Assembly: GCF_020520425.1 (NCBI RefSeq)
Contig: NC_079491.1
Coordinates: 3,844,001 to 3,908,000 of the forward strand
DNA from: Spinacia oleracea
Lineage: Eukaryota; Streptophyta; Magnoliopsida; Caryophyllales; Amaranthaceae
Direction: 5' to 3'
Length of the DNA: 64,000 bases
This document shows positions 1-64,000 of the stretch, one piece after another; the stretch's first letter is position 1; each line of letters begins with the position of its first letter. The notes beneath the pieces are model-generated. The model was not told where the DNA came from and did no database searches. It saw only the letters and a list, made by a program, of their open reading frames with translations. The translations under genes and the position numbers were made by a program.

Positions 1-2181
1 TTAGTTTATGCTTTGAGTTTGTTAATTGATTTTGAATTTGTAGACTGAATTGTTCATGTCAAAATAAATAAATAATGTAGATTGAATTGTTCATGTCAGA
101 AAAGATTGGGTATTTGTTAACATTTTGGGTTGTTTTCAGTTAGAAGCATAACTGAATTCAGTATTAGCAGTTTGATTTGTTGAAGCTTGAATATTTCTCT
201 TTTGATTGAGTTCTAACTTTAGATTTTTATTGGAAAATAAATGTTAATTGAAATGGTTGATGAAATTATTTGAAAAATCAATAATTGATTGCACCGGGCT
301 TAGTGAAATTTATGCCACATGTTCGATGAAATGCTCAGAAGAGTTTGATAAATAAATTGTAGTTCATATTACTTATCAAATCTATAATTTATCTGGGTTT
401 TGCTAATTCAGTAACTTGGTTCTAGAAAATATTATCTCAACTTTCATTAGATGATTGTGATTCCTGTTTCTTTTTTATCCTAGAGCTACTAGTAGGCTTT
501 CATACATTGTGTGCCTTTTAAGGCACATGTATATTGGAGATAGGGATCTTCCTCCTAGGTTTGGGAATTAACAGAACTACAAACCTTGAATGTCTTCATA
601 GTAGGGCAACATAATAGGTTAGATGTACTGGCCAACTGCATTCATCTTGCTGGGAATCTAAAGATTAGGTATCAGGAAGGTTGTAAGGAGCATGAATTAA
701 CAGAGGGCGCAACATTTTTGAAGAAAAATAAGCTTCGTGAGTTCTCATTAGAATGGTCATGTGCAAATTATTGCTGGTCTGGTTAGTGCCGTGGCATTAG
801 GTTTGGTTAACTAGATGGTAGGTTACTAGGTTTGGTTAGTGTCGTGGTCATCTTGCTGGTCTGGTTAGTGCCGTGGCATTGATTGCTACTAGGTTTTACG
901 TTCAGCTGTCCTGTGGCAGGTTAACAGATTGTGATGAATAGTTGATCTTGGGGCTGCAGTTGTTCTGTTCTGTTTGCTGTGAGCTGCCTGGTTGAAGTGA
1001 GAGGCTTAATTCTTAAGCTTTGCTTCTTTTTTTTTCTTTGGTTATATTTTCATGAGTAGTTGTATATCTGGTATTGAAGTGTTTTTTTTTTTTGAAGGAA
1101 TAACTGGTGGTGTTTTATTTGTATGGTTTTATTTGTTGCTAATTTGTACCAAACAAGAGATTCATTTCCTTATTACTTACCATAGATCAAGTAAGGGAAT
1201 CACACATAAGTATTACCAAACAACCAATAATTGTAATAGTTAACATTACCCGTTCTCCTTCTTATTTGTTTACATTCCACTCCCTTTCCAACATTCATAT
1301 CAAACCTGCACAACACTTAATATGAATGCATCTCATTAATTATTACATAGATAGATAAAATAGTTTTGATTTATATGGTTATGTTGATCGTATTTTCTAT
1401 TGAAGTTCAACATCAACAGTCTATGGTGTACAGCTCTTCGGCTGACATTCATTTTTAGGAGTTAATAGACCCCCCCCCCCCCCCCTAACGAGTCCTTGTT
1501 AAGTGGACGCATATAATTTCTGTCTTTCAAATTTTATCTGGTTTCTTATTTCCTGGAATTTTGAAAGATATCTGCTGTTCCTGTAAATTTTGTTCATGAT
1601 ATATGTTCTCATTTAAATATAACAATATGAAGTGACTTTTGAATTTTCTGAAGTGTACCTAGGAGTTTGGGGTTGTTGCTTGTGATTTGAGGGCTCAGTT
1701 ATGGAGTTGATTTTATGCTGCTTACTTTTTTGTTAGCTTTCTGTTTTCTGGTCCCTTCTTTATGAAGGCATAGTAAGGGTTTACTTTGACTGTGGCTGTA
1801 CCAGTAGTGTGCTAGGCAAAGATGAGTCAAACAATCTAATCCATTGCTGATGCTGTGATTTGAGGATTTTCTGTGTTATATGATCATGTTGCATTTGAGT
1901 CAGCAATTTCTATGAAACGGCCCACCTTTATGCCACTCTTGTTTTTTGTTGCTTTAGCAGTGTATAATGACTTGGATTTCAGTTGTTCTCTTTCTTTTTC
2001 CTTAGCCACTTCTTCACTTTGTCAATTCACAATCAATTGCTTTGTATATTATTTGTCATACAGACAATATTTTATGTGGGAAAGTTGGAGAATCTAATGT
2101 GTTGGATACGTGAACTTATTGGTATTCCTTGCTACTGTAGTTTGAAAGGGCTTGATTTCTGGTTGCTATCAGTTTTCCAGA
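1..2181. other. Region upstream of BUD32, no gene recognised
   Basis: I see no supportable coding gene here; all open frames are short and lack recognisable domains. Visible oddities are a run of 16 C at 1470-1485 and a local duplication in which a 27-base segment ending GTGCCGTGGCATT (772-798) recurs at 854-880. The right end reads as a 3' splice acceptor (TTTTCCAG, 2173-2180) one base before the BUD32 start codon. The BUD32 promoter and a non-coding first exon therefore probably lie in this stretch, but I cannot place them. Confidence 0.5.
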
Positions 2182-4526
<2,345 letters not shown>

Positions 4527-5113
4527 GCTGCAGAAGAATCTTCATAGAATAGTTCGTGTATTATTTATTCATAGATTGTGCATTTTTATTTGTTGTATCA
4601 AGCTTGTAAAAATAAGCTTGTTCAGTATTTGTACTCTATCCTCGATACGGAGTATATTTCAATGTTGCAGTCTGTTAGGGATAGTCATTGTTTGCAAGAT
4701 CTTTCTGTATCATATTAGTGCAGAACCACTGAAGTTTTTTTTTCTTTTTGGCAGAAATCCATTTTGTCAAAGAAAACTGAACTATATATATTCTTGTATT
4801 ATAATGGAGGAGTTTGTAATATTTTCACATAATGCAATAACATAATTTATACGATTGCCTTTTGTATTAAGAGAGTCGCAAAGGGTAGTGACACAATCAA
4901 TATTCAATCTTAGGTTTTGATACCACTTTTCAAAATTGTTTCATCAACCAATTTAGTTGACCATCCACGTAAACAAACCATATGACACTTGAGAGTAAGA
5001 GTACTTCTAATGCAATTTGAAGGGTTCCAAAGATGTACATGATGTCAACTTAACTAACAAGCACAAAGAGTATGCATAAGAGTACTTATATTTCTTACAA
5101 GTCTAACCTAGGG
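4527..5113. other. BUD32 3' flank, no gene
   Basis: The BUD32 3' UTR must begin here. I see no further gene. One TACGGAGTA word lies at 4646-4654. The 4483-4845 open frame runs through the BUD32 stop in another frame and has no recognisable domain. Confidence 0.5.
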
Positions 5114-5607
5114 TAAGCCTGTTTAGGACAGGGTAGCCTAATACGTATATGGTTATGGTCAAGTTAATAGGTTTTCTTTATTGGACATGACTCTTATTGT
5201 ATAGAGTCAATATATGGTCAACCTTATAACACAATAATTTGAAAACTAAATTCGTTATGATATACTCCCTTTGTCCCTTAATACTCGACCCGATTTGACT
5301 TTTTGCACTATTCACAAAATTCACTTTGACCCTATTTTATTTCTAGTATATAAAAACAAATTGTTAGTAAATAATATATTGTTGGCTTCATCTTAATATA
5401 TATTTTCAAAACATTAATATTTTTATAATATGTAGTTAAAGAAATTGGTGGTCAAAGTTGTGCATTGGCAAACGTGTCCGATCAAAACAGGTCGAGTATT
5501 AAGGGACGGAGGGAGTAAAAATTATGTGTATAGATCGTATTCACTTATATCTCATACTACTCTTTTCTTTTTCATTTTTCCTTACTCATTTAATAACTCG
5601 TCCAATA
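5114..5607 (+). mobile_element. Left part of a hAT relic (same family as 27288-27678)
   Basis: The stretch aligns base for base over most of its length with the left half of the complete element at 27288-27678. Shared words are GGACAGGGTAG, GGTCAAGTTAATAGG, TTTGAAAA and TTTTTCATTTTTC. It is interrupted by a Stowaway at 5265-5515. It stops abruptly at about 5607, where LINE sequence begins, and the right half of the hAT element is missing. The left end is decayed, so the boundary is approximate. Confidence 0.65.
5265..5515. mobile_element. Stowaway MITE
   Basis: The terminal inverted repeats are CTCCCTTTGTCCCTTAATAC at the left and the reverse complement of a near-identical sequence (GGGACGGAGGGAG) at the right. 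It is flanked by TA on both sides (5263-5264, 5516-5517). Length is 251 bp. These are the hallmarks of Tc1/mariner-derived Stowaway elements. It interrupts the hAT relic and is therefore younger than it. Confidence 0.9.
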
Positions 5608-8014
5608 TGTTTCATGCAATGAACAGAAAGGGAGAAGGTAGAGATGGTACGGTAGAACTCAAACTTGATATGAGTAAGGCTTATGATAGAGTGGAATGGA
5701 GTTTTTTTGGAGAGGGTTATGTAAAAGTTTGGTTTCCGAAAGAGTTTGATTGACAAGATTATGGGTTGTATGTCGAGTATTTCTTTAAAACTTTTAAATA
5801 TAACGGGTAACTGTTCGGCTCCTTATCCCCATCCCGGGGACTCAGACAGGGTGACCCAATCTCTCCATATTTGTGTAGATGCTTTTTCTACAATGATTTC
5901 AAAAGCTGCCAGGGAGAATATGATTCATGGAGCACGGGTGAGTTGCGGAGCACCTAGGGTCTCTCTCCTATTCTTTGCCGATGATAGCATACTGTTTGCT
6001 AGAGCTAACTTGCAAGAATGCTCTAAAGTTGCTGATATAATCAATACGTATGAGAGAGCATCCGGTCAGAAAGTCAATCTTAGCAAGACGGAAGTTGCCT
6101 TTAGTAAGTGTGTTTCGTTGGGAGGAAGAGCGAAGATTATTGAGAAGCTTGGAGTGCGGGAAGTGGAGAGGCATGAGAAGTATCTTGGCCTGCCTACTAT
6201 TATTGGAATATCAAAGAAAGGTTTTTGCATGCTTAAAGGAGAGGATTTGGAAGAAACTACAAGGGTGGAAAGAGAAATTATTATCTCACCCGGGAAAGGA
6301 AGATCTTATCAAAGCAGTAGCTCAAGCAATCCCTACCTATATGACGAGCATCTTTAAAATTCCGGAGGGACTTATTGATGAAATTCACTCAATTTGGCTC
6401 GGTTTTGGTGGGGCTCGAGAGGATCGGAGAGGAAAATGCATTGGCATCGATGGGAAACGCTTTGTCTACTGAAGTCTATGGGTGGGATGGGGTTCCGGGA
6501 CCTAAAGTATTTTAATCAAGCATGTTTGGCTAAGAAATGTTGGAGACTTACATCACCTGGCCATTCCCTTCTGCAAAGTGTGTTGAAAGCCCGACATTAC
6601 AAAAACACAAGCTTCGTAGAAGCTAACAGTGGCTTCGACCCAAGCTTTAGCTGAAGGAGTATTTGGGGAGCGAAGGGACTGCTGCTAGACGGTATAAAGT
6701 GGAGGGTTGGTAATGGAGATTCGATTCAGGTTTAGGACGATGCGTGGATGCCCGGAGATGGAACACACATTGTACCAACGCCATTGGCTGGGAGTGACTC
6801 GGATTTGCGTGTTAGTGCATTGATTAGTTATGAGCAGGGCGACTGGGATACTGATGTTTTGGACGCTACTTTTATGCCAGAAGATCGAACAAAGGTGCTC
6901 ACAATCCTACTATCCCGCTCTTTTCCTAGCGACAATCGTTATTGGTGGCCAAATTCGAATGACAAATATACGGTGAGGACTGGTTATTGGCTAGGGAGGC
7001 TAGGATGTCTGGAGGCGTGGAATATGTTTCATGGGGAAACAGGTTCGAAGCTGGTATGGGGGCTGAGTGGTCCACCGAAATTGCACCATTTCTTACGGAG
7101 AGCATGTAAGGGAAGTTTGGGGACCATGGAGGTACTGCACAGGAGACATGTCCGACCTTCACCACAATGTGGGGTCTGCGAGCAACATGAGGAAACCATC
7201 AACCACTCTTTGTTCGAGTGTAAACATGCGTCGCTAATTTGGACTCATAGCGAGTTCGCGGCACTATTGGAAGAAGCACCTACTGAGTCTTTTGCCACAA
7301 GGTTTCGATGGTTTGCAGATCAGTTAACAAGGGATAGGATGCAAACCTTTGCGTTCCTTGTGTGGGCGGCTTGGCTCTGTCGAAATAAAGCTTGCTTCGA
7401 GCCGACGACGAGTCTGGACGCGATTAGTGTAGCTGCGGGTTTCGTAAAACTCAATGACGATTATTGCAGCTATAATGTGAAGGTAATTAAGAATGCCCCT
7501 GGAGTCTTGCCTTTCTGCTCGGAAGCTAGTTGGTATCCCCCACCAAATGATACAGTGAAGGTGAACGTCGATGCGCATATAATGAAAGATATAGGGGTGA
7601 GCTTCGGAGTGGCTATCCGTGATGGGGCCGGAAGCCTTATACTGGAAGCAGTGAAGAGAATGAATGCACAGTGGCAGCCGGAGATGGGGGAAGCTGGTGC
7701 GGTCAGGTACGGGCTAGAGGTGGCACGGAGATTTGGCTTCGAAAAGGTGGTTCTTGAGTGCGACGCAACCAGTGTGGTCCGAACTCTACACAGCAAAGAA
7801 GAAGGTGATGCGCCAATATTTTTTATCTTTGACGATATTAGAAGGTTAAGTTATGCTTTTAGCTCTTTTATGTGTAACTCATGTTAGACGAGCGGGGAAT
7901 ACGGTGGCTCATTCGATAGCAAGATGGAACACCGATACTTCCATGGAACGAATTGTATGAACTCTTTCCCCCAAGCTAGGGATTCAAACCTTAGTGGAGC
8001 TTGCTTTAATCTAA
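5608..8014 (+). pseudogene. Decayed, 5'-truncated L1-type LINE (reverse transcriptase, zf-RVT, RNase H)
   Basis: This is the C-terminal part of a plant non-LTR retrotransposon polyprotein, broken into several frames. In order I see KLDMSKAYDRVEW (RT, about 5657-5700), RQGDPISPYL in a shifted frame near 5845-5875, the catalytic FADD motif (5974-5985) and KYLGLP near 6178-6195. The last large frame, 6748-7887, holds the zf-RVT finger (CGVCEQHEETINHSLFEC) and an RNase H domain with the three acidic positions VNVDAH, GEAGAV and LECDAT. After a frame break the reading continues to VELALI and a stop at 8012-8014. The endonuclease and the N-terminal part of RT are absent, as expected for 5'-truncated insertion. 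It carries several frameshifts and stops, so it is a fossil. Confidence 0.9.
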
Positions 8015-8566
8015 CTAGTTTTTGGGCCCGTTCGATGAACGGGTTGGTTATATGTTGGTAGTGTAATGAAGTTTAGACGTTATGTTGTTTTTAAGCAGGT
8101 GTTAGAAAGTGTTTAAACCAAATGACAATGATAAAACTTTACGACCTATGAAGTCTTGTCTTTTTAATCATTACATTCTTCTAATTATGTTCATCTCCCC
8201 TGAAAAAATAGATTCACTTTAAATCACCTATTACCACCAATAACATATCATTTGTACAAAAATCAGACAAAACTGTTACAATATACGACTATAGTCATGA
8301 TATCCAATTATTGGAAAGGCTTAACAAAATCTAACTATTGAACTATATTGACAAAACTTTTCTTATAGGGAACTAAAACTAATTGTAAGTTCCCTAACAA
8401 CAAAAATATACAAATAAAACCACCTAAAAGTCTCAAAATGTTGATGACGATTTACCTACCTTTAATCATTTGCATGGAAACCATACATTATAAGATTCTC
8501 TTTCTTTGCAAAATGAATTGCAACTAATTAAGCAAGAAAAATAAACAACATACTTCCAATATACTT
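8015..8566. other. AT-rich spacer, no gene
   Basis: The LINE 3' UTR probably continues for some tens of bases (GGGCCCGTTCGATGAACGGG at 8026-8045). I see no poly-A tail or target-site duplication that fixes the LINE boundary. The rest is AT-rich DNA without recognisable genes. Confidence 0.4.
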
Positions 8567-9355
8567 AAGAAAAATCAAGAACAATGTGCTTAGAGAGAGA
8601 GAGGGGGGTGGTACTGGAACTTGAATTGCATGCATGAAAATAAAAAATCGAAATGTTGAATTAACACCCTATAACCTCCTACCGTTTCAAAAAGGACTAG
8701 TCATAAGTTCTATTAGTGCATGGGAGGTTAAACTTTGAATGAACGCCACATAAGAATGAGAGAAGATTTGGGGATTGAATTAAATTGACATTGAAAATCA
8801 TTAAGGTTGGAGAGTTTTTGGGAAGATGAAGAACGGGGAAGATGAAGTAGGGGACGGTTGTTTAGACATAATCAAGTTGAGTATTGATTCTAATTTTTGG
8901 TACTCCCCCCGTCTAATTTCTATAGTCCTGTTTTTATTTTGAGCGTCCCAAAATTAAGAAAAATCAAGAACAATGTGCTTAGAGGGGGAGGGGGGGGGGA
9001 GAGAGAGGTGGTACTGCAACTTGAATTGCATGCATGAAAATAAAAAATAAAAATGTTAAAAACACCCTATAATCTCCTACCGTATCAAAAAGGATCAGTT
9101 AAAAGTCTATTAGTGGGAGGTTAAATTTTGAATGAATGCTACAGGAGAATGGTAGAAGATTTGGGGATTAAATTAAATTGACATATAAAATAATTAAGGA
9201 TGGAGAGTACATTAATGGGAAGTTGAAGAATGAGGAAGATGAAGTAGGGGACGTTTGTTTAGGCATAATAAAGTTTAGTATTGATCTTAATTTTTGGTAC
9301 TCCCTCCGTACCATTTTTATAGTTCTGTTTCTCTTTTGAGCGTCCTAAAATTATA
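8567..9355. repeat. Imperfect tandem duplication of about 395 bp
   Basis: Copy 1 spans about 8567-8957 and copy 2 about 8958-9355. Both begin AAGAAAAATCAAGAACAATG and share GCTTAGAG, a purine run, a GCATGCATGAAAATAAAAAA block and AGATGAAGTAGGGGACG. Copy 1 ends inside the first 55 bases of a Stowaway (8904-8957) and joins directly to copy 2. Copy 2 runs into the complete Stowaway at 9300-9625. The duplication therefore happened after the Stowaway inserted. Confidence 0.85.
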
Positions 9356-9625
9356 GTCATGTTTCTATTTTTGGCCATTAAGTTTTCACTTTCCCATGTA
9401 CTATATTAATTTAAAAAGTATTGAAAACCCAACAAAACTTCCCCATGTACTACTTATATTTCAATTTTTCATGTACTATATTCCCTTTTTCTATGTATTA
9501 TATTTCACTTTCTCATACAAATCAATTATCAATGTACTATATTCCAATTTCCCGTGTACTATATTCCATTTTTCTTAAAACCCGTATTTTTTGTCAATGG
9601 GGATATAAACATGGGACGAAGGGAG
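9300..9625. mobile_element. Stowaway MITE
   Basis: The left end is CTCCCTCCGTACCATTTTTA and the right end is the reverse complement of CTCCCTTCGTCCCATGTTTA. TA flanks both sides (9298-9299, 9626-9627). Length is 326 bp. The interior repeats ATGTACTATATTCC-like words about five times, which accounts for the small open frames here. Confidence 0.85.
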
Positions 9626-9966
9626 TACAATTCTAATAAATTAGGGATTAGTAGTATATTACGTGAAAACTAATGGCAATAAAGTGGAGTAATGAATATC
9701 CTTATTTTTTTTATAACAAAAAGTAAATAGAAATATTAATAAGGTTTGGACACGTGTCTTCAAGATGTATTTGCTTACGTATCATTGAAATGATGATGGT
9801 TATGTTTTTTAAATACTAGGTATTGATGAGCTGAAGCCCTATCTTTCCCTAAAAAAGAAATTATAATTAAAATAAATTCAGATACGTTTATATAAAAAAA
9901 ATAACTGAAAATCAGATTAATAGAACGCACTCATACTACTAAAAACAGACCATCAAATCAGATGAA

Positions 9967-10291
9967 CAAAAGGTCTTGCGCGCACTAGGTGTACAATAAA
10001 TTTATTGTACACCAAGATAACTTTTACCCATTTTTTTTGTAACTTTAACCTAGTTTTGATTAACTTTTATATTAGTAAAAAAACGTTAATAAATAAACAT
10101 TTTAAAGAGTTAAATGATTAATTTTATACATTATTAGTGATTTTGAAGAAATAAGTTTTATTAAAATGAAAAAAATTATCAATAGAATTTGATAACTTTT
10201 ACATATATAAGCTTAACTTTTAAACATTTTGAGTTAACTTTACTCCGGTGTACAATATTTATTGTATAGGCATTGTAAATAAGAATTTGTG
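9967..10291 (+). mobile_element. Palindrome-ended MITE family, copy 1
   Basis: The 325-bp element begins CAAAAGGTCTTGCGCGCAC and ends AAGAATTTGTG. Near each end lies a palindrome built on GGTGTACAATAAA..TTTATTGTACACC. It is flanked by TCAGATGAA (9958-9966) and TCAGCTGAA (10292-10300), a 9-bp duplication with one mismatch. Copies 2 and 3 lie at 18037-18362 and 44605-44958. Copy 1 ends 120 bp before the STN1 start codon, so it probably sits in the STN1 promoter or leader. Confidence 0.8.
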
Positions 10292-10411
10292 TCAGCTGAA
10301 TTGGTACATTCTTAACTTTCCCCACCATAGCTTTCCCGCCAAAACCAGACTCTTCCCTGTAAAGTCTCCAAAACCCAGAAAAACCTACCAATTCATATTC
10401 AAACTTCCCAA

Positions 10412-10975
10412 ATGTCAAATCGATCAAACAAGCCACCATCAAACTACGATGCCTCAATCGACCCGAATAATGTCAATAGTCTTCTCAACATCAATGTTAA
10501 ACTCCTTGCATTCGACCTCAACTCTTTAACCCAACCCAATTCTCTCTCCTCCTCTTCTTCCCGGGACCCGAATTTCTTGTACCGCAAAGGGGTCCCAATA
10601 TCTCGGGTCGAAGCATTTGGTGTCGTCGTAACCCGGGACTTCAAACCCGACAAATTCCTTAGGTTTTCCATTGATGATGGCACTGGTTGTATCCAATGTA
10701 TACTCTGGCTTAATCAATTGACTTCTTCGTACTTTTCTCGGCGATGCCCATCAGATGTTCACTCAATTGCGCAAATGGCAAATGTTCATTCTACCCGAGT
10801 TCAACTCGGCGTTAGTGCCCGGGTTCGTGGCCGGGTTTCGGGTTTTCGTGGTTCGGTTCAGGTTACGGTGGATGATGTGGTGGAGGAGAGAGATCCCAAT
10901 TATGAGACCTTGCATTTGTTGGATTGTATTAACTTGGCTCGAAAGCGTTATGATGTTCTGTCCTACAAGAAATGA
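10412..10975 (+). CDS. STN1: CST complex subunit STN1 (OB-fold telomere protein)
   Basis: An uninterrupted 187-aa frame from ATG 10412 to TGA 10973-10975. The region from about residue 55 to 165 reads as one OB-fold: PISRVEAFGVVVTRD, KFLRFSIDDGTGCIQCILW, then VSARVRGRVSGFRGSVQVTV and a helical end, LHLLDCINLARKRYDVL. This is the plant STN1 pattern; plant STN1 proteins are short, single-domain and typically intronless. STN1 works with CTC1 and TEN1 to protect chromosome ends and to help polymerase alpha fill in the telomeric C-strand in the nucleus. The N-terminal 50 residues are polar and poorly conserved. A MITE ends 120 bp upstream and a fold-back element starts 300 bp downstream. The antisense and +2 frames across this segment are shadows. 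Confidence 0.93.
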   Translation: MSNRSNKPPSNYDASIDPNNVNSLLNINVKLLAFDLNSLTQPNSLSSSSSRDPNFLYRKGVPISRVEAFGVVVTRDFKPDKFLRFSIDDGTGCIQCILWLNQLTSSYFSRRCPSDVHSIAQMANVHSTRVQLGVSARVRGRVSGFRGSVQVTVDDVVEERDPNYETLHLLDCINLARKRYDVLSYKK

Positions 10976-11277
10976 GGGTAATTGTCTTTTGATCCAATTT
11001 CTGTTGTTTTGCTTACTGAATTGTTTGTGGTTTTGGGTGTTTGGGATTGTAAAATCATGTTCATAGTATTTAGTAGTAAATTGTCTAGTTTGTATCAAGA
11101 ATTTTTGATTTCAGATCATTGGATGTCAAGAGCTAGAACAAAATGTGTTGTTTATGTAAGAACTAGGAGCCTTAACTTGTTCCTCAATCATGAATTACAG
11201 TATGGTATGAGGAAAGGGAGTCCAATCTTGTTGATCATAAAAATGAGTTATAGAAAATTTTATCCATAATCACTCCC

Positions 11278-11540
11278 TGAGGAAGTCTTTGTCACAAGTG
11301 ACTTGTGTCCATATTCCACAAGTGAGTACCAATACAGAATTTGGAGTACCAATACAGAATATGTTAGTACCAATACAAATTATGTGAATACCAATAATAA
11401 CACATATGACTTATATTGGTGATATTTCTAAGCAATTTTGTATTTTGGTACTGACATATTATGTGTTGGTACTCAAAATGGTTGTATTCGGATCACTTGT
11501 GTCCATGTGGACACAAGTCACTTGAGGTTTAGAAACCCTC
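11278..11540. mobile_element. MULE-like fold-back MITE downstream of STN1
   Basis: The 263-bp element has about 33-bp terminal inverted repeats. Both begin GAGG and share the exact core CAAGTGACTTGTGTCCA. It is flanked by the direct repeat ATCACTCCC at 11269-11277 and 11541-11549, extending to 10 bp if the next T is counted. A 9-10 bp duplication with long repeats starting in G fits Mutator-like MITEs. The interior repeats AGTACCAATACA three times. No coding capacity. Confidence 0.8.
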
Positions 11541-11666
11541 ATCACTCCCTTGCTTCCATAATGCTTTTTAGGTAACCCCAATTCTTTAGGTCATATATAT
11601 TCTGTTAGCTACTTTGTATTTTGCATTAGTTTCAACTTGTCAATAGTATTATACTCCTCGAAGTAA

Positions 11667-11790
11667 GGGAATTGATTTTGGCACACCATTTAGTTGATTT
11701 TGGCACCACTTGTGAGAGCATATAAAATTGTGCTCTATTCACATGACGTGTGCCAATATCAACCAATTGGTGTGCCAAAATCATTTCCCT
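11667..11790. mobile_element. Short inverted-repeat element
   Basis: The left arm GGGAATTGATTTTGGCACAC is matched inverted by the right arm, which reads as the complement of GGGAAATGATTTTGGCACAC. The inner parts also pair (TTGATTTTGGCAC against TTGATATTGGCAC). The element is about 124 bp and can fold on itself. I cannot fix the target duplication, so the superfamily is open. Confidence 0.6.
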
Positions 11791-12742
11791 CGACGTGTTG
11801 TTTGTGTAGAGTTTTACAATGTTCACCCTAGTGGATGTGTTTTGGTCGACAAGAAGGGAGGAAGTAATAGACAATATTGATGAACTCTAGCCAATCTTGT
11901 TGCTTGTAGTGAACCACAAAGTGAGAAGTATAACTTCAAGAGTTCCCGTTTCATCTTTCTGAATATTGATATGTAAGGTTTTTAAGAAACTAAGGAACCT
12001 CTAAACAAGTTTGGTAAAATATAACTCGTGGTTGGAACCTAGGAGGCTGAATGATCACATCATATGAAGATATAGCATAGCATTTTGAGTAGTTATCTTG
12101 GGTTAGAGGCCATTTATGTGAGGCCATTTATGTAAACATTTGAGCAACACTGGAGAAAGTTAGGATCCCGTTATTCCTTAAACCTAAATGTTTGATGGTT
12201 TGAAGGGATTAAGGAGACATTTGGAGGAGGTGAGACAGATACCATATCTAAAGCTCAAGGACATAAAAAGAACCTTTACAAAATGTACAAGGAATGGCCT
12301 TTATTGACCATAAAACCTCAAGTTAATGCTATATTCATTTTCATAAGACAAACAAAAACAAAAAGTTCTTTTATAGTGGTTGAGGGTTTAACACTTTAAC
12401 ATCATGATTTTTCGAGGGAAGGCGAGGTGACAGAAAGAAAGGGAAAGAGTGTGCTTCTGTTTGCCTCCCAAATCTTTATAAGTAGTAACATCTTTTTGTT
12501 AGAAAGGGGAAGGAGAGTTCCTTCCTTGTCTTTCCCTATTTCATATCCACATAAAGGGAAATAGATGCCTCACTCTCCTTCCCCTTGCCTTTCCTCTGAT
12601 TTTCCTCATCCAAACATACTATAATTGTCCAAGTAAAAATATCTAACATTCAAAAGCAATAATGAACTTGTAAGACAAGGACCTTGATTCCCTTAAAGAT
12701 AAGACTATATGTCTATATGAGCTTTTGTGGAGGCACCTTTAA
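11791..12742. other. No gene recognised
   Basis: AT-rich DNA without supportable open frames or clear repeats. Confidence 0.4.
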
Positions 12743-13062
12743 GAGCAACTTCAAATTAGCTTGTCATGCCACCTAAGATTTTAAGCTAAATTACTTTCTA
12801 GCTAGTTTGTATCATAATGGTAAGCTAATTTACCAAACTAGCTTGCCATTTAATGGGTTCCACTTTTACAATTAACCTTTTTTTTTTTAATTACAACTAG
12901 CTCACCTCCTAATTGGACAGCTTTTTCCCAAGCAAATTGGCTTGGAAAAGCTAATTTGTTTGGCCAAGCTAATTTATGAAAATCACTCCAATGGTTAAGC
13001 TAGTAGCTTGAGACTTTTGCAAATTGCAAGCAAGTTCCTAGCAACAACCATTGGAGTTTCTC
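12743..13062. mobile_element. Tourist-like (PIF/Harbinger) MITE
   Basis: The ends are GAGCAACTTCAA and the complement of GAGAAACTCCAA. The flanking trinucleotide is TAA on both sides (12740-12742, 13063-13065), the target preference of PIF/Harbinger. The interior is full of AAGCTAATTT / AGCTAGTTT words in both orientations. Length is 320 bp and there is no coding frame. Confidence 0.65.
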
Positions 13063-14620
13063 TAAGTGTTATGGCTCAAGGAACCATTTGTGAATTTAGG
13101 CTGGCTAAAATTCACTTGAAGAACTATAGAACTTGATGAAGAATAGGATATGTGCCCTAAACCTCTATCGATGTTTTAGATTATTGTCTCCTTAAGTTCA
13201 AGGTTCTAGGTAGTATTTCTTAAGGGTTAAGGACTTCATCAATAAGGCCTCAACACATACTATATGCATGTGAAAAAACATTGTAAAAAGCTTTTTTTTC
13301 CCCCTGAGAAGTACATAATTTAAGGGGTGAAGTTGTGATGTCCAAGGGTATTTATTCCTAGGCATCACCCTCGTCTACTAGGATTATACTTGCTCCCAAA
13401 TACCATTATGTAGATTGTTACATTCCAATTTCCAAAATATATCTAGTTTCCTAATTACAATTCACATTAAACTAGGAAACTAAATAACAAACTAACTATC
13501 CTAAAAAGCTATGAAACTTTTGTATTGTTGAAGCTTCATCAATACACAAGTTTCATATAGTTTAAGGAGAATTAAGGGTATTGGATATCTATGCCCAAAG
13601 GTAATGCCAAACTCATGGTAGGGTGTTCAGAATTAACTTCTTGACAAAACTTGTTTGATGAAGGCTGAGTGATGGTATCTTAACTTCAAGTTAATGACAT
13701 TAATTCTTACCACAAATAGCTAAAGCTTAGTATTATGACACCCATATTCAAGAGATGAGAATCTGGACTTCTCTGTCCCAGTTGGTTGTCACTTGTCATA
13801 GATTCTATGATCATTGCCATGTGTCCTGCAAGATTCAACCCACAATTACAAAGCACCCCCAAAATTAGGATGACATACATTTGTTTAGTACGGAGTACTA
13901 TTATCCCACATGATATAGTTGCATTATTTCATCGAGCAGAATAGACACACTATTTAGAGTGGACTTCATTGAGGCAGGGGGGGCTGACTTGAATATCAAA
14001 TCTCTGACATGTTTGTCAAGTATTGTGGCATGTGGGGTCCTCCAGATTCATGTATCTTGTTCTTCCTTTTGGTGCTTATGCCGAGGAATCAGTATTTTTA
14101 GCTAAAAATTTGGTAGAATCTTTTCAACCTGTACACACCTAAAATGGCAATAGTGGTAGTTAAATAGTTCTTGATATGAACTAACTTGCTGTTCCTAGCT
14201 TTTGTATATCAGAACTACCATCTGTCACAATTTTCCTTCAATTGGGGCAATTCAGATGGGAGTTGAGCTCTTCACTGTAATGGTTTATGGTCATTATGGA
14301 TAGGCAGCTTTGCGAACAATAGTGTTGCACAAAAAATTTATGGTGTATGCCTTTCATGAATGGAATTTTTTGTAACTTTAGTTTGTAAAAGAGAGTGGTA
14401 ACTCTTTGTAAAAGAAGGAACAATCTGTTCCCCTACAGTTTTGCTTTAAAACATTATTTTGATATTATGTGAAGAGATATGGTGTGTAAATGAATACTGA
14501 ATCAATATTAGTCTCGTAGGAAAATTGTTTATCTATGAAGAAAAAATCAGTTCTGTAAAACAAAATTTTGTGTGTGTTGCTTTGGTGTGGGTACATCCAT
14601 CTTTGTGGAGTCAAAATATA
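13063..14620. other. No gene recognised
   Basis: No supportable gene. One TACGGAGTA word occurs at 13888-13896. Several TTGGAAT- and ATCAAG-rich segments look like worn intergenic DNA. Confidence 0.4.
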
Positions 14621-14801
14621 TGTTACCCGGACTCTGATACCCATATCTGACACGGGTACGTATCCAAGTGTTTGACACGGCTATTTTGTGAAAAATTGCA
14701 TGATTTTGATCCAAAATGAAGTGTTCAAGTGTCCACACCCATGCCAGAGAGTCGAGGATCCGACACGGGTATTTGAGGTAAAATGAAGAGTCCAGGTAAC
14801 A
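14621..14801 (+). mobile_element. TGTTACCCGGACTCT-ended MITE, copy 1
   Basis: The 181-bp element begins TGTTACCCGGACTCTGATA and ends with the complement of TGTTACCTGGACTCTTCAT, giving terminal inverted repeats of about 15 bp. Inside it, GACACGG and GTGTCC words alternate in both orientations. Related copies lie at 16616-16797 (opposite strand) and 19109-19366. The target duplication is not clear, so I leave the superfamily open. Confidence 0.7.
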
Positions 14802-16393
14802 GAGGTCAAAATGAATGTTGAATCCATATTTGTAACTGTATCACAGTGGACTAAATTAGAAGGATCATTCAAACAATATGCACTTCTTTTACATTGCAAA
14901 AGTTGCACATTCTATGTAGGCTGCAATAGATCCAAACACCTCACCTCACCCAAAATGGATCCTTTTTAGGAGCATTGGAGTAATAATTAAATTTATGTTG
15001 GTTTACATTTCTCTAGTGTGGGTAGTTTGATCAAAATCATCTTTATTGTATGAATAAAATTTCTGTTTTTGTATAATTTTCCTAGGTCGAGTACAAACAG
15101 TTTTTTCAGTGAATTTTCATTTGATGCCCATTGTGATTCCAATGAACATGCACTTAAATATGTGGTTCCAATGAACATGCACTTAAATTTGTTGGCATTC
15201 AATTTTTGATACACAGGAAGGATTATATGTTACCACATGCAGCTAGCAGAACCTGATCAAGCTGTAATTATAGGATTTTGAACAGAAAAGAAGCTCTAAG
15301 TGAACAGGTTAGTCATGATCTTTGAGTTGACTTTCGACTGTCAAATATCAAACCTGTAACATTACTTGTTAACTTAGAAACATAGTCCCTTATTGACTTC
15401 TTGTATATGAATAGAGACGGATTGTTACCCAAATCAGTACTCTGTTATTCCATAGAATCTGGTAACTTTTAAGTACCAACAAGTTGCCTAATTCGATTTC
15501 TGGAATTCCTTCCTTTTTCATGGATTGCTTTCTTTAGCAAAATCCATTATACACCCGAGTATACCTAGAGCTAGATACACCCACGGCTATATACAGGTTG
15601 ATTAGGCCATTTAGGGTATACTGATAAAACTAATTCTGAGTTCATATCAAACTGGTAGGCCTTACTATATAGACAACATACTGTTACTGCATATTGTACC
15701 CTCTTGTTGAAGCACAGAAGACAAGATCTTAATTTGTTGGCAGAAAACTTATTTCATCTTGTCTCCTACATCCCAATCTATTATTATGTGCACATAAATT
15801 AGTATTTCAAATTTGGATTTTATTGTTAGTTTTATGCAATTGTTAGCTTCTTTTTTGGGAGGGGATGGAGGGAATGCTTTCTTTTCAATGATTTCATGAA
15901 CATGAATTCCATATAAGTATGGGTAGGGTGAAACTAATTAATTGAACTATTTCTCAAGTTGTTTCAATATAATTGAGTACCTTATCTTGTTGTTTAACCT
16001 AATCTATTATAACCCTTTGCCCACCTTACATTCCCTGACATAGCTGTAGCCTGTAAGAGTTATAATTCATATCCTGACATAATAGTTCTACACCTTCTTT
16101 TTAATCAGGATTTTCTTATTCAATTTCTTTCTAAAGATTGCATTAAGCATTATAGACACAATAGTTCTCCACCTTTTTTTTAATCAGGATTTACTTCTGC
16201 CCATTCTTTGCAGGAATAGAGAAAGGTATTAATTCCAGTATATAATTAATTCCCTGTAGTCCCCAGGTGTTAAGGAGGAGCAGTGATAATTCAATGGAAG
16301 TTATTGAATGTTTTGATCCTACATTGGTGAGTGGTGAGAGTCTAGAGGGACCTTGCAGTATTAAGCATTCTATCTAGACTTTATAGTTCAAAG
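14802..16393. other. No gene recognised
   Basis: No supportable gene. A 25-base segment beginning GGTTCCAATGAACATGC, or close to it, occurs twice at about 15133-15188 as a small local duplication. The segment with CACAATAGTTCTCCACCTTC-like text also repeats near 16080-16120 and 16157-16200. Confidence 0.4.
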
Positions 16394-16508
16394 TAGAGAT
16401 GGCCAATGGGTCGGGTCTGACCCAGCCCACCCTGAGACATCCTGTAGTGGGTCACGTGGGTCCGACACAACCCACGACCCACCAAACCCGCCACGTTGGC
16501 CATCTCTA
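16394..16508. mobile_element. 115-bp Ac/Ds-type hAT mini-element
   Basis: The ends are TAGAGATGGCCAA and TTGGCCATCTCTA, a perfect inverted repeat. The flanking 8-bp duplication GTTCAAAG is exact (16386-16393, 16509-16516). Between the ends lie repeated GGGTC / GACCC / CCCACGACCC words. TAGAG-type ends with an 8-bp duplication identify the hAT superfamily. Confidence 0.9.
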
Positions 16509-16615
16509 GTTCAAAGGAAGGCAAAGTAAATCTCAGTAGCCAGTAGTCCACTTTCTAAACATGAATATGCCTGAATTTTTACTTTAAAATGTCAATGACA
16601 GTGGTACAAAATTAC

Positions 16616-16797
16616 TGTTACTCAGACTCTTCATTTTACCTCAACTACCTGTGTCAGATCCTCGACACTCTGACATGGGTGTGGACACTTGAACACTTCA
16701 TTTTGGATCAAAATCATACAATTTTTTCACAAAATAGCCGTGTTAGACACTTGGACACGTATCCGTGTCGGATATGGATATCAGAGTACGCGTAACA
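16616..16797 (-). mobile_element. TGTTACCCGGACTCT-ended MITE, copy 2
   Basis: This is the reverse complement of the 14621-14801 element with scattered substitutions. It starts TGTTACTCAGACTCTTCATT, shares TGGACACTTGAACACTTCAT and CAAAATAGCCGTGT, and ends GTAACA. Length is 182 bp. Confidence 0.75.
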
Positions 16798-17528
16798 TAG
16801 TCCAATATCGACTCTTAGAGATTTGTATTAATGTATATCATCCGTCGAAAACATAAATAATGTTATAGTTTCCACAGCTTAGCTATATGAATTATTGGGA
16901 TGAATTGAGGACCTACGTTTTTGGCTCATGGATTTTCTGATTAGAACCCCACAGGGCTCAGGGAGTACTACGTACCAATGTAAAAATATGATGGTTCCTT
17001 ACATTAGATCCGGTTACTGTTTTGAACTTAGGACCCTCTTTTTTTTCCATGAAAGATGTCTCCTTGAGTTTAATTACTTTCTTTTTCTAATTTTTAGGAG
17101 AAATTGATAGTTTTATGGGGACAAATATAAAGAGTTTGTCTTTATTTTGGAACCAGAACTGTTTTTACGACTAATTTAGGGTATTATGCTTTACTCTTGT
17201 ATAGCATAAAGTTGTCTAAGGGGCATTCTGGCTAGATAAAGCATGGGTTTGTTTCCCCCCACATGTTTGAGTCTTGTTTGGAAGGGATGATTTTCGTCAT
17301 GGGCCTGGCCCGTGCACAAAACCACTTGGCGGTGGCAGGAGTAGCTCCCCAAACTTATAAGTTGGTTATTATCGGGATTTCCCCTTACCTTTCCCCTTCC
17401 CCTCGTCACACACTTTTAGGCTGCTATCAATCTGGGTTTGTGGCTTAAAAGGGGCAGCCACATTGGTCCCATGTGTATCCATAACAAAGTAAGGCAAAGA
17501 AACTTGATCAAATGATTTTGATTTGTAG
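16798..17528. other. No gene recognised
   Basis: No supportable gene. The open frames at 17191-17448 on the two strands overlap each other and have no recognisable domain. Confidence 0.35.
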
Positions 17529-17790
17529 TAGACCCGATCAAAATGCGGGTTGGATCACATGTTGAAAATTCGGCCCATTGGGTCGGGCTGGGCCAAATCT
17601 TTTGCCGGAATTTTCTACACAAAACCCGTTATTTCGGGCCATGCAAATTTATAACTAAAATATCAACTTTGAGTTGTCCAAAACCCAGCAAAAAATTTAA
17701 AAATTGGGCTAGAACGGGCCTGAAATGGGCCCAAGAATTCTGCCCCAATACCCGCTATTTTTCGGGTCGGGCTCATGATGGTCAGGCCTA
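17529..17790. mobile_element. hAT-type non-autonomous element with GGGTC/GGGCC words
   Basis: It begins TAGACCCGATCA and ends with the complement of TAGGCCTGACCATCATGAG. The flanks ATTTGTAG (17521-17528) and CTTTGTAG (17791-17798) match 7 of 8, a worn 8-bp duplication. The interior repeats GGGTCGGGCTGGGCC-like and CGGGCC words. Length is 262 bp. Confidence 0.7.
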
Positions 17791-18036
17791 CTTTGTAGAT
17801 TTACACAAATCAAAGATGACAATGTTCTTTTAGGACTTTGACTTACATGATTTAATGAGAGCAACAAGAATATAGGAAGTATATCAAATTATCAAGCCAT
17901 CAAGGTGGTCTCCCAACTCAAGGTACATGTCCAAAGCTAGACTTTAGTCCAATAATTAGGATTCAAAGTGATTTAGTGTTGGTTAAACATTCGGGTTAAT
18001 CAGTAACATTGTTAAACTCGTTACTAAATCTTCTAT

Positions 18037-18362
18037 CACATATTCTTATTTACAATGGGTGTACAATAAATATTGTACACCTGAGTAAAAGTTAACCCAA
18101 AATGCTTAAAAGTTAAGCATATATATGTAAAAGTTATCTATTTTTAAGTGATAAATTTTTTCATTTTAGTAAAACTTATTTCTTCAAAATCACTAATAAT
18201 GTATAAAATTAATAATTTAACCCTTAAAAATATTTATCTATCAATTTTTTTTTACTAATATAAAAGTTAATCAAAACTAAGTTAAAGTTAAAAAAAAAAT
18301 GATTAATGTTATCTTGGTTTTCAATAAATTTATTGTACACCTTGTGCGCGTAAGACCTTTTG
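18037..18362 (-). mobile_element. Palindrome-ended MITE family, copy 2
   Basis: This is the inverted counterpart of 9967-10291, 326 bp long. It begins CACATATTCTTATTTACAAT with GGTGTACAATAAATATTG next to it, and ends GCGCGTAAGACCTTTTG. The flanks ATCTTCTAT (18028-18036) and ATATTCTAT (18363-18371) match 8 of 9. Confidence 0.8.
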
Positions 18363-19108
18363 ATATTCTATAGCTTGTTTGGTCTGAAAATGATGTCATG
18401 AGATCTAAGGACTTTTGTTTGGTAATGGAATATCCTAGGATGAATTAATTAAGGGAATTATGATGCAATGATATTGGAAAAAAAGATTGTGACATTTCAT
18501 ACGTTAAGGATTTTAAAGTTTAGTACATTTTGCAATATTGACAATTTGGTTGATGACAAATAAATTCTGGGTTCTGCTAAATTAGTACAATCCGACTGTT
18601 ATATGGTTTTAAACAAATATTGGGGTACTTTAATCAGGGGTTCTTATTATTTTACCTCTTCCCAGTACCTGCATTTTTTGCAGGTGTCATTTGCGTAGCT
18701 TTGGCAAATTGGCAGACCACATTTTGTTTACTTCCTCTTGTTTTTTGGTTAGGTTATGGTTATGGTTATGGGTGTGGGTCATCCCTTTTTATTTACATGG
18801 AACCGAGGAGTGGTACGTGTCATGCATGGTGCACGGATTTTTGAATCCTTGGACTCAATGTTCTATAATGGTTACTCAAACTCGGTTAGGAGTGTCGGGT
18901 ATGGGCACATATTCCACGCGTTGGGGGTATTTTTATGAATTATACGAAGTATTTTCGTATTTTTTCACGTTTTAAACATTTAAATAAACTTGTTTGCTAG
19001 TTTTAATTAAGATTAACTTTTTTAAAGTGTATTGCGTGAATTTACTCTGTGTGATTGAGGTTTTGAAGTGAAAATCTGAGTGTTGGGTTCAGACTCCGTA
19101 CTCTTCTA
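18363..19108. other. No gene; partial GTTACTCAAACTCGG relic
   Basis: No supportable gene. At about 18870-18915 a sequence GTTACTCAAACTCGGTTAGG followed by GTGTCGGGTATGGGCACA resembles one end of the TGTTACC-ended family. It may be a fragment of an older copy next to the one at 19109. Confidence 0.4.
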
Positions 19109-19366
19109 CGTTATCCGGACACGCATAGCAATGTCAGACACGGGTATATGTCCAAATGTCAGACAACTATTTTGTGAGAAATTTTGCATGATTTTGGTCC
19201 AAATTTATTTGTACAATGAGAAAATTGCATAATTTTGGTTTAAATTGATGTGTCCAATGAGACAATTGCATGATTTTGGTCCTAATTGATGTGTCCAAGT
19301 GTCCATACGTTTGAATGTCGAGAATTCGACACAGGTATTTGAGGTAAAATGAAGATTCCAGTAACA
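19109..19366 (+). mobile_element. TGTTACCCGGACTCT-ended MITE, copy 3, internally expanded
   Basis: It shares the ends (TTATCCGGACAC; GAAGATTCCAGTAACA) and the GACACGGGTAT and GTCCAAGTGTCC words with the copies at 14621 and 16616. The segment ATTGCATGATTTTGGTCC plus its following ATTGATGTGTCCAA is present about three times in tandem (about 19182-19300). That explains why this copy is some 75 bp longer. Confidence 0.7.
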
Positions 19367-19905
19367 AAAGTCTCTTGTTTAGAGTGTAAACCGCCCTACA
19401 TCCCTTCCAATTTTTTGATAAAAAAAAAAGAAAAAAAAAGGTAGTAAAATAGCTCAACATTTATTTTCTAAACAACGATTGCCCCTAATGAAAGCTATGC
19501 ATCATGTGCAATAGATCCTTTAGAGATGTTTTGGAAGATCCTGTTAATATTTAGTGAAAAATACCCTTAAAGTTCTAAGATGTCTATATCTATATTTGAA
19601 GAAAAGTGCCCTTAAATCTTAATGTTCTAAGATGCCAATATTTGGAGAAAAGTACCCTTAATATTCTAGGACCATATATGAGATCACAATAAAGACTAAA
19701 GTGTACCTTTCATTGGATGTAAATGTTTATGTAACTCATGCCCTTGAAATCGTTTTAGGGGGGGGGGGGGACTATTTTAATCGGGGTTTTCATGAATTTT
19801 CCCTAGTTTTTCCAGAAATTCATTAAATACGTTCATTTATAAACTTTATGCACAAAATAACAAATTTCTTTAAAACTCGGGGCATCTCATTAAAATCGCC
19901 ATTAA
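19367..19905. other. No gene recognised
   Basis: AT-rich spacer with a run of 12-13 G near 19757-19769 and a repeated ATGTTCTAAGATG / AGTACCCTTAA phrase near 19555-19665. No coding signal. Confidence 0.4.
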
Positions 19906-20134
19906 CACTGTGTTTGGAAACCAAGTTAACTTGAAAATGTGAGGAAAAGTAAAATATAGAAATATGTAGAAATGTAAATCTGAAGAAATATGTAGAAACC
20001 TCAAAATTTTAATTTGTTTGGCTAATTATTACAGAAAACTGAGAAAATTGGAATATCACATAATTTCACCTCTTTAATTTTTTTCCCCCCACAGATTTCC
20101 ACATGTTTTTCCATCACTTTTGAGGGGGGGGGGG

Positions 20135-20387
20135 TGACAAAATGTGATCAAAAGAGAGAGAGTTTGTATTGATGATCAAAAACTAATAAATAATTATTAC
20201 AGTAATGAAGGCCTTTTATAGCTTAATACATTCTAGAAGCTACTGAAATCTGTTACAACTAACTCCTAGAAATAAGGAAGCTATACTAACTGAAAGTGCC
20301 AGCGTGGCAACTCTCATGCACTACAATGTAGTACGTACTGAACCAATGCTGAAGCTGATCAATTGTGCAACATGTATAAGCTTAACA
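20135..20387 (-). repeat. 3' LTR of the Copia element
   Basis: 253 bp, beginning TGACAAAATGTGATC and ending GCTTAACA on the plus strand. In element orientation that is TGTTAAGC..TTTTGTCA, so the TG..CA ends are present. It appears identical to 25059-25311. Confidence 0.95.
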
Positions 20388-20398
20388 GTCCCCCTCAA
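20388..20398 (-). promoter_or_regulatory. Polypurine tract
   Basis: On the minus strand the sequence TTGAGGGGGAC directly precedes the 3' LTR. It is the expected primer for plus-strand synthesis. Confidence 0.85.
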
Positions 20399-21918
20399 GA
20401 TGGAACATCACAAGTTCCAATCTTGGACAATAATAGTTGAAACTGTGCAGATGAAAGAGGCTTGGTAAAAACATCTGCTAGTTGATGTTCAGTGGGTAAG
20501 TAAGCAAGATGTAGAAGGCCTTCTAACACTTTGTCACGTGTAAAATGACAGTCAATCTCAATGTGTTTCGTTCTTTCATGAAACACTGGATTCCTAGCAA
20601 TGTGTAATGCTGATTGATTATCACAGTGAAGGCTGATAGGTTTAAGATTAGAAACTCCCATGTCTTCCAATAAGTTAACCAACCAAGTTACCTCAGATGA
20701 TGCTGCAGCCATTGCCCTATATTCTGCTTCTGCAGATGACTTAGAAACTGTGTTTTGCTTTTTGGATTTCCATGAAACTGGTGACCCCCCTAATAGCAAT
20801 ACATAACCAGTGATGGACCTTCTAGAATCTGGACAAGATGCCCAATCTGAGTCTGAGAAAGCTTGCAACCTGATACACTCTGAAGCTTTTAGAAGTATAC
20901 CTTGTCCTGCTGTGTGTGCCAAGTATCTCAAGGTGTGTTGTAGAGCTGTAATGTGAGGAAGTCTAGGATTTTGCAAGTACTGGCTTAACAACTGAACTGC
21001 ATAGGACAAGTCTGGTCTGGTATGAGTTAGAAAGTTAAGTTTCCCAACCAGTGATCTATACTTCTCTGTGTCAGTGTACAATTCTCCATCTGATAGAGTT
21101 AGCTTTACATTAGCTGGTAAAGGGGTGATTGCTTTCTTTGTGATATCAAAGCCACAGTCACTGAGCAATTCTTTGGTGAATTTCTTTTGGCTAAGAATGA
21201 TACCTTCAGAAGAATAGCCAACTTCAATACCTAGGAAATAGTTCAGCTTCCCCAAATCTTTGATACTGAACTCTTGGTGCAAGTATGCTTTCAAAGCAGT
21301 GAGTTTGTTGTGATCTGTACCAGTAAGGATGATATCATCAACATAAACTGCTGCTATATTAATATGACCTTGTTGTTTGTGAATGAACAAATTGTAGTCA
21401 TGCTTGGATTGAATGAACCCCTGTGTTTCAAGAGCAGTCATAAGCTTTTCATGCCATTGCCTTGAAGCTTGTTTTAAACCATATATGGACTTGAGCAGCT
21501 TGCATACTTTGTTATCAGGATTATCAATGCCTTCTGGTACTTGCATATACACCTCCTCTTTTAAATCTCCATGGAGAAATGCATTGTTAACATCCAACTG
21601 GAAAAGAGGCCAGTTTCTGCTAGCTGCAACAGCAATCAAACACCTGACAGTTGTCATCTTTACTACTGGACTGAAGGTCTCTTCATAGTCAATCCCATAC
21701 TTCTGGTTGAACCCTTTTGCAACTAATCTGGCTTTACACCTTTCCAGAGCACCAGTTGACTTTAACTTGACTTTGAACACCCACTTGCAGCCTATAGCCT
21801 TTTTTCCTTTAGGTAGTTTTACCAATTCCCAAGTAAAATTCTGATCAAGTGCATCGAGCTCTTTCTGCATAGCTTCCACCCATAGTGGTTGTTTAGCTGC
21901 TTCATCATAAGTGAGGGG
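20395..21918 (-). pseudogene. Copia reverse transcriptase and RNase H
   Basis: The reverse transcriptase of a Copia polyprotein occupies about the first 250 residues: WVFKVKLKSTGALERCKARL, then FQLDVNNAFLHGDL, YGLKQASRQW and the catalytic AVYVDDIILTG. RNase H follows, with AFSDSDWASCPDSRRSITGY, SSAEAEYRAM and the final LHCDNQSALHIARNP and TKHIEIDCHF blocks. It ends with a stop shortly before the polypurine tract. It is separated from the upstream integrase frame only by a single in-frame stop (21919-21921), so it is normally part of the same polyprotein. The first ATG is at 21879, but that start is arbitrary; RT-like residues begin upstream of it. Confidence 0.93.
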
Positions 21919-23556
21919 TTATGTGATGTCACAAAGATGTGATAGGAGAGCTTGGAACTCTTCAGGATAAGTGTCATAAGACACTAAATTGCACCAATGC
22001 TGAGTGAACTGAGCTGGAGAGATTGGTTTTGAATTTAGGATAGATTGAGATGAGTAACATTGATAAGAATCTAGATAAGCTGGTTTTCTGTGTGTTCTAG
22101 TGGATTGTCTAGGTGGAAAGTTTGTAGGGGTATTCTCAGATGTAACATGTTCATGAGGAGTAGGTGGAGTGGAATCAACATCTCCAGAAATAGGTGAAGA
22201 AATGGATTGAGTGTGAGTGGAGGGTGAGTTTGGAGATGAATTTGGGAAAGGAAATATAGTGTCTTGTGAGGGAGATTCTTCCTGAGGAGTGGAGAGTGAG
22301 TTTGTTGATGGGAATATTGTGTCTGGGGAAGAGAAATCAGGTGTATCAAAGATTACAGGAGAGGAAATAGCAGGTAAGTAGATGGCATGTGTATAAGAAT
22401 TGTTTGGAGAATTGTGTTTGTGATAGAGATGAAAGGGAAAATGTTTTTCATGGAAATGAACATCCCTTGATACAAAGAATCTATTTGTATCAAGTTCTAA
22501 AACCTTGTACCCCTTCTGAGAAGTAGAGTATCCCATAAAAACACATGGTGTTGCTCTATGGTTCAGTTTGGTTCTTCCTACTCTAGATGTGGACACATAA
22601 CAAAGACAGCCAAATGTTCTCAGATGAGATAAGTCAGTAGTCTTTTTGTGCAGTCTAAAATATGGAGAATCAAGATTGATTGATTGCAATGGCATCCTGT
22701 TGATCAAATATGCAGCACATAACACACACTCACCCCAAAATCTGGCTGGTACCTTAGATTGAATATACAAAGCCCTTGCTGTTTCTAAAAGATGTTTGTG
22801 TTTTCTTTCTACCACCCCATTCTGTTGTGGTGTATCACTACAGCTGGTTTGATTTAGGATTCCAAATTTCAGAAACAGCTTTTTCATATCTCCTTCACAC
22901 AACTCTTTAGCATTATCAGATCTAATGCATTTAACCATAACACCAAATTGTGTCTGAACCATATTGAAGAAATTAGTCATAACAGCAACAGAATCATTCT
23001 TATTTCTTAACAAGTGTATCCAAGTGAACCTGCTGTAATCATCTACAATTGTCAAGAACTGATTACATCCAGAAGGTGTTTTTACAGAATGAGGACCCCA
23101 TACATCAAGGTGAATCAACTCAAAAGGAGCAGTGGTTTTGATGCTACTATGAGGAAAGCTAACTCTAGTTTGCTTAGCTGCAGGACACACTTGACATATT
23201 GTATCCTGTATACAAGTAGTCACCTCACACTTAGGGTTTATTAATCTCAACTGACTAAAGGGAAGATGTCCTAGTCTTAAATGCCAAAGTTTAGCATTGT
23301 CTACAGAGCTAGAACAGACTGTATTACAAACATGTTCCTGTTTCTTCTTCTGCAATTCTGCCACATTGTAAAGACCTGACCTCACATCACCAAGAGGAAT
23401 CAAATTCCCTTTCTGACAATAAACAAAGCACTTATCATGAGTAAATCGAATTTCACACTTCAAATCTTGACACAGCTTGTGAACAGATATGAGATTATAT
23501 TTGAAATTTGGCACATATAGGACATTCTGTAGAGTAATGTCAGCATTCAAATCCAC
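21919..23556 (-). pseudogene. Copia integrase region (GAG-pre-integrase, integrase core)
   Basis: The order is a GAG-pre-integrase segment with the integrase zinc-binding residues (LWHLRLGHLPFSQL .. CQVC), the core domain beginning FELIHLDVWGP, and catalytic acidic positions in LDVWGP, RSDNAKE and QQNGVVERKH (D, D, E). The C-terminal part is Ser/Thr/Pro-rich and ends at TAA 21919-21921, which interrupts what should continue into RT. Its upstream boundary lies one base out of frame with the gag-protease frame, at about 23575. Both breaks look like ordinary damage. Confidence 0.92.
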
Positions 23557-23570
23557 AGTGCCAACATGTG

Positions 23571-24881
23571 TTACAGGAATTTGCTGCCATCTGGTATGGT
23601 TATGTATGTGTTGGGTATGTCAACTGGTTTGCAAGTAGAGAATTGGGACAAATCATGACAGAAATGGTCTGATGCACCACTATCTAACAACCATTTAGAA
23701 TTAGATTGTGAGAGTAAGCATATACCTGCCATCATAACAAGGCTAGGCTGATTTCCAGAAGCTGGTTGTTGTTGCTTAGCCATCATATCCAAGAGCTGCT
23801 GATATTGTTCTGTTGTTATAGTGGGAGCAGTAACAGTTTGTTGCATACCAGATGTTTCAATATCAGATTTGGTGCCAGAAGAGAATGCAGCTACTTTGGA
23901 ATCTCTGGAACCTTTGAAACCTGGTGGATAGCCATGAATCTTGAAACACCTATCCACACTGTGCCCTTGCACTTGACAATGTGTACAAAAATAACTGGAA
24001 CCTGTTCTTCCATATTTGTTGGTGTTGCCAGATTGAAAACCACCATTCTGCTGTGTTCTGAAAGTTTTGTTGTTGTTGTTGTTATTCCAATGATCTCCTC
24101 CAAAACGCCTCTTTTCAGCTGCAAAAGCTAATGTTTCCAGTTGTTTGTTAGACTGAGAAACTTCTCTGTGTCTCTCTTCTTGAGCAAACAATCTGTATGT
24201 CTCAGATACTTTGGGCAAAGCAGGCACCATCAATATATTTCCTCTAATGGTAGCAAACTGATCAGAAAGTTTCATCATAAATTGCATCACCATCTTCTCT
24301 TGTTGTCTGTCAAAGAACTTTTTAGTAACATTACAAGTACAATTGTTACAAGTGCAATATGGAAGTGAATGAGCTTCCTCAATTGCATCCCAAACTGACT
24401 TGATCTCAGTGAAAAATTCTGAAATACTCTTATCTCCTTGAACAATTTCAGCTAGCTTTTGTTCAAGAGAATAGATCTGAGCCAAAGATGCAAAGCCAAA
24501 CCTCTCCTCTAAATCAGTCCAGACATCTCTAGCTGACTTCAAAAACATCACACTCTTAGCAATTTTATCATCCAGATTGCCTAAAATCAAAGAACATACC
24601 AAGTCATTGCACCTTTCCCAAGCCTTACTCTCCACTGAACCAGGATCAGGTTTAGTATAGCTTCCATCAATGAAGCCAATTTTATTCTTAGCTGAGAAAG
24701 CAAGCAGCATTGATCTCTTCCAACTGGTGAATCCTTCACCATTGAACTTGAACGTGACCAGTTGAGTGGAATTCGCATCCGAAGGATGAATATAATAGAT
24801 GCTTGCAGGATCTTGATTAGGAGGAAGTGTGGAATTGCGCCTCGAAGTCTCTTCATTGGAATCGAAATCTTCAGCAGCCAT
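23571..24881 (-). CDS. Copia gag and protease
   Basis: A 436-aa frame starting at ATG 24879-24881. The gag part (FNGEGFTSWKRSMLLAFSAK) is of the RE1-like UBN2 type. A CCHC knuckle reads CTHCQVQGHSVDRC, followed by FKIHGYPPGF. The aspartic protease active site is LLDSGASDHF near the C-terminus. The frame closes at IPDGSKFL a few residues into the protease region, because the downstream reading continues one base out of register. The gag portion itself is intact and could in principle be translated. Confidence 0.93.
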   Translation of the reverse strand: MAAEDFDSNEETSRRNSTLPPNQDPASIYYIHPSDANSTQLVTFKFNGEGFTSWKRSMLLAFSAKNKIGFIDGSYTKPDPGSVESKAWERCNDLVCSLILGNLDDKIAKSVMFLKSARDVWTDLEERFGFASLAQIYSLEQKLAEIVQGDKSISEFFTEIKSVWDAIEEAHSLPYCTCNNCTCNVTKKFFDRQQEKMVMQFMMKLSDQFATIRGNILMVPALPKVSETYRLFAQEERHREVSQSNKQLETLAFAAEKRRFGGDHWNNNNNNKTFRTQQNGGFQSGNTNKYGRTGSSYFCTHCQVQGHSVDRCFKIHGYPPGFKGSRDSKVAAFSSGTKSDIETSGMQQTVTAPTITTEQYQQLLDMMAKQQQPASGNQPSLVMMAGICLLSQSNSKWLLDSGASDHFCHDLSQFSTCKPVDIPNTYITIPDGSKFL

Positions 24882-25046
24882 TTTTTCAGAAATAGTTTTG
24901 GATCAAAAACAGTAGAAGAAAAACAGAGAAATTGAGAAAATCAACACAATCTGTGAATCAGAAAGAGTTTGTGGCAAAAAAATTCGAAGAAAAACAGGGA
25001 AATCTTGCGGAATTTCAGAAAAATTGAGCCAAGAATCTTTGATTCT

Positions 25047-25058
25047 GCTCTGATACCA
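25047..25058 (-). promoter_or_regulatory. Primer binding site (tRNA-iMet)
   Basis: On the minus strand TGGTATCAGAGC lies directly next to the 5' LTR. This is the standard primer binding site complementary to the 3' end of initiator methionine tRNA in plant Copia elements. Confidence 0.95.
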
Positions 25059-25311
25059 TGACAAAATGTGATCAAAAGAGAGAGAGTTTGTATTGATGAT
25101 CAAAAACTAATAAATAATTATTACAGTAATGAAGGCCTTTTATAGCTTAATACATTCTAGAAGCTACTGAAATCTGTTACAACTAACTCCTAGAAATAAG
25201 GAAGCTATACTAACTGAAAGTGCCAGCGTGGCAACTCTCATGCACTACAATGTAGTACGTACTGAACCAATGCTGAAGCTGATCAATTGTGCAACATGTA
25301 TAAGCTTAACA
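25059..25311 (-). repeat. 5' LTR of the Copia element
   Basis: 253 bp, identical as read to 20135-20387. The element's promoter and polyadenylation signals should lie within it. Confidence 0.95.
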
Positions 25312-25492
25312 GGGGAATGTGGAAAATAAAACATGTAAAATATAACTAGTTGATTTCCATAGATTTCCACACATTTCAATTTCCTCAATTTTCCATTTTA
25401 ATTATCTAACAAGCTAAAATTAAGAAATTCTCCTATTTCTATAATTTTATCAACTTTTCCTCATTAAACTAGAGTTCTCAAACACACTGTAA

Positions 25493-27287
25493 GGGTATTT
25501 TGTTTATTAAGTTTATAAATGACATATCGATCCCATATTATAGATACCATCGCTAAAACTCTAACAAACTAAACTAGTTGTCATTTACGCAAAACGACTA
25601 CAGTTATGCTGCATTATTTTTACTTATCTAGGAGAAAATAATAAAGTGAAGTCAGATGTTGATGGACATAGATCTGATTGGGTGTTTTGTTCTGAATTAT
25701 TAAAACGACAGATTGATTTATTTATGATTAAATCTTCAGTGAGTTTAGTTATACATGTTTTCCTTTTTTTTTTTATCTTTTAGCAGTTCAAGTTGAGAAG
25801 AGCAGTGGTCGTCCCATACTGTGACAGCATTCTGTTCTTCTACATAAAATTGAAATGTGTAATACATATCGTATACGGTTCTTATTTTACATGTTGGAGA
25901 ATTGTAGACATCAATGTCCCATTTCTCAGACATTTTTGCTGCTGCAATTTATGCTTTGGAAATTGCTTTTTCTTTTAATAATTAATACTTGTTTTCTTGG
26001 CTCGGGCGATGTTACGGGTTATTACTTGCATAACTGTAAGTCTGTAACTATGTTTTGACTAAAGAGTTATGGATAACTTGACAATTCGAATCAACTAATT
26101 CGACATATTTTCCACATTCATAAGGAGTCCGTCTATGTTTTTACTTTATGAATATGATATTTTCTGGGCATTTTTAATAATATCAAGTGTTATTCCTATT
26201 TTAGCATTTCTATTTTCCGGAATTTTAGCACTGATTAGCAAAGGACCCGAGAAACTATACCCTTTGCCAAAAAAAATAATTACAAATATCATAATTGATG
26301 CCTACTTTTGTTAAAATTTTCTTTGCAAAAATAAAATAACAAACAATATAAAATAGTCTAGTGAATAAGTCTTACGTGTTCAAGTCACAAGTTCACGGGT
26401 TTAAAACGTGCATAGACTATATTTTGTGTATAAATCTATTTTTTGAAATGTTTGTAGATTTACATGGAATGATAAATGTTGAATAGAAGGAGGAGAGCGA
26501 TACGTGTCATTATTGACTTTCTTATAAATGTTTTTTAATTGACTTTTTTATATTGTTTTTTAATTTTCAGTATAGATTTTACTTAATTATTCACTTTTTT
26601 GAGGGAAATATCTGATTATTTTCTTATTTTAACTACTTAAACATACTTTATTTTTTAAACTTTTTTGTTGCCAAATTCGTGAAGAGTGAAAGAGAGATTA
26701 AGCTTTTAAAACAAACAGGAGAAGATAAAGCTGAAAAAGGCAAAAGAAACTCTGGTAAGAACTTACAAGATGGAGGAGATAAGAGATTCTTTGCTCAAAG
26801 TGTAAAATCAAGATTCATCTCTTTGACTGCTTAACTTAACTTAGTCTAGTGGAAAATTCAATAGTGATTCATAATTTAATTTTTAATTTTTATGTAGTAA
26901 TTTGTTAAGAGTGAAAGATAATTTAAACTCAACTAGTTTTTACCTTATGCGATGCACGGTATATTTTGTTTTTTTAGTTTAACACCCACAAATTATTTAT
27001 ATAAAAAAAGTTAAGTACATAAATTAACTTGTTAACTAAGTACGGATTATAACTTATTCGCTTGATCAACATAAAATTACTTTTCTACAAATAAATACGG
27101 ATTACTTTGTTTATTTATGATTCGCAGTTTTTCTAGGTTAAAACCCTAATGAAATTGATTGATAAAAACAACCTAATGAAATTGATTGCATCTTTATCAG
27201 GCTATTAAAACACGATACAAGTTTATTTTAACTTGATGATGCCAATACTAGTAATTTCGTAACTCGTCTACTTAGGGTACTTAGCAC
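25493..27287. other. No gene recognised
   Basis: AT-rich DNA without a supportable gene. The segment 26355-26420 has a weak tRNA-like pattern (AGTCTAGTGAATAAGTC followed by AGTTCACGGGTTTAAAAC), possibly a worn SINE head, but too weak to call. The open frames at 25745-26058 lie on both strands and have no domain. Confidence 0.35.
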
Positions 27288-27678
27288 TAGACCTGGTTAT
27301 TGGACAGGGTAGTCCAATGGATATAGGGTTAGGGTCAAGTTAATAGGGCTTTTATTGGGCAGGGCTCTTATTGGACAGGGCCTTTATTGGACAGGGTAAT
27401 TATAGGGTCAAACTTATACTACAATATTTTGAAAATTAAAATAGTAATGATACAAAAAATTACGTGTATAGCTTCGTATTTACTTGTACTTGCACATGGC
27501 TCTTTTGTTTTTCATTTTTCATTGCTCGTTTATTGACCCGCTCAATAATGACCCCCTATTGACCCGCGACCCGCTTTTGACCTGCCCATTATCGACCCGC
27601 TAAAAATGACCCTTTCAATACCCGACCCTCTTTTGACCCGCACCGACCCTGATCCGCCCCGCCCGATAACCAGGTCTA
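27288..27678. mobile_element. hAT element with GGACAGGG and GACCCGC arrays
   Basis: The ends are TAGACCTGGTTATTGG and the complement of TAGACCTGGTTATCGGG. The 8-bp flank CTTAGCAC is exact on both sides (27280-27287, 27679-27686). The left arm repeats TTATTGGACAGGG four times, the right arm repeats TTGACCCGC / CGACCC about eight times, and the middle is AT-rich. Length is 391 bp. A broken relative lies at 5114-5607. Confidence 0.92.
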
Positions 27679-28306
27679 CTTAGCACCTTTTATAACACAA
27701 TTAATTATTAGACTTTTTTATGGTTCTAGTTATAGCTCAAAGAATCGGAATAGAGTTCGAAAGAAAGCTATGATACCCCCTCAATTATTCTTCTAAGTCT
27801 AGTCACGTTTGAAACTCTAGTATACTACTACTTCCAACTCATTTTTATAGGGAAAATTTGGCTTTACATTTTAGGTACAAAGCTTGTGGTTGAAGAGATG
27901 AGTTGCCAAAAGAATACGGAGTACTTGACATCATTTTGGTGGTTTGCATGTCAATCAATAACACGTTGAGGATGACCTACAAATCATGCAACAATGAATT
28001 TTGGATTGCAAATTCATAAATCGTAAATTCCATCATGTCTTTATTAAGTACTACAATACAATGTGTATATATGACGAAAATTAATGCTAGCTAGGGTTCA
28101 TATTGATTACAAAAAAATTCGTCCAATTCCCCTGAAATGACTTGTCATCAAAAGGGTTTCGGTTACGTGTGGTTTGAAGAAAAAAGAGTTTTTTCAGTGG
28201 AATTATAAGCTTCACCTTTTCAAAAAAAAACTAATAGGAGCGTTCTGTAAAGAGAGGTTTGAAAATGAGTTTTGGGATGAAAAAACTTAATACAAGAACT
28301 TTTTGC

Positions 28307-29655
28307 TAGGGATACCAACGAGCTGAGTCGAGCTGAGTATTTGGTTGTTCGAGTTAGGCTTGATAAGAAATTTCCGAGCTCGAGCTCGAGCCAAGCTTAA
28401 CCGAGCTTTCATTTCCCATGTTCGAGCTTGGCTCGTTTAAGTTTTTCATTGTTTGAGCTTAGCTCACGAGTAGCTCGTTTAAATTCAAACTTGAGACGAG
28501 CCGAGCTATATCAATAAAAAAGAGTTTTTCACAAACTAGCCTTGATAAACAAGTAAGATCGAATTTAAACGAACCTATTAATAAACGTAACATTATTTTA
28601 AAAGTTTAAAAAAGAACCAATTCTAATATATTTTTTGCATACTATACTAACTAATACTATTTTATAATCTCGTAAAATAAAAATATTCTAAAAATCAAAG
28701 TCTAACAAAATAATTCCAACTTAGTTCTAACTTAAAATTCAAGCTTCAACGAGCTTTAAACGAGCTTATAAACAAACATGAACGAGCTGTTCGCGAGCCT
28801 AAACAAGCCGAACACCAAGTTGTTCGAGCTAGGGGTGTTCATAAAAAACCGTAACCGCGTACCGTACCGAAAACCGAAAAACCGACCTAAATGGGCGGTA
28901 AACCGAACCGAAAAAATAATATAAACGGTTACGGTAACCGAAACGGCAAAATTAACGGTTAAACGGGTCGGTTACGGTTACAATTTTTGACAAAACGGTT
29001 AACCGAATAAACCGATTTATTTTTTCAAAAAAATAATTCAATTTAATTTAGTTGGAGGTGACAAAATCACAAAATTATAGGTAAAGTATTTAAGTAAAAA
29101 AATGTTTGTTTGTGCACAACTAGCCCTATTAGTGTACTTACTTCTTAGGCTCTTAGCCCATTAGTCCTTTCTTGAAACAATAAGTACGTTACTTCGTAAT
29201 TTTGTTTGAAGTTGATGAACTTGTGTAATTTTAGACATTGTTTACACTTATTTTTGTTTGACTTGATCTTCTATTTCAGATTGTTATTTTTTGTAAAAAA
29301 ATAATACGATAAATGTGATCCAAAATAAAAATAAATAATTTAATAGCGGTTTATGGTTAACCGGGTAACCGTACCGAAACCGCGGTTAACCGTTTAAACG
29401 GTAACCGATTTAAACGGTACGGTTACGGTTCATGAAAATGCCTAACCAAAATTTTCGGTTACCGAACCGAATCAAGTTTCGGGACGGTTAACCACCCATG
29501 AACACCCCTAGTTCGAGCTAGTATCATTTATTGAACGAGCTTCAACATTTTGTTCAAACTCATTTATTTAATAATGATCGAACGAGATTTGATCGAGCTT
29601 TGACCGAGCTTGTTCACGAGTTGTTCACGGAGAAATCAGCTGGTTGACATCCCTA
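28307..29655. mobile_element. hAT element with CGAGCT arrays, host of a nested hAT
   Basis: It begins TAGGGATACCAACGAGCTG and ends CAGCTGGTTGACATCCCTA. The 8-bp flank CTTTTTGC is exact (28299-28306, 29656-29663). Both arms are packed with CGAGCT, GAGCTCG and TTCGAGC words. Another hAT element (28830-29510) interrupts it. Without the insert it is about 660 bp. There is no transposase. Confidence 0.92.
28830..29510. mobile_element. Nested hAT element with AACCG/CGGTTA arrays
   Basis: It begins TAGGGGTGTTCATAAAAAACC and ends ATGAACACCCCTA. The exact 8-bp flank GTTCGAGC (28822-28829, 29511-29518) is itself one of the repeated words of the host element. The arms carry more than twenty ACCGAAC / CGGTTA / GGTAACCG words around an AT-rich core. 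Length is 681 bp. No coding sequence. Confidence 0.93.
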
Positions 29656-29663
29656 CTTTTTGC

Positions 29664-30354
29664 ATTAGAGGTTTTAAGAAGTGTAAAATGACAAATTTGT
29701 CCCATTATTGTCTAAAAGTCACCAAGCTACATCGTTTTATGTCAATATCCTTAATGTTCATTTTATTCAATATTCTGTATTTAGCTAACAACTAATTCAC
29801 CGAACACATTTAACCGCTAATTGTCAAACAGGGTCCAAATTTTTCCAGAAATCCTTCAATTCTCAAACTTTTTCCCAAAAATCTTACTCATTTTTCCTAT
29901 TTGTCCCCTTATATTTGATTGGAAAATCAATCAAGAAATGGTTAAAAAGAACTTAATAGAATAGCCCTTGTAATTAAGGTTGTAACTTGAGAGTATTATA
30001 GTACTCCGTACTAATGTAACACTTATTTAAGTTGGTTAAAAACTGAAGAACTATGCAATTATTTAGGAGTTAGGAGGGGCCATTTTTCAACTTTTTGGTC
30101 TTATCACCTCTGCATGACCTCATATAATTAGCACGAATTTATTGGGTTTTGGTACTCTTTCTAAATTATTGGTGCTGAAGTCGCCATCATTCATCTGGTG
30201 AAATTATAGACTACTCTTATCATACGAAATTAACACTCCCACACTAACTAATGTACGTAGTACTTGGTTGACTTTTTCAGATGGACTAATTTGATTTCTT
30301 TTCCTTATTAAAAAGAAAAGACGATGGGTACAAATATCTCATTATCGAGGGCAG
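29664..30354. other. No gene recognised
   Basis: No supportable gene. A fragment near 30283-30320 (GACTAATTTGATTTCTTTTCC followed by A-rich DNA) resembles the LINE tail at 30815-30864 and may be another truncated tail. Confidence 0.35.
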
Positions 30355-30531
30355 CAGCGGATCCTGAACGGCGGATCCTGAACGGCTTTACAAGGGGGTC
30401 GGTAGAAAAAAATTAATCAATATACTACTCCGTATGTAATTATACAATTATACACAAATTTTAAGGGGGTCATAACTAAAAATACACTATTAAATTTTCC
30501 GGCGGGGGGGGGGCAAGCTCACCCCAGCACA
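30355..30531. repeat. GGGGCGGAT-ended dispersed repeat, copy 1
   Basis: The left end GGGCAGCAGCGGATCC and the right end GATCTGCCCCTA are imperfect inverted repeats. The interior shares TATACAATTATACACAAATTT, GGGGGTC and an ACTATAAATTTT-like phrase with 43796-43985. The word CGGATCCTGAACGG is tandemly doubled at 30358-30384. The boundaries and superfamily are uncertain. Confidence 0.5.
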
Positions 30532-30589
30532 AACTAAGATCTGCCCCTAATTGAGGGGGGCAATTAGGTGGTGATCAATTTCATAAACC

Positions 30590-30866
30590 GTGTTTGACAG
30601 GTTCTGTAGGAGATAAGGGAACTTGTCAAAGATGAAATAAAGGACTTATCAAACTTCGATTATAATTTGATCACTCATTGTTACCGGGAAGCTAATCAAA
30701 CGGCGGGTTTTATGGCAGTGAATTGGAGTACTTGCTCCAATTATCGCTATAATTCTCTTCGTTTGATCATTTCCTCTCCCTTATCACCTGAAAGGATGAG
30801 TTAGGTTGACCCTTTTCAAGGGACTAACCTGAGTTCTTTTCCTTACCAAAAAAAAAAAAAAAAAGA
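30590..30866 (+). pseudogene. 3' tail of a LINE with poly-A
   Basis: The reading from about 30600 to 30804 gives IRELVKDEIKDLSNF .. HCYREANQTAGFMAV, the end of a LINE RNase H domain, with one internal stop near the start and a final TAG at 30802-30804. It is followed by the LINE 3' UTR phrase GGTTGACCCTTTTCAAGGG and a run of A at 30847-30865. It is a strongly 5'-truncated insertion. Confidence 0.8.
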
Positions 30867-31556
30867 GGGTTAAGAAGTACGTAGTATATTCTACTCGATA
30901 GTATTATACGATCCTATCTACAAAAAACTAGTCCCTCTGTTCTTTAAAGTCATTTTTGTTCTTGTTCATACAATCAAATTTCAAAAGGGGAGGGGGATTC
31001 AAACCTCATAGTACACAATAGAATTGTGAAACATTGTTGGTAAAAAATGTTAATTTTTACCGTGTAAATGTGTAATACTTTGGTGCATCTATTTACTGTA
31101 GAATAAACAGTGCTCAATGTTGGATTTATTCTTTAAACTAGGGGTGATTTTTTTAGTAGATGTTAGCTACTTTTTATTCATGGGGTGATTTTTTAAGTAG
31201 ATGTTAGCTACTTTTTATTCATGGCCTTAGCTACTTATAGTAAAGTTTAATTAGGATATGCATATACATATACTACGAGAGAGAGATACCGAAAATCTGG
31301 AAGTGGTTTTTTTTCTGCGTTTGATGCAACTATGCAAGTACTTATTGTCTCTTCTTTTGTTACAAGTTTGGGAGTAGTGTTTTTTTTCAATATGATCTAC
31401 TCCGTACAAGAGTTACATAGTATAAAGTTATAAACTTGGTTATTGGGCGGATACGCCGGATAGGATAGGACGTGGTGGGTCGTTATGAGGGCGGAGAGGC
31501 TCATCTCAGAGATGTGTTTCTAAACACATATGAGGGCTATGCGGTAATTTTACTAT

Positions 31557-32055
31557 TATTTTGGAATTTTTGAGTACCATATTTGAGGAATAAATATAAT
31601 TTTTGAACTTCTGAGTACCATTTTTTATTTCTAAGTACCATTTTTGAAATTCTGGGTACCATTTTTGAACGTATGAGTACCACTTTTAATCTTATAGGTA
31701 CCATTTTTGAAATTCTTAGTAACCACTACAAGAATTTGTATCTTTAAACGACAACCTAATTACGACGGGTCAAAAATCCCGTCGCAAAAGCCTTTTGTGA
31801 CGGGGCTAACAACCAAACAACGATGGGAATAACCGTCGCAAATGTCCTTTACGACGGGTTTACGACGGAATTTCTATTAACGACGGCCCCCTTTTATGAC
31901 GGGTTCGCGACAGGAAATCCCGTCGTTAATCAACGATTATTGGCCTTTCGCGACGGGATTTCCCGTCGTTAATAGTACAATTTCTTGTAGTGAACATATT
32001 TGAACTTATGAATACCATTTTAAAACTTATGAATATCATATTCGAACTTCTTTTG
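31557..32055. repeat. Minisatellite of about 20-bp units (GAGTACCATTTTTGAACTT)
   Basis: About nine degenerate units with the consensus GAGTACCATTTTTGAACTT run from 31557 to 31733 and resume at 31993-32055. A CACTA transposon interrupts the array. Units differ by substitutions and small length changes, so the array is old. Confidence 0.75.
31734..31992. mobile_element. CACTA (En/Spm) non-autonomous element
   Basis: It begins CACTACAAGAATTTGTA and ends TACAATTTCTTGTAGTG. The 3-bp flank AAC is exact (31731-31733, 31993-31995), as expected for the CACTA superfamily. The arms carry about ten CGACGGG / CCCGTCG subterminal words, the likely transposase binding sites. Length is 259 bp and there is no coding frame. 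Confidence 0.95.
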
Positions 32056-35000
32056 GCAGAAATTACTTCATCGGGTCGTTATTAGGCAGAAATTGCTAGA
32101 TGGATTCAATTATAAGTTACGTAGTACGAAATAGTTTACTCATACATTTAGGGTTTTTCCCTCTTAAACACAAGTACAATTGGAAGAAAATTATTTTGAA
32201 GGTCAAAAGTTAATTGGAGTTGGTTTAATATGACGTCCGGCCATTTTTAATCATCTTGTTGCTTTTTTTAATGATGTTTAAGGTGATTTGCTTCTATTTA
32301 AAGAAACAACTATCATACCATTATTTATTCTAAACTTGGAAGCAATTATCCCTCTTAATTGGGAGATTATTGTAAAGACTAAAGAGTTAGGTATCCTTTA
32401 TGATGGAGAAATTGGGTGTTTAATGTAGTATGGCCGTATTTATTTTATTAATTTAAAGCTGTAAAGTGTAAAGCTATTTAGTAGGTCAATTTAGATGGGA
32501 CAGTCATATGTATCCTAATATCCATCAATGTTAATCATAAAACAGAATATTCATTAAGGTTGACCTCTTTAACTTAGGGTTCATATTTCATATCATTGAC
32601 TTTATAAATATGGTGCTAAAGTATTATGTTAAAAAGGAAAATGATAAACATAATCCAGTAAATAAATCTAATGCACTCCCTAAAAGTATACCCACAAGTC
32701 TTAGGTCATTAATTGTAGCAAACTACTCGTAGAAGTGCGGGATCTTTAATTCTATATGTATTATGTTTAAAGGTAGTATTACGTACATACTCCGTAGTAC
32801 GTACTGAGTATAAAAGTTTATCCTATCTAAATAACATGCATGAGACATGCGTGTATAGTTTCTCTATGAGTACAACTTGCAAACAGATGAAAAGAGTGTT
32901 ACAAGATAGAAATTTTTTATTTATTTTAACATTTTCATCTTTAGATTCTTATATGAACGTTGCATGTACTCTGTATCATTTTGACATTTTCCTTAAAAAG
33001 ACGTACCTGGTCTTGAAAACAGAAAAAAATGAAATGTGTGCCATTGGCCTAGGTTTAGTTTATAACTCTAGATTGGGACTCAAATTAGCTCAATGTTAAT
33101 TGGTTTAATTTGAAGTTTACTAGTAAAATGTGCTTAAGAGAAGTCACAAGCTGAGACAAATACTCGATTGCTAAAAACCTAGAACAATGAAAAATTAGAG
33201 ACCAAGTTTACAGAATCAATACAGTCTCCCACATGCACCATGTGTTTTACTATTACTCAAATTGATTAGTGAACTTAGTCCAAGAAATCACTTTGTTTTC
33301 CTTAATTATATAATTAGCATCCTTAATAGAGTGCCAATAGGCAATTACATTAGACTACACAACCCCATCTTGTCATGTATTTGTGGGGCCCACATGTGAT
33401 TTAGTACCTTCAAAGGTTATAATTGGCACTTGTTTAATTTAGTGCCTAATCCAAGATCTAAACATGGTTTAATTAGTATAATAATTAAATTACAAAAGTG
33501 TACTTTATTGTGTTGTGAAGGGGTCTAGTCTATACCTAAGTAAGGATGCTTTTATGGGCTAGCAAGATCCTACATGCATGGATGTAATTAAACAACACTT
33601 TTCATGTTATTAGGAGGATACTTTAGACTAATCCATGCATAATCACTTTAGCCAAATCCTCTAAAAAAAGCCAAAATCTTGAAATGGGGAGATTTGCCTT
33701 TGGTAGACTAGACATAACTCTAAGTTTGAGTCAAAAATAGGGTTAACATTCTTATTGGTAACATATTTTGTTCTTGTATAAAGTAACAATTGAAAGGTTT
33801 TAGGATAGGCATGTCCCATAAAAGTTGGAACCCTTAAGAAAATATTCCTTGAATCTACTTCATTCAATGACAATGTTTGTTTAGATACGTTCAATACATT
33901 TGTTATACACTCGATTGCAACTATTCTTAAGTACACTTCAGGATCGAGTTTTAGATGTTTCGTGTATTTTGAAAAATGAAGTCGATCATTGACTCTGTAT
34001 TCTTAAATATATACGGAGTATGAAATATTTCAAGATTTTTTCTTAAGCGGTACTAGTTTTTAGATGTTAGTCGAGTGTATGTAAGAAATTGCAGGATTTA
34101 GGTTTGTGTTATCTCGTGTTTTACAAAGTGTTCTCAATATCCAAAGACCGAGACCCCCAAAATATTGAAGCCTCTTAAGGTCAAGTTTTAGATGTCTCGT
34201 GTCCTGAAAAATATGAAGTCGATCATTGACTTCGGATTCTTAAATACAAGAAGTATTTTAAGATTTTGTTTTGGGCGGTACTAGTTTCGAGATGTTACTC
34301 GAGTGTATGTAAGAAATTACAGGGTTCGGGTTTGTGTTATCTCGCGTGTTACGAAGCGTTCTCAAAGTCCAAAGACCCCAAAAATATGAGTTAAAGAGAA
34401 AGTAGATGTGGCTGTTAGCACTCCCAAAAGGTAAAACAATCAATTCTCTTTGAGTTTGACATTAATTTCAAGGGAAAAATTTGGAAATGGGTACTGTTTT
34501 TATCTTGATTACTCAACTGGTGAAACGCAGAACATGAAGAAATTGCATTTACAATGAAGTTCATGATTTTAGAAAATAGTGAATTTGCACATTGCTGATC
34601 ATTTCCACGATGTAGGGTGTACTATTCACCTTGTATAAATATATTAATTAAAGGGGCTTACTATATAAAATAAGGAAAATGATATATGCAGTCCTAAGAG
34701 TTACATATAAGAGACTAAAAATAGAAACAATTACTTATACTAAACATTAATTATACTAGTTGACGCATGATTTTGTCATGCATTTTTAAACTGATTCCAA
34801 TTTAGGTACTATTAAATGATTATTTGTAACCTTAAGAGCTGCATATATCATTACCCTTAAAATAATAAAAGTAATATTTTTAATTGGAAAGGATTAAGTA
34901 ATAGTTTCAATTATCTAATGATAATCTAATCAGAATTATGGATAAGTGTACATCTTAAGTACATCATCAAATTATTAAACTGGTTTATCTTTGTTAACAA

Positions 35001-35631
35001 AGGGCTCTTTCATGCACTTGATCTCAATGTCCGATATTTGACTACATTTAATTAACTTTAATATCATCGATTAACACTCTTCAGATTTCACGAGTTTAAA
35101 ATGTAATAAATAGAGGTGGTAAACGGGTTGTTTGGTTCGAATATATATAACTACAACTCACAAGAGTACAAGATCATTTCCCTGCTATTTTTACCCTTGC
35201 AAAAGTTCACGTACTGCTAGCTAACTCAACCTGTTTGTAGGCTTTTATTAAAGTAAGTATTACATATAAATATAATAAATTTAATTTGAAGCTTTTGTTT
35301 TAACTAAATTGTGGCATGCTTCAAATATTGGGTAACAAACAAATTAATTACGACAACAGCTGCTTCATAAAATCTTGGCCAAATTTGTCTAAAGGTGTAC
35401 TACTACTAGCACTTAAATCACATTTACTCTCTCGTCAAATTTCAAAAGAGTTTGCTGAATTAAATACCAAATTTATGTAGCCGATATTCGATCTCAAGTT
35501 TTAGGTATCACCTATTAAAAATTTAATTAACTAAGTTAGTTGTTAATGAACATATTACATAACTATTTTAACATGAATATGTCGTGTCTTTAAGACCTTA
35601 TTACAGACCGATCATCCGCAATAATGATTTA
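32056..35631. other. No gene; tandem duplication inside
   Basis: No supportable gene. The open frame at 32836-33099 has no recognisable domain and no convincing exon context. A tandem duplication at 33942-34395 is listed separately. TACTCCGTA words occur at 32788 and 34012. Confidence 0.4.
33942..34395. repeat. Imperfect tandem duplication, period about 238 bp
   Basis: Copy 1 (33942-34178) and copy 2 (34179-34395) share AGTTTTAGATGT, GAAGTCGATCATTGACT, GGCGGTACTAGTTT or its near match, TCGAGTGTATGTAAGAAAT and GTCCAAAGACC. Divergence is roughly 15 percent by eye. It has no evident coding role. Confidence 0.75.
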
Positions 35632-35897
35632 GGCCCTGTTCTGTTCACCTTATTTCCACTTATTTCAGGAAAAATAAGTTCAGATAAGTTCAGTTAAGTT
35701 CAGATAAGTTCAGATAAGTTCAGATAAGATAAGTTCAGATAAAATAAAGTTGGCCAAGTACAATTTATAACTAAAATAAGTTTTGATAAGTTCTAATAAG
35801 TTCAGATAAGTTCAGATAAGTTCAGTTAAGTTCAGATAAGTTCAGATAAGTTCAGTTAAGGAAAAATAAGTGGAAATCAGGTGAATAGAACGCAGCC
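35632..35897. mobile_element. Tourist-like MITE with TTCAGATAAG arrays
   Basis: The ends are GGCCCTGTTCTGTTCACC and the complement of GGCTGCGTTCTATTCACC. The exact flank is TTA (35629-35631, 35898-35900), a PIF/Harbinger-type target. The interior carries about fifteen tandem ten-base units TTCAGATAAG / TTCAGTTAAG in two blocks. Length is 266 bp. A smaller relative is at 44297-44473. Confidence 0.85.
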
Positions 35898-35953
35898 TTA
35901 GGTTGACCCTCTCAGAGTTTAACCCGATTTTTCTTTCCTTCTCAAAAAAAAAA
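35898..35953 (+). pseudogene. Short LINE 3' tail
   Basis: The phrase TTAGGTTGACCCTCTCAGAG, then CTTTCCTTCTC and a run of A (35944-35954), matches the LINE 3' UTR and tail at 30798-30866. It abuts the Tourist-like MITE, which seems to have inserted near it. Confidence 0.55.
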
Positions 35954-36450
35954 ATATAAAATATTAGAGGTCAATAACATGACGATTTAGGCTATGTTCT
36001 CTTCATCTGATATGGCCTGCTTTTTTTAATTTTTGGTCTTATCTGGTATGATCTAATCTGAATGTTTTCTATAAGTATTTTATTATTTTTACCAGGCGAA
36101 ATTTTTTCTAGTATGATCTGATTTTTCTAGTCTGATCTACTCCGTAATAAACACTAAACATAAGATAAATAGAACAGAGTCTTAGTTTCGGACGTAGGAA
36201 TCCTTAGTACTAAATCTATTTTAATTGTTCATCTCACTCATGATTAGGAAAACCAAGATGAGAAAAAGACAATGCCAGGGTGTTTGATCAAACTAGCTTA
36301 GAGTACTAATCCGTATTATGGTATGTGCCTTTGTGGAATAGGTTGAGTAGGTCAAGATTTGGTGATTAGATTACCAGTACACTTAATTTATCATTAAACC
36401 AATTGTTAGCAGTTGATTACTCAAATAGATTTGATTAATTTTATTGGTAA

Positions 36451-36580
36451 TTTTTTTAAAGATGGTGTACCCTCTATTATAGGTGTACGCGTGTACCGTT
36501 TATTATATAGGGCGGGGGTTCGAACCTGATTCATAACGTGCACAAACTCTCAGTATGAATTACTAGGCCAAAACCTCATT
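36451..36580 (-). mobile_element. Probable tRNA-derived SINE (GAGGTTTTGGCCTAGT type)
   Basis: Read on the minus strand, the segment starts GAGGTTTTGGCCTAGTAATT (an A-box-like TGGCCTAGTAA), continues to a clear B box GGTTCGAACCC, and ends with an A-rich tail (run of T at 36451-36457 on the plus strand). It resembles the SINE at 49254-49380. I see no convincing target duplication. Confidence 0.55.
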
Positions 36581-37279
36581 AATTGTATCCGTTATTATAT
36601 TGTTGGACTTTTGGCCCCTTAACCATCAAATAGTTCTCCTATGATTTCAGCATTTAGGTTGGAATTCTTCAAATGGTTTTAAAAAACGATTTTTTATACT
36701 ATTAACGTAATACGAGTAATTTTTCCATTAAAAAAACTCATATTTCATAGTCAAAATTTTGTGAAATGGAAAGAATTTTGTCACTTTGTAATGTGAATGT
36801 TTACAAAATGGCATATTACTACAAATAAACATAGAAAAATAATCTCAATATTCCCGTATTATACATTTTATACTAGTTTGTGTTTCTTTTGGTATGTGAT
36901 CACGATTTCACGATTACGTACATGGTAGAGTATATAATTATTTAACTTTCCTTTATAACAAGCTGAGTTTTTTAAAATCTATTACGGAGTACATTATACT
37001 AAAACAGACATTAGAAATAACATCTATTATGTGTCACTTTCTTGTGTAAAACATCTCTGTCCAAAACCATTTTCCTAAAAGAATCTTAATTTCATTTAAT
37101 TTTTTAAAATTTTTATCTTTTTTTATTAACGATTTATGTATGGAAAAAATATACTCCGTACTACGTACTTATTTGTTTATAGCTCATGGAAATGATATAA
37201 TCCGTATGCCACATACCTTTTTTTTTTTGGTTCTACTACGAGGAGTTTCCACCGCCTTTGGCGAGGTAATCTAATTATT

Positions 37280-37860
37280 TGTTAAAATTTATTTTGTCAA
37301 TATTTTAGTCGAAACATTATTATATTAATAGTGGAAAGTATATTTAGTCAATATTTTGGTCAAATCAATATATTAGCATATCGATTATTTTGGTCAAATT
37401 AGCATATCAAAGTTGCATACTTAGTTTTGCAGTAACATAAATATTTCAGTGAAATATATTACAGAATATTGAAAAAATTGATCAAATAATTTCATAAAAT
37501 CCGTACATGCACGGACCTCGAACTGACACGAGCTTCTCTCTCGTATGTTATATGATACTCCGTACCAATTTTGCTAAAAATATTTTTTGTTAATATTTTA
37601 GTTGAATCGTTAGTATATTAATAGTGGAAAATATATTTACTCAACATTTTGGTCAATTCAATATATTAGTATATCGAATATTTTGGTCAAATTAGCGTAT
37701 CAAACTTGCATACATCGTGTGATGATTATATAAATATTTAATAACTTTAAGAGAAATATTTCAATCAAATATATTATAAAAGTATTAAAAAAATTAATCA
37801 AATAATTTCATAAAATCGGTACATGCACGGGACCTCGAGCGAATACGAGTTTCTCTAACC
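37280..37860. repeat. Imperfect tandem duplication, period about 305 bp
   Basis: Copy 1 (about 37280-37545) and copy 2 (about 37585-37855) share AATATTTTAGT, ATTAATAGTGGAAA, ATTTTGGTCAAATTAGC, ATAATTTCATAAAATC and the closing TACATGCACGG..ACCTCGA. The shared end GTACATGCACGGGACCTCG is G+C-rich in an AT-rich setting. I see no coding content. Confidence 0.75.
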
Positions 37861-37899
37861 TCTAATAAAACTAAAAAACAGTAGTTCTACTACTCCCCC

Positions 37900-38655
37900 T
37901 GAATCACTGACCCCTCTTCTATTGCTGCACTTTATTCTCTCAATACTTTGCCTTGCTCATAACTAGCATAAGAAGAGGTGAGATTACAATAACCCATTCC
38001 TTCTTTCTCTCTCTATTTCCTCCTCTCTTTATTTATGTCCCCCACATTGTCTTCTTCTTCTTCTTTCTTCTCTCAGAATCTCATTGTCATACTCCAAAAA
38101 ACATACTAATCTACACAATACGACTACTTTTGTGTTTACTTGACTGTCTCAATCCCTCTCTTTCTTCCCCTTCATTTGTCTTTTGCTATGTTTCCCTCTC
38201 ATTTGGCTTCCCCTGTTTTTTCCCCCATTTTCCTGTGAGCTTCAAATTATATTCAATGTGTTGAATGAACAAAATTCCTAACTGGGTTCTGTTCATTTTG
38301 CCTCCTTGTTCAAAACCCAGAAACCAATTTGCTTACAATCTTGTATTTTCTTTAATTTCTTTCTAGTTTCTCCTTACCATTTAAAGGGGGAAAATCAATT
38401 TTTTCTTGTTCTTTTTTTTTTCACATTTCTGGTTTAGAAGTTTTAATCATTGGTTTGGGAGTGTAGATTTGATCCTATTCATCAATCTACTGTTGGGAAT
38501 ATTGCACATTTCTTCTTCTTTTTCTTTTTTTTTTTTAATTAAATTTGTGCAAATTTGTTGCACAAATTAATTGTGAAATTAAGTGCCCCATAAAATAAGG
38601 GTGTGGGACTGTGGGGATTGACGGATTGTCCTTCCTGTATGAAGTACTGAAAACA
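37900..38655 (+). promoter_or_regulatory. 5' region and leader of the 5-phosphatase gene
   Basis: The stretch is strongly pyrimidine-rich (CTCTCTCTATTTCCTCCTCTC at about 38007-38027; CTTCTTCTTCTTCTTTCTTC at about 38050-38069), as in many plant 5' leaders. I cannot fix the transcription start. An in-frame TAA at 38596-38598 shows that translation cannot begin further upstream in the coding frame. Confidence 0.45.
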
Positions 38656-41600
38656 ATGACAGATGGGAGCTCCAAAAAGAACAAGGTGTGTTTGTGTGTG
38701 CTTATTCAAGAAATGCCCATTCTTTCATTTTGGAAGAAAAGATTTATGATTTTTAATTTTTTTGTTGCAAAAAATGAAGCTTTCATGGCCAAAGACATTG
38801 GTAAAGAAATGGTTGAACATCAAGAGTAAAGCTGAAGAATTTCATGCGGATGATGATGTCTTCTATGAAGGTGAAATTTTTACCCACTTTCTTCTTCAAT
38901 TAAACCCCCAATTAACACCCTTTATTACAATGTTAAACTAAATTTATGTATGATTTTCAATTTGTTCTGTTTTTCACATTCTTGTAGACTGTGCAAATCA
39001 GCTCCTTTTGCAGTAATTTCTGAATCAAAACTGTTTTATTCAGCTATTTCTTTCTGGTTTTATTGTGTCATATATGAGCTCATTTTTGACAGTTAAAGAT
39101 CCCTAACTAAGTCCCACCATTTTCCCCCTTTTACATCCCTCTTTTTCCCTCTACTTTGGGGCTAAGAAATGGGGTTGTTGTTTAATTTCAGAAGTTGAGT
39201 GCAAGAATACTACTACTATTGCTTTTGAGCAACTTAAAATTTGTTTTGATTTTATGACTCTTTTTTCAGGTTGTGATGAAGATTGGAGAAACAATTACAC
39301 ACAGAGAGAAGCATGCACACTCAAGAAAAGCAAGACAGGTTCAGTATCAATCACATTATATGATTATATTGGCTTTTTGGACCACCCTACATTTTTGAAT
39401 TTCCATATATCCTCCAATTTTTTCTTCCCAAGAATTGCTTTTATTCCATTCAAACTTCTGCTTTAATCTCATAATAATTACTCCTGTTCTTATGCTTTTT
39501 GTTATAATCCTTGTTTCTATCAGAAAGATCATGTAGGAGGAGTTCTGACCGGGCTCGGCGAATTAAGGTTGATTTAGAAAAATCTCAAGTCACTGATGTT
39601 GAAAATTATAGGTTAGACCCAAATTCTTCACCAAATTGATGGTATTATTGGATTTATTGGTTTTAATTTTTCGATTTTTCGAGAATTAGTGTTGAATGTT
39701 CTTCAATTTTGGTAATGGGATGTAGGATCTTTGTAGCTACATGGAATGTGGCAGGAAAATCTCCACCTAATCAGTTGAATCTTGAAGATTGGCTACACAC
39801 ATCACCACCTGCTGACATTTATGTTCTTGGGTGAGATTTTTCATCTTCAAACTTCAAATTGAGTTTGTTTAAAAATTTGCAAAAATTCCTGTGTTGTAAA
39901 AGTTGAATCTTATTGTTTGTTTAATCTGGTTTTCCAGCTTTCAAGAAATTGTTCCTCTAAATGCTGGTAATGTTTTGGGTACAGAAGACAATGGTCCTGC
40001 TAAAAAATGGCTAGCATTAATTAGAAGAACCCTAAACACTCTTCCTGGTTCTAATGGTTACTATCAAACACCTTCACCAATCCCTGATCCTATTGTAGAA
40101 TTAGACGCCGATTTTGAGGGATCAACAACGAGGCAAAAGGCCGCCTCATTTTTCCATAGGCGGTCGTTTCAGTCGCTTAGCCGTAGCATGAGAGTGGATA
40201 ATGATATGTTGGACCCCCAACCGCGGCTTGATAGAAGATATAGTGTTTGTGACCGAGTTATGTCCGGATACAGGGCTAGTGACTATGACCCTAATTACAC
40301 CAAATGGTGTTCCTCAGATGATGAAAACACGAATGAGTCACCCGTTGTTCCACATTGCTCACCCATGTCGTTCTACAATGGGTCTAATCCCGGGGAAGAG
40401 ACTGAAAAACAAAGAGGTCAGTCTAGGTACTGTTTGGTTGCAAGCAAGCAAATGGTGGGAATTTTTCTCACCATTTGGGTAAGGAGTGATTTAAGAGATG
40501 ATGTTCGGAATATGAAAGTGTCGTGTGTAGGAAGAGGACTCATGGGCTATCTCGGGAACAAGGTACTTGAATTTTTCTTGTGAAAAGTTTCCCTTTTATG
40601 TCTTTGCACCAACTCAACTGATATTGGAACTGGTTTATGATTTTTGCAGGGTTCAATTTCAATTAGCATGTCTTTGCACCAAACGAGCTTTTGCTTCGTT
40701 TGTAGCCATCTAACTTCGGGACAAAAGGAGGGTGATGAGCTAAGAAGAAATTCTGATGTAATGGAAATACTTAGAAAGACTAGATTTCCTAGGGTTCCTG
40801 GCACGGGCGATGAGAATTCCCCTCAGTATATTTTGGACCATGAGTAAGACCTCTTCTTAATTAAGTCTATTGTTACTCTTGCATTATTTCATAAATTTTA
40901 CAAATAAAAGCTCTTTGGCCAAACCTGTGACATACTTTGAATGTTGAGTTTCATTGCAGTCGAGTTATTTGGCTTGGGGATTTGAATTATCGGATTGCAT
41001 TATCCTACCGTTCTGCCAAGGCTCTCGTTGAGATGAGAAACTGGAAAGCTCTGTTACAGAATGATCAGGCATGTTTCTGAACCGGAAATCTTCTGTTCTG
41101 TCTGAATTTATTTAAATTGCAGTATTCTGAAAAGTATTATGTCTGTATATTCATGTGTTTGTGTTTGTGTTTGCAGCTGCGAATTGAGCAGAGACAGGGG
41201 CGTGTTTTTGAAGGATGGAGTGAAGGGAGGATATACTTCCCACCTACATACAAGTATTCCCATAATTCGGATAGATATGCAGGTGCTGATACTAGTCAAA
41301 AAGAGAAGCGAAGAACACCTGCATGGTAAATCTTTATACCTATGTTCAATATTGTAGAATTCTATTGATGTTGATATGTGCCTTATGAAACCTAAAAACA
41401 TTAAAGGCTCCGTTTGGTATGGTGTAAAACGTTCTCAGTGCAAAGTGATTTTCCATGGAAAACATTAACACAATTCCAAACTAGTTTTCCTTTGTTTGGT
41501 TCCTTAAAGGAAAATGGGAGAAGGTGGTGAAAATTGAGGGGAAGAAGGGAGCGGGAGGTAAGGGGGAAATGTTTACACCCTAGAAAATGTTTTACACCCT

Positions 41601-41966
41601 ACCAAACAGAGCCTAACAAGAAGTCTGTTACATTAGATAATTAAAATAATGTCCAAAAGACATTTGATAAATGCAAATAAGTATGCAACTATATGAAGAT
41701 TTTAGCATCTGATATTTAGCCATTTGGTTAGGTGTGATCGGATCCTCTGGTATGGGAGAGGCGTCCGTCAACTATCCTACGTGCGTGGAGAATCTAGGTT
41801 CTCGGATCATAGGCCAGTTTACGGCGTGTTTCTAGCAGAGGTAGAGTCTATCAGCCGAGGCAGAATCAGGAAAAGTATAAGCTGCTCTAGTGCCCGGGTT
41901 GAAGTGGAAGAGCTATTACCACAACAACATGGATATGCAGGATTCAATTACTACAAAAGGGATTGA
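38656..41966 (+). CDS. IP5P: Type I inositol polyphosphate 5-phosphatase
   Basis: Ten coding exons join in phase: 38656-38685, 38780-38870, 39270-39338, 39524-39611, 39726-39830, 39938-40562, 40650-40843, 40960-41068, 41177-41325, 41732-41966. They give 564 aa. The N-terminus, [20 protein letters not shown], is typical of plant type I 5-phosphatases. Catalytic landmarks are ATWNVAG (98-103), [12 protein letters not shown] (128 on), WLGDLNYR (405-412), WCDRILWYG and SDHRPVYG (D512, H513). A Ser/Arg-rich insert of about 120 residues separates the first two blocks from the catalytic core. The enzyme removes the 5-phosphate from Ins(1,4,5)P3 and related lipids, ending calcium and phosphoinositide signals; closest relatives are probably the IP5P/CVP2/CVL1 group. 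Intron 8 begins GC rather than GT. Intron 9 holds a MITE. The ATG at 38656 is the first in frame after a stop. Confidence 0.94.
41406..41613. mobile_element. Tourist-like MITE in intron 9 of the 5-phosphatase gene
   Basis: The ends are GGCTCCGTTTGGTATGG and the complement of GGCTCTGTTTGGTAGGG. AATGTTTTACACCC words lie near the right end and GTGTAAAACGTT near the left. The flanks (AAA at left, TAA at right) only loosely fit the expected TWA duplication. Length is 208 bp. Confidence 0.75.
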
Positions 41967-43600
41967 TTTTTTTGAAAAAAAATTATACAATTAGGTAATT
42001 TCCTTTTCCTGATTTCTTTGAAAGCATCTTAATATCACTTTCAAATTCTGAAAGTTCCTGAACTTCTGTGCAGAAAATACGTGTCGCAACTCGCAAACAA
42101 TTATAAGGTGTTTGTTCCATGTTTAGGTGGACATTGCAAAAGAACCCTTGAAAGGTAACTTACCAAAACAACAAAAGAAATTCAATCACTTTGCAAAACT
42201 ATCTTATCTTTGATTTCCTGCTATTGTTTCTGTTTCATCTTTCTTTTAAGTTGGTGTTTTTAGCATGAACTCGTCGTATTTACTATTAATCTTTTCTTGT
42301 AGGATAACATGCACATCATTGAAATTTAGTATATCTTTTCCTCAATAAATTCATTACCTAAATTGCAATTTTCCTGGTATTTCACCCCATAAGTCAAATT
42401 GCATCAAAATTTGATAAATTTTTCTAAAGATAATAAGAGCATGAACTCGTCGTATTCACTCTTAATCTTTTCTTGTAGGATAACATGCACATTATAGTAC
42501 TCAAAATGATTGAAATTTTAGTAAATCTTTTCCTCAATAAATTCATTACCTAAATTGCATTTTTCCTCATATTTCACCCATAAGTCAAATTGCATCAAAA
42601 TTTGATCAATTTTACTAAAGATAAGTAACATTATCTTGGTTTTGGTCCCCCTAATCTGTACATAGGTAGTGGAACTACAGAGCTGCAATGGGTACACTCG
42701 GTATAATGGGGGCGATGGCGATAGCGACATTTCACCATCTTCCCTACCCGAAAAAGGTCAGTTTTTTTACTCTTTCTGTTATTGCTGTTATTCTCCATCC
42801 CTTGTGAAATCTTTCCCTTTGTCTAATTCTCTTTGTTCTCCCATTTTACTTCCTCAGAAAAAACACAGGTACCCTTAACCTGTAATTCCTTGCTATTTAC
42901 CCCACAAGTCTGCAACTTACCATTCACACAGTAAAAAACCAAACAAATGTTCTAATGGTGAGTTAAAACGACTCATTCGATTTACCTCTTTCCACCATTT
43001 TTGTGTACTAGTAACATTTAAGCTAATTTGTGAATCTGTACTTGATTTTATGCAGGGTGATGTCACCATGGTGGTTTTGAGACAGTTTTTTTTACCATTC
43101 TTTCTTGTAAAAAACAGATATAGCAGATGGGAATGTAGAGGATCATAATTTAACAGTTTGATACAAGTAATTAACAAGTAATTAGTTGCCTAACTGTTAG
43201 ACAATTAGCCAAACTTTCACAAATTTATGTGTAAATTGGATTAGAAGATGAACATAATCATTGTATTGTAGGTTGTTCAAGAGTTGTGCAGAATTATCCA
43301 AGTACTGTATAAAGCTGATTTATTGGATAGGAAATTTTGATTGATCTATAATCCTCTTTTTTACCCCTCCTATCCCTTTTCATCTTCTTTTTTTTACTGT
43401 GGATGATTTGCTTCATTTTTGATGATGTACTTTGTTTTTGTAATGTAAAAAATTGTTGTAAGGTAAAAAAGAATCTACTTGTTATTATGATATTCCATGT
43501 AATAATCAATAATATGTCAGCTTGTTGTTACAGAGATGTCATTATATGGAACTCCAAAGAGCATAAAAAGAAGACAAAAAGGTTTTGCCTTTATTTTTAT
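41967..43600. other. 3' flank of the 5-phosphatase gene
   Basis: No further gene is supported. The segment includes the 3' UTR and possibly spliced 3' exons (GTGGAACTACAGAGCTGC at 42668 is G+C-richer than its surroundings), but I cannot build a coding exon from it. It contains the tandem duplication listed below. Confidence 0.4.
42262..42627. repeat. Tandem duplication, period 176 bp
   Basis: Copy 1 is 42262-42437 and copy 2 is 42438-42627. Both begin AGCATGAACTCGTCGTATT and share AATCTTTTCTTGTAGGATAA, TTCCTCAATAAATTCATTAC and AAGTCAAATTGCATCAAAAT. Divergence is low, so the event looks fairly recent. It lies about 300 bp after the 5-phosphatase stop codon, probably within or just beyond the transcript. 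Confidence 0.85.
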
Positions 43601-43795
43601 ACATAAATTTGGTATTTTTTGTTTTTATTCCAATTTGTAAGTGTTCCCTTTTTTTAGGATTAAGACAAACAGAAAATATATGATGCATTTTTATAAATAT
43701 AGTCATCAAATGATGAGTACTTAAAACATAACAAAGGGGTGGGTCACCTCATCTGAACTTGATCCAATCCCCACTTGATCACTACCTAGCAATAT

Positions 43796-43985
43796 GGGGC
43801 GGATTTTGAGCAATTTATACAGGGAGTTAGTAAAAATACTCTGTATTAAGCAATATAGTATGAGTATACATACAAATATACAATTATACTCCAAATTTAG
43901 GGAGGTCGAACTAAAATTATACTATAAATTTTTTCACTCAGAATGCTAAGCCCACTCATGCCGCAGTGAACGCCACTGCCAAACA
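43796..43985. repeat. GGGGCGGAT-ended dispersed repeat, copy 2
   Basis: It starts GGGGCGGATTTTGAGC and shares TATACAATTATAC, a GGGAGGTCG-like phrase and ACTATAAATTTTT with the repeat at 30355-30531. The right end is decayed and the boundary is uncertain. Confidence 0.45.
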
Positions 43986-44296
43986 TGGAGATAAATACTA
44001 ACTCCGTCTCAAAATAGATGTTCTTTTTATTGCTTCTTATGACTCAAATTACTTGGTCATTCCCCTAAAAAATTACTTCGTCATTCCGTTTACGGCAAGC
44101 TTTTGTCTTACTTTTTTGGTTCCGTACCCTGGTGTTTTATCAACATTATTTTCCTTAACCATGCTTGTATTCTCTATTAATGTAAGAGCAAGTTTAACAA
44201 CACCATGTACTAAGTCCTAAGATGAAATTTCCCTTTTCTAAGCATTAAACCATGCAAATCTTAAATCAAGTTTTGATTTTCAAGACCCTCGTCTAA

Positions 44297-44473
44297 GGAT
44301 GTGTTTTATTTACCTGATTTTCACTTATTTTATTTAAACTTATCTGAACTTATTAGAACTTATCAAAGCCTATTTTAGTTATATACTTGATTAACCCTTA
44401 TTTTTCTTGAACTTATCTTATCTGAACTTATTTTACTTAAAATAAGTGGAAATAAGGTGAACAAAACTGAGCC
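44297..44473. mobile_element. Tourist-like MITE, relative of 35632-35897
   Basis: The ends are GGATGTGTTTTATTTACC and the complement of GGCTCAGTTTTGTTCACC. TAA flanks both sides (44294-44296, 44474-44476). ACTTATCTGAACTTATT words fill the interior, the complement of those in the larger copy. Length is 177 bp. Confidence 0.8.
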
Positions 44474-44604
44474 TAAAATGCAAATAAAAGTACTTGAAGT
44501 CTTTCTTTTTCACCACAATTCAAATGTCAAAACCTTTTTACATTTCCCCTTGTACATAGTATATGAAGAAAATATGTAAAAGAGGTCATCAATATACATA
44601 AAAA

Positions 44605-44958
44605 CAAAAGGTTTTGCTTGCACAAGTTGTACAATAAATTTATTGTGCACCAACATAACTTTAATCCAGTTTTCTCTAACTTTTACCCAGTTTTCTCTAA
44701 CTTTTACTCAGTTTTCTCTAACTTTTATATTATTAAAAAAAAAGTTATTAGACAAACATTTTAAAGTGTTAAATGATTAATTTTATATATAATTAGTGAT
44801 TTTGAATAAATATTTTTTATTAAAATGAAATTTTTTATTACTAAAAGGTAGATAACTTTTACATATACAAGGGTGACTTTTAAGCATTTTACGTCAACTT
44901 TAATTTCGGTGTACAATATTTATCGTACACCCCATGTAAATAAGAATCTGTGACATTG
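44605..44958 (+). mobile_element. Palindrome-ended MITE family, copy 3
   Basis: It begins CAAAAGGTTTTGCTTGCAC, followed by TTGTACAATAAATTTATTG, and ends near AAGAATCTGTG. The 9-bp ACATAAAAA lies directly before the start (44596-44604) and again at 44959-44967, six bases after the usual family end. The phrase AACTTTTACCCAGTTTTCTCT is repeated about three times inside this copy, making it longer than the other two. Confidence 0.75.
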
Positions 44959-44967
44959 ACATAAAAA

Positions 44968-46074
44968 TACCTTCGATACACGGCGCACCGCGATGTACCT
45001 AATTTTTTTTTAATAAACATTTGAGAGGAAAAAAAAAGTAAAAAAAAGTATAAAAAAAAAAAAAAAAAACCGCCATAAAGAAAGGGGGTTTGTTGGCACT
45101 AAGGACATGTCACCGTCTCACTGGTTGATAGAATTCTGTGCACAATTTATCATTGTTGAATTTATACACGTGGCAAAGAGACAGGTATTTACGTTGGTCC
45201 TAAGATTCTTATTGGTCACTAGTTTAACCTATTTTTACAGCTGGCACCTGAGCCCCACTCAGAGATTGTCTACTGGTTCTTGCGGGAAAATAGTAAATTT
45301 ATACAGTATTTTTTATTTGCTACTGTTCTCTATTTTCCAAGATTTTTATTGAGCTTGTATCTCTTTTGTATTCCACTTGGATCAAATTTAAATAAGGAGT
45401 ATGACTAATAACAAACTTTCTATGATCATAATCATATCATTACATTCAAAAAAAAAAAAATATTCATATCATTATATCCAAGAATATTTAGGTTTTTTTT
45501 TCTATTCCTCATTTGTTTAGTTTTTGTTCATTTAGAGCTTTTTAAATTAAATGAAAAAACGTATTTCGTAAATGATTAAAAAATTACTACGAAATACAAA
45601 TACGTTTAATTTTATTACATAAAACTCGTAATATGGAGTAAATTTTGATTTGGATATTTTTTTTTCCCATTTCTGAAGTCGAAAGCTAATGCTCGATTCA
45701 TTTATTAGTCATTATGTCGTTGGTGTTTTAGCTAATACAAACATCCATTTCTATCGATGGATTGAAATAATAGGTTTGTATTAGAAAATTTTAGCATAAA
45801 AACTCAATAAAGTCGTAGAGGTTGTTTCAACAAATAAACTAGTATGATTCAATCTCTAATTATGGTTTTCACCCCACAAATATAGTTTTGTTTTTAGCAT
45901 CGATTTTTTTGTTTGGTGTACTAAAAACCGTGTTTATTGCACATGACAAGCTCAATTAACAGTGTGACACTCTACAACATAAGAATTTACGTTATGAAAA
46001 ACCAGCAATAATAGTTCAACTTATATGGTGTTAAGAAAGGATGCACGTTCTCGAGCCAACATATATAGACGGGG
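44968..46074. other. No gene recognised
   Basis: A-rich tracts lie at about 45027-45070. The open frame at 45107-45352 has no recognisable domain. No repeats worth naming beyond simple ones. Confidence 0.4.
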
Positions 46075-46222
46075 TAAAGATGGTTGTGGGCCGGGTAAAA
46101 TTAGCCTTAGGCACGACGACCCGGCCCAGCCCAAAATAAAGTTCGCGTATATGACCCGGCCCGACACGATGCAACATGGGCTCGGCCCGAAACCCGACCC
46201 GTCCTGACCCCGGCCATATTTA
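46075..46222. mobile_element. 148-bp hAT-type mini-element
   Basis: The ends are TAAAGATGGTTGTGGGCCGGG and the complement of TAAATATGGCCGGGGTC. The flank GACGGGG occurs on both sides, apart from one extra G. The interior is filled with GGCCCG / CGACCCGGCCC words and accounts for the overlapping open frames here on both strands. Confidence 0.7.
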
Positions 46223-46733
46223 GACGGGGGTAGAGACAATAGAGTGGATAAGTGCAAATTCCAAAGATAAAGAAATGGTGGTAATAAGGCAAACATGAAT
46301 TTCCGGTAAGCCGACATAATTAGACGTTTTCATGTTAAAAGGAGAATCTAACAAAGCCTACTCCGTACGTACTTACTCGACCGGATGTGACTTTGACTCA
46401 TACATGTCTTCTTCTTTTTGTTATCAATCCGATTTTATCTGTTTTTAGTTTTATTTCTATTTCTTTATAATCTAATTGGCGGCCTTGATTTTGTTTTAGT
46501 CACTTGATTATCTTTTTGCTTTCCACTAATCATTGATTATGGGTCAAATATCAGCCCGTTAAAAAGTCGGAGTTTACTCATTCAACGTACAAGTTCGTAC
46601 TCCGTATATGTACGTAGTTACCTTCCTTTTTTTTTAAGTAGAAGACCGTTTTTCTTTATACATGCATGGAAAATTCTCTTTTGTTTTTTGGGTTGAGATC
46701 AGTGGGGAAACCAATGGATACCAAGTGGAGGCC

Positions 46734-47465
46734 TAGAGATGGCTAACGTGGTGGGTTGGGCGGGTCATGGGTGGGTTTGGTGGGTCGTGGGTCGGGGATA
46801 ATTGACGCACGGCCCACCTCAGTTAAACTAGGGTGGGTCGAGTCGTGGGCTGTGTCGGGAAAAATGGACACAGTACATGATGGGTCGTGGGTTACGTGGG
46901 TCGTGGGTTGTGGGTCGATGTGAGTTGTGCGGGTCGGGTGGGTCTGATGGGTTTGGTGGGTAAACGCCAGATGTGGTTCCGGTGGGTCAGGTTGGTTTGG
47001 TGGGTTTACATGAGTTTCAGGAACTGATTTGGATCAGGTGGGTTTGGACGATTAATCAAGCGATAAAACGTTAAAAGGTTTGTATGAACTTAAATTAATT
47101 AGTTTGTATGTTATTCACTTACTCACATAAATGTGGTTAATGTATATTTACACAATAAAATTAGAATTTGTTAACATTTTAAACATACAAAATTGTTTAA
47201 ATTAGGATGAGTTTCGCGAGTTGGGTTCGTGTGTTGGGTTGGGTGGGTCGGGTGTGTCGTGGCGGGTTGTGTCGGGTCGGATGGGGTGGGTCGAAATGGG
47301 TTGTGTTGAAAAAATCCAACACACAACACATCTAAAAAATATCCGGGTTGGGTTGGGTTGGGTTGTGTCATGACCTCATGGGTCATAAGTGTGTTTGACC
47401 CATATAACCCACTATAAGCTGTGTCTGGATGGGTTGGGTCAATCCCGATCTACTGGCCATCTCTA
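46734..47465. mobile_element. hAT-type element with GTGGGTC arrays
   Basis: The ends are TAGAGATGGCTAACG and the complement of TAGAGATGGCCAGTAG, nearly the same ends as the 115-bp element at 16394. The flanks AGTGGAGGCC and AGTGGAGCC differ by one base inserted. The left arm and the far right arm carry dozens of GGTGGGT, GGGTCGTGGG and GGGTTGGGT words around an AT-rich middle (47045-47200). Length is 732 bp. No transposase. Confidence 0.8.
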
Positions 47466-47875
47466 AGTGGAGCCATCTAATCCCATTTGGCAAAAAAAAA
47501 AATTGCATAATTTTAATTAATTTATCAATAATTCGTATTAAAATGTACCTAATTATTTAGTTTTTCATTAGTTTTTTTAATATTGGCCCGCCACATGTAG
47601 AAATGAGTCACTTGATATTCCCTTGCATTATTTTGTCTTTACATATACTCGTATGTTACGGAGTATTGATTTATAACTAACTTATATTATGTAACTATCT
47701 TTAACCTATGCTCTAAAAATGTTAATAAAATTTCGAGAAGAACATTCTCAATTCGCCAATACTTACGTACTTAGCTTAATTGGTATGCTCTTTCATTATG
47801 TTCATAATCTTCATACACTTTATGTTATCAGTTTATGACTAACTTCATAGTACCTCTAATTAGGATCTGCATATA

Positions 47876-48427
47876 TAGGGATGTCAGTGGGGCGGGTTTT
47901 GCGGGAGATCCGCCCCGCATTCGCCTCAAGTAGGCGGGGATGGAGGTAGGATTGGTGGGTGGTGGGGCGGGGAAGGTGTGGATTTTGTGTTGAACCCGCC
48001 CCATCCCCACTCGCTCCGCCCCATCCCCATTCGCCCCGCTTCATACCCGCCATGGGTGCATGATAGGGTGAGTTTGAATTTATTTGTATCTTTTGGTGAT
48101 AATATGAATTTTGTTTGGATTTTTTTGTTATGACGAGTATTATTTTCAATTATATATGTTACTTTAATCATAAGATATTTTTTTAATCAATAGTTAACTT
48201 TCATTACTCCGTATATATGGCAAATGTTTGCTAAATAAGAAAAATTAGGCGGGTATGACGTGGGGATAAGATGGGAATGGATACCCAGTTGGGTGGTGGG
48301 GCGGAGATGGATTTTAGCTTACACCCGTTAGGACGGGATGATGATGAATTTTGTACCCGCCATGAGTGATGGGATTGGGAGTGGAGTGACCTATATCCGC
48401 ATCCGCCCCGTCCCATTAACATCCCTC
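47876..48427. mobile_element. hAT-type element with GGGGCGG/CCGCCCC arrays
   Basis: It begins TAGGGATGTCAGTGGGGCGGG and ends CCGCCCCGTCCCATTAACATCCCT, an imperfect inverted repeat of Ac-type TAGGGATG ends. Both arms carry CGCCCCATCCCC and GGGGCGGG words. I cannot find a clean 8-bp duplication, so the right boundary is approximate. The overlapping open frames on the minus strand are by-products of the repeated words. Confidence 0.65.
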
Positions 48428-48845
48428 ATCCGGTCATCCGCATACTAAAATAAATGCTACTCCATAGCCATTTGTTGGGACCATAAATGAAAGAAGACTC
48501 AATATTACTTGCCCTATTATAAAATATGTGATCATATAAAGGTTGAGTAATCGAATAAAATAATTATCGTTAAAGTGTCACAACTAGTATAGTACATTTA
48601 GTACTCTCTAAATAGGGCCATGCATGCCCATGCCACTATATGAACCTATTAATCATTGACTGGTCCCTTCATATTAACTTGAGTTAGTCTAATTACTGTT
48701 GCATACGTCTTCTAGCTAGGGATGTATGTGATTACCAATTTACCATGTCATGGCCTTACTCAACGTACAATCATTTTTGTTTAAGAACAATTATTATTGC
48801 TAGCTTGAGAACTACATGTACTGTATAGTACAAGTATATCAATCC
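48428..48845. other. No gene recognised
   Basis: AT-rich spacer without coding signal or clear repeats. Confidence 0.4.
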
Positions 48846-49108
48846 GTGGACTATGGACCGTGGTGCACATAGAGTATGGTGCATCAAAAAAAAATATGTG
48901 CATAAGCAAAAGAACATGACACTACGGCAAAAGAACATGTGATATAATATTTCACATTTTTTGTTATAAAATAATATATTATTTTACTCTTTATTAAAAA
49001 CCTAAATAAAAAAAATACTCATGTTCTTTTTTCGTAACCAGATGTTCTTTCAATTATATACTAGTGTCCTTAAGGTGCACCATGCTCTATGTGCACCATG
49101 GTCCACCT
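48846..49108. mobile_element. Fold-back element with GTGGTGCACATAGAG arms
   Basis: The left arm contains GTGGTGCACATAGAGTATGG and the right arm the complement of ATGGTGCACATAGAGCATGG. The arms extend outward as GTGGACTATGG against GTGGACCATGG, giving inverted repeats of about 38 bp. The interior is AT-rich with two AAGAACATG words facing each other. No target duplication is visible. Confidence 0.65.
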
Positions 49109-49253
49109 TCTAAATTGCGACAAGCATATAAGTACTTTACTCTCTATTTCGTACTCCGTATTTAGGAAAGATATCCAAAAGAACGAATTGAATGTCTATT
49201 TATTTTCATTCTAATGACAATATTCACATTATAAAAAAAAATATAATTATCGA

Positions 49254-49380
49254 TGAGGTCTTAGCCTAGTGGTTAAGACATAGTGCATGTATACGATATG
49301 TCTTAGTTTCAGATCCTACATCCAATTTGTAATTTGTATAGCCTATTATGGCTCATTTGTAAAAATTAAAAATAAAAAAC
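49254..49380 (+). mobile_element. tRNA-derived SINE (GAGGTCTTAGCCTAGTGG type)
   Basis: It starts GAGGTCTTAGCCTAGTGGTT, whose TAGCCTAGTGG fits the RNA polymerase III A box. The B box is TTTCAGATCC about 50 bases on. The element ends GGCTCATTTGTAAAAATT with an A-rich tail to about 49379. ATCGAT/ATTGAT near the two sides may be a worn target duplication. Confidence 0.6.
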
Positions 49381-49564
49381 ATTGATACTTTAAATTAAAT
49401 GATTGATAATAAACTGATATGAAGCATAAACTACGTACTCGTTTAAAACTTTAAATCTATTGGGTTTTAACAATGGACTGTTCGTTGTTGGACGGTGGTT
49501 GTTTCACCTGAGTTATTTGACCGGCTTTTTATCTTGGTTGTTTGACTGCAAGCTTTCTAGAAAT

Positions 49565-49853
49565 GTGTTTGGTAAAGTTAGTTGTTGGCTACTGATTGTT
49601 TCATACATAATGACCTTTATGGCCATTGGTATATTTTATTTTACTTTTAAAATGGTAGAAATGAGGGATAAAAATGTAATTAGCAAAATGAAAAGCCACA
49701 ACATCAAAAGGTTAGTATTACTAGCTTTTGAATTTTGGTGAAAAGTTGGCTTTTAAGCCAAAAAAAAAAAAGTCATTTGTCAAACACTTATATTGGTTAT
49801 TTGACCAACTGATCGAAAAAGCCAAAAGCTAATAAGCTAGTTACCAAACACTT
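49565..49853. mobile_element. GTGTTTGGTAA-ended MITE
   Basis: The left end GTGTTTGGTAAAGTTAG and the complement of the right end, GTGTTTGGTAACTAGC, are inverted repeats. AAAAGCCA/TTTTGGCT words lie near both. The end sequence resembles PIF/Harbinger or hAT MITEs and I do not see a decisive target duplication. The open frame at 49460-49741 has no known domain and overlaps it. Confidence 0.5.
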
Positions 49854-50120
49854 CCTATATGTGAAATATTGAATTATGGTGTACTTGCTAATGTACGTAT
49901 ATGGTTTCTATACTACTATATACGCAGTATACATAATTCTCCAGCAAAAGATTATTAATTGCGGCTGGCTACTCGTACGTAATTGAGTTAAAATTTGATC
50001 CACTATCACTTTTTTTAATTTTTTGTTGATATTATATTTAATCAATCACTTTTTATTTCCATATCTAAAATTAAATGTACTCGGATTAACTAATTAAAAG
50101 AAGTGACACATAAATACGTG
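49854..50120. other. No gene recognised
   Basis: AT-rich spacer. Confidence 0.4.
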
Positions 50121-50649
50121 TAGGGGTGAGAAAAAGTCAGGATATCCTAAATCGGAACCGGAACCTGTTAGGAACCTGCGGTTCCGGAACCGGAACCTGT
50201 TGTGCAGGTTCCGGTTTCGGGTAACAAATTTGGGAACCTGTTGCAACAGGTTCCGGTTCCGGGTAACAAATTTTTAGAACAGGTACCCAATAGGGTACCC
50301 TATACACACTAATTTTAACGTGGAGTACCCAAAATAAGGAACTGAGTCATATGAAAATGTTTCATATGCCTAAAATATAAAACAATCTAAGTTATTTTTT
50401 GGAAAATATAAATATAGAATTGCAACTTAATCCCAAACTATAAAACAATGAAAGCCCAAACCATAAAGTAGATAGTTTTTCAATAAAATATAAATATTTT
50501 ACTTAAATTTTCAAAATTACAGGGTACCCTGAATCGGAACCTGTTACAACAGGTTCCGGTTCCGGTTCTCATTTTAAGGAATCTGTTGCAACAAGTTCCG
50601 GTTTCGATTCCTGGAATTTCAACAGGGTACCATGTTGTGCTCACCCCTA
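50121..50649. mobile_element. hAT element with GGTTCCGG/GGAACC arrays
   Basis: It begins TAGGGGTGAGAAAAAGTC and ends TTGTGCTCACCCCTA. The exact 8-bp flank AATACGTG lies at 50113-50120 and 50650-50657. The arms repeat GGAACCGGAACCTGTT, GCAACAGGTTCCGG and GGTACCC words; the core (50300-50515) is AT-rich. Length is 529 bp. Confidence 0.93.
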
Positions 50650-50769
50650 AATACGTGAACACAAATTTTAGGACAGAAAATTCAGACTCGTGATAATTAG
50701 CGTCACCATCAAATTAAATATAAAAATGTCAATTGCTATTTAATGTTTGGATTGTATTGATGTAATGTA

Positions 50770-52003
<1,234 letters not shown>

Positions 52004-52020
52004 AATTACAACCGGTTATT

Positions 52021-52187
52021 TTTTTTTGGTGTTAGCACCCGGTTCACCCTTAGGGCTAATTCGGATTCGGGGCGAGTTCTGGGTGGATAGGTTCCATTCC
52101 CCTCCCAATTGTTGTTGCGGGGGATCGAACACGAGTTCTCCCTACCAAGTTTAGCCCCAATCACCACTGAACCAAACGACAATTGGT
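52021..52187 (-). mobile_element. tRNA-derived SINE with a perfect 17-bp target duplication
   Basis: In minus orientation the element begins near ACCAATTGTCGTTTGG, has an A-box-like TGGTTCAGTGGTGATTGG and a B box TGTTCGATCCCC, then CAACAACAATTGGGAGGGG and CACCCAGAACTCGCC, and ends AACACCAAAAAAAA. The 17-bp flank AATTACAACCGGTTATT is exact on both sides (52004-52020, 52188-52204), the signature of L1-driven insertion. A sister copy is at 55287-55459. Confidence 0.92.
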
Positions 52188-52332
52188 AATTACAACCGGT
52201 TATTAACTACTAAGTATTCCGATTGTACTAAGTGATCAAACAACTAACAACTTAGTGCTCCATAATACTCCCTTTGTTTCGATTATTATATCGAAACGGA
52301 TGAACTGATAAAAGCATATACACATAACTCTT

Positions 52333-52440
52333 AATTGTCAAACAAGACTAAATCTATAGTTCCACACTAACCATTTGACTAAAATTGTCAAACAAGAGTA
52401 AATCTATAGTTCCACACTAACCATTTGACTAAAATTGTGA
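52333..52440. repeat. Two-copy tandem repeat, period 50 bp
   Basis: AATTGTCAAACAAGACTAAA with the following 30 bases (52333-52382) is repeated at 52383-52432 with a single difference as read. This is a recent local duplication. Confidence 0.9.
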
Positions 52441-52849
52441 TAGGAAGAACCTTGAATTAACCCACAATTTTTTTTAAAACAAATAAAATAAAATAGAGAG
52501 AGCACTTTATTAGACTTTGGAGAAAAGACTGCAGAATTGAAGCATCATCTCTGACTTTAAACATTGGGTAAATAAAATGTGAGTGTAATCAATGAGTAGA
52601 TCGAGTTGAAGGGCCAAAGTTAATGGGCCTGGATCCTTTTTACTTTGGGCCTCTGACAACTGCACCAATCACCTTATTGTTAACACGGCCACTGAATACA
52701 CACTGCCACTGTCTGTCGCTGACATCACTTGCACGCTTTCGCAATCTTTTAATTAACGTTGCAACGTAATCATTTTTGGTCCACCCCCTCTTTTAATTTG
52801 ATTCCCCAAATTTTCTTTTGTAGTACTAACGAATTGCAAAATAATCGAA

Positions 52850-52989
52850 GGCCCTGTTTTTCTGAACTTTATTTGGCTGAATTGAACTGAATTTAATGAA
52901 GCTGAACTAAACTGAATTGAATTTAATGGAGCTGAACTGAACTGAACTGAACTGAATAGAACTGCCAAAATGTCCAAAAGAACAGGGCC
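52850..52989. mobile_element. Small GGCCCTGTTTTTCTGAAC-ended MITE
   Basis: The ends are GGCCCTGTTTTTCTGAAC and the complement of GGCCCTGTTCTTTTGGAC. The interior carries about ten CTGAACTGAA words. Length is 140 bp. The end sequence is of Tourist type but the flanks (CGAA, TGAT) do not give a clear TWA duplication. It abuts a Stowaway. Confidence 0.65.
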
Positions 52990-52994
52990 TGATA

Positions 52995-53248
52995 CTTCAT
53001 TCGTTTCGAAAATATCGCACCATTTATTTTTTACACTATTCACACTACGACTTTTGCCATTTTTTGTGATTCGTACGTAAGAAAATTTTAATTATGTGGG
53101 ATCATGTTAGATTCGTATCGATATATATTTTCTAAATATTTTTTTATATATAATTTTTAATTGCACACGATTTGTGATATTAAAAGTCAAAATAATGGTC
53201 AGAGGAGTAAAAGTCAACCATGGTGCGATATTCCCGAAATGGAGGAAG
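52995..53248. mobile_element. Stowaway MITE
   Basis: The left end CTTCATTCGTTTCGAAAATA and the right end, the complement of CTTCCTCCATTTCGGGAATA, match over about 35 bp including ATATCGCACCAT. TA flanks both sides (52993-52994, 53249-53250). Length is 254 bp. Confidence 0.85.
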
Positions 53249-53250
53249 TA

Positions 53251-54918
53251 CAATCGTTGTATTGACTGAAAAAATTGAAGGATTTGTTCTAGTTTTTATA
53301 AAGGGTTCAATATTTGCCGGGAGAGCTTTATTTTAATTGGAACCTAAACTTAACTCGAATCCAAATCATAGTTGAAATCTAGTGGCACTTGAAGTATCGA
53401 GTAAACTGCCCTAAAAACAGTACCGAGGGAAAATAATTAAAATCATTTACTTAGTATTAATTTTTTTTTTTTTATTTTAGAAATTTTGAAAAAGTTTGAA
53501 ATTAGTTCAAATAGAGGGATCAAGTAATACATTGTCGTTGTAGCTCATTTGAAATAACACCACACTTATATCGTTCTAAAAATGCGCCATCTATTTATGT
53601 TACTCAGCACTTAACAACAACTAATCCATTACGAGAATAAGGTGAAAGTCTGATTTTCATAAGCTATATTCTCTTTACTTTATTTTTATTGTTGATTACT
53701 TATTTTGTTAAAATCAGACTTGATCAGAAAAACTAGACCATGTCAGAAAAGTAAAAATCACTCAAAAAAAACATTTATATTGGACTAGACTAAGAAGAGT
53801 CATGTACTCATGCATACCAGATTAGACTAGAAATTAGAAAAATCAGATCAGACCATACAATTAATACCATACCTACCAAACTAATGAATAAAGTTGGCCT
53901 AACTAGGAATAAGGAGTTTTAACATGCATGTAGAACGACCAGGAAAGAAGTTGCAGTATTTTGGTTCAACAACTTCAATGAAAAAACCATAAAAGAAGTT
54001 GTAGTATCTTACTATCTTGGTTGAACAAGTTACATTACCAGAAACAGGAACAACAAAGTGAAAACTCCCAATTACCCAAATTTATTGATGACATATGCAA
54101 ATGTGTCATAATTATATTATAGATATTACTTGTGTAACACGGCATCAGATGATCAGGCTGTCTGAAACCCTGAAAATCCTGAATATGTGTCACACGAACT
54201 CTAGTTTCACGTAAGCCAACAACAACAACAACCTAATTTTGTTTCTTTCATGGTTCACTAAATTTAAGGTTATATTTGTACTATCAACTCTCCCACGTGC
54301 ATGCATGTAGTAATATTTTCTATTTTTAATACATACGAGTATATTTTTTGCATTATTAATTCTTTTACCCACCTAAATTTAGCCAAACTTCATCTTTTGG
54401 TACATTGGGTTTTAAGGTTGTGTTTGGTTTAGCAAAAAATTGTTCCTGTTTTTTTCACAACTTTCACCAATAAGGTTAAATTTGTCATGTCTTTGAATTT
54501 TGGTTTTGGACTTATAGGGTGTTGTATTGTCTATATCAAGCAATCCTACATTTATTAGATGGGGTGGTGGAATATTAAAAAAAGGAATTGCTAGGCTATC
54601 TATTTTTATTTGGTTTCGTAGGACAAAATGTAGACAGTAGACGTACCATTATAGACGTACCATTATATTAATATAGTTACTGTTATTTTGTATGATTAGT
54701 AAATGATGAGTAAGTGTAATCGATCACTATGCTTGATGAATGATTGAATTGACTCGGGTCTCTTCTTGTGTCCTTTGAGTTTGTTTATGTGCCAAGTTCA
54801 CAAAATTTGATAGTCTCTATGTGTGTAAAGAACAGGATATGTATATGTTCTACGGAGTAAATGAGTGATACGGAGTACTACGTAAATCACAAAAGAGTAT
54901 TTCAGACCTTGATAGGAG
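53251..54918. other. No gene recognised
   Basis: No supportable gene. TACGGAGTA occurs twice within 27 bases at 54851-54877. Confidence 0.4.
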
Positions 54919-55248
54919 TAGAGATGGTCGATTGGCCGGGTTATTTATGATTTTACTAGACCACCTTAGTTTATACATGGGAGGTTTGACTTAGAGTCGA
55001 CTCATCAGAGACCTAACATGACCTGGTTTTGAAGGTTCATGTAAGGTGTAACTTTTTCCAACGATCCTTTGTTAAACCCCGAACAAATAACGGTTCTTTT
55101 TTCTTAAAAAGTTGCAAAAACTCCCATGTCACACAATCCAGTCAACTCACGACTCAATGGGGCCAGTCTTGGATAAGGATGTCTCAACTTAATACGTATC
55201 CAAATCAATCCACCTATCAAGGACAAAGGAGAAGCATAGATAATAATT
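54919..55248. mobile_element. Possible decayed hAT-type element
   Basis: It starts TAGAGATGGTCGATTGGCC, the same type of end as the elements at 16394 and 46734. GATAGGAG precedes it and GATAGGAT follows the proposed end (7 of 8). The right terminus does not read as the expected CATCTCTA, so this is weak. Confidence 0.35.
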
Positions 55249-55286
55249 GATAGGATATTTTAAAGTTTTAACATTGCTAGTACTGT

Positions 55287-55459
55287 ACCAATTGATTGTT
55301 GGTTCAGTGGTGATTGAAACTGAACTTGATAGGAAGGACTGCATGTTCGATCCTCCGCAACAACAATTGAGAGAGGACTGAAACAGTGAAACCTATACAT
55401 CCAGAACTCGCTCGGAATCTAGATTAACCCTAACGGTATACCGGGTGGCAACACAAAAA
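55287..55459 (+). mobile_element. tRNA-derived SINE, sister of 52021-52187
   Basis: It starts CCAATTGATTGTTGGTTCAG, with A-box-like TTGGTTCAGTGGTGATTG and B box TGTTCGATCC, then CAACAACAATTGAGAG, CCAGAACTCGC and GGTGGCAACACAAAAAAA. The flanks AACATTGCTAGTACTG and AACATTGCTGGTGTTG are similar, a worn target duplication. The two SINE copies are on opposite strands. Confidence 0.85.
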
Positions 55460-55475
55460 AACATTGCTGGTGTTG

Positions 55476-55852
55476 GCTAGCTTAATTAGGCAAACCATTA
55501 CATCTTGTTTAATTAATTCTCTTCATAATTGAATTTCCATGCATAAGTTTATGCTCTGTACTAGAATAAGGGAAATAGACTAGTGTGGTGAAACCTAAGA
55601 GCTCCATAATTTCTTTATCATTCATGTCCCACTCACATGGCCGGATGCATTGGATCTTGTCGAGAAGAAGAAATGGGTGAACTTTGGTTTTGAGAAACTT
55701 CCTTTTAATTTATAAAAGTAAACATAAAACTAAGTTTGATAAACTTCTCTCCGTATTTTTTCGTTCTCCCCATTTTAACTCTTTTCGTTTGTCACACAGA
55801 AATTCAATATAGATAAAAATAAAAAGATAGAGAAAGTATTAATAAAAAAAAC
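55476..55852. other. No gene recognised
   Basis: AT-rich spacer without coding signal. Confidence 0.4.
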
Positions 55853-56335
55853 GAAAAATTAGTTTTTTTACCACCTAAAAAACTAAAGCTTGTAAAATAA
55901 AATTTAAAACTTGTTTTTTACCACCTTAAAATGGAAAAAGTAAATGAAACTGTTATTCGAGGGTCATAATAACGGTAATATATCTAATATTTTCTATTCT
56001 TCCACGATTTCATGAATTTAACTCATTTCTCTTCTCCTACTTCATTCTTTTTATGAATTCATATGATTTTTTTCTTTCATTAATTCACAAAATTAACAAA
56101 ATTCAATGGCAATGAAGAGAGGAGGGTGAAGGAGTTAAAGAACATCACAGAAGGAGTGTATAAAATTAGAGGAAAATTGAATTAATAACGATTTCATTTT
56201 TTTCTTCCCATTTTTAGGTGGTAAAAAATACTTTGTAAGTTTTAATTTCTTTTAGGTGGTAAAATACAAGTTTTAGTTTATTTAGATAGTAAAAAATAAT
56301 TTTTCGTTTTTTAGGTGGTAAAAAACAAATTTTCC
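55853..56335. mobile_element. MULE-like element, relative of 3363-3885
   Basis: The left arm carries TTTTTTTACCACCTAAAAAAC and TTTTTTACCACC; the right arm carries four TTAGGTGGTAAAA words and ends AAATTTTCC as does the copy in BUD32. The left end is less clear (GAAAAATTAG). I do not see an exact target duplication. Length is about 483 bp. Confidence 0.65.
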
Positions 56336-56707
56336 TTTTTATTATTATTATTATTGAACATAATTTTTTAGCAAAATTCTCCAAAACAAATTGTAAAACA
56401 GTAAATATGACACATTTTTGAAACGAAGATTTGGGCCAAGGGCCTCAAGAGCAAGAAAATAAATGAAATGTGATGAAATATCTTGCATGGCAGAAAAGTT
56501 GCAGGCTTTGGGGCTTTGGGCCTTAGTCTCCTCTAAGTCCACAAAGCCAAATAACAACTCTTACTTGTCAACTCAATTCCATAAGTCTTACACTTTAGAA
56601 GTTAATAAGATTGCAGATCAGAAGAGAAAATTACAGAGTTTACAAATATATGCAAACTATCAAATTCAACTGTGCAAGAAGATGCCATTTCTTATAGAAA
56701 AATACTA

Positions 56708-56980
56708 CTCCCTCCGTCCCTTAATACTCGCACCGATACTCGCACCGATAATGGGGTATTTTTTTTAATATAGTTAGTGGAAAATGTGTAAAGGGATAAT
56801 GGAGGACTGGAGGTATAAATTTTTAAATGATTTTTTGTAGGGAGTAGAGGTGTAGGTGGGTTAGTAGGTAAGTGTGAGAAATAATATAATATTGGTAAAA
56901 ATTCCATTTATAGAAGCGGTGAAAGTATTACGGGACGGCCCGAAAAGGAAAGCGGTGCGAGTATTAAGGGACGGAGGGAG
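56708..56980. mobile_element. Stowaway MITE with duplicated subterminal words
   Basis: The left end CTCCCTCCGTCCCTTAATAC and its complement at the right are near-perfect inverted repeats. TA lies on both sides (56706-56707, 56981-56982). ACTCGCACCGAT is doubled at the left, and a GTATTACGGGACGG segment near the right is a second, inner copy of the terminal repeat. Length is 273 bp. Confidence 0.9.
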
Positions 56981-56982
56981 TA

Positions 56983-58629
56983 GTATAAAGAAAAACAGCG
57001 AAAGAAGAGCAAACAAGCCGATTACAGTTACAGACTTACAGGTACATGATATTAGGAATATCAGCAAAATACACAATGCAAAAAACCATTTGAACCAACA
57101 AGCCTCGTATCTTTATGTTGCAATGCAGCCATGCATGACATAAAACTATGAAAGAGCAACCAAATTTAAAGTCTAAAGGTAGGATGTTATAGTCAACATT
57201 CAGAATTTTGTTAATTCACTGAAACAGATCATTAGATCACACGAAGCAGCAAAAAAGAAGTCTGAATCAAGCATGAGAGAAATCAAGGATTTCCCTCCCA
57301 ACAAATTTCTGCAGCTTCGAAATAATTGGTCCAATATCAAGGCATCTTCAGATTAAAATGTTCCAACACAGTTAACTTTGCAATATGTCAGCATTCTGTC
57401 GAATGACCAACTGTATAAACTCATGAGCAGATAAGCATTATCTGTAATAGATCAGACTCAACTAAGTATTAAACTTTGAAATATGTTACTTTAATCCCTA
57501 AGCATACATACACATAATACATTGGTGAAGGAATTAAAGATCACGACTTTAAGAATTGATCCTTGAATCCTGCAGCACATAGATAAGCTTAAAAGGCATA
57601 AGATGTCTATCACAAAGTCATCCATGACATTCATTCACATCAGTAATTCATAGTTGAACCTGTGTGATACTCAAAAGGTCGCAGTACTGGTGTGTAATAC
57701 AGCAAAAAGATTGCATTACAGCACAAACTGAGTTCATAGGGCGAATCCAAGAACCTATAGTTGGTAGAAACCCAAACTCAAGTGCAATATGATGAGTTTA
57801 ATTAAGCATGAGGGCATATAAGCAGAAACTCGTAACATGACAATACCGAAGAAAAAGAAACAAGATCCTATTCCTTTTCCAGATTCAACACAGATTCAGC
57901 AAATACTTTATGTACTGCTTGACCTCTTTCAGTTACCTTCTCAAAGAATCAAGTCAGTTTTGATGTTCCTTACCAATTCACCTCTGCGGGAAAAAAAAAA
58001 CTACATAGAAAAATTCCTAAGTATTGAAACTTCATCCACTAAGCATCGGTTTTTCAGATTTCATACAACAAAATCAACATGACAAAAGTGCAACATAAAG
58101 AACCTTAAGCACTTGGGCATGTCAGGCTATCTACATTTCAAAGTACTCTGTAGATTCCTTCTTAAAAATGGCCTTATTAAGAACCAAAAATCAAACACAC
58201 TTTGCCAAATTGGGTTACAAGATGCAATCAACAGCTCAAAATCAATGGAGATAGGAGTAACAGAGAACCAACATAGTTTTCGTATTAAAAAAAACCATTA
58301 AATTATTCGAGCAACAAACATATATATTTATGTTGGAGAGGCACAATTACCCTACTCCAATACCTTCTATTTTCTCTTCTCAATCAGAAAAAAATTTACT
58401 GATTTAAGAAGCCTCTAAAACTAAAAGTCACTATCTTTTCAATAAACCAGACAGGAACTACAGAGCTGTACAGAACCCTCAATTAGTTCCTGAGAAAATA
58501 GATTGTCTAAGTATTAAAATTAACCATTTTATATATTTCTGCACTAGAAAGTGGCCAGCTTATCCGAAAAACTTGAAAAGCTTTGCCACTTCCATATGTA
58601 ATAATAATTCTAAGTAACCACAACATAAC
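56983..58629. other. 3' side of the FLZ gene, no further gene recognised
   Basis: No supportable coding exon on either strand. The FLZ 3' UTR lies at the right end of this stretch. The short frames at 57837-58301 have no recognisable domain. Confidence 0.4.
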
Positions 58630-60033
58630 CTAGACAGCAGCCATCTTCCCTGACCTACGCTTTGTTGACTTCATCATCGGTGTAAGAGTTAGTCTCTGTA
58701 GATCTTCTTCCATTTCAATGTATTTCGTGCGACATTCATTGCTGCAAAAGGCTCGCAAGTTGCTGTTTAAAGCAGTAACTTTTCTTAATCAGAATCAGGG
58801 GATTGAAAAGGAGATGGAACTCCATTTTAAAACTTCTAGCTCATGACCGAAGATAGAGAAGATATGTTTATGCAAGATTTGGAGTTAGTTAATAAAGATG
58901 TAAATATAGACTATATATGATACGGAGTAGTTGTTATTATTAGTATTATTACTATGATTTTAGTATAGTGACCTCTATAGTTATGAATTTTGGGGATTAT
59001 TTCTTATGCAATATTAATCTTAATTGACTATAACTATAGAAGATTATTTCATTGTATCTTCTCTCTACCTCTATAATCATGTTTGATTTGTACAAAGTGG
59101 CTTAGAACTAACAAATTATATTGAAGAACTTTGCTACCGTGATTTTAAGCACAAGTTATTTTCTTGCTTTTAGAGATTAGTTTTATGAAATCAAAATTAT
59201 CTTAAACTTGAATCATCTAATCCGAACTTTTTTGAATCTGTGAAAAATTAGAATTAAAATTACAACTAAGGTGAGGAGATTAATGACATAAAAAACAACA
59301 ACAAAATCAATAAATGGAATAACCAAAGATTTGATAAAGTTTGCTTCAATTACTAATCATCATTCCTTCAATTTTACGTCTACAATGCTTTTCAGAAACA
59401 TTAAAAACTTCGTGAATTCTACTTAAACTACGATTTACGAATCAATCAAATTCAAAAAGTACAACAATTTAATCAAAAAAACCAATCAAACAGAGTATTA
59501 GCATAATTGGAGAAAAACTAATGCATATTTTTACATAATTCAGAAATCAAGAACAAACAAAAAGAACAAGCAAATCAAGAATCAACAATTCCAATCATTT
59601 TAAAAGGAAATTTTGGAAAAAGAAAGATGACTAACCTGTACATGAAAACATCCATGGTTTTACCAATCTTCTTCTTACAATAAAAACACTTCTGAAGGAA
59701 GCTACCAAACGGCACTAATTCATCCCACTTCCGATCAACTGGATCACGTTCAGGTGAAGATATCGAAAAGATCGACGGCCGATTATCAACCGGCGTAGTT
59801 TCCGGAACAACCGCCGGACAAATATTCACCGGTGGAGTGTGCCTCGCAATCGGCGGCTGATTATTCTCCGCCGCCATTGTCACCGGAACTGTTAGAATCG
59901 CCGGCGAAGGTACTGGAGGAGGACGAAGTGACAACCACTGTTTCACAGAGGTGGAGTCGTGAAATTGATCGGGGAAGACAATGCTGTTACTGGAACTCGA
60001 CGATCGAGCGAGACGTGATCGTTTTGGCGCCAT
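58630..60033 (-). CDS. FCS-like zinc finger (FLZ, DUF581) protein
   Basis: Two exons on the minus strand, 60033-59636 and 58762-58630, join in phase across a GT..AG intron and give 176 aa. The FLZ finger spans the junction: FLQKCFYCKKKIGKTMDVFM in exon 1 and NLRAFCSNECRTKYIEMEED in exon 2. Its four zinc ligands are C116, C119, C139 and C143 (C-x2-C-x19-C-x3-C). The N-terminal half is Ser/Pro-rich and disordered, with KQWLSLRPPP, VDRKWDELVPFG and a basic first ten residues. FLZ proteins are plant-specific adaptors that bind the SnRK1 kinase and tune energy and stress signalling; that role is family knowledge. The longer frame read straight through the intron (59575-60033) is not the protein. 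Confidence 0.93.
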
Positions 60034-60278
60034 TGTTGAATTCTAAGAAAAAATCGATTGATTTATCTGGGAGGGGAGAATTTGGGGAGGAGAAAGAATT
60101 AGGGTTAGGGTTTTATGAGGGAATTTAAAGGGGAAATTGGGAGGGAGAAGTGTGTTGGATGTACACTGTAGGAGTCTGTGAAGATTGATTTACGAAGGAA
60201 AGAAAGAAAGAGTGAGAGTGACGAGGTGATTTCCGATATTGAGGAAAGAGAAGATTTGGTCAATGTTATGACGTTATG

Positions 60279-60286
60279 TATTTATA
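60279..60286 (-). promoter_or_regulatory. TATA box of the FLZ gene
   Basis: On the minus strand the sequence reads CTATAAATAC about 245 bases before the start codon. The position would give a 5' leader of roughly 210 bases, which is plausible. Confidence 0.5.
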
Positions 60287-60299
60287 GCCTTTTGTGGGT

Positions 60300-61338
60300 C
60301 CCTACTTCGAAATTTAAATATGATTATTTTATATAAAAGTATTTATTTATTTTATTTTATTTTTAAAGAAGGAGTTTCGTTTATTGGATGATGATTGTGT
60401 TTATTTCCTTTTATTGTTTATTATTGTAATCTTCCATATATGTTAAGAATCTTTAATGTCTAATTTAATAATATTTCTGTTGATTTGATTAATCATGATT
60501 ATGTTTATATAAGAAAGTGATAAATGACAAAATCAAATTAATTGGAAAAGACAATATTATTAATTTGGAAATTAGAGATTTTTTACCTTTATAGAAGATC
60601 ATGGCAACTAAATACGGAATACTCACTAGTTTGGTTAACATCTCTCATGGAAGAAAATCAAATGGATTTTGTTCTACTTAGCTTAGGAGTGGTTGGTTCG
60701 CAAATTTTTGGTATTGACGCATAGGTTTAGATAAATCGGTGGTGGGTGTTCTGTTAGACTATAAAAATTAGAATAAATATGAGCCAAAATTACAAGTACG
60801 GAGTACTAAACAATTTAATGAATTGAAGAAGCCAAAATTCGCAATGAAGAATATTTTAGTATCGTTTGCAGGAGTTGTGAGAGACGTTGGATGAGCTGTG
60901 AGAGACCTGTGCGGAGATGGTTTGAAAGTGTTGTTTATTTTATTTATTTATTTTTAGTTCCTAGGTTAGGCTGCGCTTGTTTTGTTTGGACATTTTCAGA
61001 TTTTAATTAAATTTTTTTTATTTTTTTTTTATTTCTTAAAGGTTGCACTTGTTTGATAAGGACAACCTTTGATGAGCAACCTATAAGGATTTTTCCTTTA
61101 GTGTTAATTGTTTTGGTTTCTTTGCTGTCCATTTCAATAAATCTACGACGTCTTACGAATGTAGTGAATTTGTCTAGTTAATTCGTTTCTCATTTTGGTA
61201 TAACTGAGTAAGTCGATTACTTAAACATACAATAGAAAATGGTCAAAATTCAAAAAGTATCTAATTTTCTCAATTTTAGGATTATTTTCTACAATATTAA
61301 TAAAACAAAAAACATCAATAGATTCAACATCAATTGAT
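60300..61338. other. Intergenic region between FLZ and ARI genes
   Basis: AT-rich, no supportable gene. The open frame at 60542-60724 lacks recognisable domains. TACGGAGTA occurs at 60797-60805. Confidence 0.4.
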
Positions 61339-61458
61339 TGTTTTTTTTTGTTTTTTTTTTTTGGTGTGAATGAGCCACAAGGGCGGAGATGAGAATCGAT
61401 CATATGATCACCTGAAACCGGGATGGAAGCTCTAACCAACTGAGCTATCCATCACCTC
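61339..61458 (-). mobile_element. tRNA-derived SINE (GATAGCTCAGTTGG type)
   Basis: On the minus strand it begins GAGGTGATGGATAGCTCAG, with A box TAGCTCAGTTGGTTAGAGC and B box GATCGATTC (fits GWTCRANNC). The body ends GGCTCATTCACACC and a long A-rich tail. The flanks TCAATTGAT (61330-61338) and TGAATTGAT (61459-61467) match 8 of 9. The tRNA cloverleaf does not close, so it is a SINE head and not a tRNA gene. Confidence 0.85.
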
Positions 61459-61935
61459 TGAATTGATATTAGTATTATAGAAGAGATACTAACATCTAAT
61501 TAAATTCCAATAATCCAATATTGCCTCCCAAGTTGTTCTTGGATGTTCATAGCTCTTAGCCTGCAGAGTAATCTACAACGTATATAAAAGGTTAATCTAT
61601 TATCTTCTCTTCATAGTTTGGATATTTTAGCTTTTGTATTTGGTGCCATCTTTTTTTGTATGAAAGCAATTGAAATTGAATCTCCTTTCTTTTCTTCAAC
61701 TTATTGTAGAGATATTTTCCTCTTCAATTCTTATTTATCAAATTTCAATTTACATGTCTAATTCTTAATTATGATCAACTTACATTTGTGTATGAACTTC
61801 ACAATGTCTTCATTTTAATTTCATCATAGAATTATATACTGTGTACTCTGTATTAATTAATATACTTCAATTCAGCGTGTGAGATGAATTTGTCAAACTA
61901 TTCCAACAATCTTCCGCAGGCTCCAAATCACAGTA

Positions 61936-62258
61936 TTCCCTCCGTTCAATTTTTATTCTTTATGTATTCCGTTTTGGATATTTCATTTTAATTTTTAAGT
62001 TTTGTATGAATTCCATAAATACCCTTATTCCATAAATACCCTTAATAAATACCCTAAATTTTTTAATTTCCTTTTATATTATACCATAATTCCATAAATA
62101 CCCTTAATCTAAACCTCTCACACTTGTCAAATTCAGAAGAAAAGTAAAAATATTATGAATACACGTAATTTAAATTATTTAAATAAATAAATAAAAATCT
62201 CAATCGCCTACCTAAAATCAAACATTAAAGATTAAATAAGGACGAAAGTAAATAGGAG
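61936..62258. mobile_element. Stowaway-like element, decayed
   Basis: The left end TATTCCCTCCGTTCAATTTT and the complement of the right end, CTCCTATTTACTTTCGTCC, are weakly matching inverted repeats with TA outside. The interior repeats TTCCATAAATACCCTTA about three times. It lies 270 bp upstream of the ARI start. Confidence 0.5.
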
Positions 62259-62401
62259 TAGTTATTAGGACTCCGTTGATCTTAAAATATTATAATTACC
62301 TACTTTCGTTAAAAAAGATGAAATTTATAAAACACTAAAACTCTTCAAAATTTATCGGATTAAAAAAAACCAAAACCTCACAAGATAAAGATTATAAACC
62401 C

Positions 62402-62408
62402 TATAAAA
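62402..62408 (+). promoter_or_regulatory. TATA-like box of the ARI gene
   Basis: TATAAAA lies 125 bases before the ATG, giving a leader of roughly 90 bases. Confidence 0.5.
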
Positions 62409-62526
62409 CCTTACAAATTCCCACTAAGTAGACTTCTTCTTTCACAATCCCCACCCCCAAAAACAAACAAATCCGTTTTTTAGGGTTCTTAATTATTTTT
62501 CAGAGTAGAGAATTAATTAATCTACC

Positions 62527-63404
62527 ATGGATTACTCAGACGACGACTCAGCTGGGTATGACTCAACCGAAGACTACAATGACGACGGAAAAAACTTCAC
62601 CATATTAGACGAAGCCGAAATTCGTCGTCGACAAAACGAAGCAATCTCTCACATCTCCTCACTTTTATCTCTTTCAAACGACGAAGCGAGTATTTTGCTT
62701 TACCATTACAATTGGAAAACAGAGAAATTGCACGAGGATTGGTTCGCCGATGAAGATTCCGTCCGTAATAAGGTCGGATTGTTAATCAATAATAGCGACG
62801 GCGACACTGATAATTGTAATAATTGCGAAATCTGTTACGACGATTTAAACACGGTGAAATCGATGTCGGCGTCGTGTGGCCACCGGTATTGTGTAACCTG
62901 TTGGGAAAGTTACATCACCGTCGCAATCAACAACCGCGGCGCTGGTTGTTTATCGTTACAATGTCCGGCGATTAAGTGTAACGCCGCCGTGACTCGAGAC
63001 TTGATTGTTAAATTAGTTTCCGATGAGGATGTCGGAAAATACGATCGGTATTTTATTAGGTCTTATGTGGAGTGCAGGGTGAAGACCACGAAGTGGTGTC
63101 CTTCACCTGGATGTGATAACGCCGTGGAATTCGAGGATTCCGGTGTCGGTGGTTCCGGTGGTGGTGGTGGTGGTGGTGGTTATGATGTTTCTTGTGTTTG
63201 TTCGCATGAATTCTGTTGGAATTGCGTTGAGGAGCCTCATAGACCGGTGGATTGTGAGCTTTTGGCGAAGTGGATTTTGAAGAATAGTTCAGAGGCTGAG
63301 AATACGAAGTGGATACTTGCGTTTTCTAAGCCTTGTCCTAAGTGTAAACGTCCTATTGAGAAGAATTTAGGATGCAATCATATGTCTTGTAGAGAGCCTT
63401 GCAG
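62527..63404 (+). CDS. ARI: ARIADNE-type RBR E3 ubiquitin ligase, first exon only
   Basis: The first exon runs from ATG 62527 to a GT donor at 63405 and encodes 292 residues plus two bases. After an acidic start comes a UBA-like helical region (about 34-85). RING1 starts CEICYDDL at residue 100 and continues through CGHRYCVTCW to CPAIKC. The IBR domain (about 171-243) includes WCPSPGCDNAV and CSHEFCWNCVEEPHRPVDC. RING2 begins CPKCKRPIEKNLGCNHMSC; C288 in NHMSC is at the position of the catalytic thioester cysteine of RBR ligases. The rest of RING2 and the Ariadne domain must lie beyond the window; no exon for them is visible up to 64000. The open frame past 63404 is intron. A glycine run, GGSGGGGGGGG, at 208-218 interrupts the IBR, where relatives usually have a short loop. 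Confidence 0.92.
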
Positions 63405-64000
63405 GTATAATTTTACACTCACTTTCTTTGATCAGTTTTTTTTTGTTTTTTTTTTATTTTTTATTTTTACTAGTGCTACATATATGTTGCATGCTAAGCT
63501 TAGGTTTGACTTTGAATCTCGTCCTTAGATTTGACTTCGAATCTCGTCTAAATTCTAAATCAAATTTTAGGAATTGAATGGTTCAATATGAATATTAGAT
63601 CATGACTAAGAATTTTGGTTATGGACAAGCAAATTAATTAACTATTTAGTTTTTATTTATTTTCTAGATTTTGGACTAACTCAAAGTTTTGTTCTTTCTG
63701 TGAGTGACATTTGTTCTTGTCTTGTTTTTATTTGGTCTAGTCTAATTTTTATGATTTGGCCATAAACAATAAGAATATGTTGCGCGCTAGTGTGAGGTTG
63801 AGACTTTGAGTTTGAATCTCGTCTATGTCATGACCTTTTATAACCAAATTGTGGGAATTGAATGCTTCAATCATAATTAGATCAACTTTAAGAGATGGAT
63901 TTGGGTTATAGAAAAGTGAATTAACTCTTAGTTTTATTTATTTTCTAGATTTTAGACTAACTTAGAGACTATGTTTTGTTTGACTTATTTTAACTATTTA
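63405..64000 (+). other. First intron of the ARI gene (partial)
   Basis: AT-rich with no coding exon. Two similar segments (AGGTTTGACTTTGAATCTCGTC near 63503 and TTGACTTCGAATCTCGTCTA near 63531) form a small tandem duplication. A phrase around 63800 (GACTTTGAGTTTGAATCTCGTC) is a third relative. Confidence 0.7.

Follow-up and report, generated by a model that had tools for sequence, protein, structure and literature searches.

Elements in the window

The window, a stretch of 64,000 nt of Spinacia oleracea contig NC_079491.1 in which all positions are counted, contains about nine small, gene-less mobile elements that have similar ends and different subterminal words. They are listed below with a degraded further copy of one of them.

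16394..16508, unstranded: 115-bp hAT mini-element; ends TAGAGATGGCCAA; exact target duplication GTTCAAAG; words GTGGGTC/TGACCC; a deletion derivative of the 46734 family.
17529..17790, unstranded: probable hAT mini-element; ends TAGACCCGATC/TAGGCCTGACC, 8/11 alike; target duplication 7/8 (ATTTGTAG/CTTTGTAG); weak GGGCC/CGGGT words.
27288..27678, unstranded: hAT mini-element; ends TAGACCTGGTTAT; exact target duplication CTTAGCAC; three copies of GGACAGGG in the left arm, and seven of TGACCC, five of them in the right arm.
28307..29655, unstranded: hAT element; ends TAGGGATACCA/TAGGGATGTCA; exact target duplication CTTTTTGC; 17 copies of CGAGCT outside the nested element.
28830..29510, unstranded: hAT element nested in 28307, inserted into one of the latter's CGAGC words; ends TAGGGGTGTTCAT; exact target duplication GTTCGAGC; AACCG (26 copies) and AAACGG (7 copies).
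46075..46222, unstranded: probable 148-bp hAT mini-element; ends TAAAGATGGTT/TAAATATGGCC, 8/11 alike; flanked by the 7-bp repeat GACGGGG in shifted register; GGCCGGG/CGGGT words.
46734..47465, unstranded: hAT element; ends TAGAGATGGC, 10/11 alike; flanks AGTGGAGGCC/AGTGGAGCC, a duplication with an indel; TGGGT/GTGGGTC words in both arms, nearly all on one strand.
47876..48426, unstranded: probable hAT element with GGGGCGG words; its ends, TAGGGATGTCA/AGGGATGTTAA, agree once shifted by one base.
50121..50649, unstranded: hAT element; ends TAGGGGTGAG; exact target duplication AATACGTG; 13 copies of GGAACC, some as palindromes.
5114..5607, unstranded: a second, degraded copy of the 27288 family, with left arm and core only, the right arm being gone; split by a Stowaway-like insertion (5265-5515).

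The copy at 5114-5607 was absent from the list of the first-pass annotation. Word-dense mini-elements of other superfamilies also lie in the window, one CACTA-like (31724-31992) and one PIF/Harbinger-like (35632-35897).

Target duplications and ends

The nine elements had been described as a hAT cohort, five of them with exact 8-bp duplications. All five duplications were recovered (at 16394, 27288, 28307, 28830 and 50121), together with matching TAG-type ends. In the other four elements the duplication is inexact (7/8 at 17529, imperfect at 46075 and 46734) or, at the flanks of 47876, was looked for and not found. Short terminal inverted repeats of the TAG or CAG type are present, the exceptions being TAA in 46075 and, in 47876, a right end that lacks the first T.

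A blind scan of the 64 kb for any 10-bp inverted ends with at most one mismatch, spaced 80–3000 bp apart and accompanied by an exact 8-bp duplication, returned four places, all of them listed elements; 28307 falls outside these matches, its ends having two mismatches. Thirty order-2 Markov sequences scanned in the same way yielded zero to two places each, 14 in total. A second scan, which requires hAT-like start letters and whose start pattern leaves out 27288, found seven places, four of which have an exact duplication (16394, 28307, 28830 and 50121), and 20 Markov controls gave zero to three places each, with an exact duplication in none.

Non-autonomous elements are expected to be without a transposase gene; hAT membership rests on the ends and the duplications. 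Within the window, two transposase consensus stretches gave no match (best E 0.35); no hAT family was found in Pfam for the 19 ORFs compared, out of 58 of at least 85 aa (all nine of at least 150 aa and 10 of the 49 of 85–149 aa); and this limited search of the window revealed neither a transposase nor an autonomous partner. Taken together, the ends, duplications and arrays support the view that the listed elements are hAT elements of the non-autonomous kind whose subterminal regions carry repeat arrays, and we regard the list as largely real.

Subterminal word arrays

We counted pairs of identical 6-mers in each element, after removal of the outer 12 bases, and compared the counts with the element's own dinucleotide shuffles and with background segments of equal length. 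This count and the top 6-mer were used in place of maximum-word tests, which are too blunt when A/T words are included. The pair count lies above the shuffles in all nine elements (at most 4/1000 shuffles reach the value) and above the background in eight (at most 1/400 segments), including 46075 (1/400) and 47876 (0/400); that of 17529 does not exceed background DNA, being reached by 22/400 segments. The top single 6-mer is weaker evidence. It is reached by at most 8/1000 shuffles in six elements, and by 98, 76 and 27 in 17529, 46075 and 47876, respectively. Among the 400 background segments it is reached by 38 (17529), 20 (47876), 11 (27288) and 6 (46075), and by none or one for the other five elements.

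Some of the last-named three elements of the shuffle comparison (17529, 46075 and 47876) might not be hAT insertions at all, having arisen as GC-rich stretches by chance or as remnants of elements of another kind. None has an exact 8-bp duplication, their top words rise little beyond the shuffles, and the pair count of 17529 is matched in the background. Their inverted ends are nevertheless alike (8/11 in 17529 and 46075, and after the one-base shift in 47876), a 7-base repeat flanks two of the three, and 46075 and 47876 lie above the background in pair count. We consider this origin possible but doubtful.

Repeats in both ends are clear in 28307, 28830, 46734, 47876 and 50121 and weak in 17529 and 46075; the words of 27288 partly differ between the left and right arms, and 16394 has words without a separate core. 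The claim that every element has dense repeats around an AT-rich core is not confirmed as to the core, which is not clear in 16394 (115 bp) and 46075 (148 bp). When one word was chosen per element, it was biased toward the ends (P < 0.05) in only five of the nine.

It is unlikely, in our estimation, that the elements are hAT elements whose short, GC-rich arms acquired their arrays mainly by slippage or local duplication, transposases having used no more than the one or two outermost words. Local tandem duplication, which requires no selection, does account for some of the repeats in 27288, 28830, 46734, 47876 and 50121, and the CACTA-like and PIF/Harbinger-like mini-elements of the same window are also word-dense. 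Word spacing, however, is mostly irregular, with both orientations common, unlike that of simple tandem arrays, and the middle third is free of the chosen words in 28307, 28830, 47876 and 50121.

Conservation between copies also bears on this explanation. The first-pass annotation had made the keeping of arrays between copies of a family a test of its reading, and two within-family pairs could be compared: 16394 with 46734, and 27288 with 5114-5607, of whose arms the left alone remains. Words are common to both copies of each pair, but conservation of the word columns does not significantly exceed that of the remaining columns, which favors slippage. With the words of either copy marked, the comparison of words and spacers gives P = 0.45 for 16394/46734 (both arms) and P = 1.0 for 27288 and its second copy (left arm); of three markings tried for 16394/46734, only marking by the words of 46734 was favorable (P = 0.005).

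Vocabularies and shared ends

The first-pass annotation gave each element its own word and interpreted the set as parallel families with diverged words. Nine independent words must be rejected: 16394 can be aligned to 46734 at the latter's two ends, so that they form one family, and TGACCC is common to 27288, 46734, 16394 and 46075. As 16394 is a derivative of the 46734 family, about seven vocabularies are left, some of them related. Parallel families with different words are retained at that number, though not as one per element. In the ten sequences compared, the table of words by elements is almost diagonal: CGAGCT occurs 17 times in 28307 and in none of the other nine sequences, GTGGGTC three times in 16394, nine times in 46734 and in none of the other eight, and GGAACC 13 times in 50121 and at most once in any other. 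AACCG, the word of 28830, is also found eight times in 50121, and the vocabularies of these two elements therefore overlap. A pattern scan of viral contigs returned no matches for the 28830 family and six for the CGAGCT array, which have a GC content of 0.61–0.72; a scan of the DNA available for these six showed no hAT-like ends with duplications, and we take them to be chance matches.

The strongest new point of our analysis is that ends are common where words differ. The left end of 47876 and the right end of 28307 are identical at 11/11 bases, and each element is without the other's word; the right ends of 28830 and 50121 are alike at 9/11 bases; and several cross-family pairs of ends agree at 9–11 of 11 bases. 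Such likeness would also be expected if one or two generalist hAT transposases mobilised all of the elements through the common TAGRG ends, the words being drift among non-autonomous derivatives. Some maize Ds1 elements without AAACGG are reported to transpose even so (PMC3260210). The same paper reports that seven tested maize Ds-like elements with common ends and AAACGG did not excise, and common ends are therefore not always sufficient. The vocabularies are, moreover, dense and internally coherent, and drift alone would presumably not build them. We consider generalist mobilisation quite improbable.

Proposed mechanism and its meaning

We favor, as the probable explanation, MITE-like non-autonomous hAT elements in which the words are putative docking sites for transposase, each vocabulary being tied to its own transposase lineage. 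By analogy with other hAT systems, transposases encoded elsewhere in the genome would recognise both the short terminal repeat and the repeated words, binding the words through an N-terminal BED-type zinc finger; such a finger is implicated for Tgf2 (PMC4890040). Several transposase subunits may bind the array cooperatively, in which case the multiplicity of words would be kept and their exact spacing and orientation would not. As the words differ between families whose ends are nearly identical, the word recognised appears to change faster than the end. Each vocabulary would then probably belong to a different hAT transposase lineage, with one transposase per word. Several observations weigh against this explanation: four of the nine elements have no exact duplication, words are not significantly better kept than spacers in the two pairs compared, five of the arrays owe some of their repeats to tandem duplication, the vocabularies of 28830 and 50121 overlap, and the limited search of the window revealed no autonomous partner.

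More tentatively, and with rather less expectation of being right, we suggest that, in one plant genome, hAT families whose ends are almost alike may have replaced their entire subterminal vocabularies, so that the array would serve as an address code and keep the hAT transposases of that genome apart. If so, the replacement of words and the change of the BED finger would go together as one rapid step when hAT lineages split. If each vocabulary corresponds to one transposase, plant hAT elements would provide natural protein–DNA pairs from whose sequences alone the specificity of BED fingers could be decoded, and the coexistence of many hAT families without cross-mobilisation would be explained.

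Comparison with known hAT systems

Short repeated words are bound by the respective transposase in Ac (AAACGG; PMC3260210), Tag1 (TGACCC at the right end and AAACCC at the left) and Herves (CGATTCAT; both PMC3143072). We tested seven known motifs in the nine elements (63 tests, 2000 shuffles each). Two results survived correction, TGACCC in 27288 and GCHCG in 28307 (0/2000 shuffles each), and three did not: TGACCC in 46075 (4/2000) and 46734 (5/2000), and AAACGG in 28830 (14/2000). AAACCC was not enriched after correction, and the Herves and Hermes motifs were enriched in none of the nine elements. By a rough estimate, the chance that the top word of some family equals one of the listed motifs is a few per cent, and a motif match is suggestive only.

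The elements resemble Ac/Ds of maize, including the Ds-l4 class, in their short ends, 8-bp duplication, subterminal hexamers and lack of coding capacity, and 28830 has seven copies of AAACGG, four in the left arm and three in the right. This word is missing from the other eight elements, however, and the label 'Ac/Ds-type' is only loosely true. The Ac end differs from the ends found here past the first bases, that of 28830 departing after TAGGG; the set as a whole does not combine the 11-bp Ac end with AAACGG repeats, as Ac/Ds proper does. TGACCC, the right-end motif of Arabidopsis Tag1, ranks first among the 6-mers of 27288, with five of seven copies in one arm, but the left-end motif AAACCC has no copies there, and the two-sided arrangement of Tag1 is absent. 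Tam3, a hAT element of snapdragon, has the putative binding motif GCHCG, which the top word of 28307 (GCTCG, 21 copies) fits.

The MITE-like hATpin elements known from beet and from further plants are presumably likewise small, gene-less hAT derivatives, and would be marked by a very stable hairpin of the entire element. Most of the elements here fold better than shuffles (40 each; z from −1.0 to −11.8, and at most −2.3 in eight of the nine). The share of base pairs that link one half of the element to the other is 67–78 per cent in 16394, 17529 and 27288, 60 per cent in 47876 and 54 per cent in 50121; as it is below one half in the remaining four, folding of the whole element into one hairpin does not seem general. 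PMC4890040 names subterminal repeats as a trait that defines hAT elements, and the elements are therefore further cases of an already known type, of which this side-by-side set in one window is a handy example.

Ends and words of the hAT-type mini-elements

The most useful result of the analysis is the contrast between the ends of the mini-elements and their words, the short repeated subterminal sequences. The nine elements, listed by the first-pass annotation as non-autonomous Ac/Ds-type hAT mini-elements, are named here by their start positions in the window. The left end of 47876 and the right end of 28307 are alike at 11 of 11 bases (9 of 11 for the left end of 28307), whereas CGAGCT occurs 17 times in 28307 and never in 47876, and GGGGCGG seven times in 47876 and never in 28307. 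The ends of 28830 and 50121 (right) are alike at 9 of 11 bases. Because of these two end-sharing pairs, and in these two only, we conclude that ends persist while words change. This contrast is the basis of a tentative address-code reading, in which families with nearly the same ends would have replaced their vocabularies, isolating co-resident hAT transposases.

Exact 8-bp target duplications were confirmed at five of the nine elements, as originally counted. At 17529–17790 the duplication matches at seven of eight bases, the flanks of 46734 carry a duplication with an indel and those of 46075 a 7-bp repeat in shifted register, and no target duplication was found at the borders of 47876. A blind scan free of hAT assumptions (10-bp inverted ends with at most one mismatch, exact 8-bp duplication, 80–3000 bp) picked out four places across the window, each of them on the first-pass list; 30 Markov controls gave 14 places in total (0–2 per control). 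With two mismatches allowed, the window yielded 19 places versus 2–12 in controls, and the majority of the 19 are evidently due to chance. The inverted ends of 28307 carry two mismatches, and its support therefore comes from its hAT-type ends. A scan demanding hAT-like start letters found seven places, four with an exact duplication, compared to none with an exact duplication in 20 controls.

Word arrays

We trimmed the outer 12 bases of each element and counted pairs of identical 6-mers with at least three G or C. Dense repeats had been claimed for every element, and in all nine the pair counts are indeed higher than in the element's own dinucleotide shuffles (0–4 of 1000 shuffles reach the value). 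They also exceed 400 equal-length segments from the rest of the window in eight (0 or 1 of 400), but 17529 is not distinct from this background (22 of 400). A single top word is weaker evidence, being reached by 98 (17529), 76 (46075) and 27 (47876) of 1000 shuffles and by 38 (17529), 20 (47876), 11 (27288) and 6 (46075) of 400 segments.

When one word was chosen per element, its position was end-biased (P < 0.05) in 28307, 28830, 46734, 47876 and 50121, with no such bias in 16394, 17529, 27288 and 46075. Word orientation differs between elements: TGGGT lies on one strand in 29 of its 31 copies across both arms of 46734, GGGTC occurs twice forward in the left arm of 27288 and nine times reversed in the right arm, and orientation is mixed in 28830 and 50121. 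Local tandem units account for some of the array in each of 27288, 28830, 46734, 47876 and 50121.

Families and vocabularies

BLAST showed only two replicate pairs. In one, the reverse-complemented right end of 46734 corresponds to the first 76 bases of 16394 (78 per cent identity) and the reverse-complemented left end to the last 39 (87 per cent), and 16394 is a 115-bp derivative of the 46734 family. Long inverted arms at 14619–14802 and 16615–16799 (90–92 per cent complementary, ~2 kb apart, spanning 14619–16799) surround 16394, and related sequence lies at 19313–19358. The other pair joins 27288 to a degraded copy of its left arm and core at 5114–5607 (73 per cent identity over 161 bases, 77 per cent over 93), in which the right arm is missing and the following element is nested:

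5265–5515, Stowaway-like element with CTCCCT...AGGGAG ends, flanked by TA on either side

Words are common to the copies within both pairs. With the words of either copy marked, identical columns number 39/48 in words versus 30/41 elsewhere for 16394/46734 (P = 0.45) and 27/34 versus 95/119 for the left arm of the 27288 pair (P = 1.0). For 16394/46734, marking only the words of 46734 gives 26/27 versus 43/62 (P = 0.005), and marking only those of 16394 gives 34/42 versus 35/47 (P = 0.61). Given these counts, the copies have words in common, but extra conservation of word columns was not demonstrated in the two pairs.

Across ten sequences (the nine elements plus the left arm of the copy at 5114), the word-by-element table is close to diagonal. 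CGAGCT is restricted to 28307, GTGGGTC to 16394 and 46734, and GGACAGGG to 27288 (3) and its 5114 copy (1); GGGGCGG occurs in 47876 (7) and 27288 (1), and GGAACC in 50121 (13) and 46734 (1). AACCG is less private (28830, 26; 50121, 8; 28307, 1). The idea that each element has its own word is thus too strict, as 16394 and 46734 form one family and several elements contain TGACCC (27288, 7; 46734, 5; 16394, 2; 46075, 2) or GGGCC (17529, 6; 46075, 4; 27288, 1; 46734, 1). The vocabularies number about seven, some of them related.

Other contents of the window

The window reads as plant by its copia-type retrotransposon, reverse-transcriptase remains and ORF with IBR and ARIH1-type domains, listed here with further elements:

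5725–7884, reverse-transcriptase remains (ORFs and Pfam families)
20395–24902, copia-type retrotransposon (ORFs and Pfam families)
31724–31992, CACTA-type mini-element with CACTACAAGAA at its ends, flanked by AAC on either side, CGACGGG words, CCGTCG nine times
35632–35897, PIF/Harbinger-like mini-element, ends GGCCCTGTTCTGT, TTA on both sides, filled by an array of the 10-bp ATAAGTTCAG
35990–36181, second PIF/Harbinger-like mini-element adjoining the previous one, TTA on both sides
52850–52989, element GGCCCTGTT...AACAGGGCC with CTGAA words and without a clean duplication
62521–63525, ORF with IBR and ARIH1-type domains (Pfam)

The CACTA-type element has a word-filled design like that of the hAT elements, in a different superfamily. 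Words of TTTTTAGGTGGTAAAA occur in two inverted-repeat stretches (3385–3894 and about 55894–56340) that are perhaps one mini-element family. The ORF at 2775–3152 contains a partial protein-kinase domain, and a perfect (AT)49 run lies at 50772–50869.

A search of the window with two hAT consensus stretches found no convincing transposase (best E-value 0.35). Pfam detected neither hAT nor BED families among the ORFs examined, all nine that reach 150 aa and 10 of the 49 that measure 85–149 aa, a limited search that a badly broken relic could escape. The link of each word to a different hAT transposase, suggested in the first-pass annotation, is conjectural.

Comparison with known hAT systems

Motif enrichment comprised 63 tests, two of which survive correction. 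The Tam3 motif, GCHCG, has 21 copies in 28307, a count that none of 2000 shuffles reaches, and neither the Herves motif nor the Hermes motif is enriched in the nine elements. The Herves motif is CGATTCAT, the Tag1 motifs are R-TGACCC and L-AAACCC (PMC3143072), and Ac transposase binds AAACGG (PMC3260210). The Tag1 R-motif is present seven times in 27288 (0 of 2000 shuffles), and AAACGG has seven copies in 28830 (reached by 14 of 2000 shuffles) and is absent from the other eight elements. No report comparing a set of plant hAT mini-elements by vocabulary was found in literature consisting mostly of papers outside subscription, the closest cited work being a beet hAT survey. Short words that are bound by hAT transposases and differ between elements are established (PMC3143072, PMC4890040), and the spinach elements are new examples of this established type.
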